NCBI GenBank assembly: GCA_963920525.1
Contig: OY986438.1
Coordinates: 49,263,788-49,327,787 of the forward strand
DNA from: Dichetophora obliterata
Taxonomy: Eukaryota; Arthropoda; Insecta; Diptera; Sciomyzidae
DNA length: 64,000 bases
Reading direction: 5' to 3'
Below, one piece after another: positions 1-64,000 of this stretch. Positions within the stretch are counted from its first letter, which is position 1; the number at the start of each line of letters is the position of its first letter. A program made the position numbers and the translations under genes. The notes under the pieces are model-generated. The model saw only the letters and a list, made by a program, of their open reading frames with translations. It had not been told where the DNA came from and did not search any database.

Positions 1-89
1 GTTGGGCATATTTGTTTAAAAGTTACTTAAACTTTTACTGAGATTAATTAAATTGCATATTGTTAGTGATAGTTACCAATTCTTGTATA

Positions 90-97
90 TCTATAGC
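90..97. repeat. 8-bp target-site duplication, left copy
   Basis: ATCTATAG sits immediately outside the left CAGGG end. The identical 8-mer lies at 1839-1846 immediately outside the right end. This fixes the limits of the hAT-type element. Confidence 0.85.
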
Positions 98-1838
98 AGG
101 GTTCAGAAATTTTCACTCATGTAACAGAAATCTCCAACATAAATGTCAATAAACACTATTTGAAGCACACAACACACAATGTTATTTTTATTTCATTTTT
201 GTGTGTAACGTAGTTATCGTGTTGTTGATCATCCAACATGAATTCTTCGTTTTAATATTTGCTTGTGCGTCACAAACTCAAACAATGATCGATCTCAACA
301 ATTCTCTGTGTTTCAGTTTTACACTTATGTTTGCGTCAAAATGTTCATGTTGGAGAATTCAGGCCTTTGTCAAAACCAAAACAAAGACAATTTTTCCAAC
401 ATGAATAAGTGGTGTTTGCAAAATTGTCTTTGTTTGTGTCGGTCATTAAGATCGATCACTACCGTCGTGTGGCGTAAAAAACCAATGCTGTTCTGGTTGC
501 TGTGCAGCGTATTGAATTGGTTTTTGGCCAAGTGTAGCAAATTTCGGCGTCAATTAGAAAATATTTTAAAATATTAAAATAATAACCTAATAATATGTTT
601 TTTCAAGAGATTTAAACGTCATTTATCAGTGTTAAGGGGTCGCTGATTTCGAATCTAAAGTCAGAATGTTAAAATTCAAGATAGCGGATAGTGTTGCCAC
701 CTTAATTTTTTTTAGTTTTATGAATTCGGGGCTGGTAAAAAAAAATAGTACACTAAAAATGGGTCGCTGAATCCGAATCCGTTGTCAGAATTTTCAAATT
801 ATGAAATTTTGAAATGATAGGGTTGCCACCTAATATTATATCTTTTCAAGAGTTTTAAACGTCATTTATCAGTATTAAGGGGTCGCTGATTTCGAATCTA
901 AAGTCAGAATTTTAAAATTCAAGATGGTGGATAGGGTTGCCACCTTAATTTTTTGTAGTTTTATGAATTCGGGGCTGGCAAAAAAAAATGGTACACCAAA
1001 AATGGGTCCCTCAATCCGAATCCGTTGTCAGAATTTTCAAATTATAAAATTTTCGAAATTCGATATCAGCGACCCCTTAACACTGATAAATGACGTTTAA
1101 AACTCTTGAAAAGACATCCTATTAGATGGCAACCCTATTATTTCAAAATTTTATAATTTGGAAATTCTGACAACGGATTCGGGTTCAGCGACCCATTTTT
1201 GGTGTACCATTTTTTTTTGCCAGCCCCGAATTCATAAAACTAAAAAAAATTAAGGTGGCAACATTATCCACTATCTTGAATTTTAACATTCTGACTTTAG
1301 ATTCGAAATCAGCGACCCCTTAACACTGATAAATGACGTTTAAATCTCTTGAAAAAACATATTATTAGGTTATTATTTTAATATTTTAAAATATTTTCTA
1401 ATTGACGCCGAAATTTGCTACACTTGGCCAAAAACCAATTCAATACGCTGCACAGCAACCAGAACAGCATTTGTTTTTTACGCCACACGACGGTAGTGAT
1501 CGATCTTAATGACCGACACAAACAAAGACAATTTTGCAAACACCACTTATTCATGTTGGAAAAATTGTCTTTGTTTTGGTTTTGACAAAGGCCTGAATTC
1601 TCCAACATGAACATTTTGACGCAAACATAAGTGTAAAACTGAAACACAGAGAATTGTTGAGATCGATCATTGTTGGAGTTTGTGACGCACAAGCAAATAT
1701 TAAAACGAAGAATTCATGTTGGATGATCAACAACACGATAACTACGTTACACACAAAAATGAAATGAAAATAACATTGTGTGTTGTGTGCTTCAAGCAAA
1801 TGTTTGTGAGTGAAGGTGTGTGAATATTCTGAACCCTG
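98..1838. mobile_element. hAT-type non-autonomous foldback element
   Basis: The ends are inverted copies starting CAGGGTTCAGAA (98-109; mirrored at 1827-1838). They are flanked by a perfect 8-bp direct repeat ATCTATAG at 90-97 and 1839-1846. An 8-bp duplication with CAGGG termini is the hAT signature. The two arms (about 98-700 and 1240-1838) are near-identical inverted copies. A 104-codon open frame occurs in both arms (263-577 + and 1692-1378 -) with one residue differing, but it resembles nothing I know and is probably passive. The centre holds two direct units and one inverted unit of a 243-bp module marked by GAATTCGGGGCTGG (722, 965) and its complement (1220). No transposase is present, so it would need a hAT transposase in trans. 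Confidence 0.85.
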
Positions 1839-1846
1839 ATCTATAG
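1839..1846. repeat. 8-bp target-site duplication, right copy
   Basis: ATCTATAG, identical to 90-97. It is followed by unrelated AT-rich sequence with a T-run. Confidence 0.85.
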
Positions 1847-1959
1847 TAATAAAATCCATTTTCTGTTTGTTTTTTTTTTTTGTTTATTTGTTTGGCCTTT
1901 ATACAAATCTAAATTGCTCAGCGGATTTCACTCAAAATAGGTAAACATATTCAGTGCAT

Positions 1960-4080
1960 ACGTGATGTAATTATGACATACTTAGTTTTTGCAACGCCCC
2001 CTCTGAAATTTCTCAACTAACTGTAATTTTATTAATGCAGTACTTTTTACCACCGGAAATTTTTTTGTATTTACTTTTAAAAATTTTTTGTTATTTTGAC
2101 ATCAAAAACACTCACATGTCTTTATAATTGTAGAAATTTTTAGTACAACAAATTTTTCATAAAACATCGTTACATAAGAATGAGAAAAAAATTATATGAA
2201 AATCAAAGTTTTGACTTTCGAGGCAAATATTTCCGCTTTTCATGAAAAAAAAACTTTCACGAGATGAGAAAGAGAGAAAATGTGATTTCTCCTCTCTATT
2301 ACCCAATTCTCTCAGTAAACGACGCTTTTCAGGCACTTTCTAGGTAACACTTTTGAAATATTTCGTTTGAATTCGATTACGCGAACAGACCTATTAAGTG
2401 CATTCTAACTTAAAATATTACATACTTATTTTTTGCCACTCCCCCTCCGAAACTTTTCAACTAACGGTAATTTTGTTATTATAAATTTTTTTAGTATCGG
2501 AGATTTTTGTGTATGTAATTTCAAAATTTTTTTGTTATTTTGACATCAAAAACACTCACATATATTCACAATTGAAGAAATTTTCAGTACAACGATTTTT
2601 TCATAAAATATCGTTACCTAAGAATGAAAAAAAAAAACGACATGAAAATCAAAGTTTGGTCTTTCAATGCAAATATCTTCGCTGTCCATTAATATATTTC
2701 AGTCAAATTTTTTTTTTAAAGTTTAATAAAATCACTTTACAAAAATGGGTTGAACTGTACCGTTAAGTTAGTGTATATATGTTTTATGATTATATCAAAA
2801 AAGGTTCAAAATATTGACCTTTTACTCAAAAACTGACTCAAAAATTGTTGTTATTGTAAAAATGAAATCAATTAAAAATTGCACATCTAGTTACCTTTTA
2901 TATGACATAGCAAAAATTCTTCCAGCTAAGATCAAAAATTATTTTACTGTTTTTGTAAAACAATAAGGGTCATCACAAAATTTATTTTTTCCAAAATGTT
3001 GTTTTTATATTTTTTACAAAAAATTCAAGTCTCAAAAATAATTTATGTGAAAAAATTACCCCAATATCTTTTTCCAATCAAAAGTTATGGCTAAAAATCT
3101 ATTTTTTCATCCAGACTATTAATAAAACTGAGTTTTGTTTTAAAATTCTCTATATAGTTTGAACGTCCCCATATTTCTCTAAGAATGCAGTTGAGTGTCT
3201 AGAGTAATTACGAACATTTTGGACTATATAAAACCTTCCTTATAGTAAAATTCTACTTAGTTTTTTTTACTTCCCCCCCCCCCCTCCTGGTAATTTTATT
3301 TTCTCACTATTGTGTCACCGTTATCACTCAGTTCCTTATCAATGGTACTTTAAGTGTTGTATATATATCACAAATTTGTCGAAAAGATGACTGTGAATAA
3401 GAATGCTGTAAAAGTTAATATTTTCATGTAATCAGTTTCAGCTATGTGGCGATATAATAAAACATATGCGCATCTGGTCAGCACAATTATTTCATTAGTT
3501 TTGATCTGTGGGTTAAATTCACAGATAGATGTCGCCACATTTGAAATTACTGTGGGTACAAACTATACACCTTGCGGTGAATAGCTGAATAATGTTTTTT
3601 CAAAAGTTTCTTCAAATTTAACCCCACACGTTTGGGATTACAGACAGGTGGCGCTATTTTCTGCTTACAGAAGAAAATCTGATGTTCTTATGTAGCAAGC
3701 AGATAAGTTTTGCGAAAATGCTATTGCTACCAAACTTTTAAAAAGTAAAATAATGTATTACTGCCAGTTTTTTCAATCGCAGCGTCATCTAGCGTCATCA
3801 ACACTTGAAAACATAGAATTGGATCAATTTAAATGTCTAGCTCACTTGCTGGATTTTTTGTTGTTTTTTTTTTCATGCAAATGCGATTATATGATCCTGA
3901 TCTCCAATGAAAAAACGCAGCTAGTAGAACTTTTAGTACAATCATTTTTAGTAAAATGAATTTTTCATAAAACAATGATAGCTAATAATGAGAAAAAATT
4001 ATATGAAAATCAAAGTTTTTACTTTTAATGCCAATAACTCCGCTGTTTTTAATATATTTCGTTAAAATTTTTTTTTTTGT
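1960..4080. repeat. Degenerate direct repeats, about 270 bp, three copies
   Basis: A block containing TTGTTATTTTGACATCAAAA, then CAAAAACACTCACAT, then a TTTTTCATAAAA segment and GAAAATCAAAGTTT occurs at about 1980-2240 and again at about 2425-2690. A partial third copy lies at about 3935-4070. Copies differ by substitutions and small indels. No coding capacity is seen in or between them; 2.7-3.9 kb is otherwise plain AT-rich sequence with a C-run at about 3275. A distant relative may occur near 59.6-59.8 kb. Confidence 0.55.
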
Positions 4081-4439
4081 TAAAAATTTCAATATATTTT
4101 TTAACATAAATCTTTGTTTAGATGTTCAAATGTCCATATCTCAATGACGCATTGAGTCCCACCATAATTTTTATGTTGTTGAAAAGGTAATTTTGCTTGC
4201 TTTAAGATTAAGTACATATAAAAATTATTTCTTATTTTTAATATATGTTTTTCCTACCCCCTCTTTGAATTCAATTAGCTCACCGCAAGAGATGGATCCA
4301 CCAACAACAAGAATTTTCCAAAACTTTTTTGGCATAATATTCGTTCAATTACCTTTCTAACGGTAGCTTACAAATAAAATTCAACATGTTTGTCATTATT
4401 CCAGAATTTAAAAAACATTTAATCGAGAAGTGTATGTTA

Positions 4440-4483
4440 AAATGTTTATATAAATGACTCTCGAGTAGCACCGGGTATATCAG
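4440..4483. repeat. Possible terminus of a rolling-circle type repeat
   Basis: The segment reads GAGTAGCACCGGGTATATCAG followed by CTAGT. The opposite strand begins ACTAGCTGATATACCCGG. A similar start, ACTAGCAAATACCCG followed by CTACTTCGCC, lies at 59130-59155 on the + strand. CTAG followed by T is the usual 3' end of Helitron-type elements, but I could not place a matching 5' end, so the class is a guess. Confidence 0.3.
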
Positions 4484-5723
4484 CTAGTTTAAAAATAAAT
4501 TTAATGAGGAATATCCTTATATAATCTCCTATATTGAAAGCGAAAGTTTAGTTTAATGACTAAAAAAAGTAAACAATATTAATAAATATTTGTTTGCAAA
4601 AAAATATTTTTTTGCAAATGTTATATTTTGGTATGCAGAAGTGCATAAAAACCTATATGTATGTTTTTTAAATGAAAAAAATATATTTTAAAACTTTTTT
4701 CAATATTAAAAAGTTAAAGCTTTAATCTCTAATAAATTTTTTTATACATAAATATTTTTACTTATTTTAATAATCCCTTAAAAACGGAGAAACTTCGATA
4801 TTGCAACGTTATTATAAGCCAAAATAAAAGATATACTTAAAATCTGAATTGGTTTCTGAAATCAGCGACCATATGTTAATAAATCATCGTGCAAAATTTC
4901 ATAAAAATCGAACGGCTCCTTGTATTCTCTTTTGTATGGGCTCAAAGTACAGTGCGACGGATACTAATATTGATAAGAGATGACTTTTCTTTTAGTTCAA
5001 CATGTAAGGAAGGCATAACTTTTCATAATTTGTTGAACAATTTAGCAATTAAGAACTGAATAAAACTTTGAATTAGAAGAAACTTTGTATTTGCTCTACT
5101 TTGATTTGCTTTATCTGTACCTACAAATTTATGTAAATGTATTCAAAATTTTGCTATCGTTGTTCGCTTCATATATTCTTGTTCCGCACAACTACATACA
5201 TCATCAGCAGCTCTTCTTCATTCAGATGATGTTATACATTTTTCGCATTGGTTTCTACGCAACCAAATAATTATAATATTTTAAGAGGGTAAATTATTAT
5301 ACTTTTTCTTTTAAGAAATGCAACTTTAAATAAAAACTTTTTATATATTTTGTAAAATTACAAAATGTAACATTAAAAATTATGTTAGTTATATCACCAC
5401 GAACCATCATCCTTTCAAAATAAGCTCTTTAACGTTGTTTTTATAGATATCTGTTGTCCTGTTTTTATCAAAACCATCATCATTATCATATATGTTAGCG
5501 AAAAATCTTCACTTTTTCTCATAAAATGTACACAAAATTTAAACATTACTTTAAGATACATACAAAATAACAGACAGAGATACTACAAAGATACAACAAA
5601 CCAACATAAAAGCGAATTTTACAAGTTTCAGAGATAACTTAAATGCTAATATATTTTTATTTATATATTTTTTTAACGTTTCTACGCAACTCAACGTCTT
5701 GGCTTAATTGTATGACACCACAG
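4484..5723. other. AT-rich intronic/intergenic stretch
   Basis: No gene, inverted repeat or clear repeat was found. It lies just 5' of the channel exon. The last part ends in the acceptor TATGACACCACAG at 5711-5723. Confidence 0.5.
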
Positions 5724-5938
5724 GAGTTACAACAATGCTGAATTTTTTCACCACATCCAATGGTTTCCGCAGCACACTTCCGGTCGTGTCCAATCTCACC
5801 GCCATGAATGTCTGGGATGGTGTTTGTATGTGTTTCATCTACGCTTCGCTACTGGAGTTTGTGTGCGTCAATTATGTCGGTCGCAAGCGTCCTCTACACA
5901 ATGTCGTCTATCGCCCTGGTGAAAATCCAGTTACACAG
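5724..5938 (+). CDS. pHCl-1: pHCl-type Cys-loop chloride channel, exon with M2-M3
   Basis: This is one internal exon of a pentameric ligand-gated anion channel, most like the insect pH-sensitive chloride channel. It opens after acceptor CACCACAG with two bases completing a Gly codon, giving (G)VTTMLNFFTTSNGF, the second half of pore helix M2. The M2-M3 linker (RSTLPVVSNLTAMNVWDG) and M3 (VCMCFIYASLLEFVCVNYVG) follow, then the start of the cytoplasmic loop (RKRPLHNVVYRPGENPVTQ). It ends CAG before donor GTAAGC at 5939, phase 0. The 71 complete codons carry no stop. The (L)GVTT motif is typical of the anion-selective branch (GluCl, HisCl, pHCl); the wording around FVCVNYVGRKRPLHN is what suggests pHCl from memory. 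The ligand-binding domain and M1 must lie 5' of the window. The next exon in phase is at 21623. Confidence 0.75.
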
Positions 5939-7244
5939 GTAAGCAAACCCAAACCGCAATCATCTTAAATTAATTATGGCCAGTATTACCAAAATTTATT
6001 TAAGTGCAAGAAAATAGAAACTTTGAAAAAAGAATAAAAAAGAAAAAAAAAAGAAAATCGAGGCTAGTTTTACCTAGTGTTTACGTATTAGAATATTTCA
6101 TGTAAATTTTGTCCAACCAGAAGTCATGCCTTACGACAACAACAACATTCATTATTTATGTATCTATTTATCTAAGCTATCTTTCCTGTACTTTTCGAAT
6201 ATTTCAATCTGCATCTCCTAAATAACTTTTCTGCTCACTAACTTTTAAATCTTTTTAATATTCATGTGTTTCGTTTATGTACTCGTATGTTTCCAACATG
6301 ATATTTAATAGTGTTTCATTTCTTTTTGAAAATGTCCCATTTTTTGCGTTACAAAATTAATGCATCATCGTGTTTGTTTATTTGTTGTGATGCCAGTCAG
6401 ATTCTTACTCAGAGCTCAGTACAAAAACAAGAGTTAAAAAACTAACAATAGAAAAACAAAAACAATTTTTTATCTATCCAATGAATGTGTTTTAGTTGTT
6501 TTAAGTTTGTATCTTACGTATTTGTTCTGTATAATGTTTCTGTTAATTTTTTTATGTATGTATGTATGTGTGTGTTTGTTTAAAGAAAAGTTACTCTTAT
6601 GAACTATAGGACTCTGTTGAAGTGTTGGTATGTATGAAATATTTTTTATGGAAAATATTTGTACATAAGTTTACGTTCCTTTATGAAGCATAAAAAATTG
6701 TCTAGCTAAATAAAAAATGCTGCTTGGTAGAATATTAAATGTTGGTGTGAAAAGAAATGATTTAAGGACAGAAAAAAATCTGCTTTACAAGCTTTGCAGA
6801 TTTTAATATGCAAAATATATAAATTTTGTAAAGAGACCAACCCAGTGAACTTTATTAACAAGCTGTGATGGCTGCTAAAAAGATTTTAAAATCTTGCCTG
6901 AAAATTTTATCCTTAAGGGAAACTTATCTACCTTGTTACCGCTGCGTGAGGCGAAACATAACTGAATTCATTAAAATTATTTTTATAGAAAATCAAAATA
7001 TTCACAATAGTGGACTTAAATTTTTCTTTTTTCCTTTTGACGTTAAGTTAAAAAGTTAAAAAATGTTATTTGTCAAAAAGCCCTTTTAGTTTTAAGTTCA
7101 CAAGAAAGTAACAAGTTTTAAGTTTTTTAAATTTTTTGTTTTACTCTAAACCTTAAATAAGATACAATACAAATACAATTGACTGTGTCGTTGTCAGGTT
7201 GTCATTTCCTCGTATTCTGTTCTTGCCGTTGACAAAGATTTAAC
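5939..7244 (+). other. Intron sequence, 5' part of a 15.7-kb intron
   Basis: It begins with the donor GTAAGC. AT-rich with no coding signal. A short TATG/TG microsatellite lies at about 6550-6582. Decayed RTE sequence starts at about 7245. Confidence 0.5.
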
Positions 7245-7765
7245 CGAAGATCCTGTGAAGAATCTTTCTCTTTAAGGCTACCAAAATCTTTTCATCATAA
7301 CTGCTTAAATCCAGGTTTGTGTTTCATATGTGTAACAGAAACGAGCATAATAAGTGACTAATAGAGCGAGACTTTTGATCATCAAGAGATAGCTCTACTT
7401 CTCGATTGCCTACTGAACCCAAAGTAACAATTGTTGGCAAGAGTTATTCTTTGTTTGATCTAATTTCTGATATTGTTGATAGAGTTTTTACTGGATCCTA
7501 TATAAAAACCTTTCACAACCTCGAAAGAGAAGTTTTGAACATTGGCATGGGCTCCAAGATGTTGGTGCTGTTTGTTTGTTGGCACCAGGTATTTCTAGGC
7601 ACCAGATTCTAGGCACCATCTATATATAAATAGAAAAATATGATAGGAGTTGGATATGCTTTTCTAGGGTCTTCTCTAAAATTTGTCGTAGCGTGAAGAT
7701 CAGGTTGATGTAAGACTTTCCAAATCTAAGGCCACATTGATAAGGTGGAATCATATCCCCCCTGC
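7245..7765 (-). pseudogene. Decayed RTE-type LINE fragment
   Basis: 7245-7620 is an imperfect copy of 14310-14660 in the RTE element further along, and 7670-7755 matches 15100-15185, same orientation. The roughly 430 bp between these parts in the better copy is missing here, so this is an internally deleted, heavily mutated remnant of reverse transcriptase sequence. Shared strings include TTGTCGTAGCGTGAA and GGCAAGAGTTATTCTT. Nothing is translatable. Confidence 0.75.
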
Positions 7766-7776
7766 CCTAGCTGATT

Positions 7777-8157
7777 ATGGTTGACGACATTCTGACTACA
7801 CTCAAATCTGGGGGAACAAAAGTGGTAGCCTATGCCGATGAAGTTGCCATCCTAATATACAGAAAATACCTGCAAACCGTTAGCGAACTAATGACTGGTG
7901 CATTGAATGAGCTATCGCGGTGGGCTGAATCGAATAGACTTGGTGTAAAGCCAATTAAGACAGAACTCGTTATGTTCATTAGAAGAAGAAAAATAGAAAG
8001 TTTCACATTACCGAAACTCAATGCAGTAACACAGAAGCTTAATACCTTGGAATTATCCTTGATAACAAGCTGAGCTGGAAACGCAACACAAAAGAAAGAA
8101 TGAAAAAAGCACTGTGCGCTCTATATGCCTATCAGGGAACCTCTGGCAGGAAATGGG
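7777..8157 (+). pseudogene. LOA-type LINE, reverse transcriptase palm fragment
   Basis: The reading frame from 7777 begins MVDDILTTLKSGGTKVVAYA. It carries the RT catalytic-loop region as YADE rather than YADD, followed by the thumb-like LSRWAESNRLGVKPIKTEL. After a frameshift near 8050, the sequence YLGIILDNKLSW can still be read to about 8157. This is the LOA/I-group layout of RT followed later by RNase H. The 5' part of the element is absent, and the frame is cut by the hAT-like insertion starting at about 8166. The RNase H part resumes at about 11.2 kb. The altered YADD and the frameshift make it inactive. Confidence 0.75.
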
Positions 8158-8609
8158 GACATAACCAGGGTTGCCAGCTCGTTTTATGGCTTTCCCCGCA
8201 GTGATTCTCAGAATTCCCCGATTTTTCATTAAATTCCCCACAAAAAAATTTTAATGAATTTACAACAATAATGTAAGGATTTCATAAATTTTAAGAAAGC
8301 TATTCATTTTGATAAAAAAATTACACTATAAAATTTAAAAAAACAATAACTTTAAAAAAGGAAAATGTGTTTTCGAGTCGCGACTTCAAACTTTGAAGCT
8401 ACAAAATGTCGATGGCCCGATTCTAAAGTATGTTAAGAGTGGTTTCAGGCAAACAATTTTTTGAAAATTAATTTTTTTTACATTTGATTATTGTTGTAAA
8501 GGGTGTTTTTTTAGAGGTTTGTTTTTCGAATAGAGATAAAACTGGCATTTTGTGGTCAAATCTGGCAACTCTAATGTCATTTATGTTCAGTTTGGTTTGC
8601 CATTTCATC

Positions 8610-10040
8610 ATGAACAGGTTGACAAAAGAACAACGCTTGCAAATCGTGCAAATTTATTTCGAAAATAATGGTTCAGTTCGCGAAGTTTACCGCAAGCTCC
8701 GTCCATTTTATGGTCGACATAATCGTCCATCAGAGCAATTAATTCGGTTAACCATGGGTCGTTTTCGCACTACGTTTACTCTATGTGATAATACGCATCC
8801 GCAGAGACGTCGAACAGTGCGCACCGAAGAAACAATTGCCGTTGTAGAGCAAAATGTTGAAGAGGACCCGAATGAATCGATTCGCCACCGTGCACAGCAA
8901 TTGGAGCTTTGTCTATCAACTTTATGGAAGATTTTGCGGAAAGATCTTGGCTTGCGACCTTACAAGATCCAGCTTGTGCAGGAATTAAAGCCGCGAGACC
9001 ATGCAATGCGTCGTGATTTTGGTGTATGGGCCGAAAATGAGATTGATCTCGATGCTGATTTTCATCGCAAAATTTTGTTCAGTGATGAGGCTCATTTTTG
9101 GTTGAATGGCTACGTGGCGGCCGTAGCCTAGTGGGTAAAGTACGTGGCCCCTAAGCTTAAGAACCGCGGTAGCCCGGGTTCAATTCCAGCTCAGACAGAA
9201 AGTTTTTTAATTGAATTAATTTTTCTGTTCGGCCGTCACCTCTCTGCAGACAATGGCAAACCTCAGAGAGTAAAAATTGCCATGTAAAGCTTCTTGAATA
9301 CATAAGCCGTTCGGAGTCGGCATAAAACACGTAGGTCCAGTTCTCTTGGTCATTTGTGATTAAACATTTAATAACACGCACAACACAATTGATCAATAGA
9401 AGCTAGGTCAAAGTCCTTCCAAGGGCTGAAATGGCCAGTTTATTTTATATTTGGCTACGTCAACAAGCAAAATTTCCGCATTTGGAGTGAAGAGAATCCA
9501 CATGAGACCCTTGAGACGCCATTACATCCACAAAAACTGACTGTTTGGTGTGCTCTATGGGCTGGTGGAATCATTGGGCCATACTTCTTCCGAAATAATG
9601 CTGGAGAGTCAGTTACCGTTAATGGAGACCGGTATAGAGCCATGATAACCGACTATTTTGTTCCCGAATTGGATGGCATGAATGTGGATGAGTTGTGGTT
9701 CCAACAAGACGGCGCTACATGCCACACAGCGCACGTCAAAATCGATTTATTGAAGGAAACATTCGATGAGCGCATAATTTCGCGGAATGGACCTGTCAAT
9801 TGGCCACCAAGATCGTGTGATTTGACACCATTGGATTATTTTCTTTGGGGATATGTGAAGTCGTTCGTCTACGCCAACAAACCAGAAACGTTAGGGGACT
9901 TGGAAGCCAACATTCGTGGCGTTATTGCCGACATACGGCCCCATATGCTCGAAAAAGTGGTTGAAAATATGACCTGTAGAATTGGCTTTATTCGAGGCAG
10001 CCGTGGCGGCCACATGCCCGACATCATATTTAAACACTAA
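8610..10040 (+). pseudogene. DD41D mariner transposase split by a SINE
   Basis: Start ATG 8610 (MNRLTKEQRLQIVQIYFENN) gives an N-terminal helix-turn-helix region. Joining 8610-9115 to 9461-10040 restores 361 codons with no stop or frameshift. Catalytic motifs: the first Asp is in FSDEAHFWLNGYV, the second in FQQDGATCHT and the third in CDLTPLDYFLWG. Counting from the second Asp to the Asp of PLDYF gives 41 intervening residues, the DD41D spacing of the rosa group. As it stands the SINE adds an in-frame stop after GYVAAVA, so no full protein can be made. It is likely to have been inactivated recently, because the rest of the frame is intact. Confidence 0.9.
9116..9451 (+). mobile_element. tRNA-derived SINE, copy 1
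   Basis: The head is tRNA-like with RNA polymerase III boxes: A box TAGCCTAGTGG at 9124-9134 and B box GGTTCAATTCC at 9177-9187. The body contains GACAGAAAGTTTTTTAATTG, then TTTCTGTTCGGCCGTCACC, and a tail ending GGCCAGTTTATTTTATAT. It is flanked by the 9-bp duplication TGGCTACGT (9107-9115 and 9452-9460) inside the mariner transposase. Copies 2 and 3 are at 24.1 and 26.0 kb. It encodes no protein and would move with a LINE's reverse transcriptase. Confidence 0.9.
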
Positions 10041-10149
10041 TGGCATAAAATTATCTTTCCAATAAAGCCAAATTGATGGACATTAAAACGATTTTCTTGT
10101 GTTTGATTTCAATTCGAAGTTCTATTCTAAAAAAACACCCTTTACAACT

Positions 10150-10400
10150 ATTCACAAATATTTGAAAAAAAATTATAAATCAATCCCGCTTATAATACAG
10201 TTTCTCTAACGTTTAAGACCCGGTGCGCCAGAGTACCTTTAACTAACCAGAGTAACTTTAAACGCGTTTTTCTCGAAATATACTTTTTCAAAGCAGGGCG
10301 CACTACTGCAAAAAAACTAATCGACCGATTTCATTTTTTTTTAAATCTATTTGTATTGTAATTCTACAAATATTTTACCAAAATAAGCGTCTTTGGAAAA
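10150..10400. repeat. Interspersed repeat, also at 33.1 kb
   Basis: It contains CCCGGTGCGCCAGAGTA and TTTAAACGCGTTTTTCTCGA, both recurring at 33170-33240. It is part of the block invaded by the mariner. Confidence 0.75.
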
Positions 10401-11089
10401 TTCGTCCAGCTTTTACACGCAACAATATGGTAAAAAATATCGTACATTTTTCAACTTTTTTCCACACTTCATAATTTTCTTTATTCTAAATGTTTTCATT
10501 CCATTTCGGTAAAAGATGTGCATTCAAGGGTATGTTTTTGAATTTATCTTTTTATTTCAGATAATCTGCAGCCGAGCTATGGTGTGTCCCGATTTTCACT
10601 TTTTTTAAGCTCACTGCAGCGCAATCTTTATATTTAAACAATATATGTTAAAAAAATTGTTTACTTATACTGATGATGTTAAATTAACATGCAAATGAAA
10701 CTTTTTATATGTATAATATACTTTTTTAGAAAACTTTTTTCAAAATATGCCTTAATTTTAACCGTTTTTGCCTAAAACCTCTCTTAAATCAACTTCACAC
10801 ATATATGATGTTATTGAAATGCAAATCGAAGTGTCAAATTTTTTTCAATTTCCTCTAAATTTTTCTAATGTTGTAAGAAAAACGTTGTTTCAGAAAATTT
10901 AATATAAAATCAAATTTCTCGCAAATATTAGATAAAATGTTAAATTTCCCGCAAAAATCATTAAATATGAGGTGAATTATCAAATTCCCCGCATATTTAA
11001 GCCCATTCTCCGTTTTCCCGATTGACATGAAATTCCCCGCAAATCGGGGAATTCGCCACCAGTTGGCATGACTGGATATAATCCACTGG

Positions 11090-12224
11090 ATGTATATAAT
11101 CCACTGGATATAATCCGGACATCCATCTATTCTAAATCTCTTTGGAACCGAGAAATCAAAAAGAGCTACCGACTATATCATAGCCAGTGTAAAATTCGGC
11201 ACAAAATACACCACATCCATCCCCAGCATACAAGAATGGGAAGAAACGGCTGTATAATTCTGCGGCAATCTGTAATTTTATACAGATGGTTTCAAAATAG
11301 AAAACGGAACTGGATCGGGTTTATATTGTGAAACGCTAAAAATTAAAGAGTGTTACAAACACCCTGACTACTCTAGCATTTTTCAGGCAGAAATATATGC
11401 TATTAAAAAAGCAGCACAGGCCATTCTCACAGGCCACAAGGGTAGTAATTTTTTGGATAGCCAAGCGGCCATCAAAGCGCTGAATAGTAAAACGACGAAG
11501 GCTCGAACGGTACAAAACTGTAAACTGGCACTGAACATTATCTGCAAGACCCACAACATCACTCTCTGCTGGGTTTCCGGACATAGCAATATCGAAGGGA
11601 ACGACGCAGCGGATGAACTGGCTAGGCGTGGAGTAACCGAAAGTACAAGCAGAGCTGATACAGATGTGCACATTCCAATAAGCGTCGTCAAAAGGAGTAT
11701 AGACCTTAAAGCCAGGGATAATGCTAACACCAACTGGAGTTTTCCAGAGGTGACTGCAACATATCTCGAAGGCTCTGGCCAGAGCTAAATGAGAAGAGAA
11801 CCGAAAGCCTTCTGCTTTTGGCCAAACGAGAAATCCGGATTCTTGTTGGAGTTCTGACAGATCATTGCCCTATTGGGGTAATGACCAACAGAATGAACAT
11901 AACAGCCCCAGAGTTCTGTCGGAGCTGCAAGTATCCGAAAGAAACACAAACAATAACTAACCTTCTATGTGTATGTCCAAATCTACAAAATCGTCGATTT
12001 CGATATATAGGGAACAGATTTTTCAAAGACTTGAAAGATTTAGCGAGCACACCACTGCTAGACATCTGGAGGTTCATAAAAAGCACAGGCTGGTTTGAAG
12101 AATAAATTGGAACAATGGTTAACATGGTACCACAAACTATAAAAGAAAGGGATTTGCAATGGACCTATAGGCCCTGCGAAAGAGCCGGTAACAGTGCACG
12201 ACCCTACTTACCTAACCTAACCTA
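11090..12224 (+). pseudogene. LOA-type LINE, RNase H and C-terminal part
   Basis: This continues the LINE broken at 8.16 kb. Around 11278-11310 YTDG of the RNase H domain is readable in one frame; FQAEIYAIKKAAQAI follows at about 11383, then DSQAAIKALNSKTTKARTVQ (11453 onward), WVSGHSNIEGNDAADELARR, and after a frameshift at about 11790 the C-terminal AKREIRILVGVLTDHCPIG with a CRSC...C cluster and FIKSTGWFEE ending at 12105. These are the acidic residues and layout of RNase H-bearing LOA-group LINEs. The RT thumb is partly missing. The 3' end is ACCTAACCTAACCTAA at 12208-12224. Several frameshifts make it dead. Confidence 0.8.
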
Positions 12225-13456
12225 AAGTAGAATCATTAAGATTATTGCAATCAGGCTCATGCTTAAAAAAGTTCGCGCTTATGCGTATCGCGATCAATCT
12301 TTCGTTCACAGATGTGAACTGGGAAACAAGGTGCCGTAGCTTCCGACCTGCAACATCTTCAATTTCACGCTTTTCCGCATGACAGCTTTAGTAGATATAT
12401 GGGTTATTTAGAAAAGCCTTGGCCTTTCCATCGCATATCCTGAATGGCAAAGGTTTTTCTAGGGCTTTTGGATAGAGGCATTGAAGTTGGATAGAGGCAT
12501 TTTCCCCATATAGGGTTCGGACATTCGAGGTGTATATCCTCAAATAATTGTACTTTTACATTTTCGTGTGCGAAGGCTGTTGTAGAAGCAATTTATATCC
12601 AAGGCTGGTTTTCTTTTCATTAAGCGGGAATAATGTGATGAAACTCAAACCTTATACGCATTCCAATTTTAAGGTCTAGGAGCGAAGCCTTAAATTTACT
12701 GGCGGGAGGAGGCCTGAACTTGTTGGTCCGCGAGAGGTATTTAATTTTCCTCCTACTATCTAGATTCTTTTTTTACCTGGGAAACGTTCCCCTATCCAGC
12801 ATCTGGGGTTGCACCTTCTAGTAGGTGCAGTCCACCCTGAGGGTATAATATTGTTTAATTAATGGCGTTTTTGTTTCAGCCAAAAATTGTCGCCTTTCAT
12901 TGCCCTTTTCTCTTCTTGTATTTGATTATAAAATAAGTGCAAGCCAGTGAGAAAATTCTCTGTTCGTTTCTTAAAAAGTCACACTCAAATACGGCAAGAA
13001 ATGGCACATTTTCTGCCCTGCGAAGCATTGTCAGGAGAGAAGGTTGCCCTGAAAATCAGCTGATTATTTAAAATGACAATATTATGAAATGCGTGTGTAA
13101 GACAAGGATCGATATATTTACTTTTATTTCGTGCTAATTTGGCATTTAGTTTTAATGAAAACATTTTTTGTGAGTTAATGGCAAGTTATAAATATTTTGT
13201 GGACACTTTGGCTTTCTGGTTCCACTTTTTATATTTTACACTATTAGAACCGAATTTATTTATTATTGGCACACATCAATCTATGTTCTTTTCTGAGTAG
13301 ACAAAACCATGACTTTTTTCAGGGTTGAGTGCAACATTGAACAAATTTTGCACCGTGGAAGGATAACATTATTTGGAAGAAACGAAAATGTCATAAGGTT
13401 AAGATTTCAAAATTAATGACTTTTTCAGTGAATTATTTAATTTCTATTATTACAAC
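12225..13456. other. Unassigned intronic sequence
   Basis: Slightly GC-richer at 12.3-12.85 kb with a small hairpin TGCACCT..AGGTGCA at about 12814-12833. The palindrome AATCAGCTGATT is at 13056-13067. No gene or recognisable element was seen. Confidence 0.4.
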
Positions 13457-13960
13457 TAGGGGAGAGTGGGGAGTTGTAAACACAGTTTTGCTTTCGAGGC
13501 ATAACTTTCATGAAAATCGATCGATTCTTAAGCTACAAAGTAGTATTTATAGTAGACGTCTTGAAACGACCACTAGCAAAAGCATGTTCAGAAATTCATC
13601 ACCATGTCGACAATAATGCGTATCGCTTGAAACTTACCAAATCGGCATTCGTGATTTGGTCGGGAGTGTCACCCATGATTGTTGTGACCAACATTGTCAA
13701 AGCAAAAAGAAGTTTAAGCACAGACTTTAAAAAGAAGTACAAGAAAAGTATATAGAATATATATAGAAGTACAACCGCAAAAAATATTTTAAAATATGAA
13801 AAGAAGCATTAATATATCCATGAACGAGAAGTTTTAAATTTTTATGTAAAAATATTAAAAAATTAGATCAAGCTTAAAATTCATTGCTTATTAATATAAT
13901 TTTCTGAAATACGGTTTTTATTTAAAATCAAAAATAAAATAAAGAAACAATATTAAATAT

Positions 13961-16046
13961 ACTTACTTACTGGCGCTACAACCGTATGTCGGTCTTGGCC
14001 TCATCTAAGAATTGCGCCAGCCATTTCTATCTTTCGCTTGCTGGCGCCAGTTGGAAATTCCAAGCTTCGTCAAGTTGTCCTCTACTTGGTCTTTCCAACG
14101 AAGATGCGGTCGTCCTCTTCTGCGTTGACCGCCGCTGGGTACCGAATCGAATGTTTTCTTCACTGGAGCATCGTCTTTCATGCGCTGAACATGACCAAGC
14201 CAGCGAAGCCGTTCGATTTTAATGCGCTTGACTATGTCGATGTCAGCGTACAGCTCATACAGTTCATCATTCCACCATATTCGGTACTCGCCATTGACGC
14301 AGATTGGTCCGTAGATCTTACGAAGAATCTTTCTCTCGAATGCTCCTAAAGTCTTTTCATCTAAACTGCTCAGCGTCCAGGTTTGTGATGCATAAAGTAA
14401 GACGGGCATGATGAGCGATTTATAGAGCGTGATTTTCGTTAGTCGAGAGAGGGCTCTGCTTCTCAATTGCCTACTGAGCCCAAAGTTACACCTGTTGGCA
14501 AGAGTTATTCTTCGTTTGATCTCAATGCTGATGTCGTTGGTTGAATTAATGCTGGATCCCAGATAAACGAAGTTCTTCACAACCTCGAAGGAGGTATTGT
14601 CAACGGTAACGTGGGTTCCAAGACGCTGGGACTGTTTGTTTGTTGACACTAAGTATTTCGTCTTATCTGCATTCACTGCCAGACCCATTCGACTTGACTC
14701 TCTTTCTAATCTGAAAAATGCTGCACTGACTTCGCGCGTATTATGGCCAATGATATCGATGTCATCAGCATACGCAAGCAGCATAACACTCTTGCAGAAT
14801 ATTGTGCCACTACGTCTCAGATCAGCAGCTCGGATGATCTTTTCCATCATTAGGTTGAAAAAGTCACACGATAAGGAATCACCTTGTCTGAAACCTCGTT
14901 TGGTAATAAATGGTGGGGAGAGGTCCTTCCCGATTTTAACTGCGCTGCTGGTGTTGCTAAGTTATCCTGCAAAGTCGTATTAGTTTTGCAGGAATACCAA
15001 ATTCAGACATGGTGGAGTACAGGTGCTTCCTTATTGGGCTGTCGAAAGCGGCTTTATAGTCGACAAAAAGATGGTGGGTGTCGACTTGTTTTTCTTGAGT
15101 CTTCTCCAAGATTTGTCGTAGCGTGAAAATCTGGTCGATGGTGGACTTTCCAGGTCTGAAGCCACACTGATAAGGTCCAATCAGTTCATTTACAATGGGC
15201 TTCAATCTTTCACATAAAACGCTCGACAGGACCTTATATGCGATATTAAGAAGGCTTATCCCACGGTAATTGGCACAGATAGTGGGATCGCCTTTCTTGT
15301 GGATTGAGCAGAGCACACTGAGATTCCAATCATTCGGAATGCATTCTTCCGACCATATTCTGCATAGAAGCTCGTGAATGCATTTAAGTAGAGCTTCGCC
15401 TCCGTTCTTAAACAGCTCAGCAGGTAAGAAATCAGCTCGCGCGGCTTTGTTATTTTTAAGCCGCGCTATAGCTGTCAAAACTTCATCATAGTAGGGCAGC
15501 GGAACCTCAACGCTGTCATCCGTAATTGGGGTTTCCGGAATATCATCTCTATTGGCGGGATTGTTGTCAGCATCGCCATTTAGAAGCTTAGAGAAGTGTT
15601 CCCTCCATAACGTCAGTGTACTCTGGACATCTGTCACTAGATTCCCGTCTTCATCCTTGCAGGAAGAGGCCCCGGTTTTAAAACCATCGGCAAGGCGGCT
15701 TATTTTTTGGAAAAATTTTCGGGCCTCATTCCTGTCACCATACATCTCAATCTTTTCTTGGTCGCGCTTTTCTGCCTCTCTTTTTTTCCGCCTGAAAATA
15801 TGTCTCTCTTCCCTTCTTTTTTCTTTGTATCGCTCCTTAGCAGCGCGCGTTACAACCGACTGCAGGGTGGCTTTGTAGGCGGCACGCATGGAGTTGGAAA
15901 TGTGTGTCCACTGCGCGCATACATATATCATCGATTGGAGGAGTGCTTTGATGCAGGAGTGAGAGTCGAGTGGCGAAAGCATTGGCTGTCTGTTTCGATT
16001 GTAGCTTGTCGACGTCTAGCTTTCTCTGTGTAGGGTTGCGTGTGTT
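13961..16046 (-). mobile_element. RTE-type non-LTR retrotransposon, 5'-truncated
   Basis: It is flanked by a 13-bp duplication CAATATTAAATAT (13948-13960 and 16047-16059). On the - strand it ends in a short AAGT-type tail (AGTAAGTAAGT) next to the left duplication, which sets its 3' end. The reverse transcriptase is recognisable but the endonuclease is missing, so the copy is 5'-truncated, as is usual for target-primed insertions. Related fragments lie at 7245-7765 and 54415-54545. Confidence 0.85.
14005..15982 (-). pseudogene. RTE reverse transcriptase, frameshifted
   Basis: Read on the - strand, 15982-14957 encodes the linker and RT fingers: a basic helix with ERYKEKRREERHIFRRKKRE, then ADFLPAELFKNGG, IPNDWNLSVLCSIHKKGDP, YRGISLLNIAYKVLSS, and GPYQCGFRPGKSTIDQIF with VDYKAAFDSP, in which the F-D of the palm is present. 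After a frameshift, GFRQGDSLSCDFFNLMMEK and the catalytic YADDIDIIG follow, then the thumb and the C-terminal RLRWLGHVQRM...GRP..RW signature typical of RTE/BovB-like elements (frame 14850-14005). YADD is intact. At least one frameshift near 14950 and the missing endonuclease make it non-functional. Confidence 0.85.
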
Positions 16047-16499
16047 CAATATTAAATATATCTAAGCAAATATCGCTCCCGCAGAAGATAACTGTCACAA
16101 CTCAAAAATCACAAATTTTCAGGAGAGCCAAAAAAACCGTTGAGCCTGCACAAGCAACGAAACTAACATAAAGACAGACAAACTTAATTTTTCCAGTTTC
16201 AGAAGATAGTGATATAAAATAATTTTTTTTAGTAGTTAGACATGACTGTTGTGAATTGATTTATGAAAAAATTCTCAAAAAGATTTAAAAAAGAAGTACA
16301 ACAAGTAAAAAGAAGTACTTTTAGCATATTTCGACCAATCGACAAGGAGTACGATTGGTCACATTACCCATGATCAATAATGAGGGAGAATGGCATATTT
16401 TTTTGATTTATCTCTATATTAAAGTTACAGAAAAAGAGAATAAAGTTATTTCTGAATCAAATCGGAGATAAAAAATTTGTCTGATTCGCAATGAACACA

Positions 16500-18917
16500 G
16501 GTGTAACAACCAGACTTCAAGTTGGCGCACTTCAAGTGCACAGCTCGATCGCGTACAATGCAAAGAATCTCGTTGTTCCGATTCAAATTTTCCACTATTG
16601 TGCCTTTCCAGATGATACAGAAGTCTTCATCTTTGTCTAGAGAATGTGAAATTGCCGCTGCTGGCTTGGAAGATGTATGACGACTGCGCTTTTTTTTTGG
16701 TTATTGCACCACCTTTGCTTTCCTCTTTTGCTGCTTCTCTTTCGTTCTGGCTTAGTTAGTCCGCTTCTTGTCAGCTTTGTTGTGTATGAGTGCCACATCT
16801 TTACGTGAAGTCAAAATACCAATGATTTGCGACCCCACTTGTATTTTTCGACCGGTTTGACGTGCTTCAGTGGGCTAATCTCTTGCATTTCCCTGCAAAG
16901 CGATGAAGCTGATGTGCTCTGTGCCGATGATTTAATGGCTTTTTCAAAAGTGGTAGCCTCTTCATTTTCACCTATGTTATCCGCGATGACATCTACAGTA
17001 ACAAAGTGAGGTGATATTTTTTCCAAGCTTGGCACTGCATGTGGAACATTTTGACGTCTAAGGGTTGCATGCGATGTGAAGAATGAGGGGAAAGTGGAAT
17101 CATCATGATAACATTAGCAAACGCCATATCTATGGCCGCCACTCTGAGATGGGAAGTGTTGTTATCAAGCTCTAAAAGAATCTTTGACTCTTTTGTTGCG
17201 TAGGCGTGCTTGATAAAATGAGCCATAAATTTAACTAATTCGGTTGACGTCATCCATCCAGGTCCATTAGCAATGCCCAACCTCACAAGGAGCAGCATTG
17301 TCCATAAACACTTTCTGCATGTTCTTGCGGGTGTAAAATGTAAAATGTTGGTGTGGACTGACCGGTCGCACTAACAACGAATTTTCAGTGAGCTTTTTTG
17401 GCCAACTCGGTTTGTCCAAAACAGCGTCAAGATTGTGAAAAAATTGATTGCAATTGGTTACACAAAACGGATCTAGCGTAATTCGCGCTAATCTGCTTTG
17501 GTGCTCTGAGACATAGATTCTTATGTCGGTGCATTTATGCATAATGCCAATCCTTTAGCGCTTAACAGCAGAGATCTGCAACAAGCGCTTCGCTTCATAA
17601 TGCACTCTCCTTCTTCACTACATTTTTGGTTTTCTCAGGCATTCACAATCCTCAAAAAATTTTGTTTGTTTCGCATTGACTCGCTCGCTTTTTTTATGTT
17701 GAGTGTGATATATGCTCTCACTCTCTGCTCTACAATATGCGCTTGCTTCTTTTTGCCACTTTGAGAGTTGGGCGAATAAACGAACAAACATAGTGAATAT
17801 AGTAATCATTTTGCCTGCTTCGCGATTCAGCTGAGAGTTGTGAGAGTCTACGAACAAACATTAGGAGTATAGTGAAAATTCTTCCTGCTTCGAGATAAAG
17901 CTACGTTGTTAATGAGACTCGCTAAATGCTTTGAGTTGTGCAATTTGCCTTGTAACAAAAAAAAATTTGCATGGGTCTCTGTTTTTCATTGTCGCCGCAT
18001 GTCATATTGAGAAAAAATTTGGAAAAACCTATTACATGCAGGCAAATCTATTCTAGATGGTGTTCATGGTCTTCGTAATTGAATCCTGTGACATTCATCT
18101 TGCAATCATTCCTTTTTTGTTTCTTGTGCACGATAAACATCAGCGTAGGTGAAATCAGCGCAGTAGCTAACTGCGTAGATGACTCGTTGTGATTCGCTCA
18201 TGCATTGAGAGTCATGCGAATAGTTTATCAAATTTCTGTGAATAGGGCGAGTGAGGAGCTTTGAGAGGCTGAGTGTTTGTAGCTTTATTTATTCGTTACA
18301 GCGAGTCTCTTAAGCAATACGGTGGTGAGTGAATAGCAAGCTTAGCGAAGTTTACTTTTTGAGCGAGTCCACATTTTGTTAATTCGTTGAAAGAGAATGC
18401 AATGCACGATAGCTACTCTCATTTTCAATGAGTGCTTATATGAATTAGTGAAGCCTTTCATACAGTTCTCTGCTTCACAATCAATATCCCACGAGGCAAC
18501 TTCAGTTTTCTTCGCAAATACATTAGCAAATTTTTTACTTCATATGTGCTCAATCCGTATTAGATTCCGTTTGTCAAACTCATTCTTTTGTTATGCGCTT
18601 AAGATCTGTAACAAAAATGAGAAATTCATCAGCAAAATCCAAAAAAAAATCAAAATAAAACAAAGAACCGTTTTTTCGCCAGCTTGCACGCATAATGATG
18701 AAACCAATTTGAACAATTCCTCAGTCGGAGCGGTTAAAGGTTCTTTATTCACTTGTTTAATATAGCGATTCAATGTTATGCGATCAGTTTTGTGTGCTGC
18801 AGTGGCCTGTTGCTGTATAGCCGTATTCTCAACAATCACTTCTTTCACGGCACCCACAATTTCATCAACAATTTTATCAGTAAGGCTAGAGTCACAAAAA
18901 GAACGTTCAAACTTCAT
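16500..18917 (-). pseudogene. pogo/jerky-like DDE_1 transposase remnant
   Basis: Pieces in order on the - strand: 18917-18591 (VDEIVGAVKEVIVENTAIQQ...ITLNRYIKQV), the N-terminal DNA-binding helix-turn-helix region; a poorly preserved middle at about 18560-18420; 17542-17267 (NQFFHNLDAVLDK, then TFYTRKNMQKVFMDNAAP); 17298-16993 (GPGWMTSTELVKFMAHFIKH, ILLELDNNTSH with the second catalytic Asp, PHSSHRMQPLDVKMF with the third); then a C-terminal tail to about 16810. The first catalytic motif (NVDETG in relatives) is not visible. Frameshifts and the gap at 17.55-18.38 kb show it is dead. Confidence 0.75.
17550..18380. other. Unassigned insert within the pogo-like element
   Basis: It lies between the transposase segments. 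It contains two diverged copies of a segment with ACGAACAAACAT, ATAGTGAA and CCTGCTTCG (about 17775-17825 and 17850-17900) and many GAGTC/GCGAGT motifs. No coding sequence was recognised. Confidence 0.35.
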
Positions 18918-19422
18918 TCCGAAATTTTTAATTGGAGCGTGTTAAAAACGCGAGAAAGCAGTTAAACCTTTTACGCCGAAAACAAATACCGAGCGTTGCG
19001 AAAAGCGTGCGTTGGAAAAATTGGGCTTCTGACAAATTTACATAATCGCTGACCTCCGAAAAGTGCAAAGAGCGTTCTAAGAAGTTTTACTCCAAAAATT
19101 CGATAAAACAATAAAATAATGCATAAATAAATAAAAATCCAAATGGAAATCCATTTACTCAAGGAAAGTTTTGCAATAGCTTACTTTTATAACCGTCTGA
19201 AAAAAGGGACTCCAAAGACCACACACACAAATGAGTAAAATAACTTTTGGTGTGATTTTTTAATATCTAGTTACAGACACACTTACAACGCATGTTGGTG
19301 CGACGAGTTCCAATTAAAAAGTAAGCTTATGTCAAGAGTGGCATTTGACAGTCTTTGGAGCACTTCTACTATTCACTGCATGGCGGATATTGCCGTGGTT
19401 AACAACTCCCTACTCTCTTCTA

Positions 19423-21622
19423 TTTATTAAATTCAAATAATATTAAAATTCGAAATTTTGAAATTAATAAGCGAAAGTAACTAATTAACCTATTTACGCT
19501 ACTTTTTACCTTAGCTGTTCCAAGGAAATACAGAAAAAAGGGTCAGTGCTTATTGTTTATATATGTTTTGTCTTAAGAGGGTCATACAATTCGAAGTAAT
19601 TTATTCGAGGAAATGATTATGTGAAGAAATCTTTTCAATTTCATTCAACTTGCCAATTTAATTTTTAACTTAGACTTTACTTTAATATTTAAGAAATCAA
19701 GTATTTTTTTGTTTGAAATGCAAATTTCAAAATTTTAGTTGCTATCACATCATAAAAATCATGTACAAGAATTTAGCTTTATTTAGAAAAAACCTTCAAA
19801 CTCAAAAATTAGCAAACTTCGAGAGTCCAAAAAAAAATGTAGTCTCTAGATAACAATAAAGTTTTTAAGTTTTCGTAAGTATGTATATATCTACGTTCAT
19901 TTTTCGGATTTTATTTGCCCTTTCTCATAAACAAGAAAGTCACTTCTCATTTTATATGTATAGTTTTTGTAAAAATTAGTCAACTTTTTAAAAACCTTTA
20001 ACAATTAAACAATTAAAAAATATTGAAGGAATATACAATGAAATTGGTAACCTTGATTTTTACAAATTTTTCTTTTCTAATATTTCTAATTCCAATTTCG
20101 CAATGGTTAATGTGCGAAAACAATAAATATTACAGTTTTATATGGAAAACAGCATACCACAGTTTGTTAGTGAAATTAAATTCTCTCTCTTGTTTTGTAT
20201 GAAAAATCGAATACAAAAGTTGTTTGAACAAAAAAACCTAGAAAATTCATTCTCTTGTCAAACTTGTCAAATTTGGCATTTTTCGTTCAACTAATAGTTC
20301 TACTAATTTGGTTTTAAATCTTTTGGAATGAGCTTTAATGGAATTTTTTTTTATTGTATAACTAATAAAATAAAAGAATATTTATTTTGTTTGCACAAAG
20401 AATTGACCATCTATTAAATAAAAAAACGATTGAAATCCAACAGTTAATTTTTTATTATAACCTCTCAAAAATGTTAACAATTTGATTTTTTAATGGTATT
20501 TCTGAAAAAAGTATTGCGCTTGCATGGAGGGCTTACAAGTCAATTAAGATGACAACTATTATAAATATCAGACAACATCCTAGAAGAACATTGTCCTTGC
20601 AAATATATTGTGAATATATGTGCATAATCGGTCAAGTTGTTCAGCAGTTATGTGATGATAAATAGGCGCATTCATAATTTTATATATGTATAAAAATTAA
20701 AACCATATTGCTCGTTCTTTTTAGCAACTGGTGACTAACCATACTCTTTTGAGTGTGAAAAGAAGCAATTCCTTTTTTCTATCATATGCTCAGGTAAGAA
20801 TCGCCATTGAAATGCAAAAAAAAAGTAGATTGAAGTAGAACTAGTGCTGGCAATCTAGAGAATAGCAAAATCGATCTTCTTGTACTAATATCATTAACTG
20901 CCGGATTATGACAAGCATTTTACAACTTTTACACTGGGTCGGCCAAAAACTCTTTTCAACCCTAAAATACTATTTTACCAAGCAGTAAATATTTTCGACT
21001 CGCACTCTTATAGTTATACATTTATTATTACTAGAAAGAATGCAACATTTTTTATATATTTAAAATTTTTATTTACAATATTTTATTATATTCTTTCAAC
21101 GATAATTTGTTGGTTTTCGTTGTTTTGACTCTGTCATAATCTGAAAATATTTTCTTAGCAAAAATTTATATACATATACTATAAGCAAGATTTTAAACTA
21201 AATCGAATAAAATAAAAATGAATGTTGTATTTGATAGTGATTAAACATTAGAAGGAAATTTTGAAAAATGAATTGTTCAAAATCCAAATCAGTTATAAGA
21301 AGAAGCGAAAAAACCAACAAAAACATTGTTTCCCAATTTCGTGATTAACCCAAAATTCAAACTTCAAACAGATATTTATAAAATTATGCATACACTTTTA
21401 TCTTAAAGATAAATTGAACAAAAATCAAACCTATATTTATTTGAAAACTCAAAATTCGTTTGTTATGTTTTTGTTTACTGTTTGTTTTGTTATTCCCAAT
21501 GAAGTTGTTGTAAAAAGTGTTACTCCCACCCACTTTTTAATCAACGCCACAAAAATATTCCCCACTACATCACAACTTAAAGTGTGTTTTAGTATCAACA
21601 TTATTTTGTGTACATTTTCCAG
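19423..21622 (+). other. Intron sequence, 3' part of the 15.7-kb intron
   Basis: AT-rich with no convincing gene or repeat. The acceptor TACATTTTCCAG at 21611-21622 closes the intron. Confidence 0.5.
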
Positions 21623-21673
21623 CGTCTTCCAGCGGTTCTAAGCAGGATCGGAGTTATTCTTGCAAGTCCTTTG
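21623..21673 (+). CDS. pHCl-1: pHCl-type channel, 17-codon loop exon
   Basis: A 51-bp exon bounded by acceptor TTTTCCAG and donor GTAAGC, phase 0 at both ends. It encodes RLPAVLSRIGVILASPL, which follows directly on GENPVTQ of the 5.7-kb exon in the insect pHCl cytoplasmic loop as I remember it. It is too short to be found by open-frame length. The perfect phase match with the upstream exon, strong splice sites and lack of stop codons support it. A 15.7-kb intron precedes it and about 13.7 kb separates it from the next candidate exon. Confidence 0.75.
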
Positions 21674-22423
21674 GTAAGCTTTTCTTTATCATCTACAGCA
21701 ATAACAAGATTCAACCTGACGAAAAATAAAAATGATCAAATCATATGTTAAACATAACGTATCAAATCAACTCGCCAGCCATTTTAGCCACACTAGTAGT
21801 TCTCCATTTAGTTTAAACGCATCTCAAGCTTAAAACAACTAACTGCAAACTTCAACTTTCTTTACTGCATGTTTTCGCGTTTGGCTTCGCAATTTTATTT
21901 ATTTTTCAAATAAACTTGACTTTTATTTTCTTTTGTGTCCTATTCGCATTTGGCACGCTTTTGTGTGAATTGATAACTTTTCTTCTTTTATGTTCACTCA
22001 CCCAATGAAATCTTTTTACTTTTCAATTAATTTTTCAACACTTTTTCATCAAACTAAAAAACAAAAACTAAACCCAACGAAAACACACTTTAAGGTCACA
22101 TATAATTGGGAAAAATGTTGCGTATTTGAAATAAAAATAAATTAATAAATAACTAAAAATAAAACAAAAACTAACTTAATCTGTGAAAACCGTTAGGTGA
22201 CACGCCCCTTTTAAGTTGTATTTTATTATATGCCCATAAGTTGAAAGACTTGTATGTACAAAGTTTAATTTTAAGCCTTTTATATTTAGTTACTATTAAA
22301 AATGCTTTAATTTCAATAAGTTTTTTAGTGAATGAGAATGCTTTATGCTGTTGTAGATAACCTAAGTTTCTTTGAATTGTGATGAAATTTTGTAATTAAT
22401 AATACAAATTACTAATAAAATAT

Positions 22424-22469
<46 letters not shown>

Positions 22470-23035
22470 AGATTCTTTAGAGGATTACAATATTTATCTA
22501 GGCATTGAGACGATTGCAAGTTTTCAATTCACAAAATTTAATAAAAAACCAATAAGAAGAAGGCTTTGGTAACACATTTTTTGACAGTAGTTTGTAAGAC
22601 AAACTTTATTTACAATCTATTAAATAAATAGAAAAATACTTGACTCACTATAAAACTCAAATAATTGATAAAAATTACCAACCAAAGGTTTCATGTTAAA
22701 AATGTTGAGGATCACACCACAAATCTGATGTTTTTCTTATTTAAAAGTTGTACCTAACCTTTAAGATGGGGTACAGAGATGGTTTAGAAAGAAAAACTCG
22801 GAAGAAAACTTTTGCAGCAAACTAACATAAAATCAAACTTCTTTAATACGATGTAGCTGCAATGCCTCTAACGTCTCTAACAATTCTTTATTAAATTTCT
22901 TCGGACATGGCTGCTCAAACACTGATTACACTGTGCGCCAGGTTTTTGTACACGGCATCCCACTATATTTTTTCTTATAGATTTAAGGTCTCTTAAGACG
23001 AAAATCAAAAAAAAAATTTTTATGGATACGTTTTT
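21674..23035 (+). other. Intron sequence with (AT)n
   Basis: AT-rich. A TA/CA microsatellite lies at about 22424-22465. No coding signal was recognised. Confidence 0.5.
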
Positions 23036-23610
23036 TTAACCCTTAGACGTGCGACTGCCTAGCAGGCGGTAAGTGACCCTACTGGGCCTCACGAGGCCCA
23101 TAATTCATTTCCAGCTGTCCTTTCGATTTTCGTCCAACTAGATGTCCTATCGCAAGCTGCTATTATGCAGAAGTATTGTAAGACACTACATCTGTGTGTG
23201 TGGGTGTCATTTTTAAGGGGGTCGGAGGGTTGGACGCCTTCAAATGTAAAATTACTTTTTTTTATGGCACAAGTCAACTTTGGACTGATTTATATTTTTT
23301 TTAAACACAAATTTACAAAAACTAGAAATGAGGTAACGACCATTGAACTGTTATGCTGGAGTAGTAACTATCCAGCAGCGTAGCCATTTCTGTGTTGTGT
23401 CGAGTTCAAGTGCCGGTCTGTCAGCAGCCTAAAAAATTGAGAACAATATAGATTTCGTCACTTATTCCCGACATTTCAAATCTTACTTTTTATGCAGACA
23501 AGAACTTTACACACATAGCGTAATAAAGTCGTCAATCGTGATCGATTCCGACATTTGCAATACATTTAACCCAGTGAGGCCCAGTAGGTTCACTACGGCC
23601 TTATTTTGTT
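23036..23610. repeat. Possible piggyBac-type miniature element, right end degraded
   Basis: TTAA (23036-23039) is followed by CCCTTAGACGTGCG. The subterminal segment GTGACCCTACTGGGCCTCA (23073-23091) reappears inverted at 23575-23593 as TGAGGCCCAGTAGGTTCAC. TTAA plus CCC is the piggyBac-type junction, but the mirror terminus GGGTTAA is not found at the right, so the element is probably truncated. A GGGCCTC-AC-GAGGCCC hairpin lies at 23084-23099. Confidence 0.4.
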
Positions 23611-24086
23611 CTACGAAAGTAATGCCAATTCTTTTTAGTTTGTTTTGTTACGTCTAGAAAACATTAGCGGTAGTTGGCATAAAATATTTTGGCGCTCAGA
23701 GCAAAAAAAAAACTAAAATAACCCCACGGACGACGATTTTTCCAAATTTCATACTTAAAGTTTATATTAATTGTTAATGGTTTTTTGCAAAATTTGAAGT
23801 CATTAGATTAATTTTTGTGGAATTGAAAGAGATTTTACCATTTTGGTGAACTCACTAAGTAAACGTGATTTTTATTCAACTTTTATAAATTTTATACTAA
23901 AAATGCATATTAAAGGTTAAAGCTTATGTGCAAAATTTTAAGTCATTAGATTAGTTTTTGTTTAAAATTGAAAGAGATTTTACCATTTAGGGTAAGTCAC
24001 TTTGTATGGGAGGTAGGCATGGTTTTCATCTCATTTTTACAAATTTCATACTCAAAGCTTATAATAAATACTCAACACGCTGTGCA

Positions 24087-24423
24087 GCCGTAGCCTAGTG
24101 GGTAGAGTGCGTGGCCCCTTAGCTAAAGAACCGCGGTAGCTCGGGTTCAATTCCGGCTCAGACAGAAAGTTTTTTCAATAGAAATAATTTTTCTGTTCGG
24201 TCGTCACCTCTCTGCAGACAATGGCAAACCTCAGAGAGTAAAAATTGCCATGTAAAGCTTCTTGAGAACATAAGCCGTTCGGAGTCGGCATAAAACACGT
24301 AGGTCCAATTCTCGGTCATTTGTGATCAAACATTTAATAACACGCACAACACAGTTGATCAATAGAAGCTAGGTCAAAGTCCTTCCAAGGGCTGAAATGG
24401 CCAGTTTATTTATTTATTTTTAG
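24087..24423 (+). mobile_element. tRNA-derived SINE, copy 2
   Basis: Same family as 9116-9451. A box TAGCCTAGTGG at 24091-24101 and B box GGTTCAATTCC at 24144-24154. The tail ends in TTTATTTATTTATTTTTAG. The target duplication CACGCTGTGCA lies at 24076-24086 and 24424-24434. The two flanks join into a continuous repeat module when the SINE is removed. Confidence 0.9.
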
Positions 24424-24638
24424 CACGCTGTGCAAAATTTGAAGTTACTGTATTAATTCTTGTGGATATTAAAGAGATTTTACCGTTTTGGTTAAGTCAC
24501 TTTGTATGGAAAATAGGCGTGGTTTTCATCCGATTTGGTTCATTTTCGAACTTGACCTTCATTTTTTCATAGAAAACTTATATATTGAATTTCGTTACGA
24601 TAGCTAAAAAATTACGGCTGTTATCGTGACCGCAGACG

Positions 24639-24706
24639 TACAGACGGACAGACGGATAGAGGGACACACGGACAGACGGACAGACGGACAGACGGACAGA
24701 CGGACA
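24639..24706. repeat. ACAGACGG-type microsatellite
   Basis: Tandem GACAGACG-like units with minor variation inside the fly repeat described for 23.7-24.85 kb. Confidence 0.8.
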
Positions 24707-25025
24707 TCGCTAAATCGAGTCAGGAGGTGATGCTGATCAAGAATATATTTACTTTTCTATACCGGCCACGCCTCCTTATCGGCGTTACAAACAGAGTGAC
24801 AAAGTTAATATACCCCTATTGCGTTTTTTAAAAGTGGTGGTATAAAAATTTACGACTTCTCAAAGTCAAAATAGGCCTCGAAGAACCCAATCGCACATCC
24901 TATTTTTTTCGAATATAACGTGTGCGCAATGAAATTTGGACAAATTTCAAAACTGCATGCTTTGAAAAAAATTAAGGTATATAATTTGGTAAATTTTATT
25001 TTAAATTAAACTTATAAACTTAAAG

Positions 25026-25971
25026 TTAATGCAAAAGAAAATTGGGCCCTATGCGTGCGGCCTTGAGGCAATTTGTCATTGGGCATATAAATACCAATGA
25101 TGGCACTTTGATAAGCTCCGTTTTTATTTTGGCTATCATATTTTTTGTGGTTTTGTGCCGAAAGTTATTGGCATACACTCTAGATTTAAGATTAGCCAAA
25201 AAGCCTTCGATTGGACGAAGTTGCGGCAGGTTGGGAGGATTATTCTTCTTATGTACATAAGGTATTCGGAGCCTATGCATAGCTTCTAAGCTCTGTTGAC
25301 AGTAATGGCTTGATGCAATTTTAGGTCAAAACACTGTATTTTTACTGTTGTGTTTGTTTCTTATAAAATCAGCTACTTTTGGCAAAAAGAAATTGACTAG
25401 AAATCACTATTGATGGCTAAGTCCGACTCAAAAAAAACTGGCTCAGACATAACCAAAGGACTTATATGGCGGACTAAAGGACGCCACAATAAGACTTTTT
25501 TTTAGAAACTTACAATGCTCGAAATATTTCTCATTGTCTTCTACTTGCTGTTCTTCTCACTCATTACCATCATATATGATATATGACTCGTCATTCATAA
25601 TGCACATCACATAATTTTGTGCGGAAAAAATATTTTTAACCAAATTTTTGAGATTCTTACTTTTTCTTGACTTTTTTTTTTCCATTGACAGAAGATATTT
25701 CTTCACTGTTTTGCCATCACATTGAAATTTTTTCCCTAACTCTCTGTATGATTTTGCCACTCTTCTATCAGTTCATCAGAATCATTTAAAGTGCATCATT
25801 TACCAGAGCCAGCTTTTCTGCATATGGTCTTTCTGAAAGTTTATGTTGCCAAGATATTGAAGATGGTTCGGCAATTACTTTCTTCTTAAACGAAATGAAT
25901 GAGAATGAGATTAAAAAAATTACAAATTCTTTCACGACGTTGCTTCTCTTTTTTAGACATTTTGAATACAC
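25026..25971 (-). pseudogene. IS630/Tc1-type transposase remnant (DD37E-like)
   Basis: Read on the - strand from about 25971: KKKVIAEPSSISWQHKL, then MAKSYRELGKKFQCDGKTVK (25760 onward), a helix-turn-helix region, then IMNDESYIIYDGNE with the first acidic residue of the catalytic triad. Near the end, NPPNLPQLRPIEGFLANLK (25250 downward) contains the Glu of the third position, written RPIE as in mosquito-type ITm elements. The middle, with the second Asp, is missing or scrambled and there are several stops. The SINE copy 3 lies just 5' of it. Confidence 0.6.
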
Positions 25972-26030
25972 CTAAGAAGTTACCAGCATAAAATTTTAAC
26001 AGCTCTTCAAGATCACATTGGTCTCTCATA

Positions 26031-26346
26031 TAAAAAAAAATGGCCATTTCAGCCCTGGGAAGGACTTTGACCTAGCTTCTATTGATCAATTTTGTTGTGC
26101 GTGTTATTAAATGTTTGGAGAACTAGATCTACGTGTTTTATGCCGACTCCGAACGGCTTATGTTCTCAAGAAGAGATGGCAATTTTTACTCTCTGAGGTT
26201 TGCCATTGTCTGCAGAGAGTTGACGACCGAACAGAAAAACTAATTCAATGGAAAAAACTTTCTGTCTGAGCTGAAATTGAACCCGGCCTACCGCGGTTCT
26301 TTAACTTAGGGGCCACGCACTCTACCCACTAGGCTACGGCCGCCAC
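26031..26346 (-). mobile_element. tRNA-derived SINE, copy 3
   Basis: Same family as copies 1 and 2, in reverse orientation. The head lies at 26346 downward (complement of the A box in CTACCCACTAGGCTA) and the B box GGTTCAATTTC lies at 26283-26273, with one change from copies 1 and 2. The A-rich tail is next to 26031. Target duplication GTCTCTCATA at 26021-26030 and 26347-26356. Confidence 0.9.
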
Positions 26347-26356
26347 GTCTCTCATA

Positions 26357-27000
26357 AAGTTATCGATAAATAGACATCATTACAGTTATTGGTGTTTTTA
26401 GACAGTTGAAAAGTTGTGCAAATTTTATTCCGCAAACGTTAGTTGCCAATTCCAATTATCCAATTTGCATAGTTAAGCCTACTAACCAGGTCCAATAAAA
26501 TTTCCTACATGTTTGTTAAACAAATTGTTTCATTTGAATGAGTAGTTTTTGCGCTATTTTGAAAAAATTATTTTTTTCACGTAAAAATGCGAGTAAAAAA
26601 TGTTAAACTGCAAGAAATGGTAAACTTTTTTCCTTTGATCTTAAAATATATTATTAATGCAGAAATAAATCTACGCTGAAAAAAAAATCCGTTCAAAAAT
26701 AAGGGCAGGAGATTCATTTTAGTGAATGTACTAAAATTCGACATCTTACTGCTTTTTACATTTTTGTCCATATCATACTCAGACAGGTCGATCAAAAAAA
26801 AAAGTATTTCAGTTTTTCTTCGTGTAACAGTTAATATTAACTTGGATTAGCATCGCCACCTGTTTTGACCTTTGGTTGAGTTCATTGGTTTCGTGCTTGT
26901 GATTGTATTGTGTGCATTGAAATCAACTATTGTTCATTTTTAAAATTAATTTTGTTTAATTGTTGTGCTGTTGAAATGTTCAAAAGATTGCGCTAATTTG
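26357..27000. other. AT-rich sequence, nothing recognised
   Basis: No inverted repeat or coding signal was seen apart from the short flank of the Tc1-type remnant. Confidence 0.4.
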
Positions 27001-27014
27001 ATGATTTTTGTTAT

Positions 27015-28080
27015 GTGTGCTCAACAGTATATGATCAATCAAAAGAAGCATCACAGATTTGCTGCAAAAATAATATGAACAATACTTTGAAATACCACCA
27101 AATAATATTTATAGGCATTAGGCATGATTTATTTTTTTTCAGACGATACATGAAATTCGTCTTACCAATGCTATGGAGAGATCCGCAGTGTCATGTCACT
27201 GATTGCTACTTTTGTTTCACCACAAAGAGCGCATTTGGAAAAAATACGCAATGGTATTACTCAGAGAAATCAAAAGGTGAGTTTGACCGTCCAGTTCCCG
27301 CTTGAAATGAACATTCATATCCATCATGTTCTTAAAAAAGAATGCTATCTCAAAGCACTCCAACTTCTAACGAAAGCAGATCTTCTGAGAGTAAACTTGA
27401 AATCGAAGAAAAGCCAAAAGCCCTTACACAAGAAGAAGAAATGAAATCTTACCAAAGAAAAAGGTCAATTACTAGCATCTCGCTTAAAAGAACGACATTT
27501 GGTAGATAGAGATGTCAACTCATCGTTCTACCGAGATCGGCACAAGCCTTATGTAAAATATTGTACGGTCAAAGAAGACATGTATTGTTGCTGTGATATT
27601 CCCGGAAAATTCACAGAGCTTTGAATTTTCACTCTTTTTGATCATTCAAGCATATGATCAAAAAGAGTGGAGATTGTTTATTGACAGTAACAAACAAATT
27701 TTAAAAGCAGTTTTATTGCACAACTGTTACGACAAACCATCGCTGCTTATTGCACATGCAGTCGATATGAAGGAAACGTATAAGACAATGTCAAAATTGC
27801 CTAAAAAAATTGTAGTATGAAGGGCATAAGTGGAAAGTTTGTTCCGATTTGAAAGGGGTTGCAATTTTGAGTGTATTGAAAGGTGGTCACACAAAATTTT
27901 GTTGTTCTTTGAGCCGTTGGGACAGTCGAGCTCGTTCCGAGCATTATGTCAAGAAGGACTGGCCAAAAAGAGAGGACATGAAAATTCGAAGGCGCAAGGT
28001 CAAATATGTTGCTCTGGTTAAAATGGAAAACATAATTATGCCAGCTTTGCACATCAAATTGGGATAAAAAAATCTTTATT
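27015..28080 (+). pseudogene. Decayed member of an orphan arthropod repeat protein family
   Basis: Scattered across frames are segments that I recall from a large, uncharacterised protein family abundant in aphids, cnidarians and other invertebrates: VLPMLWRDPQCHVTDCYFC at about 27150, LLASRLKERHLVDRDVNSS at about 27472, DQKEWRLFIDSNKQILKAVL then LLHN, IAHAVDMKETYKTMSKL at about 27655-27800, and KGGHTKFCCSLSRWDSRARS with EHYVKKDWPKRED and IIMPALHIKLG at 27870-28065. The order is that of the family. I know no function for it; its multicopy behaviour suggests a mobile or virus-like origin, which is inference. Several frameshifts and stops make this copy dead. The cysteine pair CYFC may mark a zinc-binding site. 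Confidence 0.5.
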
Positions 28081-28299
28081 AAAACTCTACATAAGGTAGC
28101 AGAAACATTTATTTTTTTAAAAACATTTTTTTTAAAACTGTCATTGGGATAGAAATAAATCCCGGATGGTGTGTTTGATGGCCCAAAAATTAAAAAAATG
28201 CTCTGTAGCGAAAATTCGAAGCATTCTTATCTTCTAAAGAAAATTGTATGGAATTCGTTTCGGTTGGTTATTCCTGGCTTTAGAGCCACTTGAATTTTT

Positions 28300-28690
28300 T
28301 CACAAAGAGACAAAAATGCTACCCCAAGCTTAGGAATGGTTTCCAAACAACAGATTTAATATTTATGCATGATTCTGCCCCTTATCATAAGGCTATGAAA
28401 TATGAGAGGCAAAAAATCTCTTAATGAGAAAAAAGTCCATATTCTGACTGACCCGGATATTCTCCGTATCTCAACCCTAAGAGAACCTTTGGGAAGCGTG
28501 AAATTCCCAAGGAATTCGAGACCAACAAATGCCAATTAATAGAGCGTTTGATTGAAGTGTGGCACCGAAATAAATCCATAAAATTCAGCTGCACCAAATG
28601 CATAGAATGTATGCCTAAAAGAGTACCTGCAGTTATTGCAGCAAAAGGTGGAGGCACCAAATATTGGCAATACAATTTTTTAATATAATT
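28300..28690 (+). pseudogene. Tc1-type transposase C-terminal fragment
   Basis: Frames around 28365-28680 give HDSAPYHKAMKYERQ (second Asp region; QDNAPCH in relatives), then GYSPYLNPKRTFGK (relatives: SPDLNPIENLW, the third acidic residue region, here changed) and CIECMPKRVPAVIAAKGG, the usual Tc1 C-terminus. It contains stops and a lost catalytic Glu, and it is truncated at the N-terminus. Confidence 0.65.
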
Positions 28691-29159
28691 TTCTTTAGTT
28701 AGAAAAGCTTAATGTTTATGTGAATTAAATAATTGTGATTCCAAAACATCGACTATAATGCTTTTTTTTCTCCCGAAACTAAGAAAATAATTTTTTTATA
28801 AGGTGACTCTAATAATATGATCACTTACTGTAGGTGTCCGGAATACTCAGAAATTATTCGAAATTATTTCATTTCATTTTAGCACTTCATTACAAAATTG
28901 TTTTTGTTTAACATCAGGTGCAAACATGTTATTAAAAATACATTTCCTGCACTTATATTTGGATTTTTTTCCCCCAAATCTTGGCGAAGTAAGTGATGAA
29001 CACAGCGAACGTTTTCATCACGAAAAACATGGTGCAACGCTATTAAAGAACGTGGAATGAGAACATGATGGACGATTATATTTGGTTTTTGGAACAAAAG
29101 AACTCTTTTAAGTAAAATTAAAAAAAAAATATATAAAAAAAATAAAATGTCGAATTTAA

Positions 29160-30393
29160 GCACATTCACTTTCTCACTACTACACAATCCCGGGATCCCG
29201 AACCAATTTCTAGTCCCAGAATCCCGGGATTCCAAACCCTAAATCCCAGAATTTTATTCAGAAGGAAATATAAAAATTGTCAGCAACTATAAATACAACT
29301 ACGATGCAAACAATGTTTTTTTTTTACTATCGAAATCACACTGTTTTTTTTATATCTCTGTACACTTTGTGTATTTATAGTTTGTTTTGTTTGTGAACTT
29401 TAAAGGCTCTGTTTACTTGGCTGTTCAACTTTGATGGAATTTTGAAAGTAGCAATAATATTATTACTATGCTTTTGTTTATTTACTATAAAAGAAATATT
29501 TTAGTCACATCATACTTTGCTAACAGCTATCTAATCTGTTTGAATAAGAAGTTTTGATTACTTTTTAAATTTTTTATAAGATAAATTTATATTGTTTGTC
29601 TTGTTTAACTTACTTACACAAGTATTTTTATGTTTATAATGATGTGCAATATCATTTGATATTTTTAAATATTATTTGTTTTCATTCTGAAAATAATGTT
29701 GAGCTTTTCTGTAATTTAATAAATCATAACGTATTTTATTAAATAAATTTATTATAAGAATAATTTATATATTAAAAATTTAACAAATATCTTTATGATT
29801 TCAATTAAAGGTTATGATTTTTTTTAGAAAAAATCATAAATTTTTTTAGAAAAAATCATACCATAATCGTTATTTTCTAATTTTATTTTTTTGATCTAGC
29901 TTATCAGTTTATGTATATTTTTTCAATCATAAAATTTACTAGTGGATCCCTTAAAAAACAAAATGGAATTGCAGAATTCGACTTTATCTTCCAATTATTG
30001 TTGAATTTTATTCCTTTTATTCTATTTTGTACATCATAACCGCTTTGTAACCCTTATAATTTTTTAATAACATTAATAATTATGATTTCGTCTTCAATTT
30101 GTCTTATAAACTTTTGAGTGTTTTTGAATGTTTTAAGTATTAATAACGCTTACGTTTGGATTTCTATTTTAAAATAAAGAAATTAAAATAAATAATATGC
30201 AATTCTTTTTGCCAAACCGGAGAAATTAAGAGAAAGATTTATTAACAGTCCCTGCCTTTAATATAGCTAAATGCCATTATGTTGAAATTTTGGCATTTCG
30301 GTATCACGAAAAATACCGGGATCCTGGGATCACGAATTTCAAATCCCGATATCCCGGGATTTTCCAAAACCCTTCGGGATTGAAAGCTCTACT
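29160..30393. repeat. CCCGGGAT-rich repeat element
   Basis: Clusters of ATCCCGGGAT-type palindromes occur at 29188-29250 and again at 30315-30375. The right cluster ends CGGGATTGAAAGCTCTA (30377-30393), a terminus that looks like one end of a dispersed element. The left end is less clear. The 1 kb between is AT-rich and non-coding. Confidence 0.45.
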
Positions 30394-31400
30394 TACTTCC
30401 CTTAATTTTGAACGAATTTCTTCCATCTATTTATTTATCCATCTATTTCCATCTATTATTTTCTTAATTAATGATATATTTTTTAGATCAAAAGAAAAAA
30501 TTTACAATTGTTTGCAGTTTTCGCATTTTTCTTACAGTTTTCAGGTTCTCTCACATTAGATACACAATCTTAAATTTCAGAATTGCTATTTATATACTAC
30601 GGAATCTGATTCAGCGATTAATATAAATTCAAGTTTTGAGAGAGCAACAAGCTTTAAACAGATTTCTTTTGCTCATAGCATTTCGTCTTAGCTACATTGG
30701 ATTCGCTTCAAATATATATATATTGGATCCGTTATTTTAAATTTTCGCATTAACTAATTTTAACTCTATCCATTATTTCCTATAATTGTTACCTATAATT
30801 TTTGGGATCGGGTCAGTTTTCTGCTTGAATTGTCAAAATGCTAAATTACAGCATTGTAACTGTGTTTGGAATACAAAATGGTGTTTTTTAAGATTAAATT
30901 ATTTGTCCTTGTACGGAAAGTGGTTATTTTAAGCTTATTACCTTAGTTGTTCTTAGTCCATATTTTGCAGAATTTTGGCACACAGAATTTTTTAACACAG
31001 TCTTATGTTAATGAAGAATTTTGTAATGCAGAATTTTGTAATGCAGAATTTTGTAAACAGAATTTCATACACACAGACAACTGCACCGAACCCATAATTT
31101 TCATAAAATTCCATCGATCACACTTTACAATCACAATTAGAAAAAACCACGAATTGAAGAGGCTTACTGAAGGGGCTTTTTATAGCCTTTTCTAATATAT
31201 CCTCTTTTGACTAGCAAAATGTTTTTCATTCGTGTTTGTCAACAATTTTTGGGCTTTTACGAAAAGACCTTGATTTTATAAAATAAAGAGACTTGACAAA
31301 TGTTTGTAACAAAAAAAATTTACAAATTCACTATGCTGTGAAAACTGACTGCTATTGAATATAAAACATTGAATATAAAACCATGTTCTCTCCTATACAG
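30394..31400. other. AT-rich intron sequence, small tandem repeat
   Basis: A TGCAGAATTTTGTAA unit is repeated about three times at 31015-31060. Nothing else was recognised. Confidence 0.45.
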
Positions 31401-31411
31401 TATATACACTA

Positions 31412-32567
31412 GAGTGGAACGAATTTTTAACCCCAAGGGTTTCACGCATTCGTGAATAGTCTTCATCAAAACAATATTTTCTGCATCTTTAGTTATTTTC
31501 TGCGACATAGCTTTTGACTGTGCCCAAGCACTTATATGTTTCAACTAATAGTGTTTTTTTTTTTTTAATCAAAAATTTAAAAAATTATGACTACATTTTT
31601 TTGATGCAAACCTGTTAATTGAGGCATTACTAAGAACCTATCAAGAGTTTACTATGGTATTATATACGCGCAACAAGATAAAATGGTGCAAAAAATATGC
31701 TTAGAACAAAATTATAGATCATATAATTATCGCCAAAAATGCCCTATGAAGTTCAAACGTCATAGCAATTATGTCCACGCTATAAGACTATATATGTCTA
31801 AACTGCGCAAAGTAGAAATATTTTACTGTAAGCAGATGTTTTAACATTAAATTTATATACTTAAAAGAAACACAAATTTTTTTTGAGAGTTAATTTTTTC
31901 TCTATCCAATGATAAAGTTTTATTAATGTTTATCGAAATTCGCGTTTTGTATCGAATTTCGGTCGATTTTTTCTTGCAGACTACGTAAGAGCAGTTTAGC
32001 CGTAACTTGGTTATGGTATGGAACTTTCTCTATAATGTCTTCTATTTTATCTCCAGTTTTAGAAACCCTTTAAATGAACTCATTCGCTATCAGTCGTGTG
32101 AATGGTGGTTCCGTGTATACCGTATTCCAGTCAATAATCTCGTAATACGGTTCCTTGTCGAACAAAATTCGAGGATTAACGTATTCGCGGACTATTCATG
32201 GTCCATATCATGGTCTCTTGCGCGTAGTATTCTTTTGTATCCGAGTTTTCTAACAGCCACTTAATCTATATATGAAAACACTTGTAACCAATCTAATAAT
32301 AATCTTAAAACACATTTCATGTGTTAAACTTACCACAATGGAGATATATTATGTAGAGAATTAAACACAACGTGTGCAACTAGGTTCTTAGTTATGCCTC
32401 AATTATTGCATCAAAAAAATTAAGACCTAATTTTTAAAAAAGAAAACACAGAAAAGTTATATCACAGAAAAAACTAAAGATGCAAAAAATATTGTTTTGA
32501 TGAGGACTATCCAAAAATGCGTGAAACCCTTGAAGATTTTTTGGCTCCATACATTTCATTCCACTCT
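31412..32567. mobile_element. Foldback element, 1.16 kb, non-coding
   Basis: The ends are inverted: AGAGTGGAACGAA at 31411 and its relative complement ending at 32567. The arms stay alignable inward (CCCAAGGGTTTCACGCAT / AAGGGTTTCACGCATTT, CATCAAAACAATATTTT, GCATCTTTAGTT), and an inner pair around GAGGCATTACTAAGAACCTA (31621) mirrors 32380-32403. An identical 10-11-bp sequence TATATACACTA flanks it (31401-31411 and 32568-32578). The length of this duplication suits hAT, P or Mutator-like elements; the class is not fixed. No protein is encoded. Confidence 0.7.
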
Positions 32568-32579
32568 TATATACACTAT

Positions 32580-33046
32580 GCATTATTTTATCTTATTTGC
32601 AAATTTCCTAAGTTGAACTCATTTCTGAAGTTTAACATATCATTGAACCTCTTTGACAAGTTTTTATCACTCAAAAAAACTTATTTACATATTATAATAA
32701 TGCTCCCGATAAGCACAAACTCGACTTCTTGACGTTCCCAAAACGTAAATGATTTTTTTTTTTTTTTGTGGAATACAAAAATGGAATGCAAATTCTTGTT
32801 GAGTCATTTTCAAAACAACATCTCCACACATACCTGCGCTTCAAATGTAAAGTGCAACTAAAGCACACATTCAGCTTTTTGTGAGTAGCAAGGAGATAAC
32901 GGTTTTAGGGTTGTTTTGGCTCGCTGAACATGAATCTGGCAACTGTCTCTGAATATTATTAACTCATATAAAGAAAAAAAAAATACTTAGAAACTTTGAT
33001 ATAATGTAATATCACCAAACATTGACCGATGCCGTCCGTACTTCTA
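32580..33046. other. Unassigned AT-rich sequence
   Basis: Nothing recognisable beyond a poly-T run at 32752-32767. Confidence 0.4.
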
Positions 33047-33345
33047 TTAGGTAAACAATTGTTTGAAAATCAATTTTTTTAAATTGCTTATTGTAGTTCA
33101 ACTATTTAAAAATATGTAAACAAAAATTCAAATCAATCCCACTTATAATACAGATTCTACAGCCCTTAAAACCCGGTGCGCCAGAGTAACTTTAGCTAAC
33201 CCGAGTAACTTTAAACGCGTTTTTCTCGAAACATACTTTTCCAAAACGGGCCTCACTACTGCAAACAAACAAATAAACCGATTTTAACTTTTGGTTTTTA
33301 ACTGTTTGTATTATAGTTCTACACATCTTTTAGAATAAGAGCACG
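33047..33345. repeat. Repeat copy with the mariner empty site
   Basis: Homologous to 8450-8498 joined to 10143-10400: shared AAACAATT.GTTTGAAAAT, CCCGGTGCGCCAGAGTAAC and AAACGCGTTTTTCTCGAAA. At 33100-33112 the sequence runs TTGTAGTTCAACTATTT without interruption, where the 8.5-kb copy carries the mariner between TTGTTGTA and TACAACTATT. Confidence 0.8.
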
Positions 33346-33800
33346 GCAGTGATCATTTGCTTTCGTCAATATCTCGAACGCGATCTGACTCGCGGTTATA
33401 AATAGCTATGTATCCGTGCAGTGCTTTAGTATCTACTCATTAAATAACCCAGTAGTTCCAGTCTTGAAGAAATCTCAAATGAATCATGTACGATTTTTCT
33501 TGATCCTTGACGAAACATTCTGATTTGGCCATACATTTCATTGACAAAAATTGCATATAAATGTTCCAAATTCGTGCAAGACGCAATGCAGAAACGTAGG
33601 GATTTATCATGCACGAACCCAATATCGAAATATTGAGGAAGTTTCGTTAACAAAAAGTAGACAGCAATAGAAAGAAAATTCGTCAAGGAATTAAAATCGA
33701 AACGTGCTTCTGGACCGAATTCAACGTCGTAAAATATATTTGATAGGGGATAAAAATATTTCGTCCTCTCTCAACTCTATTATTGTAGAAAATACACGTA
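33346..33800. other. Unassigned sequence with an open frame on the - strand
   Basis: A frame of 86 codons lies at 33686-33426 (contains TKLPQYFDIGFVHDKSLRFC). It resembles nothing I can name, has no visible splice sites, and lies beside a LINE tail, so I do not call it a gene. Confidence 0.3.
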
Positions 33801-33809
33801 AAAAATCGA

Positions 33810-34060
33810 CGTAATGTTGGTTTCGTAATGGCCTGACGCCACTCGGTCCACTCGGGCAGCTGTCCAAGCCGACTCTTTTACCATTGCCTTGATGCCACAC
33901 AGAACCTCACGTTGTAATGATAATTCGTTCTTTAGTCGTACGGTAAAGTTGTGGAATAGTCTCCCTGAGAGCGTGTTTCCCGTGAGTTTTGAGCTGTGCA
34001 AATTTAAAACAAATCTTCACCGAAACTACTCCATCTTTTCAACCTTTAACTATCACCCAT
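33810..34060 (+). pseudogene. Non-LTR retrotransposon RT C-terminal fragment
   Basis: The frame from about 33889 reads MPHRTSRCNDNSFFSRTVKL then WNSLPESVFPVSFELCKFKT and NLHRNY. The order SFF.RT..LWN.LP..VF followed by an FK segment is the C-terminal signature of jockey/CR1-group reverse transcriptases. Only this tail is present. Confidence 0.65.
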
Positions 34061-34215
34061 CTTCCAAATCAACACAATGCTCATACATTTATAAGAAACA
34101 TCACCTGAGCTTTCACTCTACAAAGCAGAAAAAAATTATACCAAATTGTCAAAATCAAACGAATTCGACAGCAATGGCAATGACACCTAAACAGTGGTGC
34201 CAATGAATATTTAAA

Positions 34216-34293
34216 TACTATCGAAAATCATCGATAGTCAGTCCAAAACTATCGATAGTCAGGATAGTGTGAAATTATCGATAGTATTGATAG
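34216..34293. promoter_or_regulatory. Cluster of TATCGATA-like palindromes
   Basis: ATCATCGATAGT (34229), ACTATCGATAGT (34248), TTATCGATAGT (34275) and ATTGATAGT occur within about 80 bp. TATCGATA is the DREF/BEAF-type element known in flies. The cluster could be a short satellite or an insulator-like site rather than a promoter; no transcription start is evident. Confidence 0.4.
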
Positions 34294-34299
34294 TGTCAT

Positions 34300-35422
34300 C
34301 CGTAGTTTGCGAACTCTACAGTTTAGCCTCTTAACGTTTCGGCGAATTACAACAATCATGAATATCTTGAAGTTGTTGTAATAGAGTGAAAAAAGTTAGG
34401 CGCTGACAACCGCTACTTTGCATTATATTTTGTATGCATTTTTTTAAGTCCAGCAGCTCATGCAGAAACTTCCTTTAAAAAATCTTCACGAAAAGTTAGT
34501 CAATGATGCCGCGAACTACTGGGAAGAAAGTTAAACAATGTAAGAAGTCGGTCGAAAATCGGTGCAACTACGCTATTTATTTAAATTGTTTACAGGTTTA
34601 GTTTTATAAGGTTAGGTGAAATTCAACCAGCTTGCAATGCAATGCTTCATGCTATAATTAGAGACACCTTGAATTAACCCAAATAATAGATCACCTTACT
34701 TAAAAGGCCTTAAACTATGTAAATTCAATCTAAACTAACTATAGTTTTTGACTACTATGTTTACAAAAAAACTAACTATGTTTATAAAATAATAATATAT
34801 TCGTTAAATAAACAAATACAAAATATTTTTATAATTAAAGGGCTTATTGCAATAACGCGATAGGTAACATGATCAAAAACATGGTTGTTTTTTATCTTGA
34901 TGCATAGTTAAATGTATTACCAGCAGCCCCTAAAGAGGTTTAGGCTGTTCCATATTAAATTTCGGAGCTATTTGTAGAAGTTTCCTTCAGAAAATTCTAT
35001 TTTTTATACAAAAATAAGTTTTTTTCTAAACTTTAAAGTCAATTATTTCAAAATATTTTTAATGTGGCATAACATGGTTTAGCAATAAGCCCTTTGATTA
35101 AAGTTTATTTGGATGAACCCAGTTAATTGATCAAAGTTGTTAATGCGTCTTTAACAAAACTAAATCGAACTTTATTTTTCGTAACTAACCCTAAATACTG
35201 TTCTTAGACAAACACTAAACGCATCTAAATTAGTTATTGAATCCCCTCCACTCTTCCAACATAGAATTTGCAAATGGCAATCAATCAAACAATCAATCAA
35301 TCAAACAATCAATCAATCACTCAATCAATTAATCCAAATTAAGAAACTGCTATACAAAACGTTCTCACTACTATTCCCCATATCGATGTTGTGTCATATC
35401 TAGTAACCAAACAAAAATGTAG
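34300..35422 (+). other. Intron end with (AATC)n microsatellite
   Basis: AT-rich intron sequence. AATCAATCA-type repeats lie at about 35278-35335. The region ends at the acceptor ATGTAG used to open the loop exon; its pyrimidine tract is weak. Confidence 0.5.
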
Positions 35423-36154
35423 GAAATAATCGAACGAGAATTTCATGCTGCTTTGTCGTCTGAAAAGGCAGCATCTGGCATTTCTAGTGTTGGAAGCAGT
35501 CCACTGCACACTGCAGCAACAGGAACTCCGTCGTTCGTGTACTCAAGCGCAGCAGCAACAGCAACAACAGCAACAGCTGCAGCAGCAACAACAACGACGA
35601 CATTGGAGCCAACACAACAACAACATGGCAGCATAATCGGAGCAGCAGTACAGAATCTGAGAGCTCGCTCCATTAAATACAGAAGAAGCCAAACCAAGGA
35701 TGTGCCAGAAAATATTTACATGGAACCTATTTTCGTGGAACCAGCAGCGGCTGCCGCTGGACCAATACCAACTGAAACAGTAGAAGACGAAAGCTCAAAG
35801 CACGAATTAGCTGCCGCTGCACAACTACGTCGCTCTCAATCCATGTCCACGAATACACCACCATTAATACTACGTGATGAAAAAATTCGCATAGATGTAC
35901 ATTTTCCAGATGGCGACACTAATGTAACGGATCTAAAAGTTGTTGACATCGATGGAACAGAGCGTCAATTGCCAACTAAGCCGCCACGAAAGAAAACTTC
36001 CCGTTCCACATCACCCGTTGGGGTATATTTCATGGAAATTGTTGGAGACAATAGAAGAAGAGATGCTGCTGGACGTCTAGTTGGTGGAGCTGTTGTTGAT
36101 GGTGGTGGTGGTGGTGATGGTGGTGGAGTTGGGCGTGTGGAAAGCACTGCATAT
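35423..36154 (+). CDS. pHCl-1: Large low-complexity exon, probably the channel's cytoplasmic loop
   Basis: A 732-bp frame of 244 codons closes with a strong donor, TAT then GTAAGT at 36155. An in-frame TAG at 35420-35422 requires the exon to start at or after 35423. If the weak acceptor there is used, the exon is phase 0 at both ends and joins in frame to the 21.6-kb exon. The product is hydrophilic: an Ala/Thr tract (about residues 40-60), SIKYRRSQTKDVPENIYMEP, RRSQSMSTNTPP, DEKIRIDVHFPDGDTNVTDL, a basic PPRKKTSRSTSP and a Gly tract near the end. It has no membrane segment. A long, phosphorylatable, low-complexity segment suits the M3-M4 loop of this channel. I do not recognise the sequence itself, so assignment rests on strand, phase and position. 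It could belong to another gene. Confidence 0.5.
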
Positions 36155-37946
36155 GTAAGTGTATTTTTATTGTTCCTTCTGCTATGCCTGCCTCCTTGGG
36201 CAGTTAATAGAGAGGAGTGACTAACACAGCTGTAAAGCTTGAAACTAATACTTGTTGTAAGCATTAAGAAGTGATATATTTATAAATAACTAAGAATGTT
36301 GCTACTTCAGCAGAAGGTAGGATATGCATGAATATTTGCTAAGAATTTTGACCTGGAAAAACACTAAAAAGAAGTTATAAAAGGCTTGGCATGCAAAAGA
36401 ACATCAATTTGAAGATATTTTCAAAGTTTAATGTATGTGTTGATGTATTTTTGACAAACGTGTAAAATAAAGCAAGGGATTACAATATGATAAATTTATC
36501 CCGTCAGATTTCAAAATCATTTCCTTAGCCAGGGGGATTTTTGGGTTTCAGCCCCCCTGCCATCCTAATAAGGTTGGAAAGTATAAAATAAATCAATAAA
36601 AATTTAACAAATCGAGAAAATTTTTAAAATATTTTGTAAAAAATTTGTTTAATGGTTGATAATAGTTTTATAATTTTAATAATTTAGTACTAAAATTTCA
36701 CATTTTCAATTTACAATTTAAAAAAAGAAAATCCACGAATCCATATAGAATTTTAATAGGGTGTGCTTTTTTATATATATATATTAATCTAGATCGCCAA
36801 ATTATAATGCATTAAAAGTTGATTTTACTTGAGATATTATATAAATTGTACGAGTATGGTGTTAGAATTAGTGTAGCTCTTCGAAACGATCTTTATATAC
36901 TTTTTTTAAACTCAAGTAAATTTATACGAGCCATTTTGTTAAGGCAAAGTTTAATTCTACTACAGATACTTTTTGGTGAAGATACTTTTTTTGTTAGCAA
37001 TTTCTTATTTTAAAAGAACGCATACTTTAATTTTTAAAATAGACAAAGCTTTCATTCATAGAATAGTAATAAAATAATTCTTATCATAGAGGTACACCTT
37101 GCGAACCCCCAAAAATCGAGTGTTTTGCATTTTTTTTATACTCTTTGTGCTACAGCCGCTGTGCAAATTGGATTTTCACTAGTTTTGTTTATTTTGTATA
37201 AGGTCCGGATATCGTTGTCAACGTGAAGCTCCTCGAATGAAGTTTTAATCGTTTTGACATGGAAATTATATAAACCTTCAACAAGACCAAAAATTTATTA
37301 ATAAATTTTACTTGTAGATTCGTTTGAACAAAATGCGTTTTTAAAATGTTTAAAAGATGCTATTTTCTGCGGTATTAAACGTTGCAGTGCAGGAGAATAA
37401 AAATCTTTCCGATGAATTGATTTTGATTTATAAATACACCAAGCAGAATTCGTTTCTAAAAGCTCTACTAACTAACTTACATCACTACATTACAGATAGA
37501 ATTTAAATTTCGATTTGGATTAATTTCCATATTTTGCAATATCAACAAAATATCAAAAAGTTTTCGTTAAGGACTTAAGTTTTTTAATTAGTAAATTATA
37601 GAAAATTTCATTGCTATTAATTTATTTCAAATTAATTAAATTGTTTTCAAAAAAGTAGGAACATTATTTTTAAAATTTTTTTATGATTTAAAAAAACTTT
37701 CTAGAATCATATTAAGGCTTTAGGCCAAAAAATTTCATGAAGCAACATCCACTTTCATAAGCTTGCACGCACAACATCTGTTTAATCAAAACTGAATTAT
37801 TTATGCTTTTTTCCTTTCAAAGCAATGTTTTCTACTACTTTGTAAAAAGCAAACGTTCGAAAAAATGACTACATTGATTCTACAAAGACTATTGATTCTA
37901 CAAAGAATACTTTGACAAGTATTAGTGCAATATTTTTATTACTATT
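36155..37946 (+). other. AT-rich sequence after the loop exon
   Basis: It begins with donor GTAAGT. No M4 exon, repeat or other gene was recognised. Confidence 0.45.
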
Positions 37947-38855
37947 CCCCAGACAAAATTTTTGGCCGGAAAATGAACTTAAAATGGCAGACTTTGGCCC
38001 AATTTTGGCAGGGCAGGGCGGGAATTGTTCCAAAACCAGCCAGTTGACTGCCAGATCTTCTGAAATACAGTAAATTTCGCCACAATGTATTAAAAACTGA
38101 ATTTTACATTACATGTAAATGATATTTCTTATGTTTTGCGTTCCACCAAATATGATTCTTAGTGTTCCACTAAATATGATTGAAAACGAATAAAGCACCT
38201 TTACCTTTATAAATTTTAAATAACGTTTATTAATGAAAACTTTCGGCAAAAAAAAATTAATTGTAACTGTCAAGTTCACATGTTACATGTGAAAAGGTTT
38301 CAAGTTAAAGCCAGTAAAAAATTAGAGCTCAGAAGAGTTAGACAGAATAAAAGCGTCTTCCAGTATAAGACGAGATGATTCTGTTGTATAGAAAGCAAAA
38401 CATTTTAAGCTGCTATACCATTTCAATTGGATGCCAATACAATGCTTATTTTTAATAGAGTTCATGTGCCTGCCAGTATAGGGCGAAAGCATTCTATTCT
38501 TTAGAAAACAAAACTTCTAAGCCTGCCCAAATATTTCAGTTCAATGCCAAAATAATGATTTTATTGAACAGAGTTCATATGCCTGCCGTTATAGTGCGTA
38601 GGAAGGCTGCTGCTGAAAAAACAAAAATGTTTTAGCTGCTTGAACATTTCAGTTGCCGTCCAATACAATGCCGAATTTCGACACACTGCCTTCTACTGAC
38701 TTTTCCATGCCTTCATGCTGCTACTTTCTGGCAGCCTTTTTTTGATCAAAAGTAAACTGGCCGCCACCACATTTCAACATACTGCCAGAACTCTGCTCAT
38801 TTGCCACAATTATGCTGATATAATGACGTTTTCCTGTCGAATATTTTGTCTGGGG
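37947..38855. mobile_element. Inverted-repeat element with triplicated core
   Basis: CCCCAGACAAAAT (37947-37959) is mirrored by ATTTTGTCTGGGG (38843-38855). Similarity continues inward past GGAAAA on both sides, giving termini of about 30 bp. A unit of about 120 bp marked by ATGCCTGCC.GTATAG and a following AAACAAAA..TTTAAGC-type segment is repeated three times (about 38335-38455, 38456-38575, 38576-38690). No coding sequence. No clear target duplication, so the superfamily is open. Confidence 0.6.
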
Positions 38856-40556
38856 CAATGAAAAAATTTCATTATTTCACAGAAAACTGTAGGTAAAATT
38901 AGAAAAATATCTTTTGTCCAAAAAGAAGTATTGTAAAATGAGGCCATTTGGTGGACCTAAATTTTTAGATCAAAATGTGCCCTGAAAACAGTACTTTCAA
39001 GGAAGTTGCAAATTAGTGTGTTGTTTACATTTTTAGAAAAGATCGATCAAAGTCGTAAAAGTCGAGCTAGCGAGATTTTACTTTTAAGATCTTATATATT
39101 AGGAATGAACAGAGAAATAAATGAATAAATTAATAAATAAGTTTATGAGGACTCAATTTAAAGCTGAAAACACGTGGCAAGAACATTATAGCTGACCACT
39201 TATATTTTTAAAGTGAAACTTCTGTAGCCGCGTATACAGCAATACGGTGAATTGAAACGAGAGTAAAGCAAATGTAACGCAATCCTAAGGAAACGGAACT
39301 CAGAACTCAGTAGTCTGACCGGTGTGAAGTTAGCATCTTTTTCGAAGCATCCGGCGGATATAAGATGCTTGATCTCTGTAAGCCAGGTGTGTGCAAAAGG
39401 CCGCCCATGTGCGAAGAGCTTTCATACGCATTTGTTTACATGAAAATAAAAAGCTTTCAGTAGCTCTCCGGACTTCAAGCAGTCAGATTATGGTTGCTCG
39501 CTGCTTAGAATGTTCTTGTTTTTACGTAAACTATACACTAACAAAAAAGAGACAAACTGAACAAAGATGAAAGGATAGAAATGCCTTTTTACTGAAAAAT
39601 AAAATAAGTTATTTTTTCTTCTTATTTTTTTAAGCATATATTAACACAATATAAAAATATAAAGTGTCATAAGTGAAGAAATGTAAATTAATTTTTTTTA
39701 TTTGGTCTAAAGAACTGTTAAAAATTATAAAAAAATAACTCATAAGAATTTCAGTTCAACAACTCTTGTATAAATAAGAATTCAAGATATTTGAATACAG
39801 TTTATTTTCGGTTACAAAAATAAGAGTTTTAAAAGAATAAATACTAACAAGAAACGAATCAAAGATAGTTTATTGGGTTTAATTTAGATCGTGCATAAAA
39901 AAAACGGAACAGCAAGCAACCGCAACCTGCTAGAATGAAGAGTTTGTTCAATTTCTCAATAACGCACAATTACTGCTGCAGTATTCGAAGCATTGCATTC
40001 TGTGAAGAAATTTCAAGCAACGTTGCATAAGTGCAACGTTTTAATAGGTACAACCTTGCTTTTTTTATGAGGGAATGTCAGCAGCAAGAGCAACATAAAA
40101 TCTAATGCTACAATAGCAAAAATGAGGATGCTAAGTATTAAAATTAGTTATAAAATCAATATTTTATGATAATTGAGAAGATTTTAATGGTGTTTTTAAT
40201 TATTTTATTGTTATTTGGACTAAAGCAGATGTTAAATTGTTAATCTGGCGCTCTGTAAAAGCAGGGATGCATACGCAGGAAGGCAATAGCAGGTCAAAAA
40301 AACAGGTGCATTGGCATATGCATGGTTTCTATGATCATGGTAAAATGATTACAACAACTATATTTAGAAAAGGAATTTTTAAGTAGGAACCAAAATATTA
40401 TTGAAACAATCATTATTATCGTATTGGGACGAAAATGAAATGGATTGCAACTTTATTATGAATTTCTTTTTAGGAACCAGAATATTATTGAAACAATAAT
40501 TTTATTTTTTTTTTATTTTCATGCACTCCAATTTCCACAGTTATTAATTAATATAT
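38856..40556. other. Unassigned AT-rich sequence
   Basis: No gene or repeat was recognised. The segment 39.2-39.5 kb is a little GC-richer without coding signal. Confidence 0.4.
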
Positions 40557-40711
40557 CCCTAGAGTTTGACTCTGTCTGCTGCTGAACAGAAATATTAATT
40601 CAATTGGAAAAACTTTTTGAAAAACTTTCTGTCCGAGCTGGGGTTTGAACCGCGGCTCTTTCGCTTACGAGCTACGCAGACTACCAGTAGACCACAGCTG
40701 CTACTACAGGT
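40557..40711 (-). mobile_element. Diverged tRNA-derived SINE relative
   Basis: On the - strand the head reads A box TGGTCTACTGG (40694-40684) and B box GGTTCAAACCC (40651-40641), then CGGACAGAAAGTTTTTC, AATTGAATTAAT and TTTCTGTTC. The last three segments match the body of the SINE copies at 9.1, 24.1 and 26.0 kb while the tRNA head differs, so this is a related subfamily with another tRNA head or a much older copy. Confidence 0.65.
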
Positions 40712-41403
40712 CGCTTGACTAAAGTCATTCATATACATGTTACATTGAGTGCATTGTCATAAAAATAGCAATGTTTGTGGTAAATGAAAATATGTTTGCT
40801 ACAATCAAAGTCGAAAATGTAATTTTTCTACGTGCAGTCTTTAGGATAAGGCGATTTATAACAAAACATAGTAATTGAAGAGTTGACAAACGAAACGGCA
40901 CATAACGAGAAATCGATAAAACTTATTGTCTCTGAATAAAGTGAAAGGTTTCCTGCAAACTGTTAATAAGTTCTGTTAATAACTGAAATAAGTTCTTTTG
41001 ATTTTTAACTATGTGCTGCTTCGTTTACCCACGATCAAAAAGTAGTTCAGATAAACATTCAAAATTCTAGTATGTTTGTCTCTATCATAATAGTTACATT
41101 TGTCATGATTGACAGAACGACAGCATTTTTGCTGCAACTAATAGTTGAGCCAATTATAATATGTTGACGATAGTATGATTTGAACCATAATGTTATTTTT
41201 GGTACCACAATTCGTAAATAATGACTTTATTAAGGCAAAAATTTATGTTTGCAGGAATAGTACAATAATTTCAGTAAACAAATTAATATAGCAGTAATCA
41301 TTTCTCAACTATGTCTTTTATCTGCGTGAAAGCAAAAGCTCTACAACATAAAGAAAAAATGTGTATGTATATGCGTGCGCACCCCTACTGTAAACTCATA
41401 TGT
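40712..41403. other. Unassigned AT-rich sequence
   Basis: Nothing recognised. Confidence 0.4.
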
Positions 41404-41617
41404 TAAGCTCAGTATGCTGTAGAAGCGGAAAGAAATCTTCCGTAAGAAATGCATTGCATTTAATTGGCATGGAAACTTGACATTCAACAATAATGTTCAA
41501 CTAACACATACAACAAACACGTTATAGTAAGTATGTGTTAGTGTTGAGTCTACACAAAAATTTCGCGTGTAGAATTAAATGCCAAAAAATTTTCGTTCCT
41601 ACAGCATACTAAGCTTT
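41404..41617. mobile_element. Small inverted-repeat (MITE-like) element
   Basis: TAAGCTCAGTATGCTGTAG (41404-41422) is mirrored by CTACAGCATACTAAGCTT (41599-41616), and TTAATTGGCAT-type sequence inside is also mirrored. About 214 bp, non-coding. Confidence 0.5.
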
Positions 41618-44600
41618 ACCAGGAATATTCTGTTACGTGAAGTGAACTTTGTAATTGCTAAACGAATTCCAAAAGCTTTTCAGCATTCGAATCAAAAGAT
41701 TGCGGTTTGAGTAAGGACTAACTATAAGAGCTTTGAGTATATATAGATAGAGCAGTACTCGGCACCTTGTGGCAAATCTGGTCACACTGCTGCCCAGACT
41801 GCGCTGTAGTCGCACTTAGCAAATTCTCAAACCGAGAAACGTGTAGAACATGCTAGCTGGAAAAAATTGAAGTTCTCACATTGAGAAAAATAACAATAAA
41901 AGTTGTTGAGTAAGGATCTAAAAAAGACGGTATTAAGAATTGTTTTTCTCACTCGATTATAAGTATTGAGTAATAAGCAGTGTAAAAGAGGTATTTAGTT
42001 TTAATTATTTTATTATGATCATCAGTTGAAAATAGTGCACTTTTAAAGGCACAAGTGCATTGTTATACAATAAATTTTTTTAAATGTGTGCTATGTGATT
42101 TCTAGTGGAAGGTATGATAAAAAACATAAAGGTATGATTAATATGATATAATCTTATTTAAAAAAAGTGATAAAATGGATATATATTTGTGAAATTTTAA
42201 GAACAGCCAGAAGCACTATTTCTGCGTTATAAGTTTTTATTTTTAAACTTCCAGAAGGTGGAACTTATTTGAAACCGCTTGACACCAAGCTAATTAGTCA
42301 GTATATGTTGAATACGTGTTAATCGATTATTTTAAAAATGATTTTGGGCTTCGCACACGCTCGCTTCTATTCTATTTTTTTTTTTTTTGTCATTAAATGG
42401 GAATTGTTTAAAATTTGGTGAAAATTTTCGAAGAGTTTTAAGTTTGCTTATCACGATTACTCATATTTAACACAAATTAAAAGAATTTAATAGCTACCGA
42501 TTTCATAAAACCTAGTTTTAGAAATAAAAATAGGCATATCAAACAGAGGCATGGTTGGCACATCTGTCAGAAAAAGCACATATTAAGTGTGGGGATATCT
42601 AAGTTGCGGATGCGCCACAAACTTAAATCCGCCACAAACTAAGTGTAATGGCGAAAATGGTTTCTTCAGAATTGAAATTTGCAACTGATCATTGTATTCA
42701 TGAACTAAAATAAGGAAATACATGTATTCAATAATTTTACTGATTAATTTTAAATTTATGGGTGAGTTTTATTATTGAATTGAAATAAATTTGCAGTTGG
42801 TTTCATATATTTCAACATTTTGTTGTTCCCACAGAAAAATCGTTATAGCTGTTTTGTTTATTTAAAAAGAATCTATATAATTTATATATTTTTACGAAAT
42901 TATAGTTCTGAACTAGTTCCAAAAAGGACCAGTGCTGGTTCTTCTACAATACCTTTTAATATCATGATGATTATATGTTGATGTCATAGGAAAAGATAAT
43001 TGTACCCAAAAACATTACTTTTTCCCTACATTTGAACTAGTTTCATTATGAACACTTCCAAACTGGTACTTTTTGCTTAAAGTAGATCTTAAAGTGATTT
43101 CAAAGTATTCAAACGTTAGAGGTATTTATTTTGTATCTTGTTCGAAAAGAAGTCCATCACGTAAAAGATGCATTTCTTATAGTTTATGTAGTTATTTTTT
43201 TTTAAATATAATGCAAAAACTTACGTTTGTTGAATTCTTTAAATTGATTTTTTTCAGTTTAAAAAATTGCTGCAACACGTGTTCAGATTTAATTCCTTTT
43301 TGTCAGTAAAAATTTTGACAAGAGAACAAAATAAAATCAAAGTGAACTGATCTACGCTGAAAGTTTTTGTACTATTTCAAAGCAAGTACAAGTACGCTAG
43401 AAATAAACAAGTTAATTTTCCAATTGACTCCATAATAACTGCTGGGATGGCACCAAATTTTTTTAAAAATTAATACATCAATAGGTTTGTTCACTGACAA
43501 AAAATTGTTACAAATTGCTACAAGTTCCTACTAGTAAAGTGTTCACGTAATCGAAAAATTTGCAAGAAGAAAGAACAACGAGAGCGTAAAAAGTAAGACA
43601 AATAGACAATAAGAAAAAATTGGCAAATCTGTTAGTAACAGTGTCTAAAAAAACCCAATAACTATAGAATAAATTTAACACATACTCTACATGACTATTT
43701 TAACTTTGACCTCTAAAAATATCAGTGAAAAAAATCGATCAGTTTTTTTTTCTATGAGTTGCAAGAATTCTTCTTTTGGTAATATTAAAAAAAAAATTCA
43801 AAACTTCTTTGCCAAACTGTGTGACAAGTCCTCTCATAAGTAGTGGGCAAATCTCTATATTAAAAAAGATATATGTATTTTTGGTTTTGTATGATTGTTT
43901 GAAGGAAGTTTTTCTATTTATAATTTTTGGATAAAGATTTTTACAAGAAATAAAAGTTAATGGTATGATGAATATAGTATTATTTTGATGGTACAATAAC
44001 ATTTGACTTTTTAAAATTGTATTAAAACAAATTTAATATACTTTTACCATTATATGAAATGGGACTTTTTTAGTAAGACGATATTGCAGAATATATCAAT
44101 TAACCACTGAAAAATCTCTACTTTTTTTATTCTAATTCATTATTGAGATATTAGATTTTGAAAGTCTGTAAAAACTCTTCTTATACTGACTCGCTTTAGT
44201 CAACGTTTGTTGGTTATTTCTCTAAATGGAAGTAGCACCTCAACTTGAAACTTCTCTGAAAGTTGTGTTTTATCATAACCTTCATTTAGAACAGATCTTG
44301 GTTGAAAATTAGAGGTCCATCAAATGAGTTTAAGTATTAGGGTCCTCGATCTAAAAAGATGATTAAAGTAATCATATACTTTTATTGTATAGGTAAATGA
44401 AAAAAAATAAAAGCCAAGATTGATTCCGAATGTGATACATTTTGATAAATTTCTTACTTTAAATATTGTATTGGCACAAATTGTATAGGCACCAATACAT
44501 TTTTGTAATAAAAAACCAGCCGCCATGGAAAATCTTGCCTACGAACCTGTTGTAAATAAATGGTCTTAAGCTCAAAAACTATTTGAATTGTCATGACGAG

Positions 44601-46200
44601 AAAATATTTTGATACCCAATTTTTTAACTTACTTAAGTTTGTTTAATTGAAAAACTGACACTTTCTATGAAAATATGTTAAAGGTTCCCAATTCCTTTTT
44701 ATTGACATCTGAGAGTATTATCTGATCAATCTGTTACTCAGTTATCAGAAATTTTGACACGCTTTCTACAATATATTCTATCCTTCTATTCTGTTTCTAT
44801 CTTTTTTTAAAGAAACCCATTTTGATTAACTCCATCCCCTCTTAATCTTAACACAATTTGTTAAAAGCATAGTTGTCAAAAAAAAATTGGACATACATGC
44901 CTAACGTTACCTTCAACTAGAATGTCTTTTTGTTTGTTGCCTTTAAGGATTTCAATGTGTGTTGCTATTCACGTCAAACCTTTCTCACTTTGCATTGAAT
45001 TGTTGAATGAAGCTTACTCTGTGATTTATATTTCAATAGTATTGTTACCCTTTTATGTTTATATTTGGAATATAATAAGATAAAATGTGAAAACATGACA
45101 TATGTCGGAGCAAGCATTGACTTAATTTATGCGCAAGGGATATAAAGCAGTGGTGTCCAACCTCAGGATCGCGAGTCATTAATAGTTGTGTTAAAATATT
45201 TACGCCTTTTTATTCTAAACATAGTGGATCAAAACAAGAAAAAGGCGTAACTACTTATGTAAATGTTAATTCTAGTAAATAAATGTTTATAATTAAAGTA
45301 TATTAGACCTAGAATTTGAAGAGAAATATTTAAAAAAAAATAAGTGTTGTCAATAAGACGATACAGAATTTTCTGCCGCTGGTAAAGTGTTTCGATTATA
45401 ACTTAGTGATATGCAAAGAAATATAGTCACCTGTATTTTTATATTTAAAGCTGCATGAATTATATACAAGGTTATCAAGATATAGCATTATTCCCTCGGG
45501 TGAAGTTCCACCTCCAGTACCTCTCAGTACCACACTAAAAGCTTATTGTTTTACGTGTATTAATTTAAAATGTAAAAACCGTTGTGCTTACATTGAGTAC
45601 TCAAGTACTACGGCAGGATCAAACACAAAGTTGATAGAAAACTTTTATCATTAAAAAAATTACATCATAAAAATATTCAAAAAGTTGATTTAATATTCGA
45701 GATATTTGTTATCAAAGTATAATTCAAAATTTTTTTAGAATTGAGTTGCTCATAACTTTCTTAAATGTAACTTTATGCAAATGTTTTATAAATAACTTAA
45801 TGCTAATTTGATTAACTTCTCAACAAGTTATAAACTTTGGAAATCGGATAAAATATACATTAAATATATTGTGAAATGTAATATATATAATATGTGTATA
45901 TAGTAAATGACACATATTTTCCATGTTTTCCTCTGTAGCTCCTAAAGGGAGGAGGGGGATTTCCATCATCCTTGCATTTTTTTACTAAGATAATCATGGG
46001 AAATCAGCAACCGAGAGCATATCTAACGCACTTTGTATATAATTCCCTTTAAAATATAAAATAAATATAAAATATATTGGATTCAATTTCAGAAATTTTT
46101 CCAAATTGCAACTATTTACTTCTCACAAATTGTCACAGCACACAAAATTAATGTCAAAATTATTTTATTTTGGTTTCATGTTTGTACTACTAGAGAGCAG
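41618..46200. other. Long AT-rich stretch, no gene seen
   Basis: No exon with flanking splice sites and no clear transposon was recognised over about 4.6 kb. A lone hAT-like end CAGTGGTGTCCAACCT occurs at 45151 without a partner. Confidence 0.4.
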
Positions 46201-46312
46201 GGGCCGAATAACAGCATCCGTGATCGAGCAAAATTACGAAGGGCACGAAGAGACAAGTGCCTATCAATCTTGTACAATTTTGCTCGACCACGGATGCTGT
46301 AATTCGGTGCCA
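46200..46312. mobile_element. Hairpin miniature element
   Basis: A 32-bp arm (46204-46235, CCGAATAACAGCATCCG then GATCGAGCAAAATT) is mirrored at 46276-46307 with three mismatches, leaving a 40-bp loop. The outer bases GGGGCC and GGCACC complete a possible terminus. Confidence 0.5.
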
Positions 46313-46916
46313 GAATGCAGAACCGTCGAACTTTACAAATCAGAAAATACTGCATTTCTTATACATAGTTTTGCGGTCAATATTTTCGAGAAAAGAACAC
46401 GATTAATTTTGAAAAATGCAGAACTCTTGAAGAGACCAGAAAAAATGCAGAATTTTTTTCCAGAAAAGAATGCGCTATTAGTAAAGATTTTTCTTCATAG
46501 CGGTAAGCTAAAGATGAATGTTGTCCAAAGAGTCTTATAGTGAAATATTTCGAGAAACATTTTGATAGAATATTTTAAGGTTTTACGAATATTTTCAAGG
46601 GTGTTTTTAAACTTTATTTTAAAAAGTGTCAGCAAAGACCCAAAATATAGAGTGCTGAAGGCTGAAAATACTGTACTTAATACCACTCACAGACAAAAAA
46701 CTGTGAACACAACCAATATCTATATCAAAATATGTATTGAGAAGTTTTCTAATTCCTTTGTTAAGCAAACTGCTATCATTGGTGTAAACTTCTTATATTT
46801 TTGCTTAGATGTTAACTTTTAAGCACCGCTACACGTGTAATTTTTTGCTTCCTCTACTATAATCCTTTGAGAGAAATCTGTAATTTTGGAAAGGGTTTCA
46901 AATTTTCTAACAACAG

Positions 46917-47338
46917 GTCTGTTCCCGTACTTTTGTAGCAGAAATTAGCAAGTTATACAATTTTGCAAGTTGCAAAAAGTACGGGAACTGGTTTTTAGCA
47001 AAAAGTTGCAACTTTTGAAGAAAAGTCAAAAATATATGTCTATTTATTTTTTAAAAATTGTAGTAATGTCGGATCAAAAAATAAATTATCTTCCTTGGCT
47101 TTTTTGTATTGTTTTAATGGCTGGTACTCTAATTTGGCATCAGCCGTCCAAAAATGGCACCTTGCGAGTTGCTGCGAGTTTCTGCTTCGCCAAATTTATG
47201 GAGCAGAAAATAGCAGCATTTGGAAAGGACTTGATTACTTATTTTCGCTCTTTTTTGTGAATTTTTTGTGTACGGGAACACGAAGTACCAGAAAATTGCA
47301 CGAATTCGTACGAATGTTCAAGTACGGGAAACGACTAG
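46917..47338. repeat. Repeat with four GTACGGGAA motifs
   Basis: GTTCCCGTACTT at 46921-46932 and CAAGTACGGGAAAC at 47319-47332 form an inverted pair. Two more copies of GTACGGGAAC lie inside at about 46979 and 47271. The outer pair probably marks the ends of a non-coding miniature element. Target duplication not clear. Confidence 0.4.
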
Positions 47339-48355
47339 TGATATTGTTGGTCCATAAAATAACTTAAAAGAATTTTACCACTTTTTAGTATTTAAATAAA
47401 ATATTAAATATTTAAAAAAAAACTATTATACATTTAAATAAAAACATTATTTTACTCACAAAGTAGTCCCAAAATGAAAAAAATGGCTTTTTCGCTCTCT
47501 GGCGGGAGTTTTTAGTAAAATGCAATATAAAAAATTAGTTTTCTTATATAAAAAACAGAAAGAATATACTTTTTTGGAAGAAACAATTAAAACTTTGTCC
47601 ACTGTGAAGTGTCCAGAAGTCTTAAAATAACACATATACAATTTAAAATAATAAATAGACGCATCGAAATTTATCGTACACCTATTAGTTTACTTTTTGC
47701 TTAGAGTTGAACGTAAAATCAGAAAAAAATTGACTCTTATGGCGTTTTTGTTTCTCGGAAAAATACTAAATTTTTTCTGCCATTTCTGGAAACTCTACCC
47801 TCTTGAGAAATAAAAAGAGTGACCTAATTTTCTCGAAAATGTTGACCTCAAACATAGAAAAAATTCAGAATTCTCAAAGATGGCAGGAAGAGAGCAGAAA
47901 AAATGCAACATTTTTTTTCGAGAAACGAAAACGCCTTAAGTTAGAAAATTTCTTCCCAAATAAAACTACTCCGCTGCAATATACAGGGTGTCCAGTGTAA
48001 GAGAACGAATATTTACGGATGTGAAAGAAGAGATTAAGTTAAGCAAAAGCTTGGAGGATGTCTATTTTCGCACCCTTAGGAGTTACAGGGTTATTTGGTA
48101 TTTCATTACTTTTATTCATACTATTGTTTCTAGCAGAAAAACTAACTCATGGAAAACTTATTTAAAGATCTAATTTTAAAGGCTTAAGTGCATTGACCTT
48201 TCGAACGGTGTATCAACGAACAAACCCGATCCATCCATTACCTAGCAGTGCGTGTGTGAAGATGAAATAAATCCGTTGAAACTACAAAATTTCCAGATTG
48301 AGCGCAATTTTCTCAGAAGTTCCCGTCATTAATCAACATTTTTTAGCATAGCATT

Positions 48356-48541
48356 AACATATCTTTAAAAATCAATAAGGTAGTTGTACTTAAAAAACTT
48401 CACTAAATTGAAAACATAATGATATTTTCTTCTACGTTATTATTTTTTGTTAGAAAACAATTTTGTTAGAAAACAAAAAGCAAAATTAAAGCACTGAATT
48501 TTTTGAAGTACAACTAACTTTGTTATTTTTAAAGATATGTT
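48356..48541. repeat. Inverted repeat, 36-bp arms
   Basis: AACATATCTTTAAAAAT and TAGTTGTACTT at 48356-48391 are mirrored at 48506-48541, 114 bp apart. It lies 3' of the P450 gene, beyond its stop codon. Non-coding. Confidence 0.6.
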
Positions 48542-48839
48542 TATAGAAAGTTATATGTAGATAGTAAGAAATAATTTAAAAAATTTTTAGCAATAAATTT
48601 TGGACAGTTTAAGTAGGCTATGACGTCAAGTGCTTGAAAATACTGGCCATAGTTTGTTGAGCAAACAAAAAAAAAAACTGACTTAGTTGTAGTGTTTTTT
48701 ATATTAAAATTCTTTTCATGAGCATAAAATACACAAACATAGAAAAATGGGTCAAGAAAATATGATTTTCAAACCTATATTGAGAGATATATATTTGCGC
48801 AAAATTGTTATTATTGCACTATTTTGCTCGACTTATGTA

Positions 48840-51800
48840 TTAGTTTCTGGGTTCAATATCCAACCAGATACCACCTTTCAACATTGACATAAAATATGTT
48901 TCCTCGATATAGTTGTCCTGTCGTGTTTTTGGATTGACTTTTACATTGAATTGCTTTATAATATCGACAAGAGCAGCCTTTAATTGAGTCAAAGCAAAAC
49001 GCATGCCTGGGACGAAAGAGAAAACTCAAAATATTTTGATGAAAGAAACATCTTCATAAAACTAACCCAAACACACTCTTGGCCCATCGCCGAAACCCAG
49101 ATAAGCACCCATGTCACGATATTTCTTTACACCACCAGCCTCTTCCAAAAAGCGTTCGGGCACAAATTCTTCGGGATTTTCATAGATATCTGGATCATGC
49201 TGCAATGAATGGATAGGCACTTGCACCACCTGATTGGGCTCTAAACGCAGCTTGCTGCCATTTTTGTTCACAAATTCATAGGGTGCGGTGCAAATTTTAC
49301 GTGCTACCAGTTGAGGTGAAAATATGCGAATGGTTTCTGAAAGATTTAAAGGTTTTTATAGGTATATGAAAAGAAATTTTAACGGCTGTGATATATATAC
49401 AATACCGTGAATAACGGCATCCAAGTAAGGCAATTCAGTCAAGTTTTCAAAACTTATTTCGCCAGCACTTTCAATCTCGTGGCGTAGCTTTTCCTGGGCT
49501 TCCGGATAACGTCCAAGCTGTGAGAAAATGTGAGAAAATAACGACTATATTTATAAATCAAATCATAACCATAACCATAACCATAACCATAACCATAGCC
49601 ATAGCCATAACCATAACCATAACCATAGCTAACCATAACCATAACCATAACCATAACCATAACCATAACCATAACCATAACCATAACCATAACCATAACC
49701 ATAACCATAACCATAACCATAACCATAACCATAACCATAACCATAACCATAACCATAACCATAACCATAACCATAACCATAACCATAACCATAACCATAA
49801 CCATAACCATAACCATAACCATAACCATAACCATAACCATAACCATAACCATAACCATAACCATAACCATAACCATAACCATAACCATAACCATAACCAT
49901 AACCATAACCATAACCATAACCATAACCATAACCATAACCATAACCATAACCATAACCATAACCATAACCATAACCATAACCATAACCATAACCATAACC
50001 ATAACCATAACCATAACCATAACCATAACCATAACCATAACCATAACCATAACCATAACCATAACCATAACCATAACCATAACCATAACCATAACCATAA
50101 CCATAACCATAACCATAACCATAACCATAACCATAACCATAACCATAACCATAACCATAACCATAACCATAACCATAACCATAACCATAACCATAACCAT
50201 AACCATAACCATAACCATAACCATAACCATAACCATAACCATAACCATAACCATAACCATAACCATAACCATAACCATAACCATAACCATAACCATAACC
50301 ATAACCATAACCATAACCATAACCATAACCATAACCATAACCATAACCATAACCATAACCATAACCATAACCATAACCATAACCATAACCATAACCATAA
50401 CCATAACCATAACCATAACCATAACCATAACCATAACCATAACCATAACCATAACCATAACCATAACCATAACCATAACCATAACCATAACCATAACCAT
50501 AACCATAACCATAACCATAACCATAACCATAACCATAACCATAACCATAACCATAACCATAACCATAACCATAACCATAACCATAACCATAACCATAACC
50601 ATAACCATAACCATAACCATAACCATAACCATAACCATAACCATAACCATAACCATAACCATAACCATAACCATAACCATAACCATAACCATAACCATAA
50701 CCATAACCATAACCATAACCATAACCATAACCATAACCATAACCATAACCATAACCATAACCATAACCATAACCATAACCATAACCATAACCATAACCAT
50801 AACCATAACCATAACCATAACCATAACCATAACCATAACCATAACCATAACCATAACCATAACCATAACCATAACCATAACCATAACCATAACCATAACC
50901 ATAACCATAACCATAACCATAACCATAACCATAACCATAACCATAACCATAACCATAACCATAACCATAACCATAACCATAACCATAACCATAACCATAA
51001 CCATAACCATAACCATAACCATAACCATAACCATAACCATAACCATAACCATAACCATAACCATAACCATAACCATAACCATAACCATAACCATAACCAT
51101 AACCATAACCATAACCATAACCATAACCATAACCATAACCATAACCATAACCATAACCATAACCATAACCATAACCATAACCATAACCATAACCATAACC
51201 ATAACCATAACCATAACCATAACCATAACCATAACCATAACCATAACCATAACCATAACCATAACCATAACCATAACCATAACCATAACCATAACCATAA
51301 CCATAACCATAACCATAACCATAACCATAACCATAACCATAACCATAACCATAACCATAACCATAACCATAACCATAACCATAACCATAACCATAACCAT
51401 AACCATAACCATAACCATAACCATAACCATAACCATAACCATAACCATAACCATAACCATAACCATAACCATAACCATAACCATAACCATAACCATAACC
51501 ATAACCATAACCATAACCATAACCATAACCATAACCATAACCATAACCATAACCATAACCATAACCATAACCATAACCATAACCATAACCATAACCATAA
51601 CCATAACCATAACCATAACCATAACCATAACCATAACCATAACCATAACCATAACCATAACCATAACCATAACCATAACCATAACCATAACCATAACCAT
51701 AACCATAACCATAACCATAACCATAACCATAACCATAACCATAACCATAACCATAACCATAACCATAACCATAACCATAACCATAACCATAACCATAACC

Positions 51801-53257
51801 ATAACCATAACCATAACCATAACCATAACCATAACCATAACCATAACCATAACCATAACCATAACCATAACCATAACCATAACCATAACCATAACCATAA
51901 CCATAACCATAACCATAACCATAACCATAACCATAACCATAACCATAACCATAACCATAACCATAACCATAACCATAACCATAACCATAACCATAACCAT
52001 AACCATAACCATAACCATAACCATAACCATAACCATAACCATACCAATAAGAGTGAATGCGCCAACACCGTGGCTGTTGTCTCAAACCCATCGGTCAGAA
52101 AAGTTACAGTGTGTGACGTTAACTCGGCCAAACTAAGTTTCTTTTTGTCTTGTAATTCCAGGATATACTTGAGAAAATCAGCACGATCAATATTCTTCGA
52201 CTTACGACGCAGGTCAATGGATGTCTGCATGAGTCCGAAAAAAAATTTCTCTGCTTGTTTTGAGAAAAGTGGAGCTATATAAAGTTTCCGAATCAGCGGC
52301 ATCATAGTCGATAGAACCGTATAGAAAATAAAGAAGGATGACTGATCGAATACATGCTTGATGGTCTCATAAACGGGCGTAGGTTGCTCACTAAAGCTGC
52401 GTGCACTAATGCCAAGTACACAGTCCGAAACCACTTCGGTGGTGAAGCGCAGGCAAAACTAGTTAATTTATAGAGTTTAGAAAATAAAATTGTAGATAAA
52501 GAACACATTGCTTATCCACCTCTTTTGCATTGAGACCATCTTTGGGTGCCATTTTACTCTGCTTGCGGAGATAATCGCAAAATGTTTTGCACACTTGCTG
52601 TGTCACCGGAAACACGCATTTCACCTTGAGATTAACAAAAGCCATAATTACTGTTGTTAACATTAACTTTATTACCACAACAATAAACTTACACGGCTTG
52701 CCGTTAGGCCCGGGGTGATTTCTGCACGTCTTTCCTTCCACTCCTCGCCACAGATAACAAATGGATTATTAGCAAAGACAAGATCCGACTCCTTATTCAA
52801 CTGAAATTATGTCCAACACATTAATGAGCACTTCCGTGTCATTAAGTATGGCAATTAAAGGTACTCACAAAATTGGAAAATTCATTGTCATGAAAATATT
52901 TGAAATCATTCACAAATATCTTGTGTGCATACTCCGGACACGTAATCAGCAATTGTGGAATGCGTGTATTCAAGGTACCCACATAATTTTCAGTATGTTT
53001 GTACTTTCTGCAAGGAAGCATAGATATAAAACACTTAGTTTTTACACACCGACTTTCACTTGCCTGTATATGTCGTCAACGTCGTAAACAACATTTCGTC
53101 GCGCAGTAAACTGACTGGGAAAACTGCCGAAGAATGGATAGGCTTTGGCTTGCTTGACGCCACGCTTCTTCCAGTAGCCAAAATTCCATACCAGAAATAT
53201 ATAGAATAAGCCAACTGCTATGGCTAACAGCACGAAGCTAGTGAAAAAGGGGAACAT
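48840..53257 (-). CDS. Cyp28: Cytochrome P450, CYP28 family, eight exons
   Basis: A microsomal haem monooxygenase of the insect CYP28 family. Exons on the - strand: 53257-53064, 53007-52869, 52800-52693, 52624-52520, 52458-52045, 49517-49406, 49336-49067 and 49006-48840. These join to 1,509 nt (502 codons plus stop), the normal P450 length. Residues about 3-24 form the membrane anchor, then YWKKRGV. The oxygen-binding I-helix motif DGFETT is at 305-310, ExxR (ETIR) at 358-361, PERF follows, and the haem loop FGDGPRVCLG is at 439-448 with Cys446. Family placement rests on resemblance to Drosophila CYP28 (TFLTDGFETTATVLAH; GFGDGPRVC.GMRF). Introns are 56-69 bp except intron 5 (2,527 bp), which is a hexanucleotide array. 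Intron 1 appears to use a GC donor. No stop or missing key residue, so it looks functional. CYP28 members are linked to detoxification of plant compounds; the substrate here is unknown. Confidence 0.9.
49518..52044 (-). other. CYP28 intron 5, expanded
   Basis: The donor is TTATTG followed by GTATGG at 52044, and the acceptor is TTTTCTCACAG ending at 49518. Both exon edges are phase 0 and join into AHSLLLLGRYPEAQ, matching family spacing exactly. Only about 45 bp at the 3' side, including the pyrimidine tract, is not repeat. Confidence 0.9.
49562..52043. repeat. (CCATAA)n hexanucleotide array, about 410 copies
   Basis: Tandem CCATAA on the + strand (GGTTAT/TTATGG on the gene's sense strand). 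The first 70 bp (49562-49630) contains three variant units (CCATAG twice near 49595-49606, and CCATAGCT at 49623). From 49631 to 52043 (2,413 bp) every unit I read is identical. The array starts four bases inside the intron donor. It gives long false open frames on both strands (Asn-His, Leu-Trp, Met-Val and Gly-Tyr dipeptide repeats), which are not genes. Confidence 0.97.
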
Positions 53258-54414
53258 CTTTATGTTTGCTTAACTTGTTCCGGCTGCAGTAAATTTACTT
53301 CTGTACTCGTTGAATCCCGACAGCGAACTAATATTTCTATTCTAGCTGTGGCCAAAGCACTTAACATCAATTTACTGCTCAGGCTACTTTTAAGAGATAT
53401 CTACCGTTTCAAATGACAATGAATTCAAACACTTGATATGTTTACTACGTAAAATGAACTGATTCAATTTAATTGAAACTCAACAGCAGTCACAAGTACC
53501 ATTAGAAGCAGCCCAATCAGTTTTGATTCTATTGTATAAACAAGTCTGTTATTCAAATTTGACCTTTACATTCATATATAGTAGTATTCAGAAACAAAAA
53601 GTGACAGTGCCTTAAAATTTTTAGCATGTTGCGCGGGTTGAATGCGTAATTGTCTCAGTGAAATAACAATTTCCTCGACTTTTCTAAAGATGTTTATCTG
53701 GCCTTATCTCTTGCTTTAACGTTGTCTTGTTGCATAGTTTAACACATTTAATAATAACATGTAGTCATTGTATAAATTTCATATTAAGTATTTACTTATT
53801 CGAATTTAATGAAATGAGCAATAATAAATCGTTTGATAAGAAAGCGATAATTGTTGGTAATGTGCATTCGATGACTAGGAATTATAAACACTTGTCAATC
53901 ACACAAGTCTATATAACTAATTGGATGATTCTCAAAAGAGTTTAAACTTTTTAAGCTTGTTTTAAATGAGGGCTCATCGTATGTAATGAAGAGATTTCTT
54001 GCAGACAGATAACTTTTTATTAATTTAATTGCTTTAATTGAAATCGTTATGAGATTATATTTTTATTGATTTGAAGTCAATTACCCTGCCAGGGTGTTTT
54101 TTTTTATTTATTATCAATAATTTTGAAACAGATTTCCTTTGTAGTAGTTGTGACCTTTGGCGATAATAGGAACATTTGGAAAAACATTAATATAGAGATT
54201 ACTTAACAAATACTGACTTTTCTGCCTTAGACTTAGCAGTCATTTCTATATAATTTATGGTTACAGTATTAAACTGCGTAATCATTTTTTAAAATAGCTA
54301 GCACTAAAAAAAATGTTTATATATTTATTAGGATTTTAGGGTTTTCTTATCTAATCATTTCTTTATCGATTATAAAGTTGGTTTTCGATATCCAGAGGCG
54401 GAACTACTTCCACG
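53258..54414. other. 5' flank of the P450 gene
   Basis: Presumed promoter and 5' untranslated region on the - strand. I see no clear TATA box at the usual distance. The start context is CATAAAGATG. The rest is AT-rich with nothing recognised. Confidence 0.4.
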
Positions 54415-54545
54415 GAACAGTGTCTGAGTTCGGTACACCTGATAAACTGATAAGACTCTGCAGGAAGAATTTGAGCAATACATGTAGCTTCGTCAAGGTT
54501 TCAGACAAGGCAAACAATGCACAGTATGCGATTGGTACAAGTTAG
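54415..54545 (+). pseudogene. RTE reverse transcriptase fragment
   Basis: Reads SEFGTPDKLIRLCRKNLSNT, like SEFGIPAKLIRLCR of the RTE copy at 14-16 kb, then, after a shift, GFRQGKQCT, which matches the GFRQGDSLS motif. A short, deleted and mutated remnant. Confidence 0.65.
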
Positions 54546-55325
54546 ACGGAAGATATTATTTTTTGAATTTTTTTGGTAGTTTTTGTTGTTCGAGGTATAG
54601 GAAAGTAATAAAAAATAGTCTTTCAGAAAGCTTTTACAAGTGGGAGTGGCAGCTGCCATACAAATTAAACACATTTATAAGTCATACCTCTTCTTACATT
54701 TTCCGGCTTTATAAAATTTGTCATTAAAACTTGAGAGATACTTTGAAACTCTTATAATATTGTAAAACATATATATAATATTCAAAACGACTGAAAATAA
54801 TTTGAATGCAAACCGGAAGAATAAATATTATAATTTCCATTAAATTTTTTGAATTCACAATTTCTCGAATAAAAACCGCAAGAGCGAGAAAATGCTAAAT
54901 TTTATTGCTATGCATTTCATCGCTCACTAGTGCAACTGGTTTGAATGTAACTATCCAGAGTTGCGTTTTCGCACCAGTTATTTTTAACATAGCGTCTTGA
55001 AGAAGTGTTATTGATTTTTTTAATACGAATTTAAAAAAGATGTTTTGCGATGTTTAATTTGTTCAGTTATTTATTTTGGGACCATTTTTGCAGGAGTCCT
55101 TTTTAGACGTATTTTATGTAAGGAACTTTGCAACCCTGGAAACCTAAATTTCGATAAATAATAAAAAACCCTTAAGGAGAAAACTTCAAGTAATATTTTT
55201 TTGTATCTTTTATAGCTCTCGGAAATTTAGTTATTTTTTTAATATTAATCAAAGTTGATGTTTCGAAAACGCAACAGCGATACGAAATGAGTTAAACTTC
55301 ACACAGGTAGTGTATAAAATATCAA

Positions 55326-56537
55326 CCCCCCGTCAAACACATATTCTGAAACCTTCGAACAAACACATATTCCTGGCCAGACCCCTATACCTTTTTATGC
55401 ATTTGTGTGGCAAAAAGGGTACCGTAACTTTGAATTTCTAAGTATGCTCGTTTATTATTTTTGTCTTTAGATTTTTTTTTTTGATTTGATGATATATGTA
55501 GCTACCTAAATATAAAAATTTTTTTATTCATTTTGTGTAATGCATGAAAAACAAGTATAATCAACTTTAGTATGTTGTTGGCACACAGGATTAGTGCTTT
55601 TGGTGCAGTAAAAACGTGTCTTCCTACGCAGCTTTTCGTCACTTGTCATATCAACCCATACTCGTGGTGTGCAGTTTGCATGTTCTGCGTTCCATTTGCG
55701 TGTAACTTTTTCTCCATATAGATTTGTTTGTGTTACGATGATGAACGTAACATTCGGTGAAAAGAAAAACTTGAACACCTCAAGCGGAGTGGTCAGGTTT
55801 GTTTTTGGTCCATCTCTGAAACGCGTAATGTTGTGCTGGCGGAATCTCACTGTAGTGGGTTCAGCTGTACTCCACTTGGTACCATCTTTTCCAAGCAAAA
55901 AATCGTCTGCAGCTTGAGTTGGTGCATTCTCACTTTCTTCATCGGATTCTTCATCGCTGTCGAATATTTCATTTGCTTCAATTTCCAATTCATATTCAAT
56001 GTCCTAGGCATCATCTTTGGGCACAAAATCTGTGTTTTCACCGCTTTGGTCTTCAAATAAATGTAGTTCTTCGTCTGCTTCTGTGTGAAGTGCGAAATCA
56101 CGCTGTAACGCTGATGATAGTTGTTGTTGGAAATTATCAGTAAGGCTGCCTGTACGCAAGCGCGTATTATACACAAATTCTAAATCCTCTGCCATAACAA
56201 TAGTAATAATTTCCCTTTAGTTTCCTCACAAAAAATTTATATTTCGGACTGTCGATGTTGTATGTTAAGCATTCAATAATAAACTAACTGAACTGAAAAC
56301 CAAAATCAGAAACGAAAGAAAGAAATAAGAGAAAAATGAACACAAACACTACCTGGAAGCAAACATCTGCATTGAATTCACACAAAAACAACCCAAAATA
56401 TAAAAAAAAATACCTGGAAACAACAATCTGCATTGTATTTGCAGAAAAATAACCCAAAATGTGCATAACAATAATAATTTATTTCATACAAATTGTATAG
56501 GGGTCTGGCCAGGCATATGTGTTTGTTTGAGGGGGAC
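55326..56537 (-). mobile_element. piggyBac-like element, internally deleted
   Basis: The termini are C-rich inverted sequences: CCCCCCGTCAAACACATA at 55326 and, on the - strand from 56537, GTCCCCCTCAAACAAACACA. Inside them, CGAACAAACACATATT then CCTGGCCAGACCCCTATAC (55356-55390) is mirrored at 56495-56530. No TTAA flanks the ends, so either the ends have mutated or the true limit is slightly different. A 61-bp direct duplication lies at 56350-56402 and 56411-56463 (TACCTGGAA..., AACCCAAAAT). The only coding sequence is the shortened transposase frame at 56195-55524. Confidence 0.7.
55524..56195 (-). pseudogene. piggyBac-like transposase lacking its catalytic core
   Basis: From ATG 56195 the frame reads an acidic N-terminal region (MAEDLEFVYNTRLRTGSL), an in-frame TAG at 56006-56004, then continues in the same frame (EIEANEIFDSDEESDEES, LGKDGTKWSTAEPTTVRFRQ, TTPLEVFKFFFSPNVTFI), the start of the DDE_Tnp_1_7 domain. 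After VWVDMTSDE it jumps to KLRRKTRFYCTKSTNPVC, QQHTKVDYTCFSC and the stop at 55524. The end is the cysteine-rich zinc-binding domain of piggyBac transposases. The whole DDD catalytic core (normally about 350 residues) is missing, and the join stays in frame. About 222 residues are left if the TAG is ignored. It cannot cut DNA; whether it is expressed is unknown. Confidence 0.75.
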
Positions 56538-57270
56538 TTTTTTTGCAGTTTTCTTCGTGTTGGAACGATATTTTAGAACTTTTTTTTATAAAATAGAAAG
56601 CCAACAATATTTTAGGCGGCTACCGGGAAATACAGGTATCTACCTTAACTATAAGTATGTTTAATTAACGCTCAAAAATGAAATATGCCTGGTCAGAACC
56701 AGAAAAGACAAGTTTCCTTATGTTTGCTTAGAATCATTTTTTATTCAAAACACATAATTGTATATTGTAAGAGGCTAATAATGTAATTTTATAGTTTTGT
56801 TATATTAAAGTTGACAATGAAGAAAATCAATTTGACCAATAACTTAATTAAATAGTTTTGCAGCTATCATGAGAAATGCATTAAAATCAGTTCCAGTCTC
56901 AACAACCTGCTCTTGATACATATTTATAAATGATTTAACACCACCTCAAAATAGAATCCATCACACGAAGCAAACCTAAAACAAACAGTTCTCAAACGAA
57001 AACAAAGTTTATTCTTTCGAAAGTCAAGCAGAAAGCTGCTTAACATTTATTCGAGCTTTCTAGATAATTGATCCATTGTTCAAAATTCAAAGCTGCTTTC
57101 TTTGCAATAAAAGAGCTCAGCTCACTTGAGCTTTGTTATAAATGAAATACGAATCAAGACTTAAAAGCTTTTGCTGCAACTGACAACTAAAGAGATCGTC
57201 GACGTATTGCAAGCAACTAAACAATAACAAAAGCAAACAAATACAGACACAATGGCAGCAGCAGCATTGA
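56538..57270. other. Unassigned AT-rich sequence
   Basis: No gene or repeat was recognised. Confidence 0.4.
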
Positions 57271-57272
57271 TA

Positions 57273-57539
57273 CCCAATGTGCACAAAAACGGATGCGGAT
57301 CCGTTACGAACCCGTTACGAGTCCGTCAGTACGCACTACGCTTTCTTATGTTTCGTCGGACCCGTTACGAATCCGCCAAAAGAGTCTGAAACGGATTCGT
57401 ATCTGAAGTCCGAAACGGATTCAGGAATTTCATACGAAAAAGGATCCGTTCCGGATGCGAAACGCAATCCGTTTCGGACAAAATGTACGAAGAAGTGAGT
57501 TCGTTACGGATTCGTTACAGATCCGTTTGGCACACTGGG
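57273..57539. mobile_element. TA-flanked CpG-rich miniature element
   Basis: CCCAATGTGC (57273) mirrors GCACACTGGG (57530-57539), and TA lies outside each end (57271-57272, 57540-57541). Mirroring continues inward (AAACGGATGCGGATCCG / CGGATTCGTTACAGATCCGT). The 267 bp is filled with CCGTTACGAA / AAACGGATTCG motifs and is strikingly rich in CG dinucleotides compared with its surroundings. No protein. TA duplication suggests a Tc1/mariner-type mobiliser. Confidence 0.7.
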
Positions 57540-57541
57540 TA

Positions 57542-59125
57542 TGTACTAAAAACAAACATACATGGATACATAAAGCTCCGAGAAAACTAAACAAAAGATT
57601 GTGGGAGAAAATAGAAGGAAAATAATTGTTAACAAAGATGAACACAAATAAAGTCGGAACCAACACTTTGATAATTGCCAGGATGTAGCAGCTGCTAGCA
57701 GCAATTAGTTCAGTTAAGGTTCACAACAAATGTTCTTGCCGCACTGACCTAGTTATTTGGATTCCCATTGCTCATTTTAAGAGTTCGGTGTTAGGTGTTG
57801 ATGGAGTTGTATTGAAGCGCCTGCCAAAGAACGAAGAGAAAAATTTTAAGAACTTATTTAAAGGAGCATGATTTTAAAGGCCTAGCAACGAATATCTTGT
57901 GACTAGATGTAAAGTGAATATGTACATAAGTTGTTTAATTTTGAAGCTGATCTAGTTGGCACAAACAACATTTAGCCCTAAGGAATGCTCCAAAGAAGTT
58001 GTTTGTATTTTAAGAAATCAGTTTAAAATATGTGTAAGTTTATAATACTTAGGCTTAAATCAAATTTCTAACTAGAGCACCAGATTCAACTTGCTAAGGG
58101 TACGTTATAATAAACTAATCCTTCCCGAAGTGCTCAACTTAAGTCAATTTATCGAATAAATATTCAACCACAATATTTCAGAATTATGTGCTGCCTTGCA
58201 AATTATGCCATAAAAGCTCTGACATTTCTTTTTAAGTTGTTGCCACTCTTTGCTGCCTAAGATGTAGCCTAAGTGTTTGGCTTCTAGCCACTGCCTACCG
58301 AGAGCATTCAAACTAATTTGCCAAAGCAGCCAAACAAATCATCGAAGCACTGTTAACCACACAAATACACAAAAACCCACACACACACAAGCAGGCGCAT
58401 TCAAGCACACTATGATTTCGTTATTTTGGCCAGTTTCGAGTAGCGCTTCCTGTGTGTTACAAACTTGTAACACCGCCAGCTAACACGTTCAACGGAAGCA
58501 ACAATAATCAAGAATGGTGGAAAGTGTGTGCCACACACATATACACACACAATAGCACAACACTATTACGGCAATGTTCACACTTTGAAAATGTAGCGCC
58601 TCGTTATCGTAAAAATTAAGCACAGTAGCAGCAGCAGCAATAGCAAACTCTGTACAAAATGTTTCAATAATATTTGAGCATGAATTTAACGCAGTAATAC
58701 GTTTTAATGAGCACACTTCTATTTAAAATGAAGTCACACGTTAAGCATACATCACATTACAATGTAACGTACTAAGTTTTTGTTGTACTCACGTACAAGA
58801 GTACTTTTGTCTGCAGGGTGTTTTTCCTATATCAAAAAGGAAGTTTCTAATGAGCCATAGTTTTTGTCTTTTTAATGGTTTGAGGTATTGGTTCCTGCCA
58901 ACAGCGGTTTTGTAATAAAAGCTTTCCCACAAAAGCAGGGGTTTGCTCATATTAATCAAGCTTAATTTTTGTCGTAACAAAAACTGTTTAAACAAATTCA
59001 TTACTAGTTCGTCGTTATTTAAATGGTAATTGGAATTACTTGATTGGCTGTCAGCAATTTGTTAAAAATGGTTAAGTATTTCAAAAACTTTTTTTAAGGT
59101 TCTTGCAAAATATATTTACACTAGC
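57542..59125. other. Unassigned sequence
   Basis: Short CA-rich tracts lie at 58365-58392 and 58533-58550. No gene was recognised. Confidence 0.4.
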
Positions 59126-59129
59126 AAAT

Positions 59130-60530
59130 ACCCGCTACTTCGCCTGCAATAAAAATATTAAATACCATGTGCAAAGTTGAAATCTTAAAATTAAAGTATT
59201 TAGTTGTGTTAAATCAAATGCAATATATAAAAATTATTGTGTTTGTTCTGTTAAATCATGAAAAAATGGTATAAATATTAAAAAATTACTTTATTTAATT
59301 TGATTACCTTATTTAAATGGTAGTTGTTATGATGATATAAATTTGATTGGATATTTCTGTATTTTGATTTTTAAAAAAGTCGTACATAAAAGGGTCATAA
59401 AAAAATGTGGGAAAAAAATTTTTAAAATTTGTAATTCAAGAATGTTATTTTTTTAACAGAGATTCTAAAAATTAATATATTCTTATTAAAATAAAAAAAA
59501 AAATATGTCATCAAGGTCGTATGAAAATGACATATGAAAGGTCGTATTTCTGTATGAAAAGTCGTTGAATAATAAAAATTAAAGCTTTTTCGCAAATATT
59601 TTTTACAGATAGTAGGTATGTTAAAACAAATCCCGTTATTAAGACATCAAAATTATTGCGATATCTCAAAAGCTATAGATTTGCTCAGTATTACGCATTT
59701 TCTTATGCCCCAAAATGAGAAAAAAACGATTGAATTTTAAGTTTTGACTTAGCAAGCAAACATCTCCGCCATTTTCAAATCGATTTGTGCAATGTAATGT
59801 TTTGTATTGTTTTATATACCTCTATAATATGCAATTTGTACTCCAAAATAGGCCAAAAGTTATTTTTTGTTGTACATTTTTTATTTAAAAATTTTTATTT
59901 TCCCTACTCTTCCATGTGACATACCATATATCTGCAAAAATTGCACCATTTTGACACATAAAAGTTTCTATCATTAAAAATCATGGGCCACCTACCTACC
60001 CCCACGCTATGATTTTTTGATTAAAATTTATTCGCTTAAAATATTGTTTTTATATATTCTACAATGTTCTACAGCTTAAAAACTTATTTCTGTGAACAAA
60101 AATTTCAAATATTTTAAACTATTCCAAAGATACATCCATAAATCTATGTTTTAATCTATTTCCTTATCAATATATTTACAGTGGACCCACCAGACGTTGT
60201 CCTGACCCAATTCAATAAATTTTTCATGATCGTTTTGTGAATTTATGAAAGTGTTTAAATTGATCTTCGAACAAGCACATGCCAGAAGTTTCCTTTTGAA
60301 ACATCAATGCATGACGATCAGAACCTTTTTATATATACAGCATTCCTATTGATTTATTGTATTCTCCGGCAGACGTTGTCCTGCCGCCGACCGCCTTACT
60401 GCTGTCTGCACGCCTTACGAATTTTCATGCTGTTTGGAAAACATTTTTTTATATATTCTTCATTTTTAGTACAGTTATCGAAAGTAACCGTGTGAACTAA
60501 ATTATCAAATTTCAGTCTTATACAACGACA
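59130..60530. repeat. Interspersed repeat block with CAGACGTTGTCCTG
   Basis: It begins ACTAGCAAATACCCGCTACT, like the complement of 4440-4483. Further on, CAGACGTTGTCCTG occurs at 60191-60204 and again at 60370-60383. The end region (AAAGTAACC.TGTGAACTAAA, 60480-60510) resembles 63785-63810. This is a family seen widely in insect genomes, but I cannot assign its class. Confidence 0.45.
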
Positions 60531-61396
60531 GTGTTGCCAGGTGCCTTTCACCATTTACCCCTAGACTGGATTTCAAATCCCCCTAAAATTTCCCTAAATT
60601 TTTTTTTCGAAAAACATACATAAAATTCATAGGGGCAACTGAAAAGTAGTGCAACTGCAATGCAAGCCTATGTCTTTAAAGGGTTGAACTGTTGGACGAA
60701 TTTAACAAGGGCAGAACGAATTTAACAAGGGCAGAAAGTTCTCAATTGTCCAATGTGAAATTGACATTAAAATTAAGTCTTACTTTTGAAAGGAGGCTCC
60801 GTCTCCTACTTTTTGATATAATTTTGGGCATATATTTTTTTCCCATACTTTTTTTCTAAAAGAACGAAGAACCAAGGCATGTGCCTTATGCAAACAACAT
60901 TTGGTCTTTGACCTGAAAGGTCAATTGTTAGAGGAAGAATAGGTTAAACATACGTGAATTATCGATTTGGCGGAACAAACTTGAAAGACAATTTGAATTG
61001 CTTACAACAGAGGTTAGTGTTATGCCTAAACCTCGGCAAGTATTTCCAGCCCTCAGTTGCTCCTGTCCTTTAATTAAACATTTTCCACAATTGAGTTGTG
61101 AATTTTTTATTTCAATCATTTTTAAATGTAGTAAAGAACAAAAAAGAACAAAAAACTCTTCACTAGACTGCAAATGCCGACTTGCTTTGTTTTTAGTTTT
61201 AACTCGGAATCAATCAATTGCAAGTAAAGCGCGAAGCAGGTTTGAAGTTGCTGAAATACCCAAGATTTAAAATATCTTCTTTTCTTAAATTTTTACATTA
61301 TTTTAAGCAAAAGTAAGAAAACTTTATTTCCAAAGGTTAATTTTTCAAATACATTTAAAAAACCCCTAAAAACATTAAATATCCCTTAAAAAACCC
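60531..61396. other. Sequence bordering the Harbinger-like element
   Basis: It starts CAGTGTTGCCAGG, which resembles hAT-type ends and the element end at 8166. CCCTAAA-type motifs occur at about 60555-60600 and again at 61355-61395. Possibly a larger element interrupted by the one at 61400, resuming at 63544-63640. Not certain. Confidence 0.3.
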
Positions 61397-61399
61397 TTA

Positions 61400-63543
61400 G
61401 GGCCATTTTGTTCACAGAGAGATAAATTTATCCCCGAGTTAATTCCATGATTTTTCCAGTTTTTCATTTGTTCACAGTGAGTTAAGCATTTAACTCTTCA
61501 AGCTGGAGATAAAAATGGTGGCGAGATAGCTTAACCCCAGAAATATTTAACTCGTGAAAATTGGTGAGTTAAGATTTTTAATTCGCTCTCATCACTCTCA
61601 TTTTAATATTTTTTATTTACTTGGTGTCAAAATATTGAAAATACAGATTTTTAAACATAGGGAAACAGTATTGGGGGTTACTGATTTCGAATCTGGTGTC
61701 AGAATTTTAAAATTTGGATTAATTTTTTATTTTTACGAATTCGGGGCTGGCGCGAACTAAAGGGTAAAAATGGGTCGCTGAATCCGAATCCGTTGTCAGA
61801 ATTTCAAAATTCGAAAATTTTTCTACACATAGGGCTGCCACCTAAAAATGTTTTATTTTAAGAATTTTAAACATGAGGGAACAGTATTGGGAGGTTACTG
61901 ATTTCAAATCTGAACTCAAAATTTTTAAATTCAAGATGGTGGATAGGGTTGCCACCTTAATATTCTACATTTTTACGAATTCGGGGCTGCCAAAAAAAAA
62001 TGGTATACCAAAAATGGGTCGCTGAATCCGAATTCGTGGCCAGAATTTAAAAATTATAAAGTTTTAAAATAATAGGGTTGCCACCTAATAATAAGTCATT
62101 TTAAGAATTTTAAACATTATTTAACAGTATTAGGGAGTCACTGATTTCGAATCTGAAGTCAGAATTTTAAAATTCAAAATGGTGGATAGGGTTGCCACCT
62201 AAGTTTTTTGCATTTTTATGAATTCGGGGCTGGCAAAAAAAAATGGTATACCAAAAATGGGTCGCTGAATATGAATCCATGGTCAGAATTTCAAAATTAT
62301 AAAATTTTGAAATAATAGGGTTGCTTTTACTTTTGAAAATACATATTATAAGGTGGCAGCCCCATTATTATAAAATTTTATCATTTTTAAATTCTGACCA
62401 CGGATTCGGACTCAGCGACCCATTTTTGGCATACCATTTTTTTGCCAGCCCCGAATTCATAAAAATACAAAAAATTAAGGTGGCAACCCTATCCACCATT
62501 TAAAATTTTAAAATTCAGACTTCAGATTCGAAATCAGTGACTCCTTAACACCGTTAAATAATGTTTAAAATTCTTAAAAATACTTATTATTAGGTGGCAA
62601 CCCTATTATTTCAAAACTTTATAATTTTGAAATTCTGACCATGGATTCATATTCAGCGACCGATTTTTGGTGTACCATTTTTTTTTTTGCCAGCCCCGAA
62701 TTCATAAAAATGCAAAAAACTTAGGTGGCAACCCTATCCACCATTTAAAATTTTAAAATTCAGACTTCAGATTCGAAATCAGTGACTCCTTAACACCGTT
62801 AAATAATGTTTAAAATTCTTAAAAATACTTATTATTAGGTGGCAACCCTATTATTTCAAAACTTTATAGTTTTGAAATTCTGACCATGGATTCATATTCA
62901 GCGACCCATTTTTGGAGTACCATTTTTTTTTTGCCAGCCCCGAATTCATAAAAATACAAAAATTTAAGGTGGCAACCCTATCCACCATCTTGAATTTTAA
63001 ATTTTTGACTTCAGATTCGAACTTAGCGACCCCAATACTCTTTCCTCATGTTTAAAATTCTTAAAATAAAACATTTTTAGGTGGCACCCCTACGTGTAGA
63101 AAAATTTTCGAGTTTTGAAATTCTGACAACAGATTCGGAAGAAGTAACCCCCAATACTGTTTCTTCATGTTTAAAATTCTTAAAAAAATGTTTAGTTGGC
63201 AGCCCTGTGTAGAAAAATGTTAGAAATGTTAAAATGTTAGAAATTCTGACATCAGATGCAAAATCAGCGATCCATTTTTACCTAGTGTTCACTCTAACCC
63301 TCAAATTCGCAAAAATAAACCAAAAATCCCCACACATTTTTTAATTAATGAGCAACACTCTAACATTCCAATGGAAATCGATATAAACTGAGAGCGAATT
63401 TATGCTCTAAGCATAAAGCTGGGATAAAATGTGAACAAAACCACTTTTTTATCTCCCGATTTATACGCTTGGTATAAAATTAACCTAGAGATAGTTATCC
63501 CCGAATTAAATCATATTTATGCCCTTTGTGAACAAAATGGCCC
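61400..63543. mobile_element. Harbinger-like foldback element, 2.1 kb
   Basis: The termini GGGCCATTTTGTTCACA (61400-61416) and its exact complement (63527-63543) have TTA directly outside each end (61397-61399; 63544-63546). The 3-bp TTA duplication and GGG-type ends fit PIF/Harbinger-derived miniature elements. The interior is a large palindrome: three direct units marked GAATTCGGGGCTG (61737, 61977, 62220) face three inverted units (62445, 62690, 62934), unit length about 243 bp, meeting near 62335. Every unit carries GGTGGCAACCC-type and CGCTGAATCCGAA-type segments. No transposase. The same module sits in the hAT-type element at 98-1838. Confidence 0.75.
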
Positions 63544-63546
63544 TTA

Positions 63547-64000
63547 AAGATTCATTGCATCTAAAATTTCTCAACACAGTTTGAAAACCTCTAAATATTT
63601 GTTTAAGTGTGGGGGTGTGGCAATATTTTTTCACTTAAACCCTCTCGTACCCGAAACAAATCGATTGCCAGAACTTCAGCCCAATTTAGCTTAAACCTAG
63701 TGCTCTTTGCTTTACTCCACGCTTATCGCCAGAAAAGTGGACGTAACTAAAGTGGGCCATGTCCATTTTTAGTAAAGTTAGCGAAAGTAACCATAAAAAG
63801 TAAATTACCAAATTGTAGTTTATCAACCAAAATCATCTCAAATATAGCAATTTTTGCAAATAGTGGACGTGAAAAGTAGGCGTGGGAAAATCTAAAATAG
63901 AATATTTCGCTTAAGTTGAAATAACAAGTCGAATAACAATATCGTCTTAATCGATTCAGTGGTTCTTGCGTGGTTGTCAAATATCCGTGCAGTGTCACAA
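63547..64000. other. Repeat-like flank to the window end
   Basis: Contains AAAGTTAGCGAAAGTAACC (63774), like 60466-60487. No gene was recognised. Confidence 0.35.

What the first reader, a model, noticed from the sequence alone, without database searches (positions are those of the whole stretch)
98..63543. The same 243-bp module lies in two transposons of different type
The hAT-type element at 98-1838 (8-bp duplication, CAGGG ends) and the Harbinger-like element at 61400-63543 (TTA duplication, GGGCC ends) share an internal unit of about 243 bp, with GAATTCGGGGCTGG, a following run of A, TGGGTCGCTGAATCCGAA and GGGTTGCCACC. In both it is arranged as direct copies facing inverted copies. Either the module moves between unrelated elements, or one element captured the core of the other. 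A passenger module spread by two different transposases would be unusual.
Basis: partly seen in the sequence, partly recalled or inferred. Interest (0 to 1): 0.75.

Follow-up and report, generated by a model that had tools for sequence, protein, structure and literature searches.

The report
One repeat module inside many transposons
In a large fly genome the same repeated DNA block sits inside many different jumping-gene families whose ends point to at least two unrelated kinds of enzyme, so the block appears to have been passed from family to family.

Summary
Confirmed and extended. Window 97-1838 is a hAT-type element (8-bp duplication ATCTATAG); 61400-63543 is PIF/Harbinger-type (TTA duplication). 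They share a ~243-bp unit, about 80% identical over ~0.85 kb, as direct copies facing inverted copies. Its 14-mer occurs 8189 times in the genome; the reversed control occurs once. I fetched the first 56 loci along one chromosome, unselected by similarity. 54 of 56 have an end of one of nine families (seven hAT-type, two Harbinger-type); 35 have both ends, 27 an equal target duplication. Module type does not follow transposase type. One hAT family (F8; 40 scored places) carries the Harbinger module at 92% over 1.25 kb, through the same inversion centre, with no detectable similarity in the ends. A second Harbinger family carries the hAT-type module, in one copy beside a stranded hAT end. A tree rejects one clade for the main hAT family's module (p-AU 7e-6); the direction of the F2/F8 transfer stays open. 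Nested insertion with loss of donor ends is my best mechanism; gap repair or conversion between modules is the rival. No transposase was sought and no function is shown. A new variant of foldback, tandem-repeat-bearing non-autonomous DNA transposons.

The parts
97..1838 (.). hAT-type non-autonomous foldback element (family F3), ends CAGGGTTCAGAA/TTCTGAACCCTG
   Evidence: ends and 8-bp duplication read directly; 93% self-complementary over 1645 columns; 8 of 8 fetched copies with own 8-bp duplications
89..96 (.). 8-bp target duplication ATCTATAG, left copy (right copy 1839-1846)
97..552 (+). family-specific end of F3, without module sequence
   Evidence: query 98-552: 40 scored places (of 1308 candidates) 99-100% identical over 454-455 bp; hits of A to the Harbinger element begin at about position 552
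585..1350 (.). module in F3 (edges approximate): 243-bp units, two direct then inverted
   Evidence: period 243, 585-1059; exact 14-mers at 722 +, 965 +, 1220 -
61400..63543 (.). PIF/Harbinger-type non-autonomous element (family F2), ends GGGCCATTTTGTTCACA, TTA duplication at 61397-61399 and 63544-63546
   Evidence: 11 of 12 fetched copies with matching TTA/TAA
61635..62867 (.). part of the F2 module that recurs in hAT-type family F8 at 92.0% over 1247 aligned columns
   Evidence: flanks beyond it no more alike than shuffles; three further F8 copies carry its left part
62318..62345 (.). centre of inversion GGGTTGCTTTTACTTTTGAAAATACATA, found (up to 4 errors) in 16 of 17 F2, 1 F8, 1 of 2 F5 and 3 of 21 F1 loci
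61766..63092 (.). 243-bp units, direct copies facing inverted copies (six 14-mers from 61737 to 62947)

Best explanation
The ~243-bp units form a module (mean 1.0 kb in the sample) that is a heritable passenger of many non-autonomous DNA transposon families. Shown: it lies between the ends of seven hAT-type and two Harbinger-type families (types inferred from ends and target duplications); blocks with the same internal junctions recur in families whose ends are unrelated; and the F8, F7 and F1-in-F6 combinations recur at several places. Inferred: a module-bearing element inserts into another transposon, one or both of its own ends are lost (probably by aborted gap repair after excision, or by deletion), and the host element's transposase then spreads the chimera; repetition inside the module lets later gap repair or conversion reshuffle unit number and type. 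Candidate intermediate states are present: an F1 with both ends inside an unclassified repeat (F6), an F1 end plus module inside Harbinger F7, and a module without donor ends in F8, F9 and F4.
For: 56 unselected loci: 54 with at least one family end, 35 with both, 27 with an equal target duplication; a blind scan for ends plus duplication put a family end first in 23 of 56. F8: 92.0% to the window's Harbinger module over 1247 columns, through the inversion centre; flanks like shuffles; F8's end at 97-100% in 40 scored places of 585 candidates, and 3 of 3 sampled further copies carry the module at the same junction. Harbinger F7: two loci share the end-module junction (end 98% over 152 bp), and L080 holds an F1 end beside the module. 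Seven diagnostic columns, defined on F2 against F3/F4/F9, type the others: four F8 units 7:0, F1-L083 (five units) and F1-c11697858 (two) F2-type, both Harbinger-F7 loci the F3/F4/F9 type. Block tree of 42 loci: F4, F7, F9 nest within F1; F1 as one clade rejected, p-AU 7.35e-06. Unit tree: 30 label changes, minimum 9, shuffled mean 75.
Against: No complete donor with its own target duplication was found inside another family: the four F1 copies inside F6 have 0, 4, 4 and 4 of 8 matching bases. Direction of the F2/F8 transfer is not settled: F2 without F8 as one clade is not rejected (p-AU 0.111); it was rejected in a wider set that holds an outlying F2 row (p 0.00018). In the unit tree 83 of 139 inner branches are open. 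F2 locus c11400667 joins the F1 side in the block tree though its two units type as F2. F5, F10 and a few F1 units are intermediate in the seven columns. F8 and F9 are one locus each in the unselected sample. F1-L083 and c11697858 show one hAT end each. Two of the six equal triplets of F2 are not TTA or TAA. Several hAT-type ends share YARAGNNCTGC, so distinct transposases may be far fewer than nine.
Confidence: 0.6

Rival explanations
1. Gap repair or gene conversion: after excision, repair copies tandem-repeat DNA from ectopic module copies, so modules are swapped or first captured without any nested insertion.
For: Unit number and orientation differ between copies of one family; F1-L073 (hAT ends, 7/8 duplication) mixes an F2-type unit with an intermediate one, and F2-L059 has one unit of the other type; abortive gap repair is the published explanation for variable tandem repeats in a Harbinger subfamily of Medicago (PMC2213677, passages seen).
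Against: Exchange by homology needs a module already present in both partners, so the first acquisition remains unexplained; L080 keeps a donor end, which points to nested insertion there.
Confidence: 0.3
2. Old common ancestry: one ancient module-bearing element lost and regained ends, and today's families simply inherited the module.
For: The window's F3 and F2 units are about 80% alike, and units cluster by family far more than in shuffles.
Against: The best cross-family pairs (F1-F9 95.3%, F1-F4 93.5%, F2-F8 92.0%, F4-F7 91.7%; other family pairs go down to about 75%) are close to within-family identity, while the family ends did not link in the masked comparison; that hAT and Harbinger transposases are unrelated is recalled knowledge.
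Confidence: 0.06
3. The module is its own mobile element (a foldback transposon or similar) that inserts into other transposons.
For: The edge AGTTTTAGGGGTAAC recurs in F1 (13 loci), F4 (4) and F7 (1; three bases shorter); half of the loci hold units in both orientations.
Against: The opposite edge differs between F1 and F4; by eye no target duplication stands at the module edges of F9 and F4, and only a T-rich imperfect 10-of-12 repeat in F8, which is not decisive; no systematic edge survey was made; only 1 of 56 loci (L078) has neither a family end nor a family flank.
Confidence: 0.08
4. Assembly chimaeras.
For: Long repeats can be mis-joined.
Against: The same junctions recur at different places (F8: 4 of 4 copies looked at; F7: 2 loci), and F8, F4 and F7-L080 have matching duplications.
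Confidence: 0.02

Closest known systems
Tetris foldback transposon, Drosophila virilis (PMC4079207, passages seen)
   Same: Non-autonomous foldback element with ~220-bp tandem repeats in its inverted arms; target duplications of 8-10 bp.
   Different: Its authors suggest Mutator on duplication size. Its repeats lie in Tetris or in arrays made from it, apart from 13 repeats in five contigs beside other genomic elements; nothing in the passages seen places them inside hAT or Harbinger families.
MtPH-A6-4 PIF/Harbinger subfamily, Medicago truncatula (PMC2213677, passages seen)
   Same: [quoted passage not shown] abortive gap repair proposed.
   Different: 60-bp unit, tied by its authors to that one subfamily.
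Galileo, Drosophila (PMC4168063, passages seen)
   Same: Inverted repeats extended by internal tandem repeats or inserted elements; recombination between copies invoked.
   Different: One P-superfamily element.
Helentron-borne satellite-like repeats, Pacific oyster (PMC7492417, search listing and start of abstract only)
   Same: Satellite-like arrays dispersed by non-autonomous mobile elements.
   Different: Carried by Helentrons, a different kind of transposon (recalled: rolling-circle type, no target duplication).

Membership tests
hAT superfamily (F1, F3, F4, F5, F8, F9, F10) | 8-bp target duplication | tested here: met
   7/8 or 8/8 in 20 of 26 two-ended hAT-type loci: F1 9 of 14, F3 4 of 4, F4 4 of 4, F5 0 of 1 (6/8), F8, F9 and F10 1 of 1 each; 8 of 8 similarity-chosen F3 copies. 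F5 rests on its end motif alone
hAT superfamily (F1, F3, F4, F5, F8, F9, F10) | short terminal inverted repeats with a hAT-like motif | tested here: met
   CAGAGAACTGCA, CAGGGTTCAGAA, CAGWGAYCTGCA, TARAGCCCTGCG, TAAAGSTCTGCA, CAGAGAWCTGCA, TAAAGAGCTGCA; that such motifs are hAT-like is recalled, from no call
hAT superfamily (F1, F3, F4, F5, F8, F9, F10) | related autonomous element with hAT transposase | not tested
   no search for transposases was run
PIF/Harbinger superfamily (F2, F7) | 3-bp TTA/TAA target duplication | tested here: met
   11 of 12 similarity-chosen F2 copies; in the unselected sample 6 of 8 two-ended F2 loci have equal triplets, of which 4 are TTA or TAA (the others TAT and TCA); F7 1 of 1 TTA
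PIF/Harbinger superfamily (F2, F7) | terminal inverted repeats | tested here: met
   GGGCCATTTTGTTCACA and GGGCCRCTTTCTCAATG
PIF/Harbinger superfamily (F2, F7) | related autonomous element with DDE transposase and Myb-like partner | not tested
   not searched; the partner gene is recalled
Foldback elements | long inverted arms with internal repeats | tested here: met
   window A 93% self-complementary over 1645 columns; units in both orientations in 28 of 56 loci, in one only in the other 28, so met for part of the copies
Satellite DNA | long tandem arrays | tested here: not met
   at most 5 exact 14-mers per cluster in the 56 listed clusters; density 100 in 16.2 Mb equals the genome mean, 8189 in 1313 Mb; arrays elsewhere in the genome were not looked for
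Simple nested insertion | complete inner element with its own target duplication inside the outer one | tested here: not met
   F1 inside F6: two ends but 0 of 4 with a duplication; F7-L080 shows one F1 end; 10 of 13 elements checked show no internal family end

The most novel reading that the evidence does not exclude
The module is a selected, superfamily-independent passenger: carrying it raises the success of any non-autonomous DNA transposon (for example by giving repair-prone repeats that restore copy number after excision, or hairpin transcripts that alter silencing), so it is repeatedly acquired by hAT and Harbinger families.
Probability: 0.15. Interest if true: 0.88.

Novelty: new variant of a known kind. 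Interest (0 to 1): 0.62.

Why it matters
Non-autonomous DNA transposons are usually classed by their ends and assumed to evolve as families. Here a block with no evident coding role recurs across families and across two kinds of transposon, by extrapolation in thousands of loci, with enough recent copies to work out who gave what to whom. It makes testable how non-autonomous elements acquire internal sequence, and it warns repeat annotators that an internal consensus cannot be used to assign a superfamily.

Tried and rejected
Long satellite arrays were rejected for the sampled stretch. The direction Harbinger to hAT for F8 was considered from a small deletion pattern in the first unit and dropped: the deletion ends are ambiguous and the AU test gave 0.111. 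The blind scan put a family end first in 23 of 56 loci; in 29 its best pair was something else, in 4 it found nothing. The flank clustering lumped L080, c10825421, L054 and L075 with F1; I moved them to F7 and F10 on their ends, and one search shows why L080 was linked: it holds an F1 end. L084 has no recognised end and was left in F1 on flank similarity; L078 has neither. 62 of 204 candidate units were dropped before the unit tree because they aligned over less than 190 bp or not at all. Of 56 loci, 14 were left out of the F1-side block tree because their match was too short or missed the module edge. The outer repeat F6 (TATTACGGTTCACA) could not be assigned to a superfamily. Literature: seven answered searches listed no report of one module shared across transposon superfamilies; only open-licence papers are held and I saw listings and passages, so absence is weak. 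Typing 14- to 20-base pieces of the unit into the text search gave one irrelevant paper.
Full report
OBSERVATION. The two elements are real. Window 97-1838 has ends CAGGGTTCAGAA / TTCTGAACCCTG and an 8-bp duplication ATCTATAG; 61400-63543 has ends GGGCCATTTTGTTCACA and a TTA duplication. They share units of period 243; the best alignments are 80.2% over 844 and 79.0% over 852 columns, one in each relative orientation. Nine of ten 14-mer matches in the window are units by position; 1.39 matches were expected and no shuffle of 100 had more than 5. Copies chosen by similarity have their own duplications: 8 of 8 for A (all different), 11 of 12 for B; the twelfth abuts a second copy. The window's own copy is one of the 8 and one of the 12.

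SAMPLE. The exact 14-mer occurs 8189 times (4058 + 4131) in 1313 Mb; the pattern read backwards occurs once. The tool lists the first 100 places along contig C1 (2.16-18.39 Mb), which form 56 clusters. I fetched all 56, with about 1-1.5 kb either side, so they are not selected by similarity beyond the 14-mer. Module cores add up to 57.5 kb, mean 1.03 kb; by extrapolation the module takes 0.35% of the genome, about 4.7 Mb. Density in the sample equals the genome mean and no cluster has more than five exact 14-mers, so in this stretch these are dispersed short blocks, not satellite arrays.

FAMILIES. After masking the module, flank comparison, a blind scan for ends plus duplications and family end motifs give: F1 hAT-type CAGAGAACTGCACA, 21 loci; F2 Harbinger-type, 16 (the window's B); F3 hAT-type CAGGGTTCAGAA, 6 (the window's A); F4 hAT-type CAGWGAYCTGCA, 4; F5 TARAGCCCTGCG, 2; F7 second Harbinger-type GGGCCRCTTTCTCAATG, 2; F10 TAAAGAGCTGCA, 2; F8 TAAAGSTCTGCA, 1; F9 CAGAGAWCTGCAA, 1; none, 1. 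In total 54 of 56 have at least one end, 35 have both, and 27 have an equal duplication (7/8 or 8/8 for hAT-type, 3/3 for Harbinger-type, two of the latter not TTA or TAA). All four F4 copies have exact and different 8-bp duplications. F7 and F10 loci were assigned by hand on their ends; L084 has no end and rests on flank similarity. The blind scan alone put a family end first in 23 of 56 loci.

COPIES CHOSEN BY ENDS ALONE. For F3, 40 scored places (of 1308 candidates) match the 455-bp end at 99-100%, and 2 of 2 whose interior I could read carry the module. For F8, 40 scored places (of 585 candidates, its own locus included) match the 276-bp end at 97-100%, and 3 of 3 further copies read carry the module at the same junction, 92.5-93.1% identical to the window's Harbinger module over 260-461 columns. 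So F8 is a multi-copy hAT-type family with little divergence, and the module is part of it in the copies seen.

THE MODULE CROSSES TRANSPOSON TYPES. F8 and the window's Harbinger element are collinear over 61635-62867, 92.0% over 1247 columns, through the same inversion centre. A permissive alignment ran 60 bp further left at weak identity; the flanks outside the block score no better than shuffles (37 and 47 of 300 shuffles reach the observed score in the two natural pairings, 258 and 236 in the crossed ones). That centre is also in 1 of 2 F5 loci and 3 of 21 F1 loci, and in 16 of 17 F2 copies, the window's included. Seven alignment columns separate F2 units from those of F3, F4 and F9; families not used to define them then type as follows: all four F8 units 7:0 for the F2 type; F1-L083 five units with 6 or 7 of 7; F1-c11697858 two units 7:0; F1-L073 one 7:0 and one 3:4; both F7 (Harbinger) loci the F3/F4/F9 type (five units, 0 or 1 F2-type column); most F1 units the F3/F4/F9 type; F5, F10 and single units of F1-L082, L084 and c12294897 in between. 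One F2 copy (L059) has one unit of the other type. L083 and c11697858 have one recognised hAT end each, so they weigh less than F8. Thus hAT-type and Harbinger-type elements each occur with either module type.

TREES. Unit tree (142 units): 30 changes of label over ten labels, minimum 9, shuffled mean 75; 83 of 139 inner branches are open. Block tree on the module part that includes the F1/F4 edge (42 of 56 loci): F4, F7 and F9 fall inside F1, and F1 as one clade is rejected (p-AU 7.35e-06, 21 rows against 21). One F2 locus (c11400667) joins that side too, although its units type as F2. Block tree around F8: F8 joins F2 at 100/99, but F2 without F8 as one clade is not rejected (p-AU 0.111, 22 rows); in a wider set it was (p 0.00018, 30 rows), where an outlying F2 row also contributes. 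The direction of that transfer is therefore open.

MECHANISM. Three states were seen. (1) Four F1 copies with both ends lie at the same place inside one unclassified repeat (F6), without an 8-bp duplication: a composite found at four places. (2) Harbinger F7 copy L080 (144-2410, TTA on both sides) holds an F1 end at about 342-690 (94-97% to its five nearest F1 copies), then another inserted repeat, then the module, which joins the other F7 end directly; F7 copy c10825421 shares that end and junction at 98% over 152 bp, and its own second end was not found. (3) F8, F9, the window's A and B, one more F2, two more F3 and three of four F4 copies show no internal end motif of any of the nine families (10 of 13 elements checked); the F4 copy c10737431 and the F10 copy L075 each show one such motif, not followed up. 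I read this as nested insertion, loss of donor ends, and amplification by the host's transposase. The steps between the states are inferred. Gap repair and conversion between modules probably add reshuffling and may be the main route; the mixed copies F1-L073 and F2-L059 fit that.

WHAT IS KNOWN. Tetris (PMC4079207), MtPH-A6-4 (PMC2213677) and Galileo (PMC4168063) show tandem repeats inside inverted-arm or Harbinger elements, in each case tied mainly to one element family in the passages I saw. Seven answered text searches listed no module shared across superfamilies; the library is open-licence papers only. Hence: a new variant of a known kind.

LIMITS. Nine families do not mean nine transposases: several hAT-type ends share YARAGNNCTGC. 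No transposase genes were sought, so hAT and Harbinger are read from ends and duplications. The sample is one stretch of one chromosome. Function is untested.

Noticed in passing
window 49564-52043: A 2.5-kb (CATAAC)n hexamer array runs in frame out of a cytochrome P450 exon (Pfam p450; closest Cyp28d1 of Drosophila busckii, 64%); the minus-strand ORF reads on as (LW)n. An expanded hexamer at an exon end would be worth checking against an intron border.
   Followed up: partly
window 8484-10040 (+): Two ORF pieces; the first has Pfam DUF4817 helix-turn-helix, the second no Pfam match; by eye they read like a decayed mariner/IS630-type transposase.
   Followed up: partly
window 14005-15982 (-): Reverse transcriptase fragments, RVT_1 (one above and one below the curated cut-off); probably a non-LTR element (by eye).
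   Followed up: partly
L080:692-870 and L054:938-1116: A separate repeat (CATGGCAGAATTAGAGAAGG...), 96.6% between the two loci; in L080 it lies beside the module.
   Followed up: no
C1_7773173 (L034), C1_11951846 (L048), L060, L063: Unclassified repeat with TATTACGGTTCACA ends that carries an F1 element at a fixed place; superfamily and target duplication unclear.
   Followed up: partly
L016 about 3242-3246: Two Harbinger-F2 elements in the same orientation on either side of one TTA.
   Followed up: no
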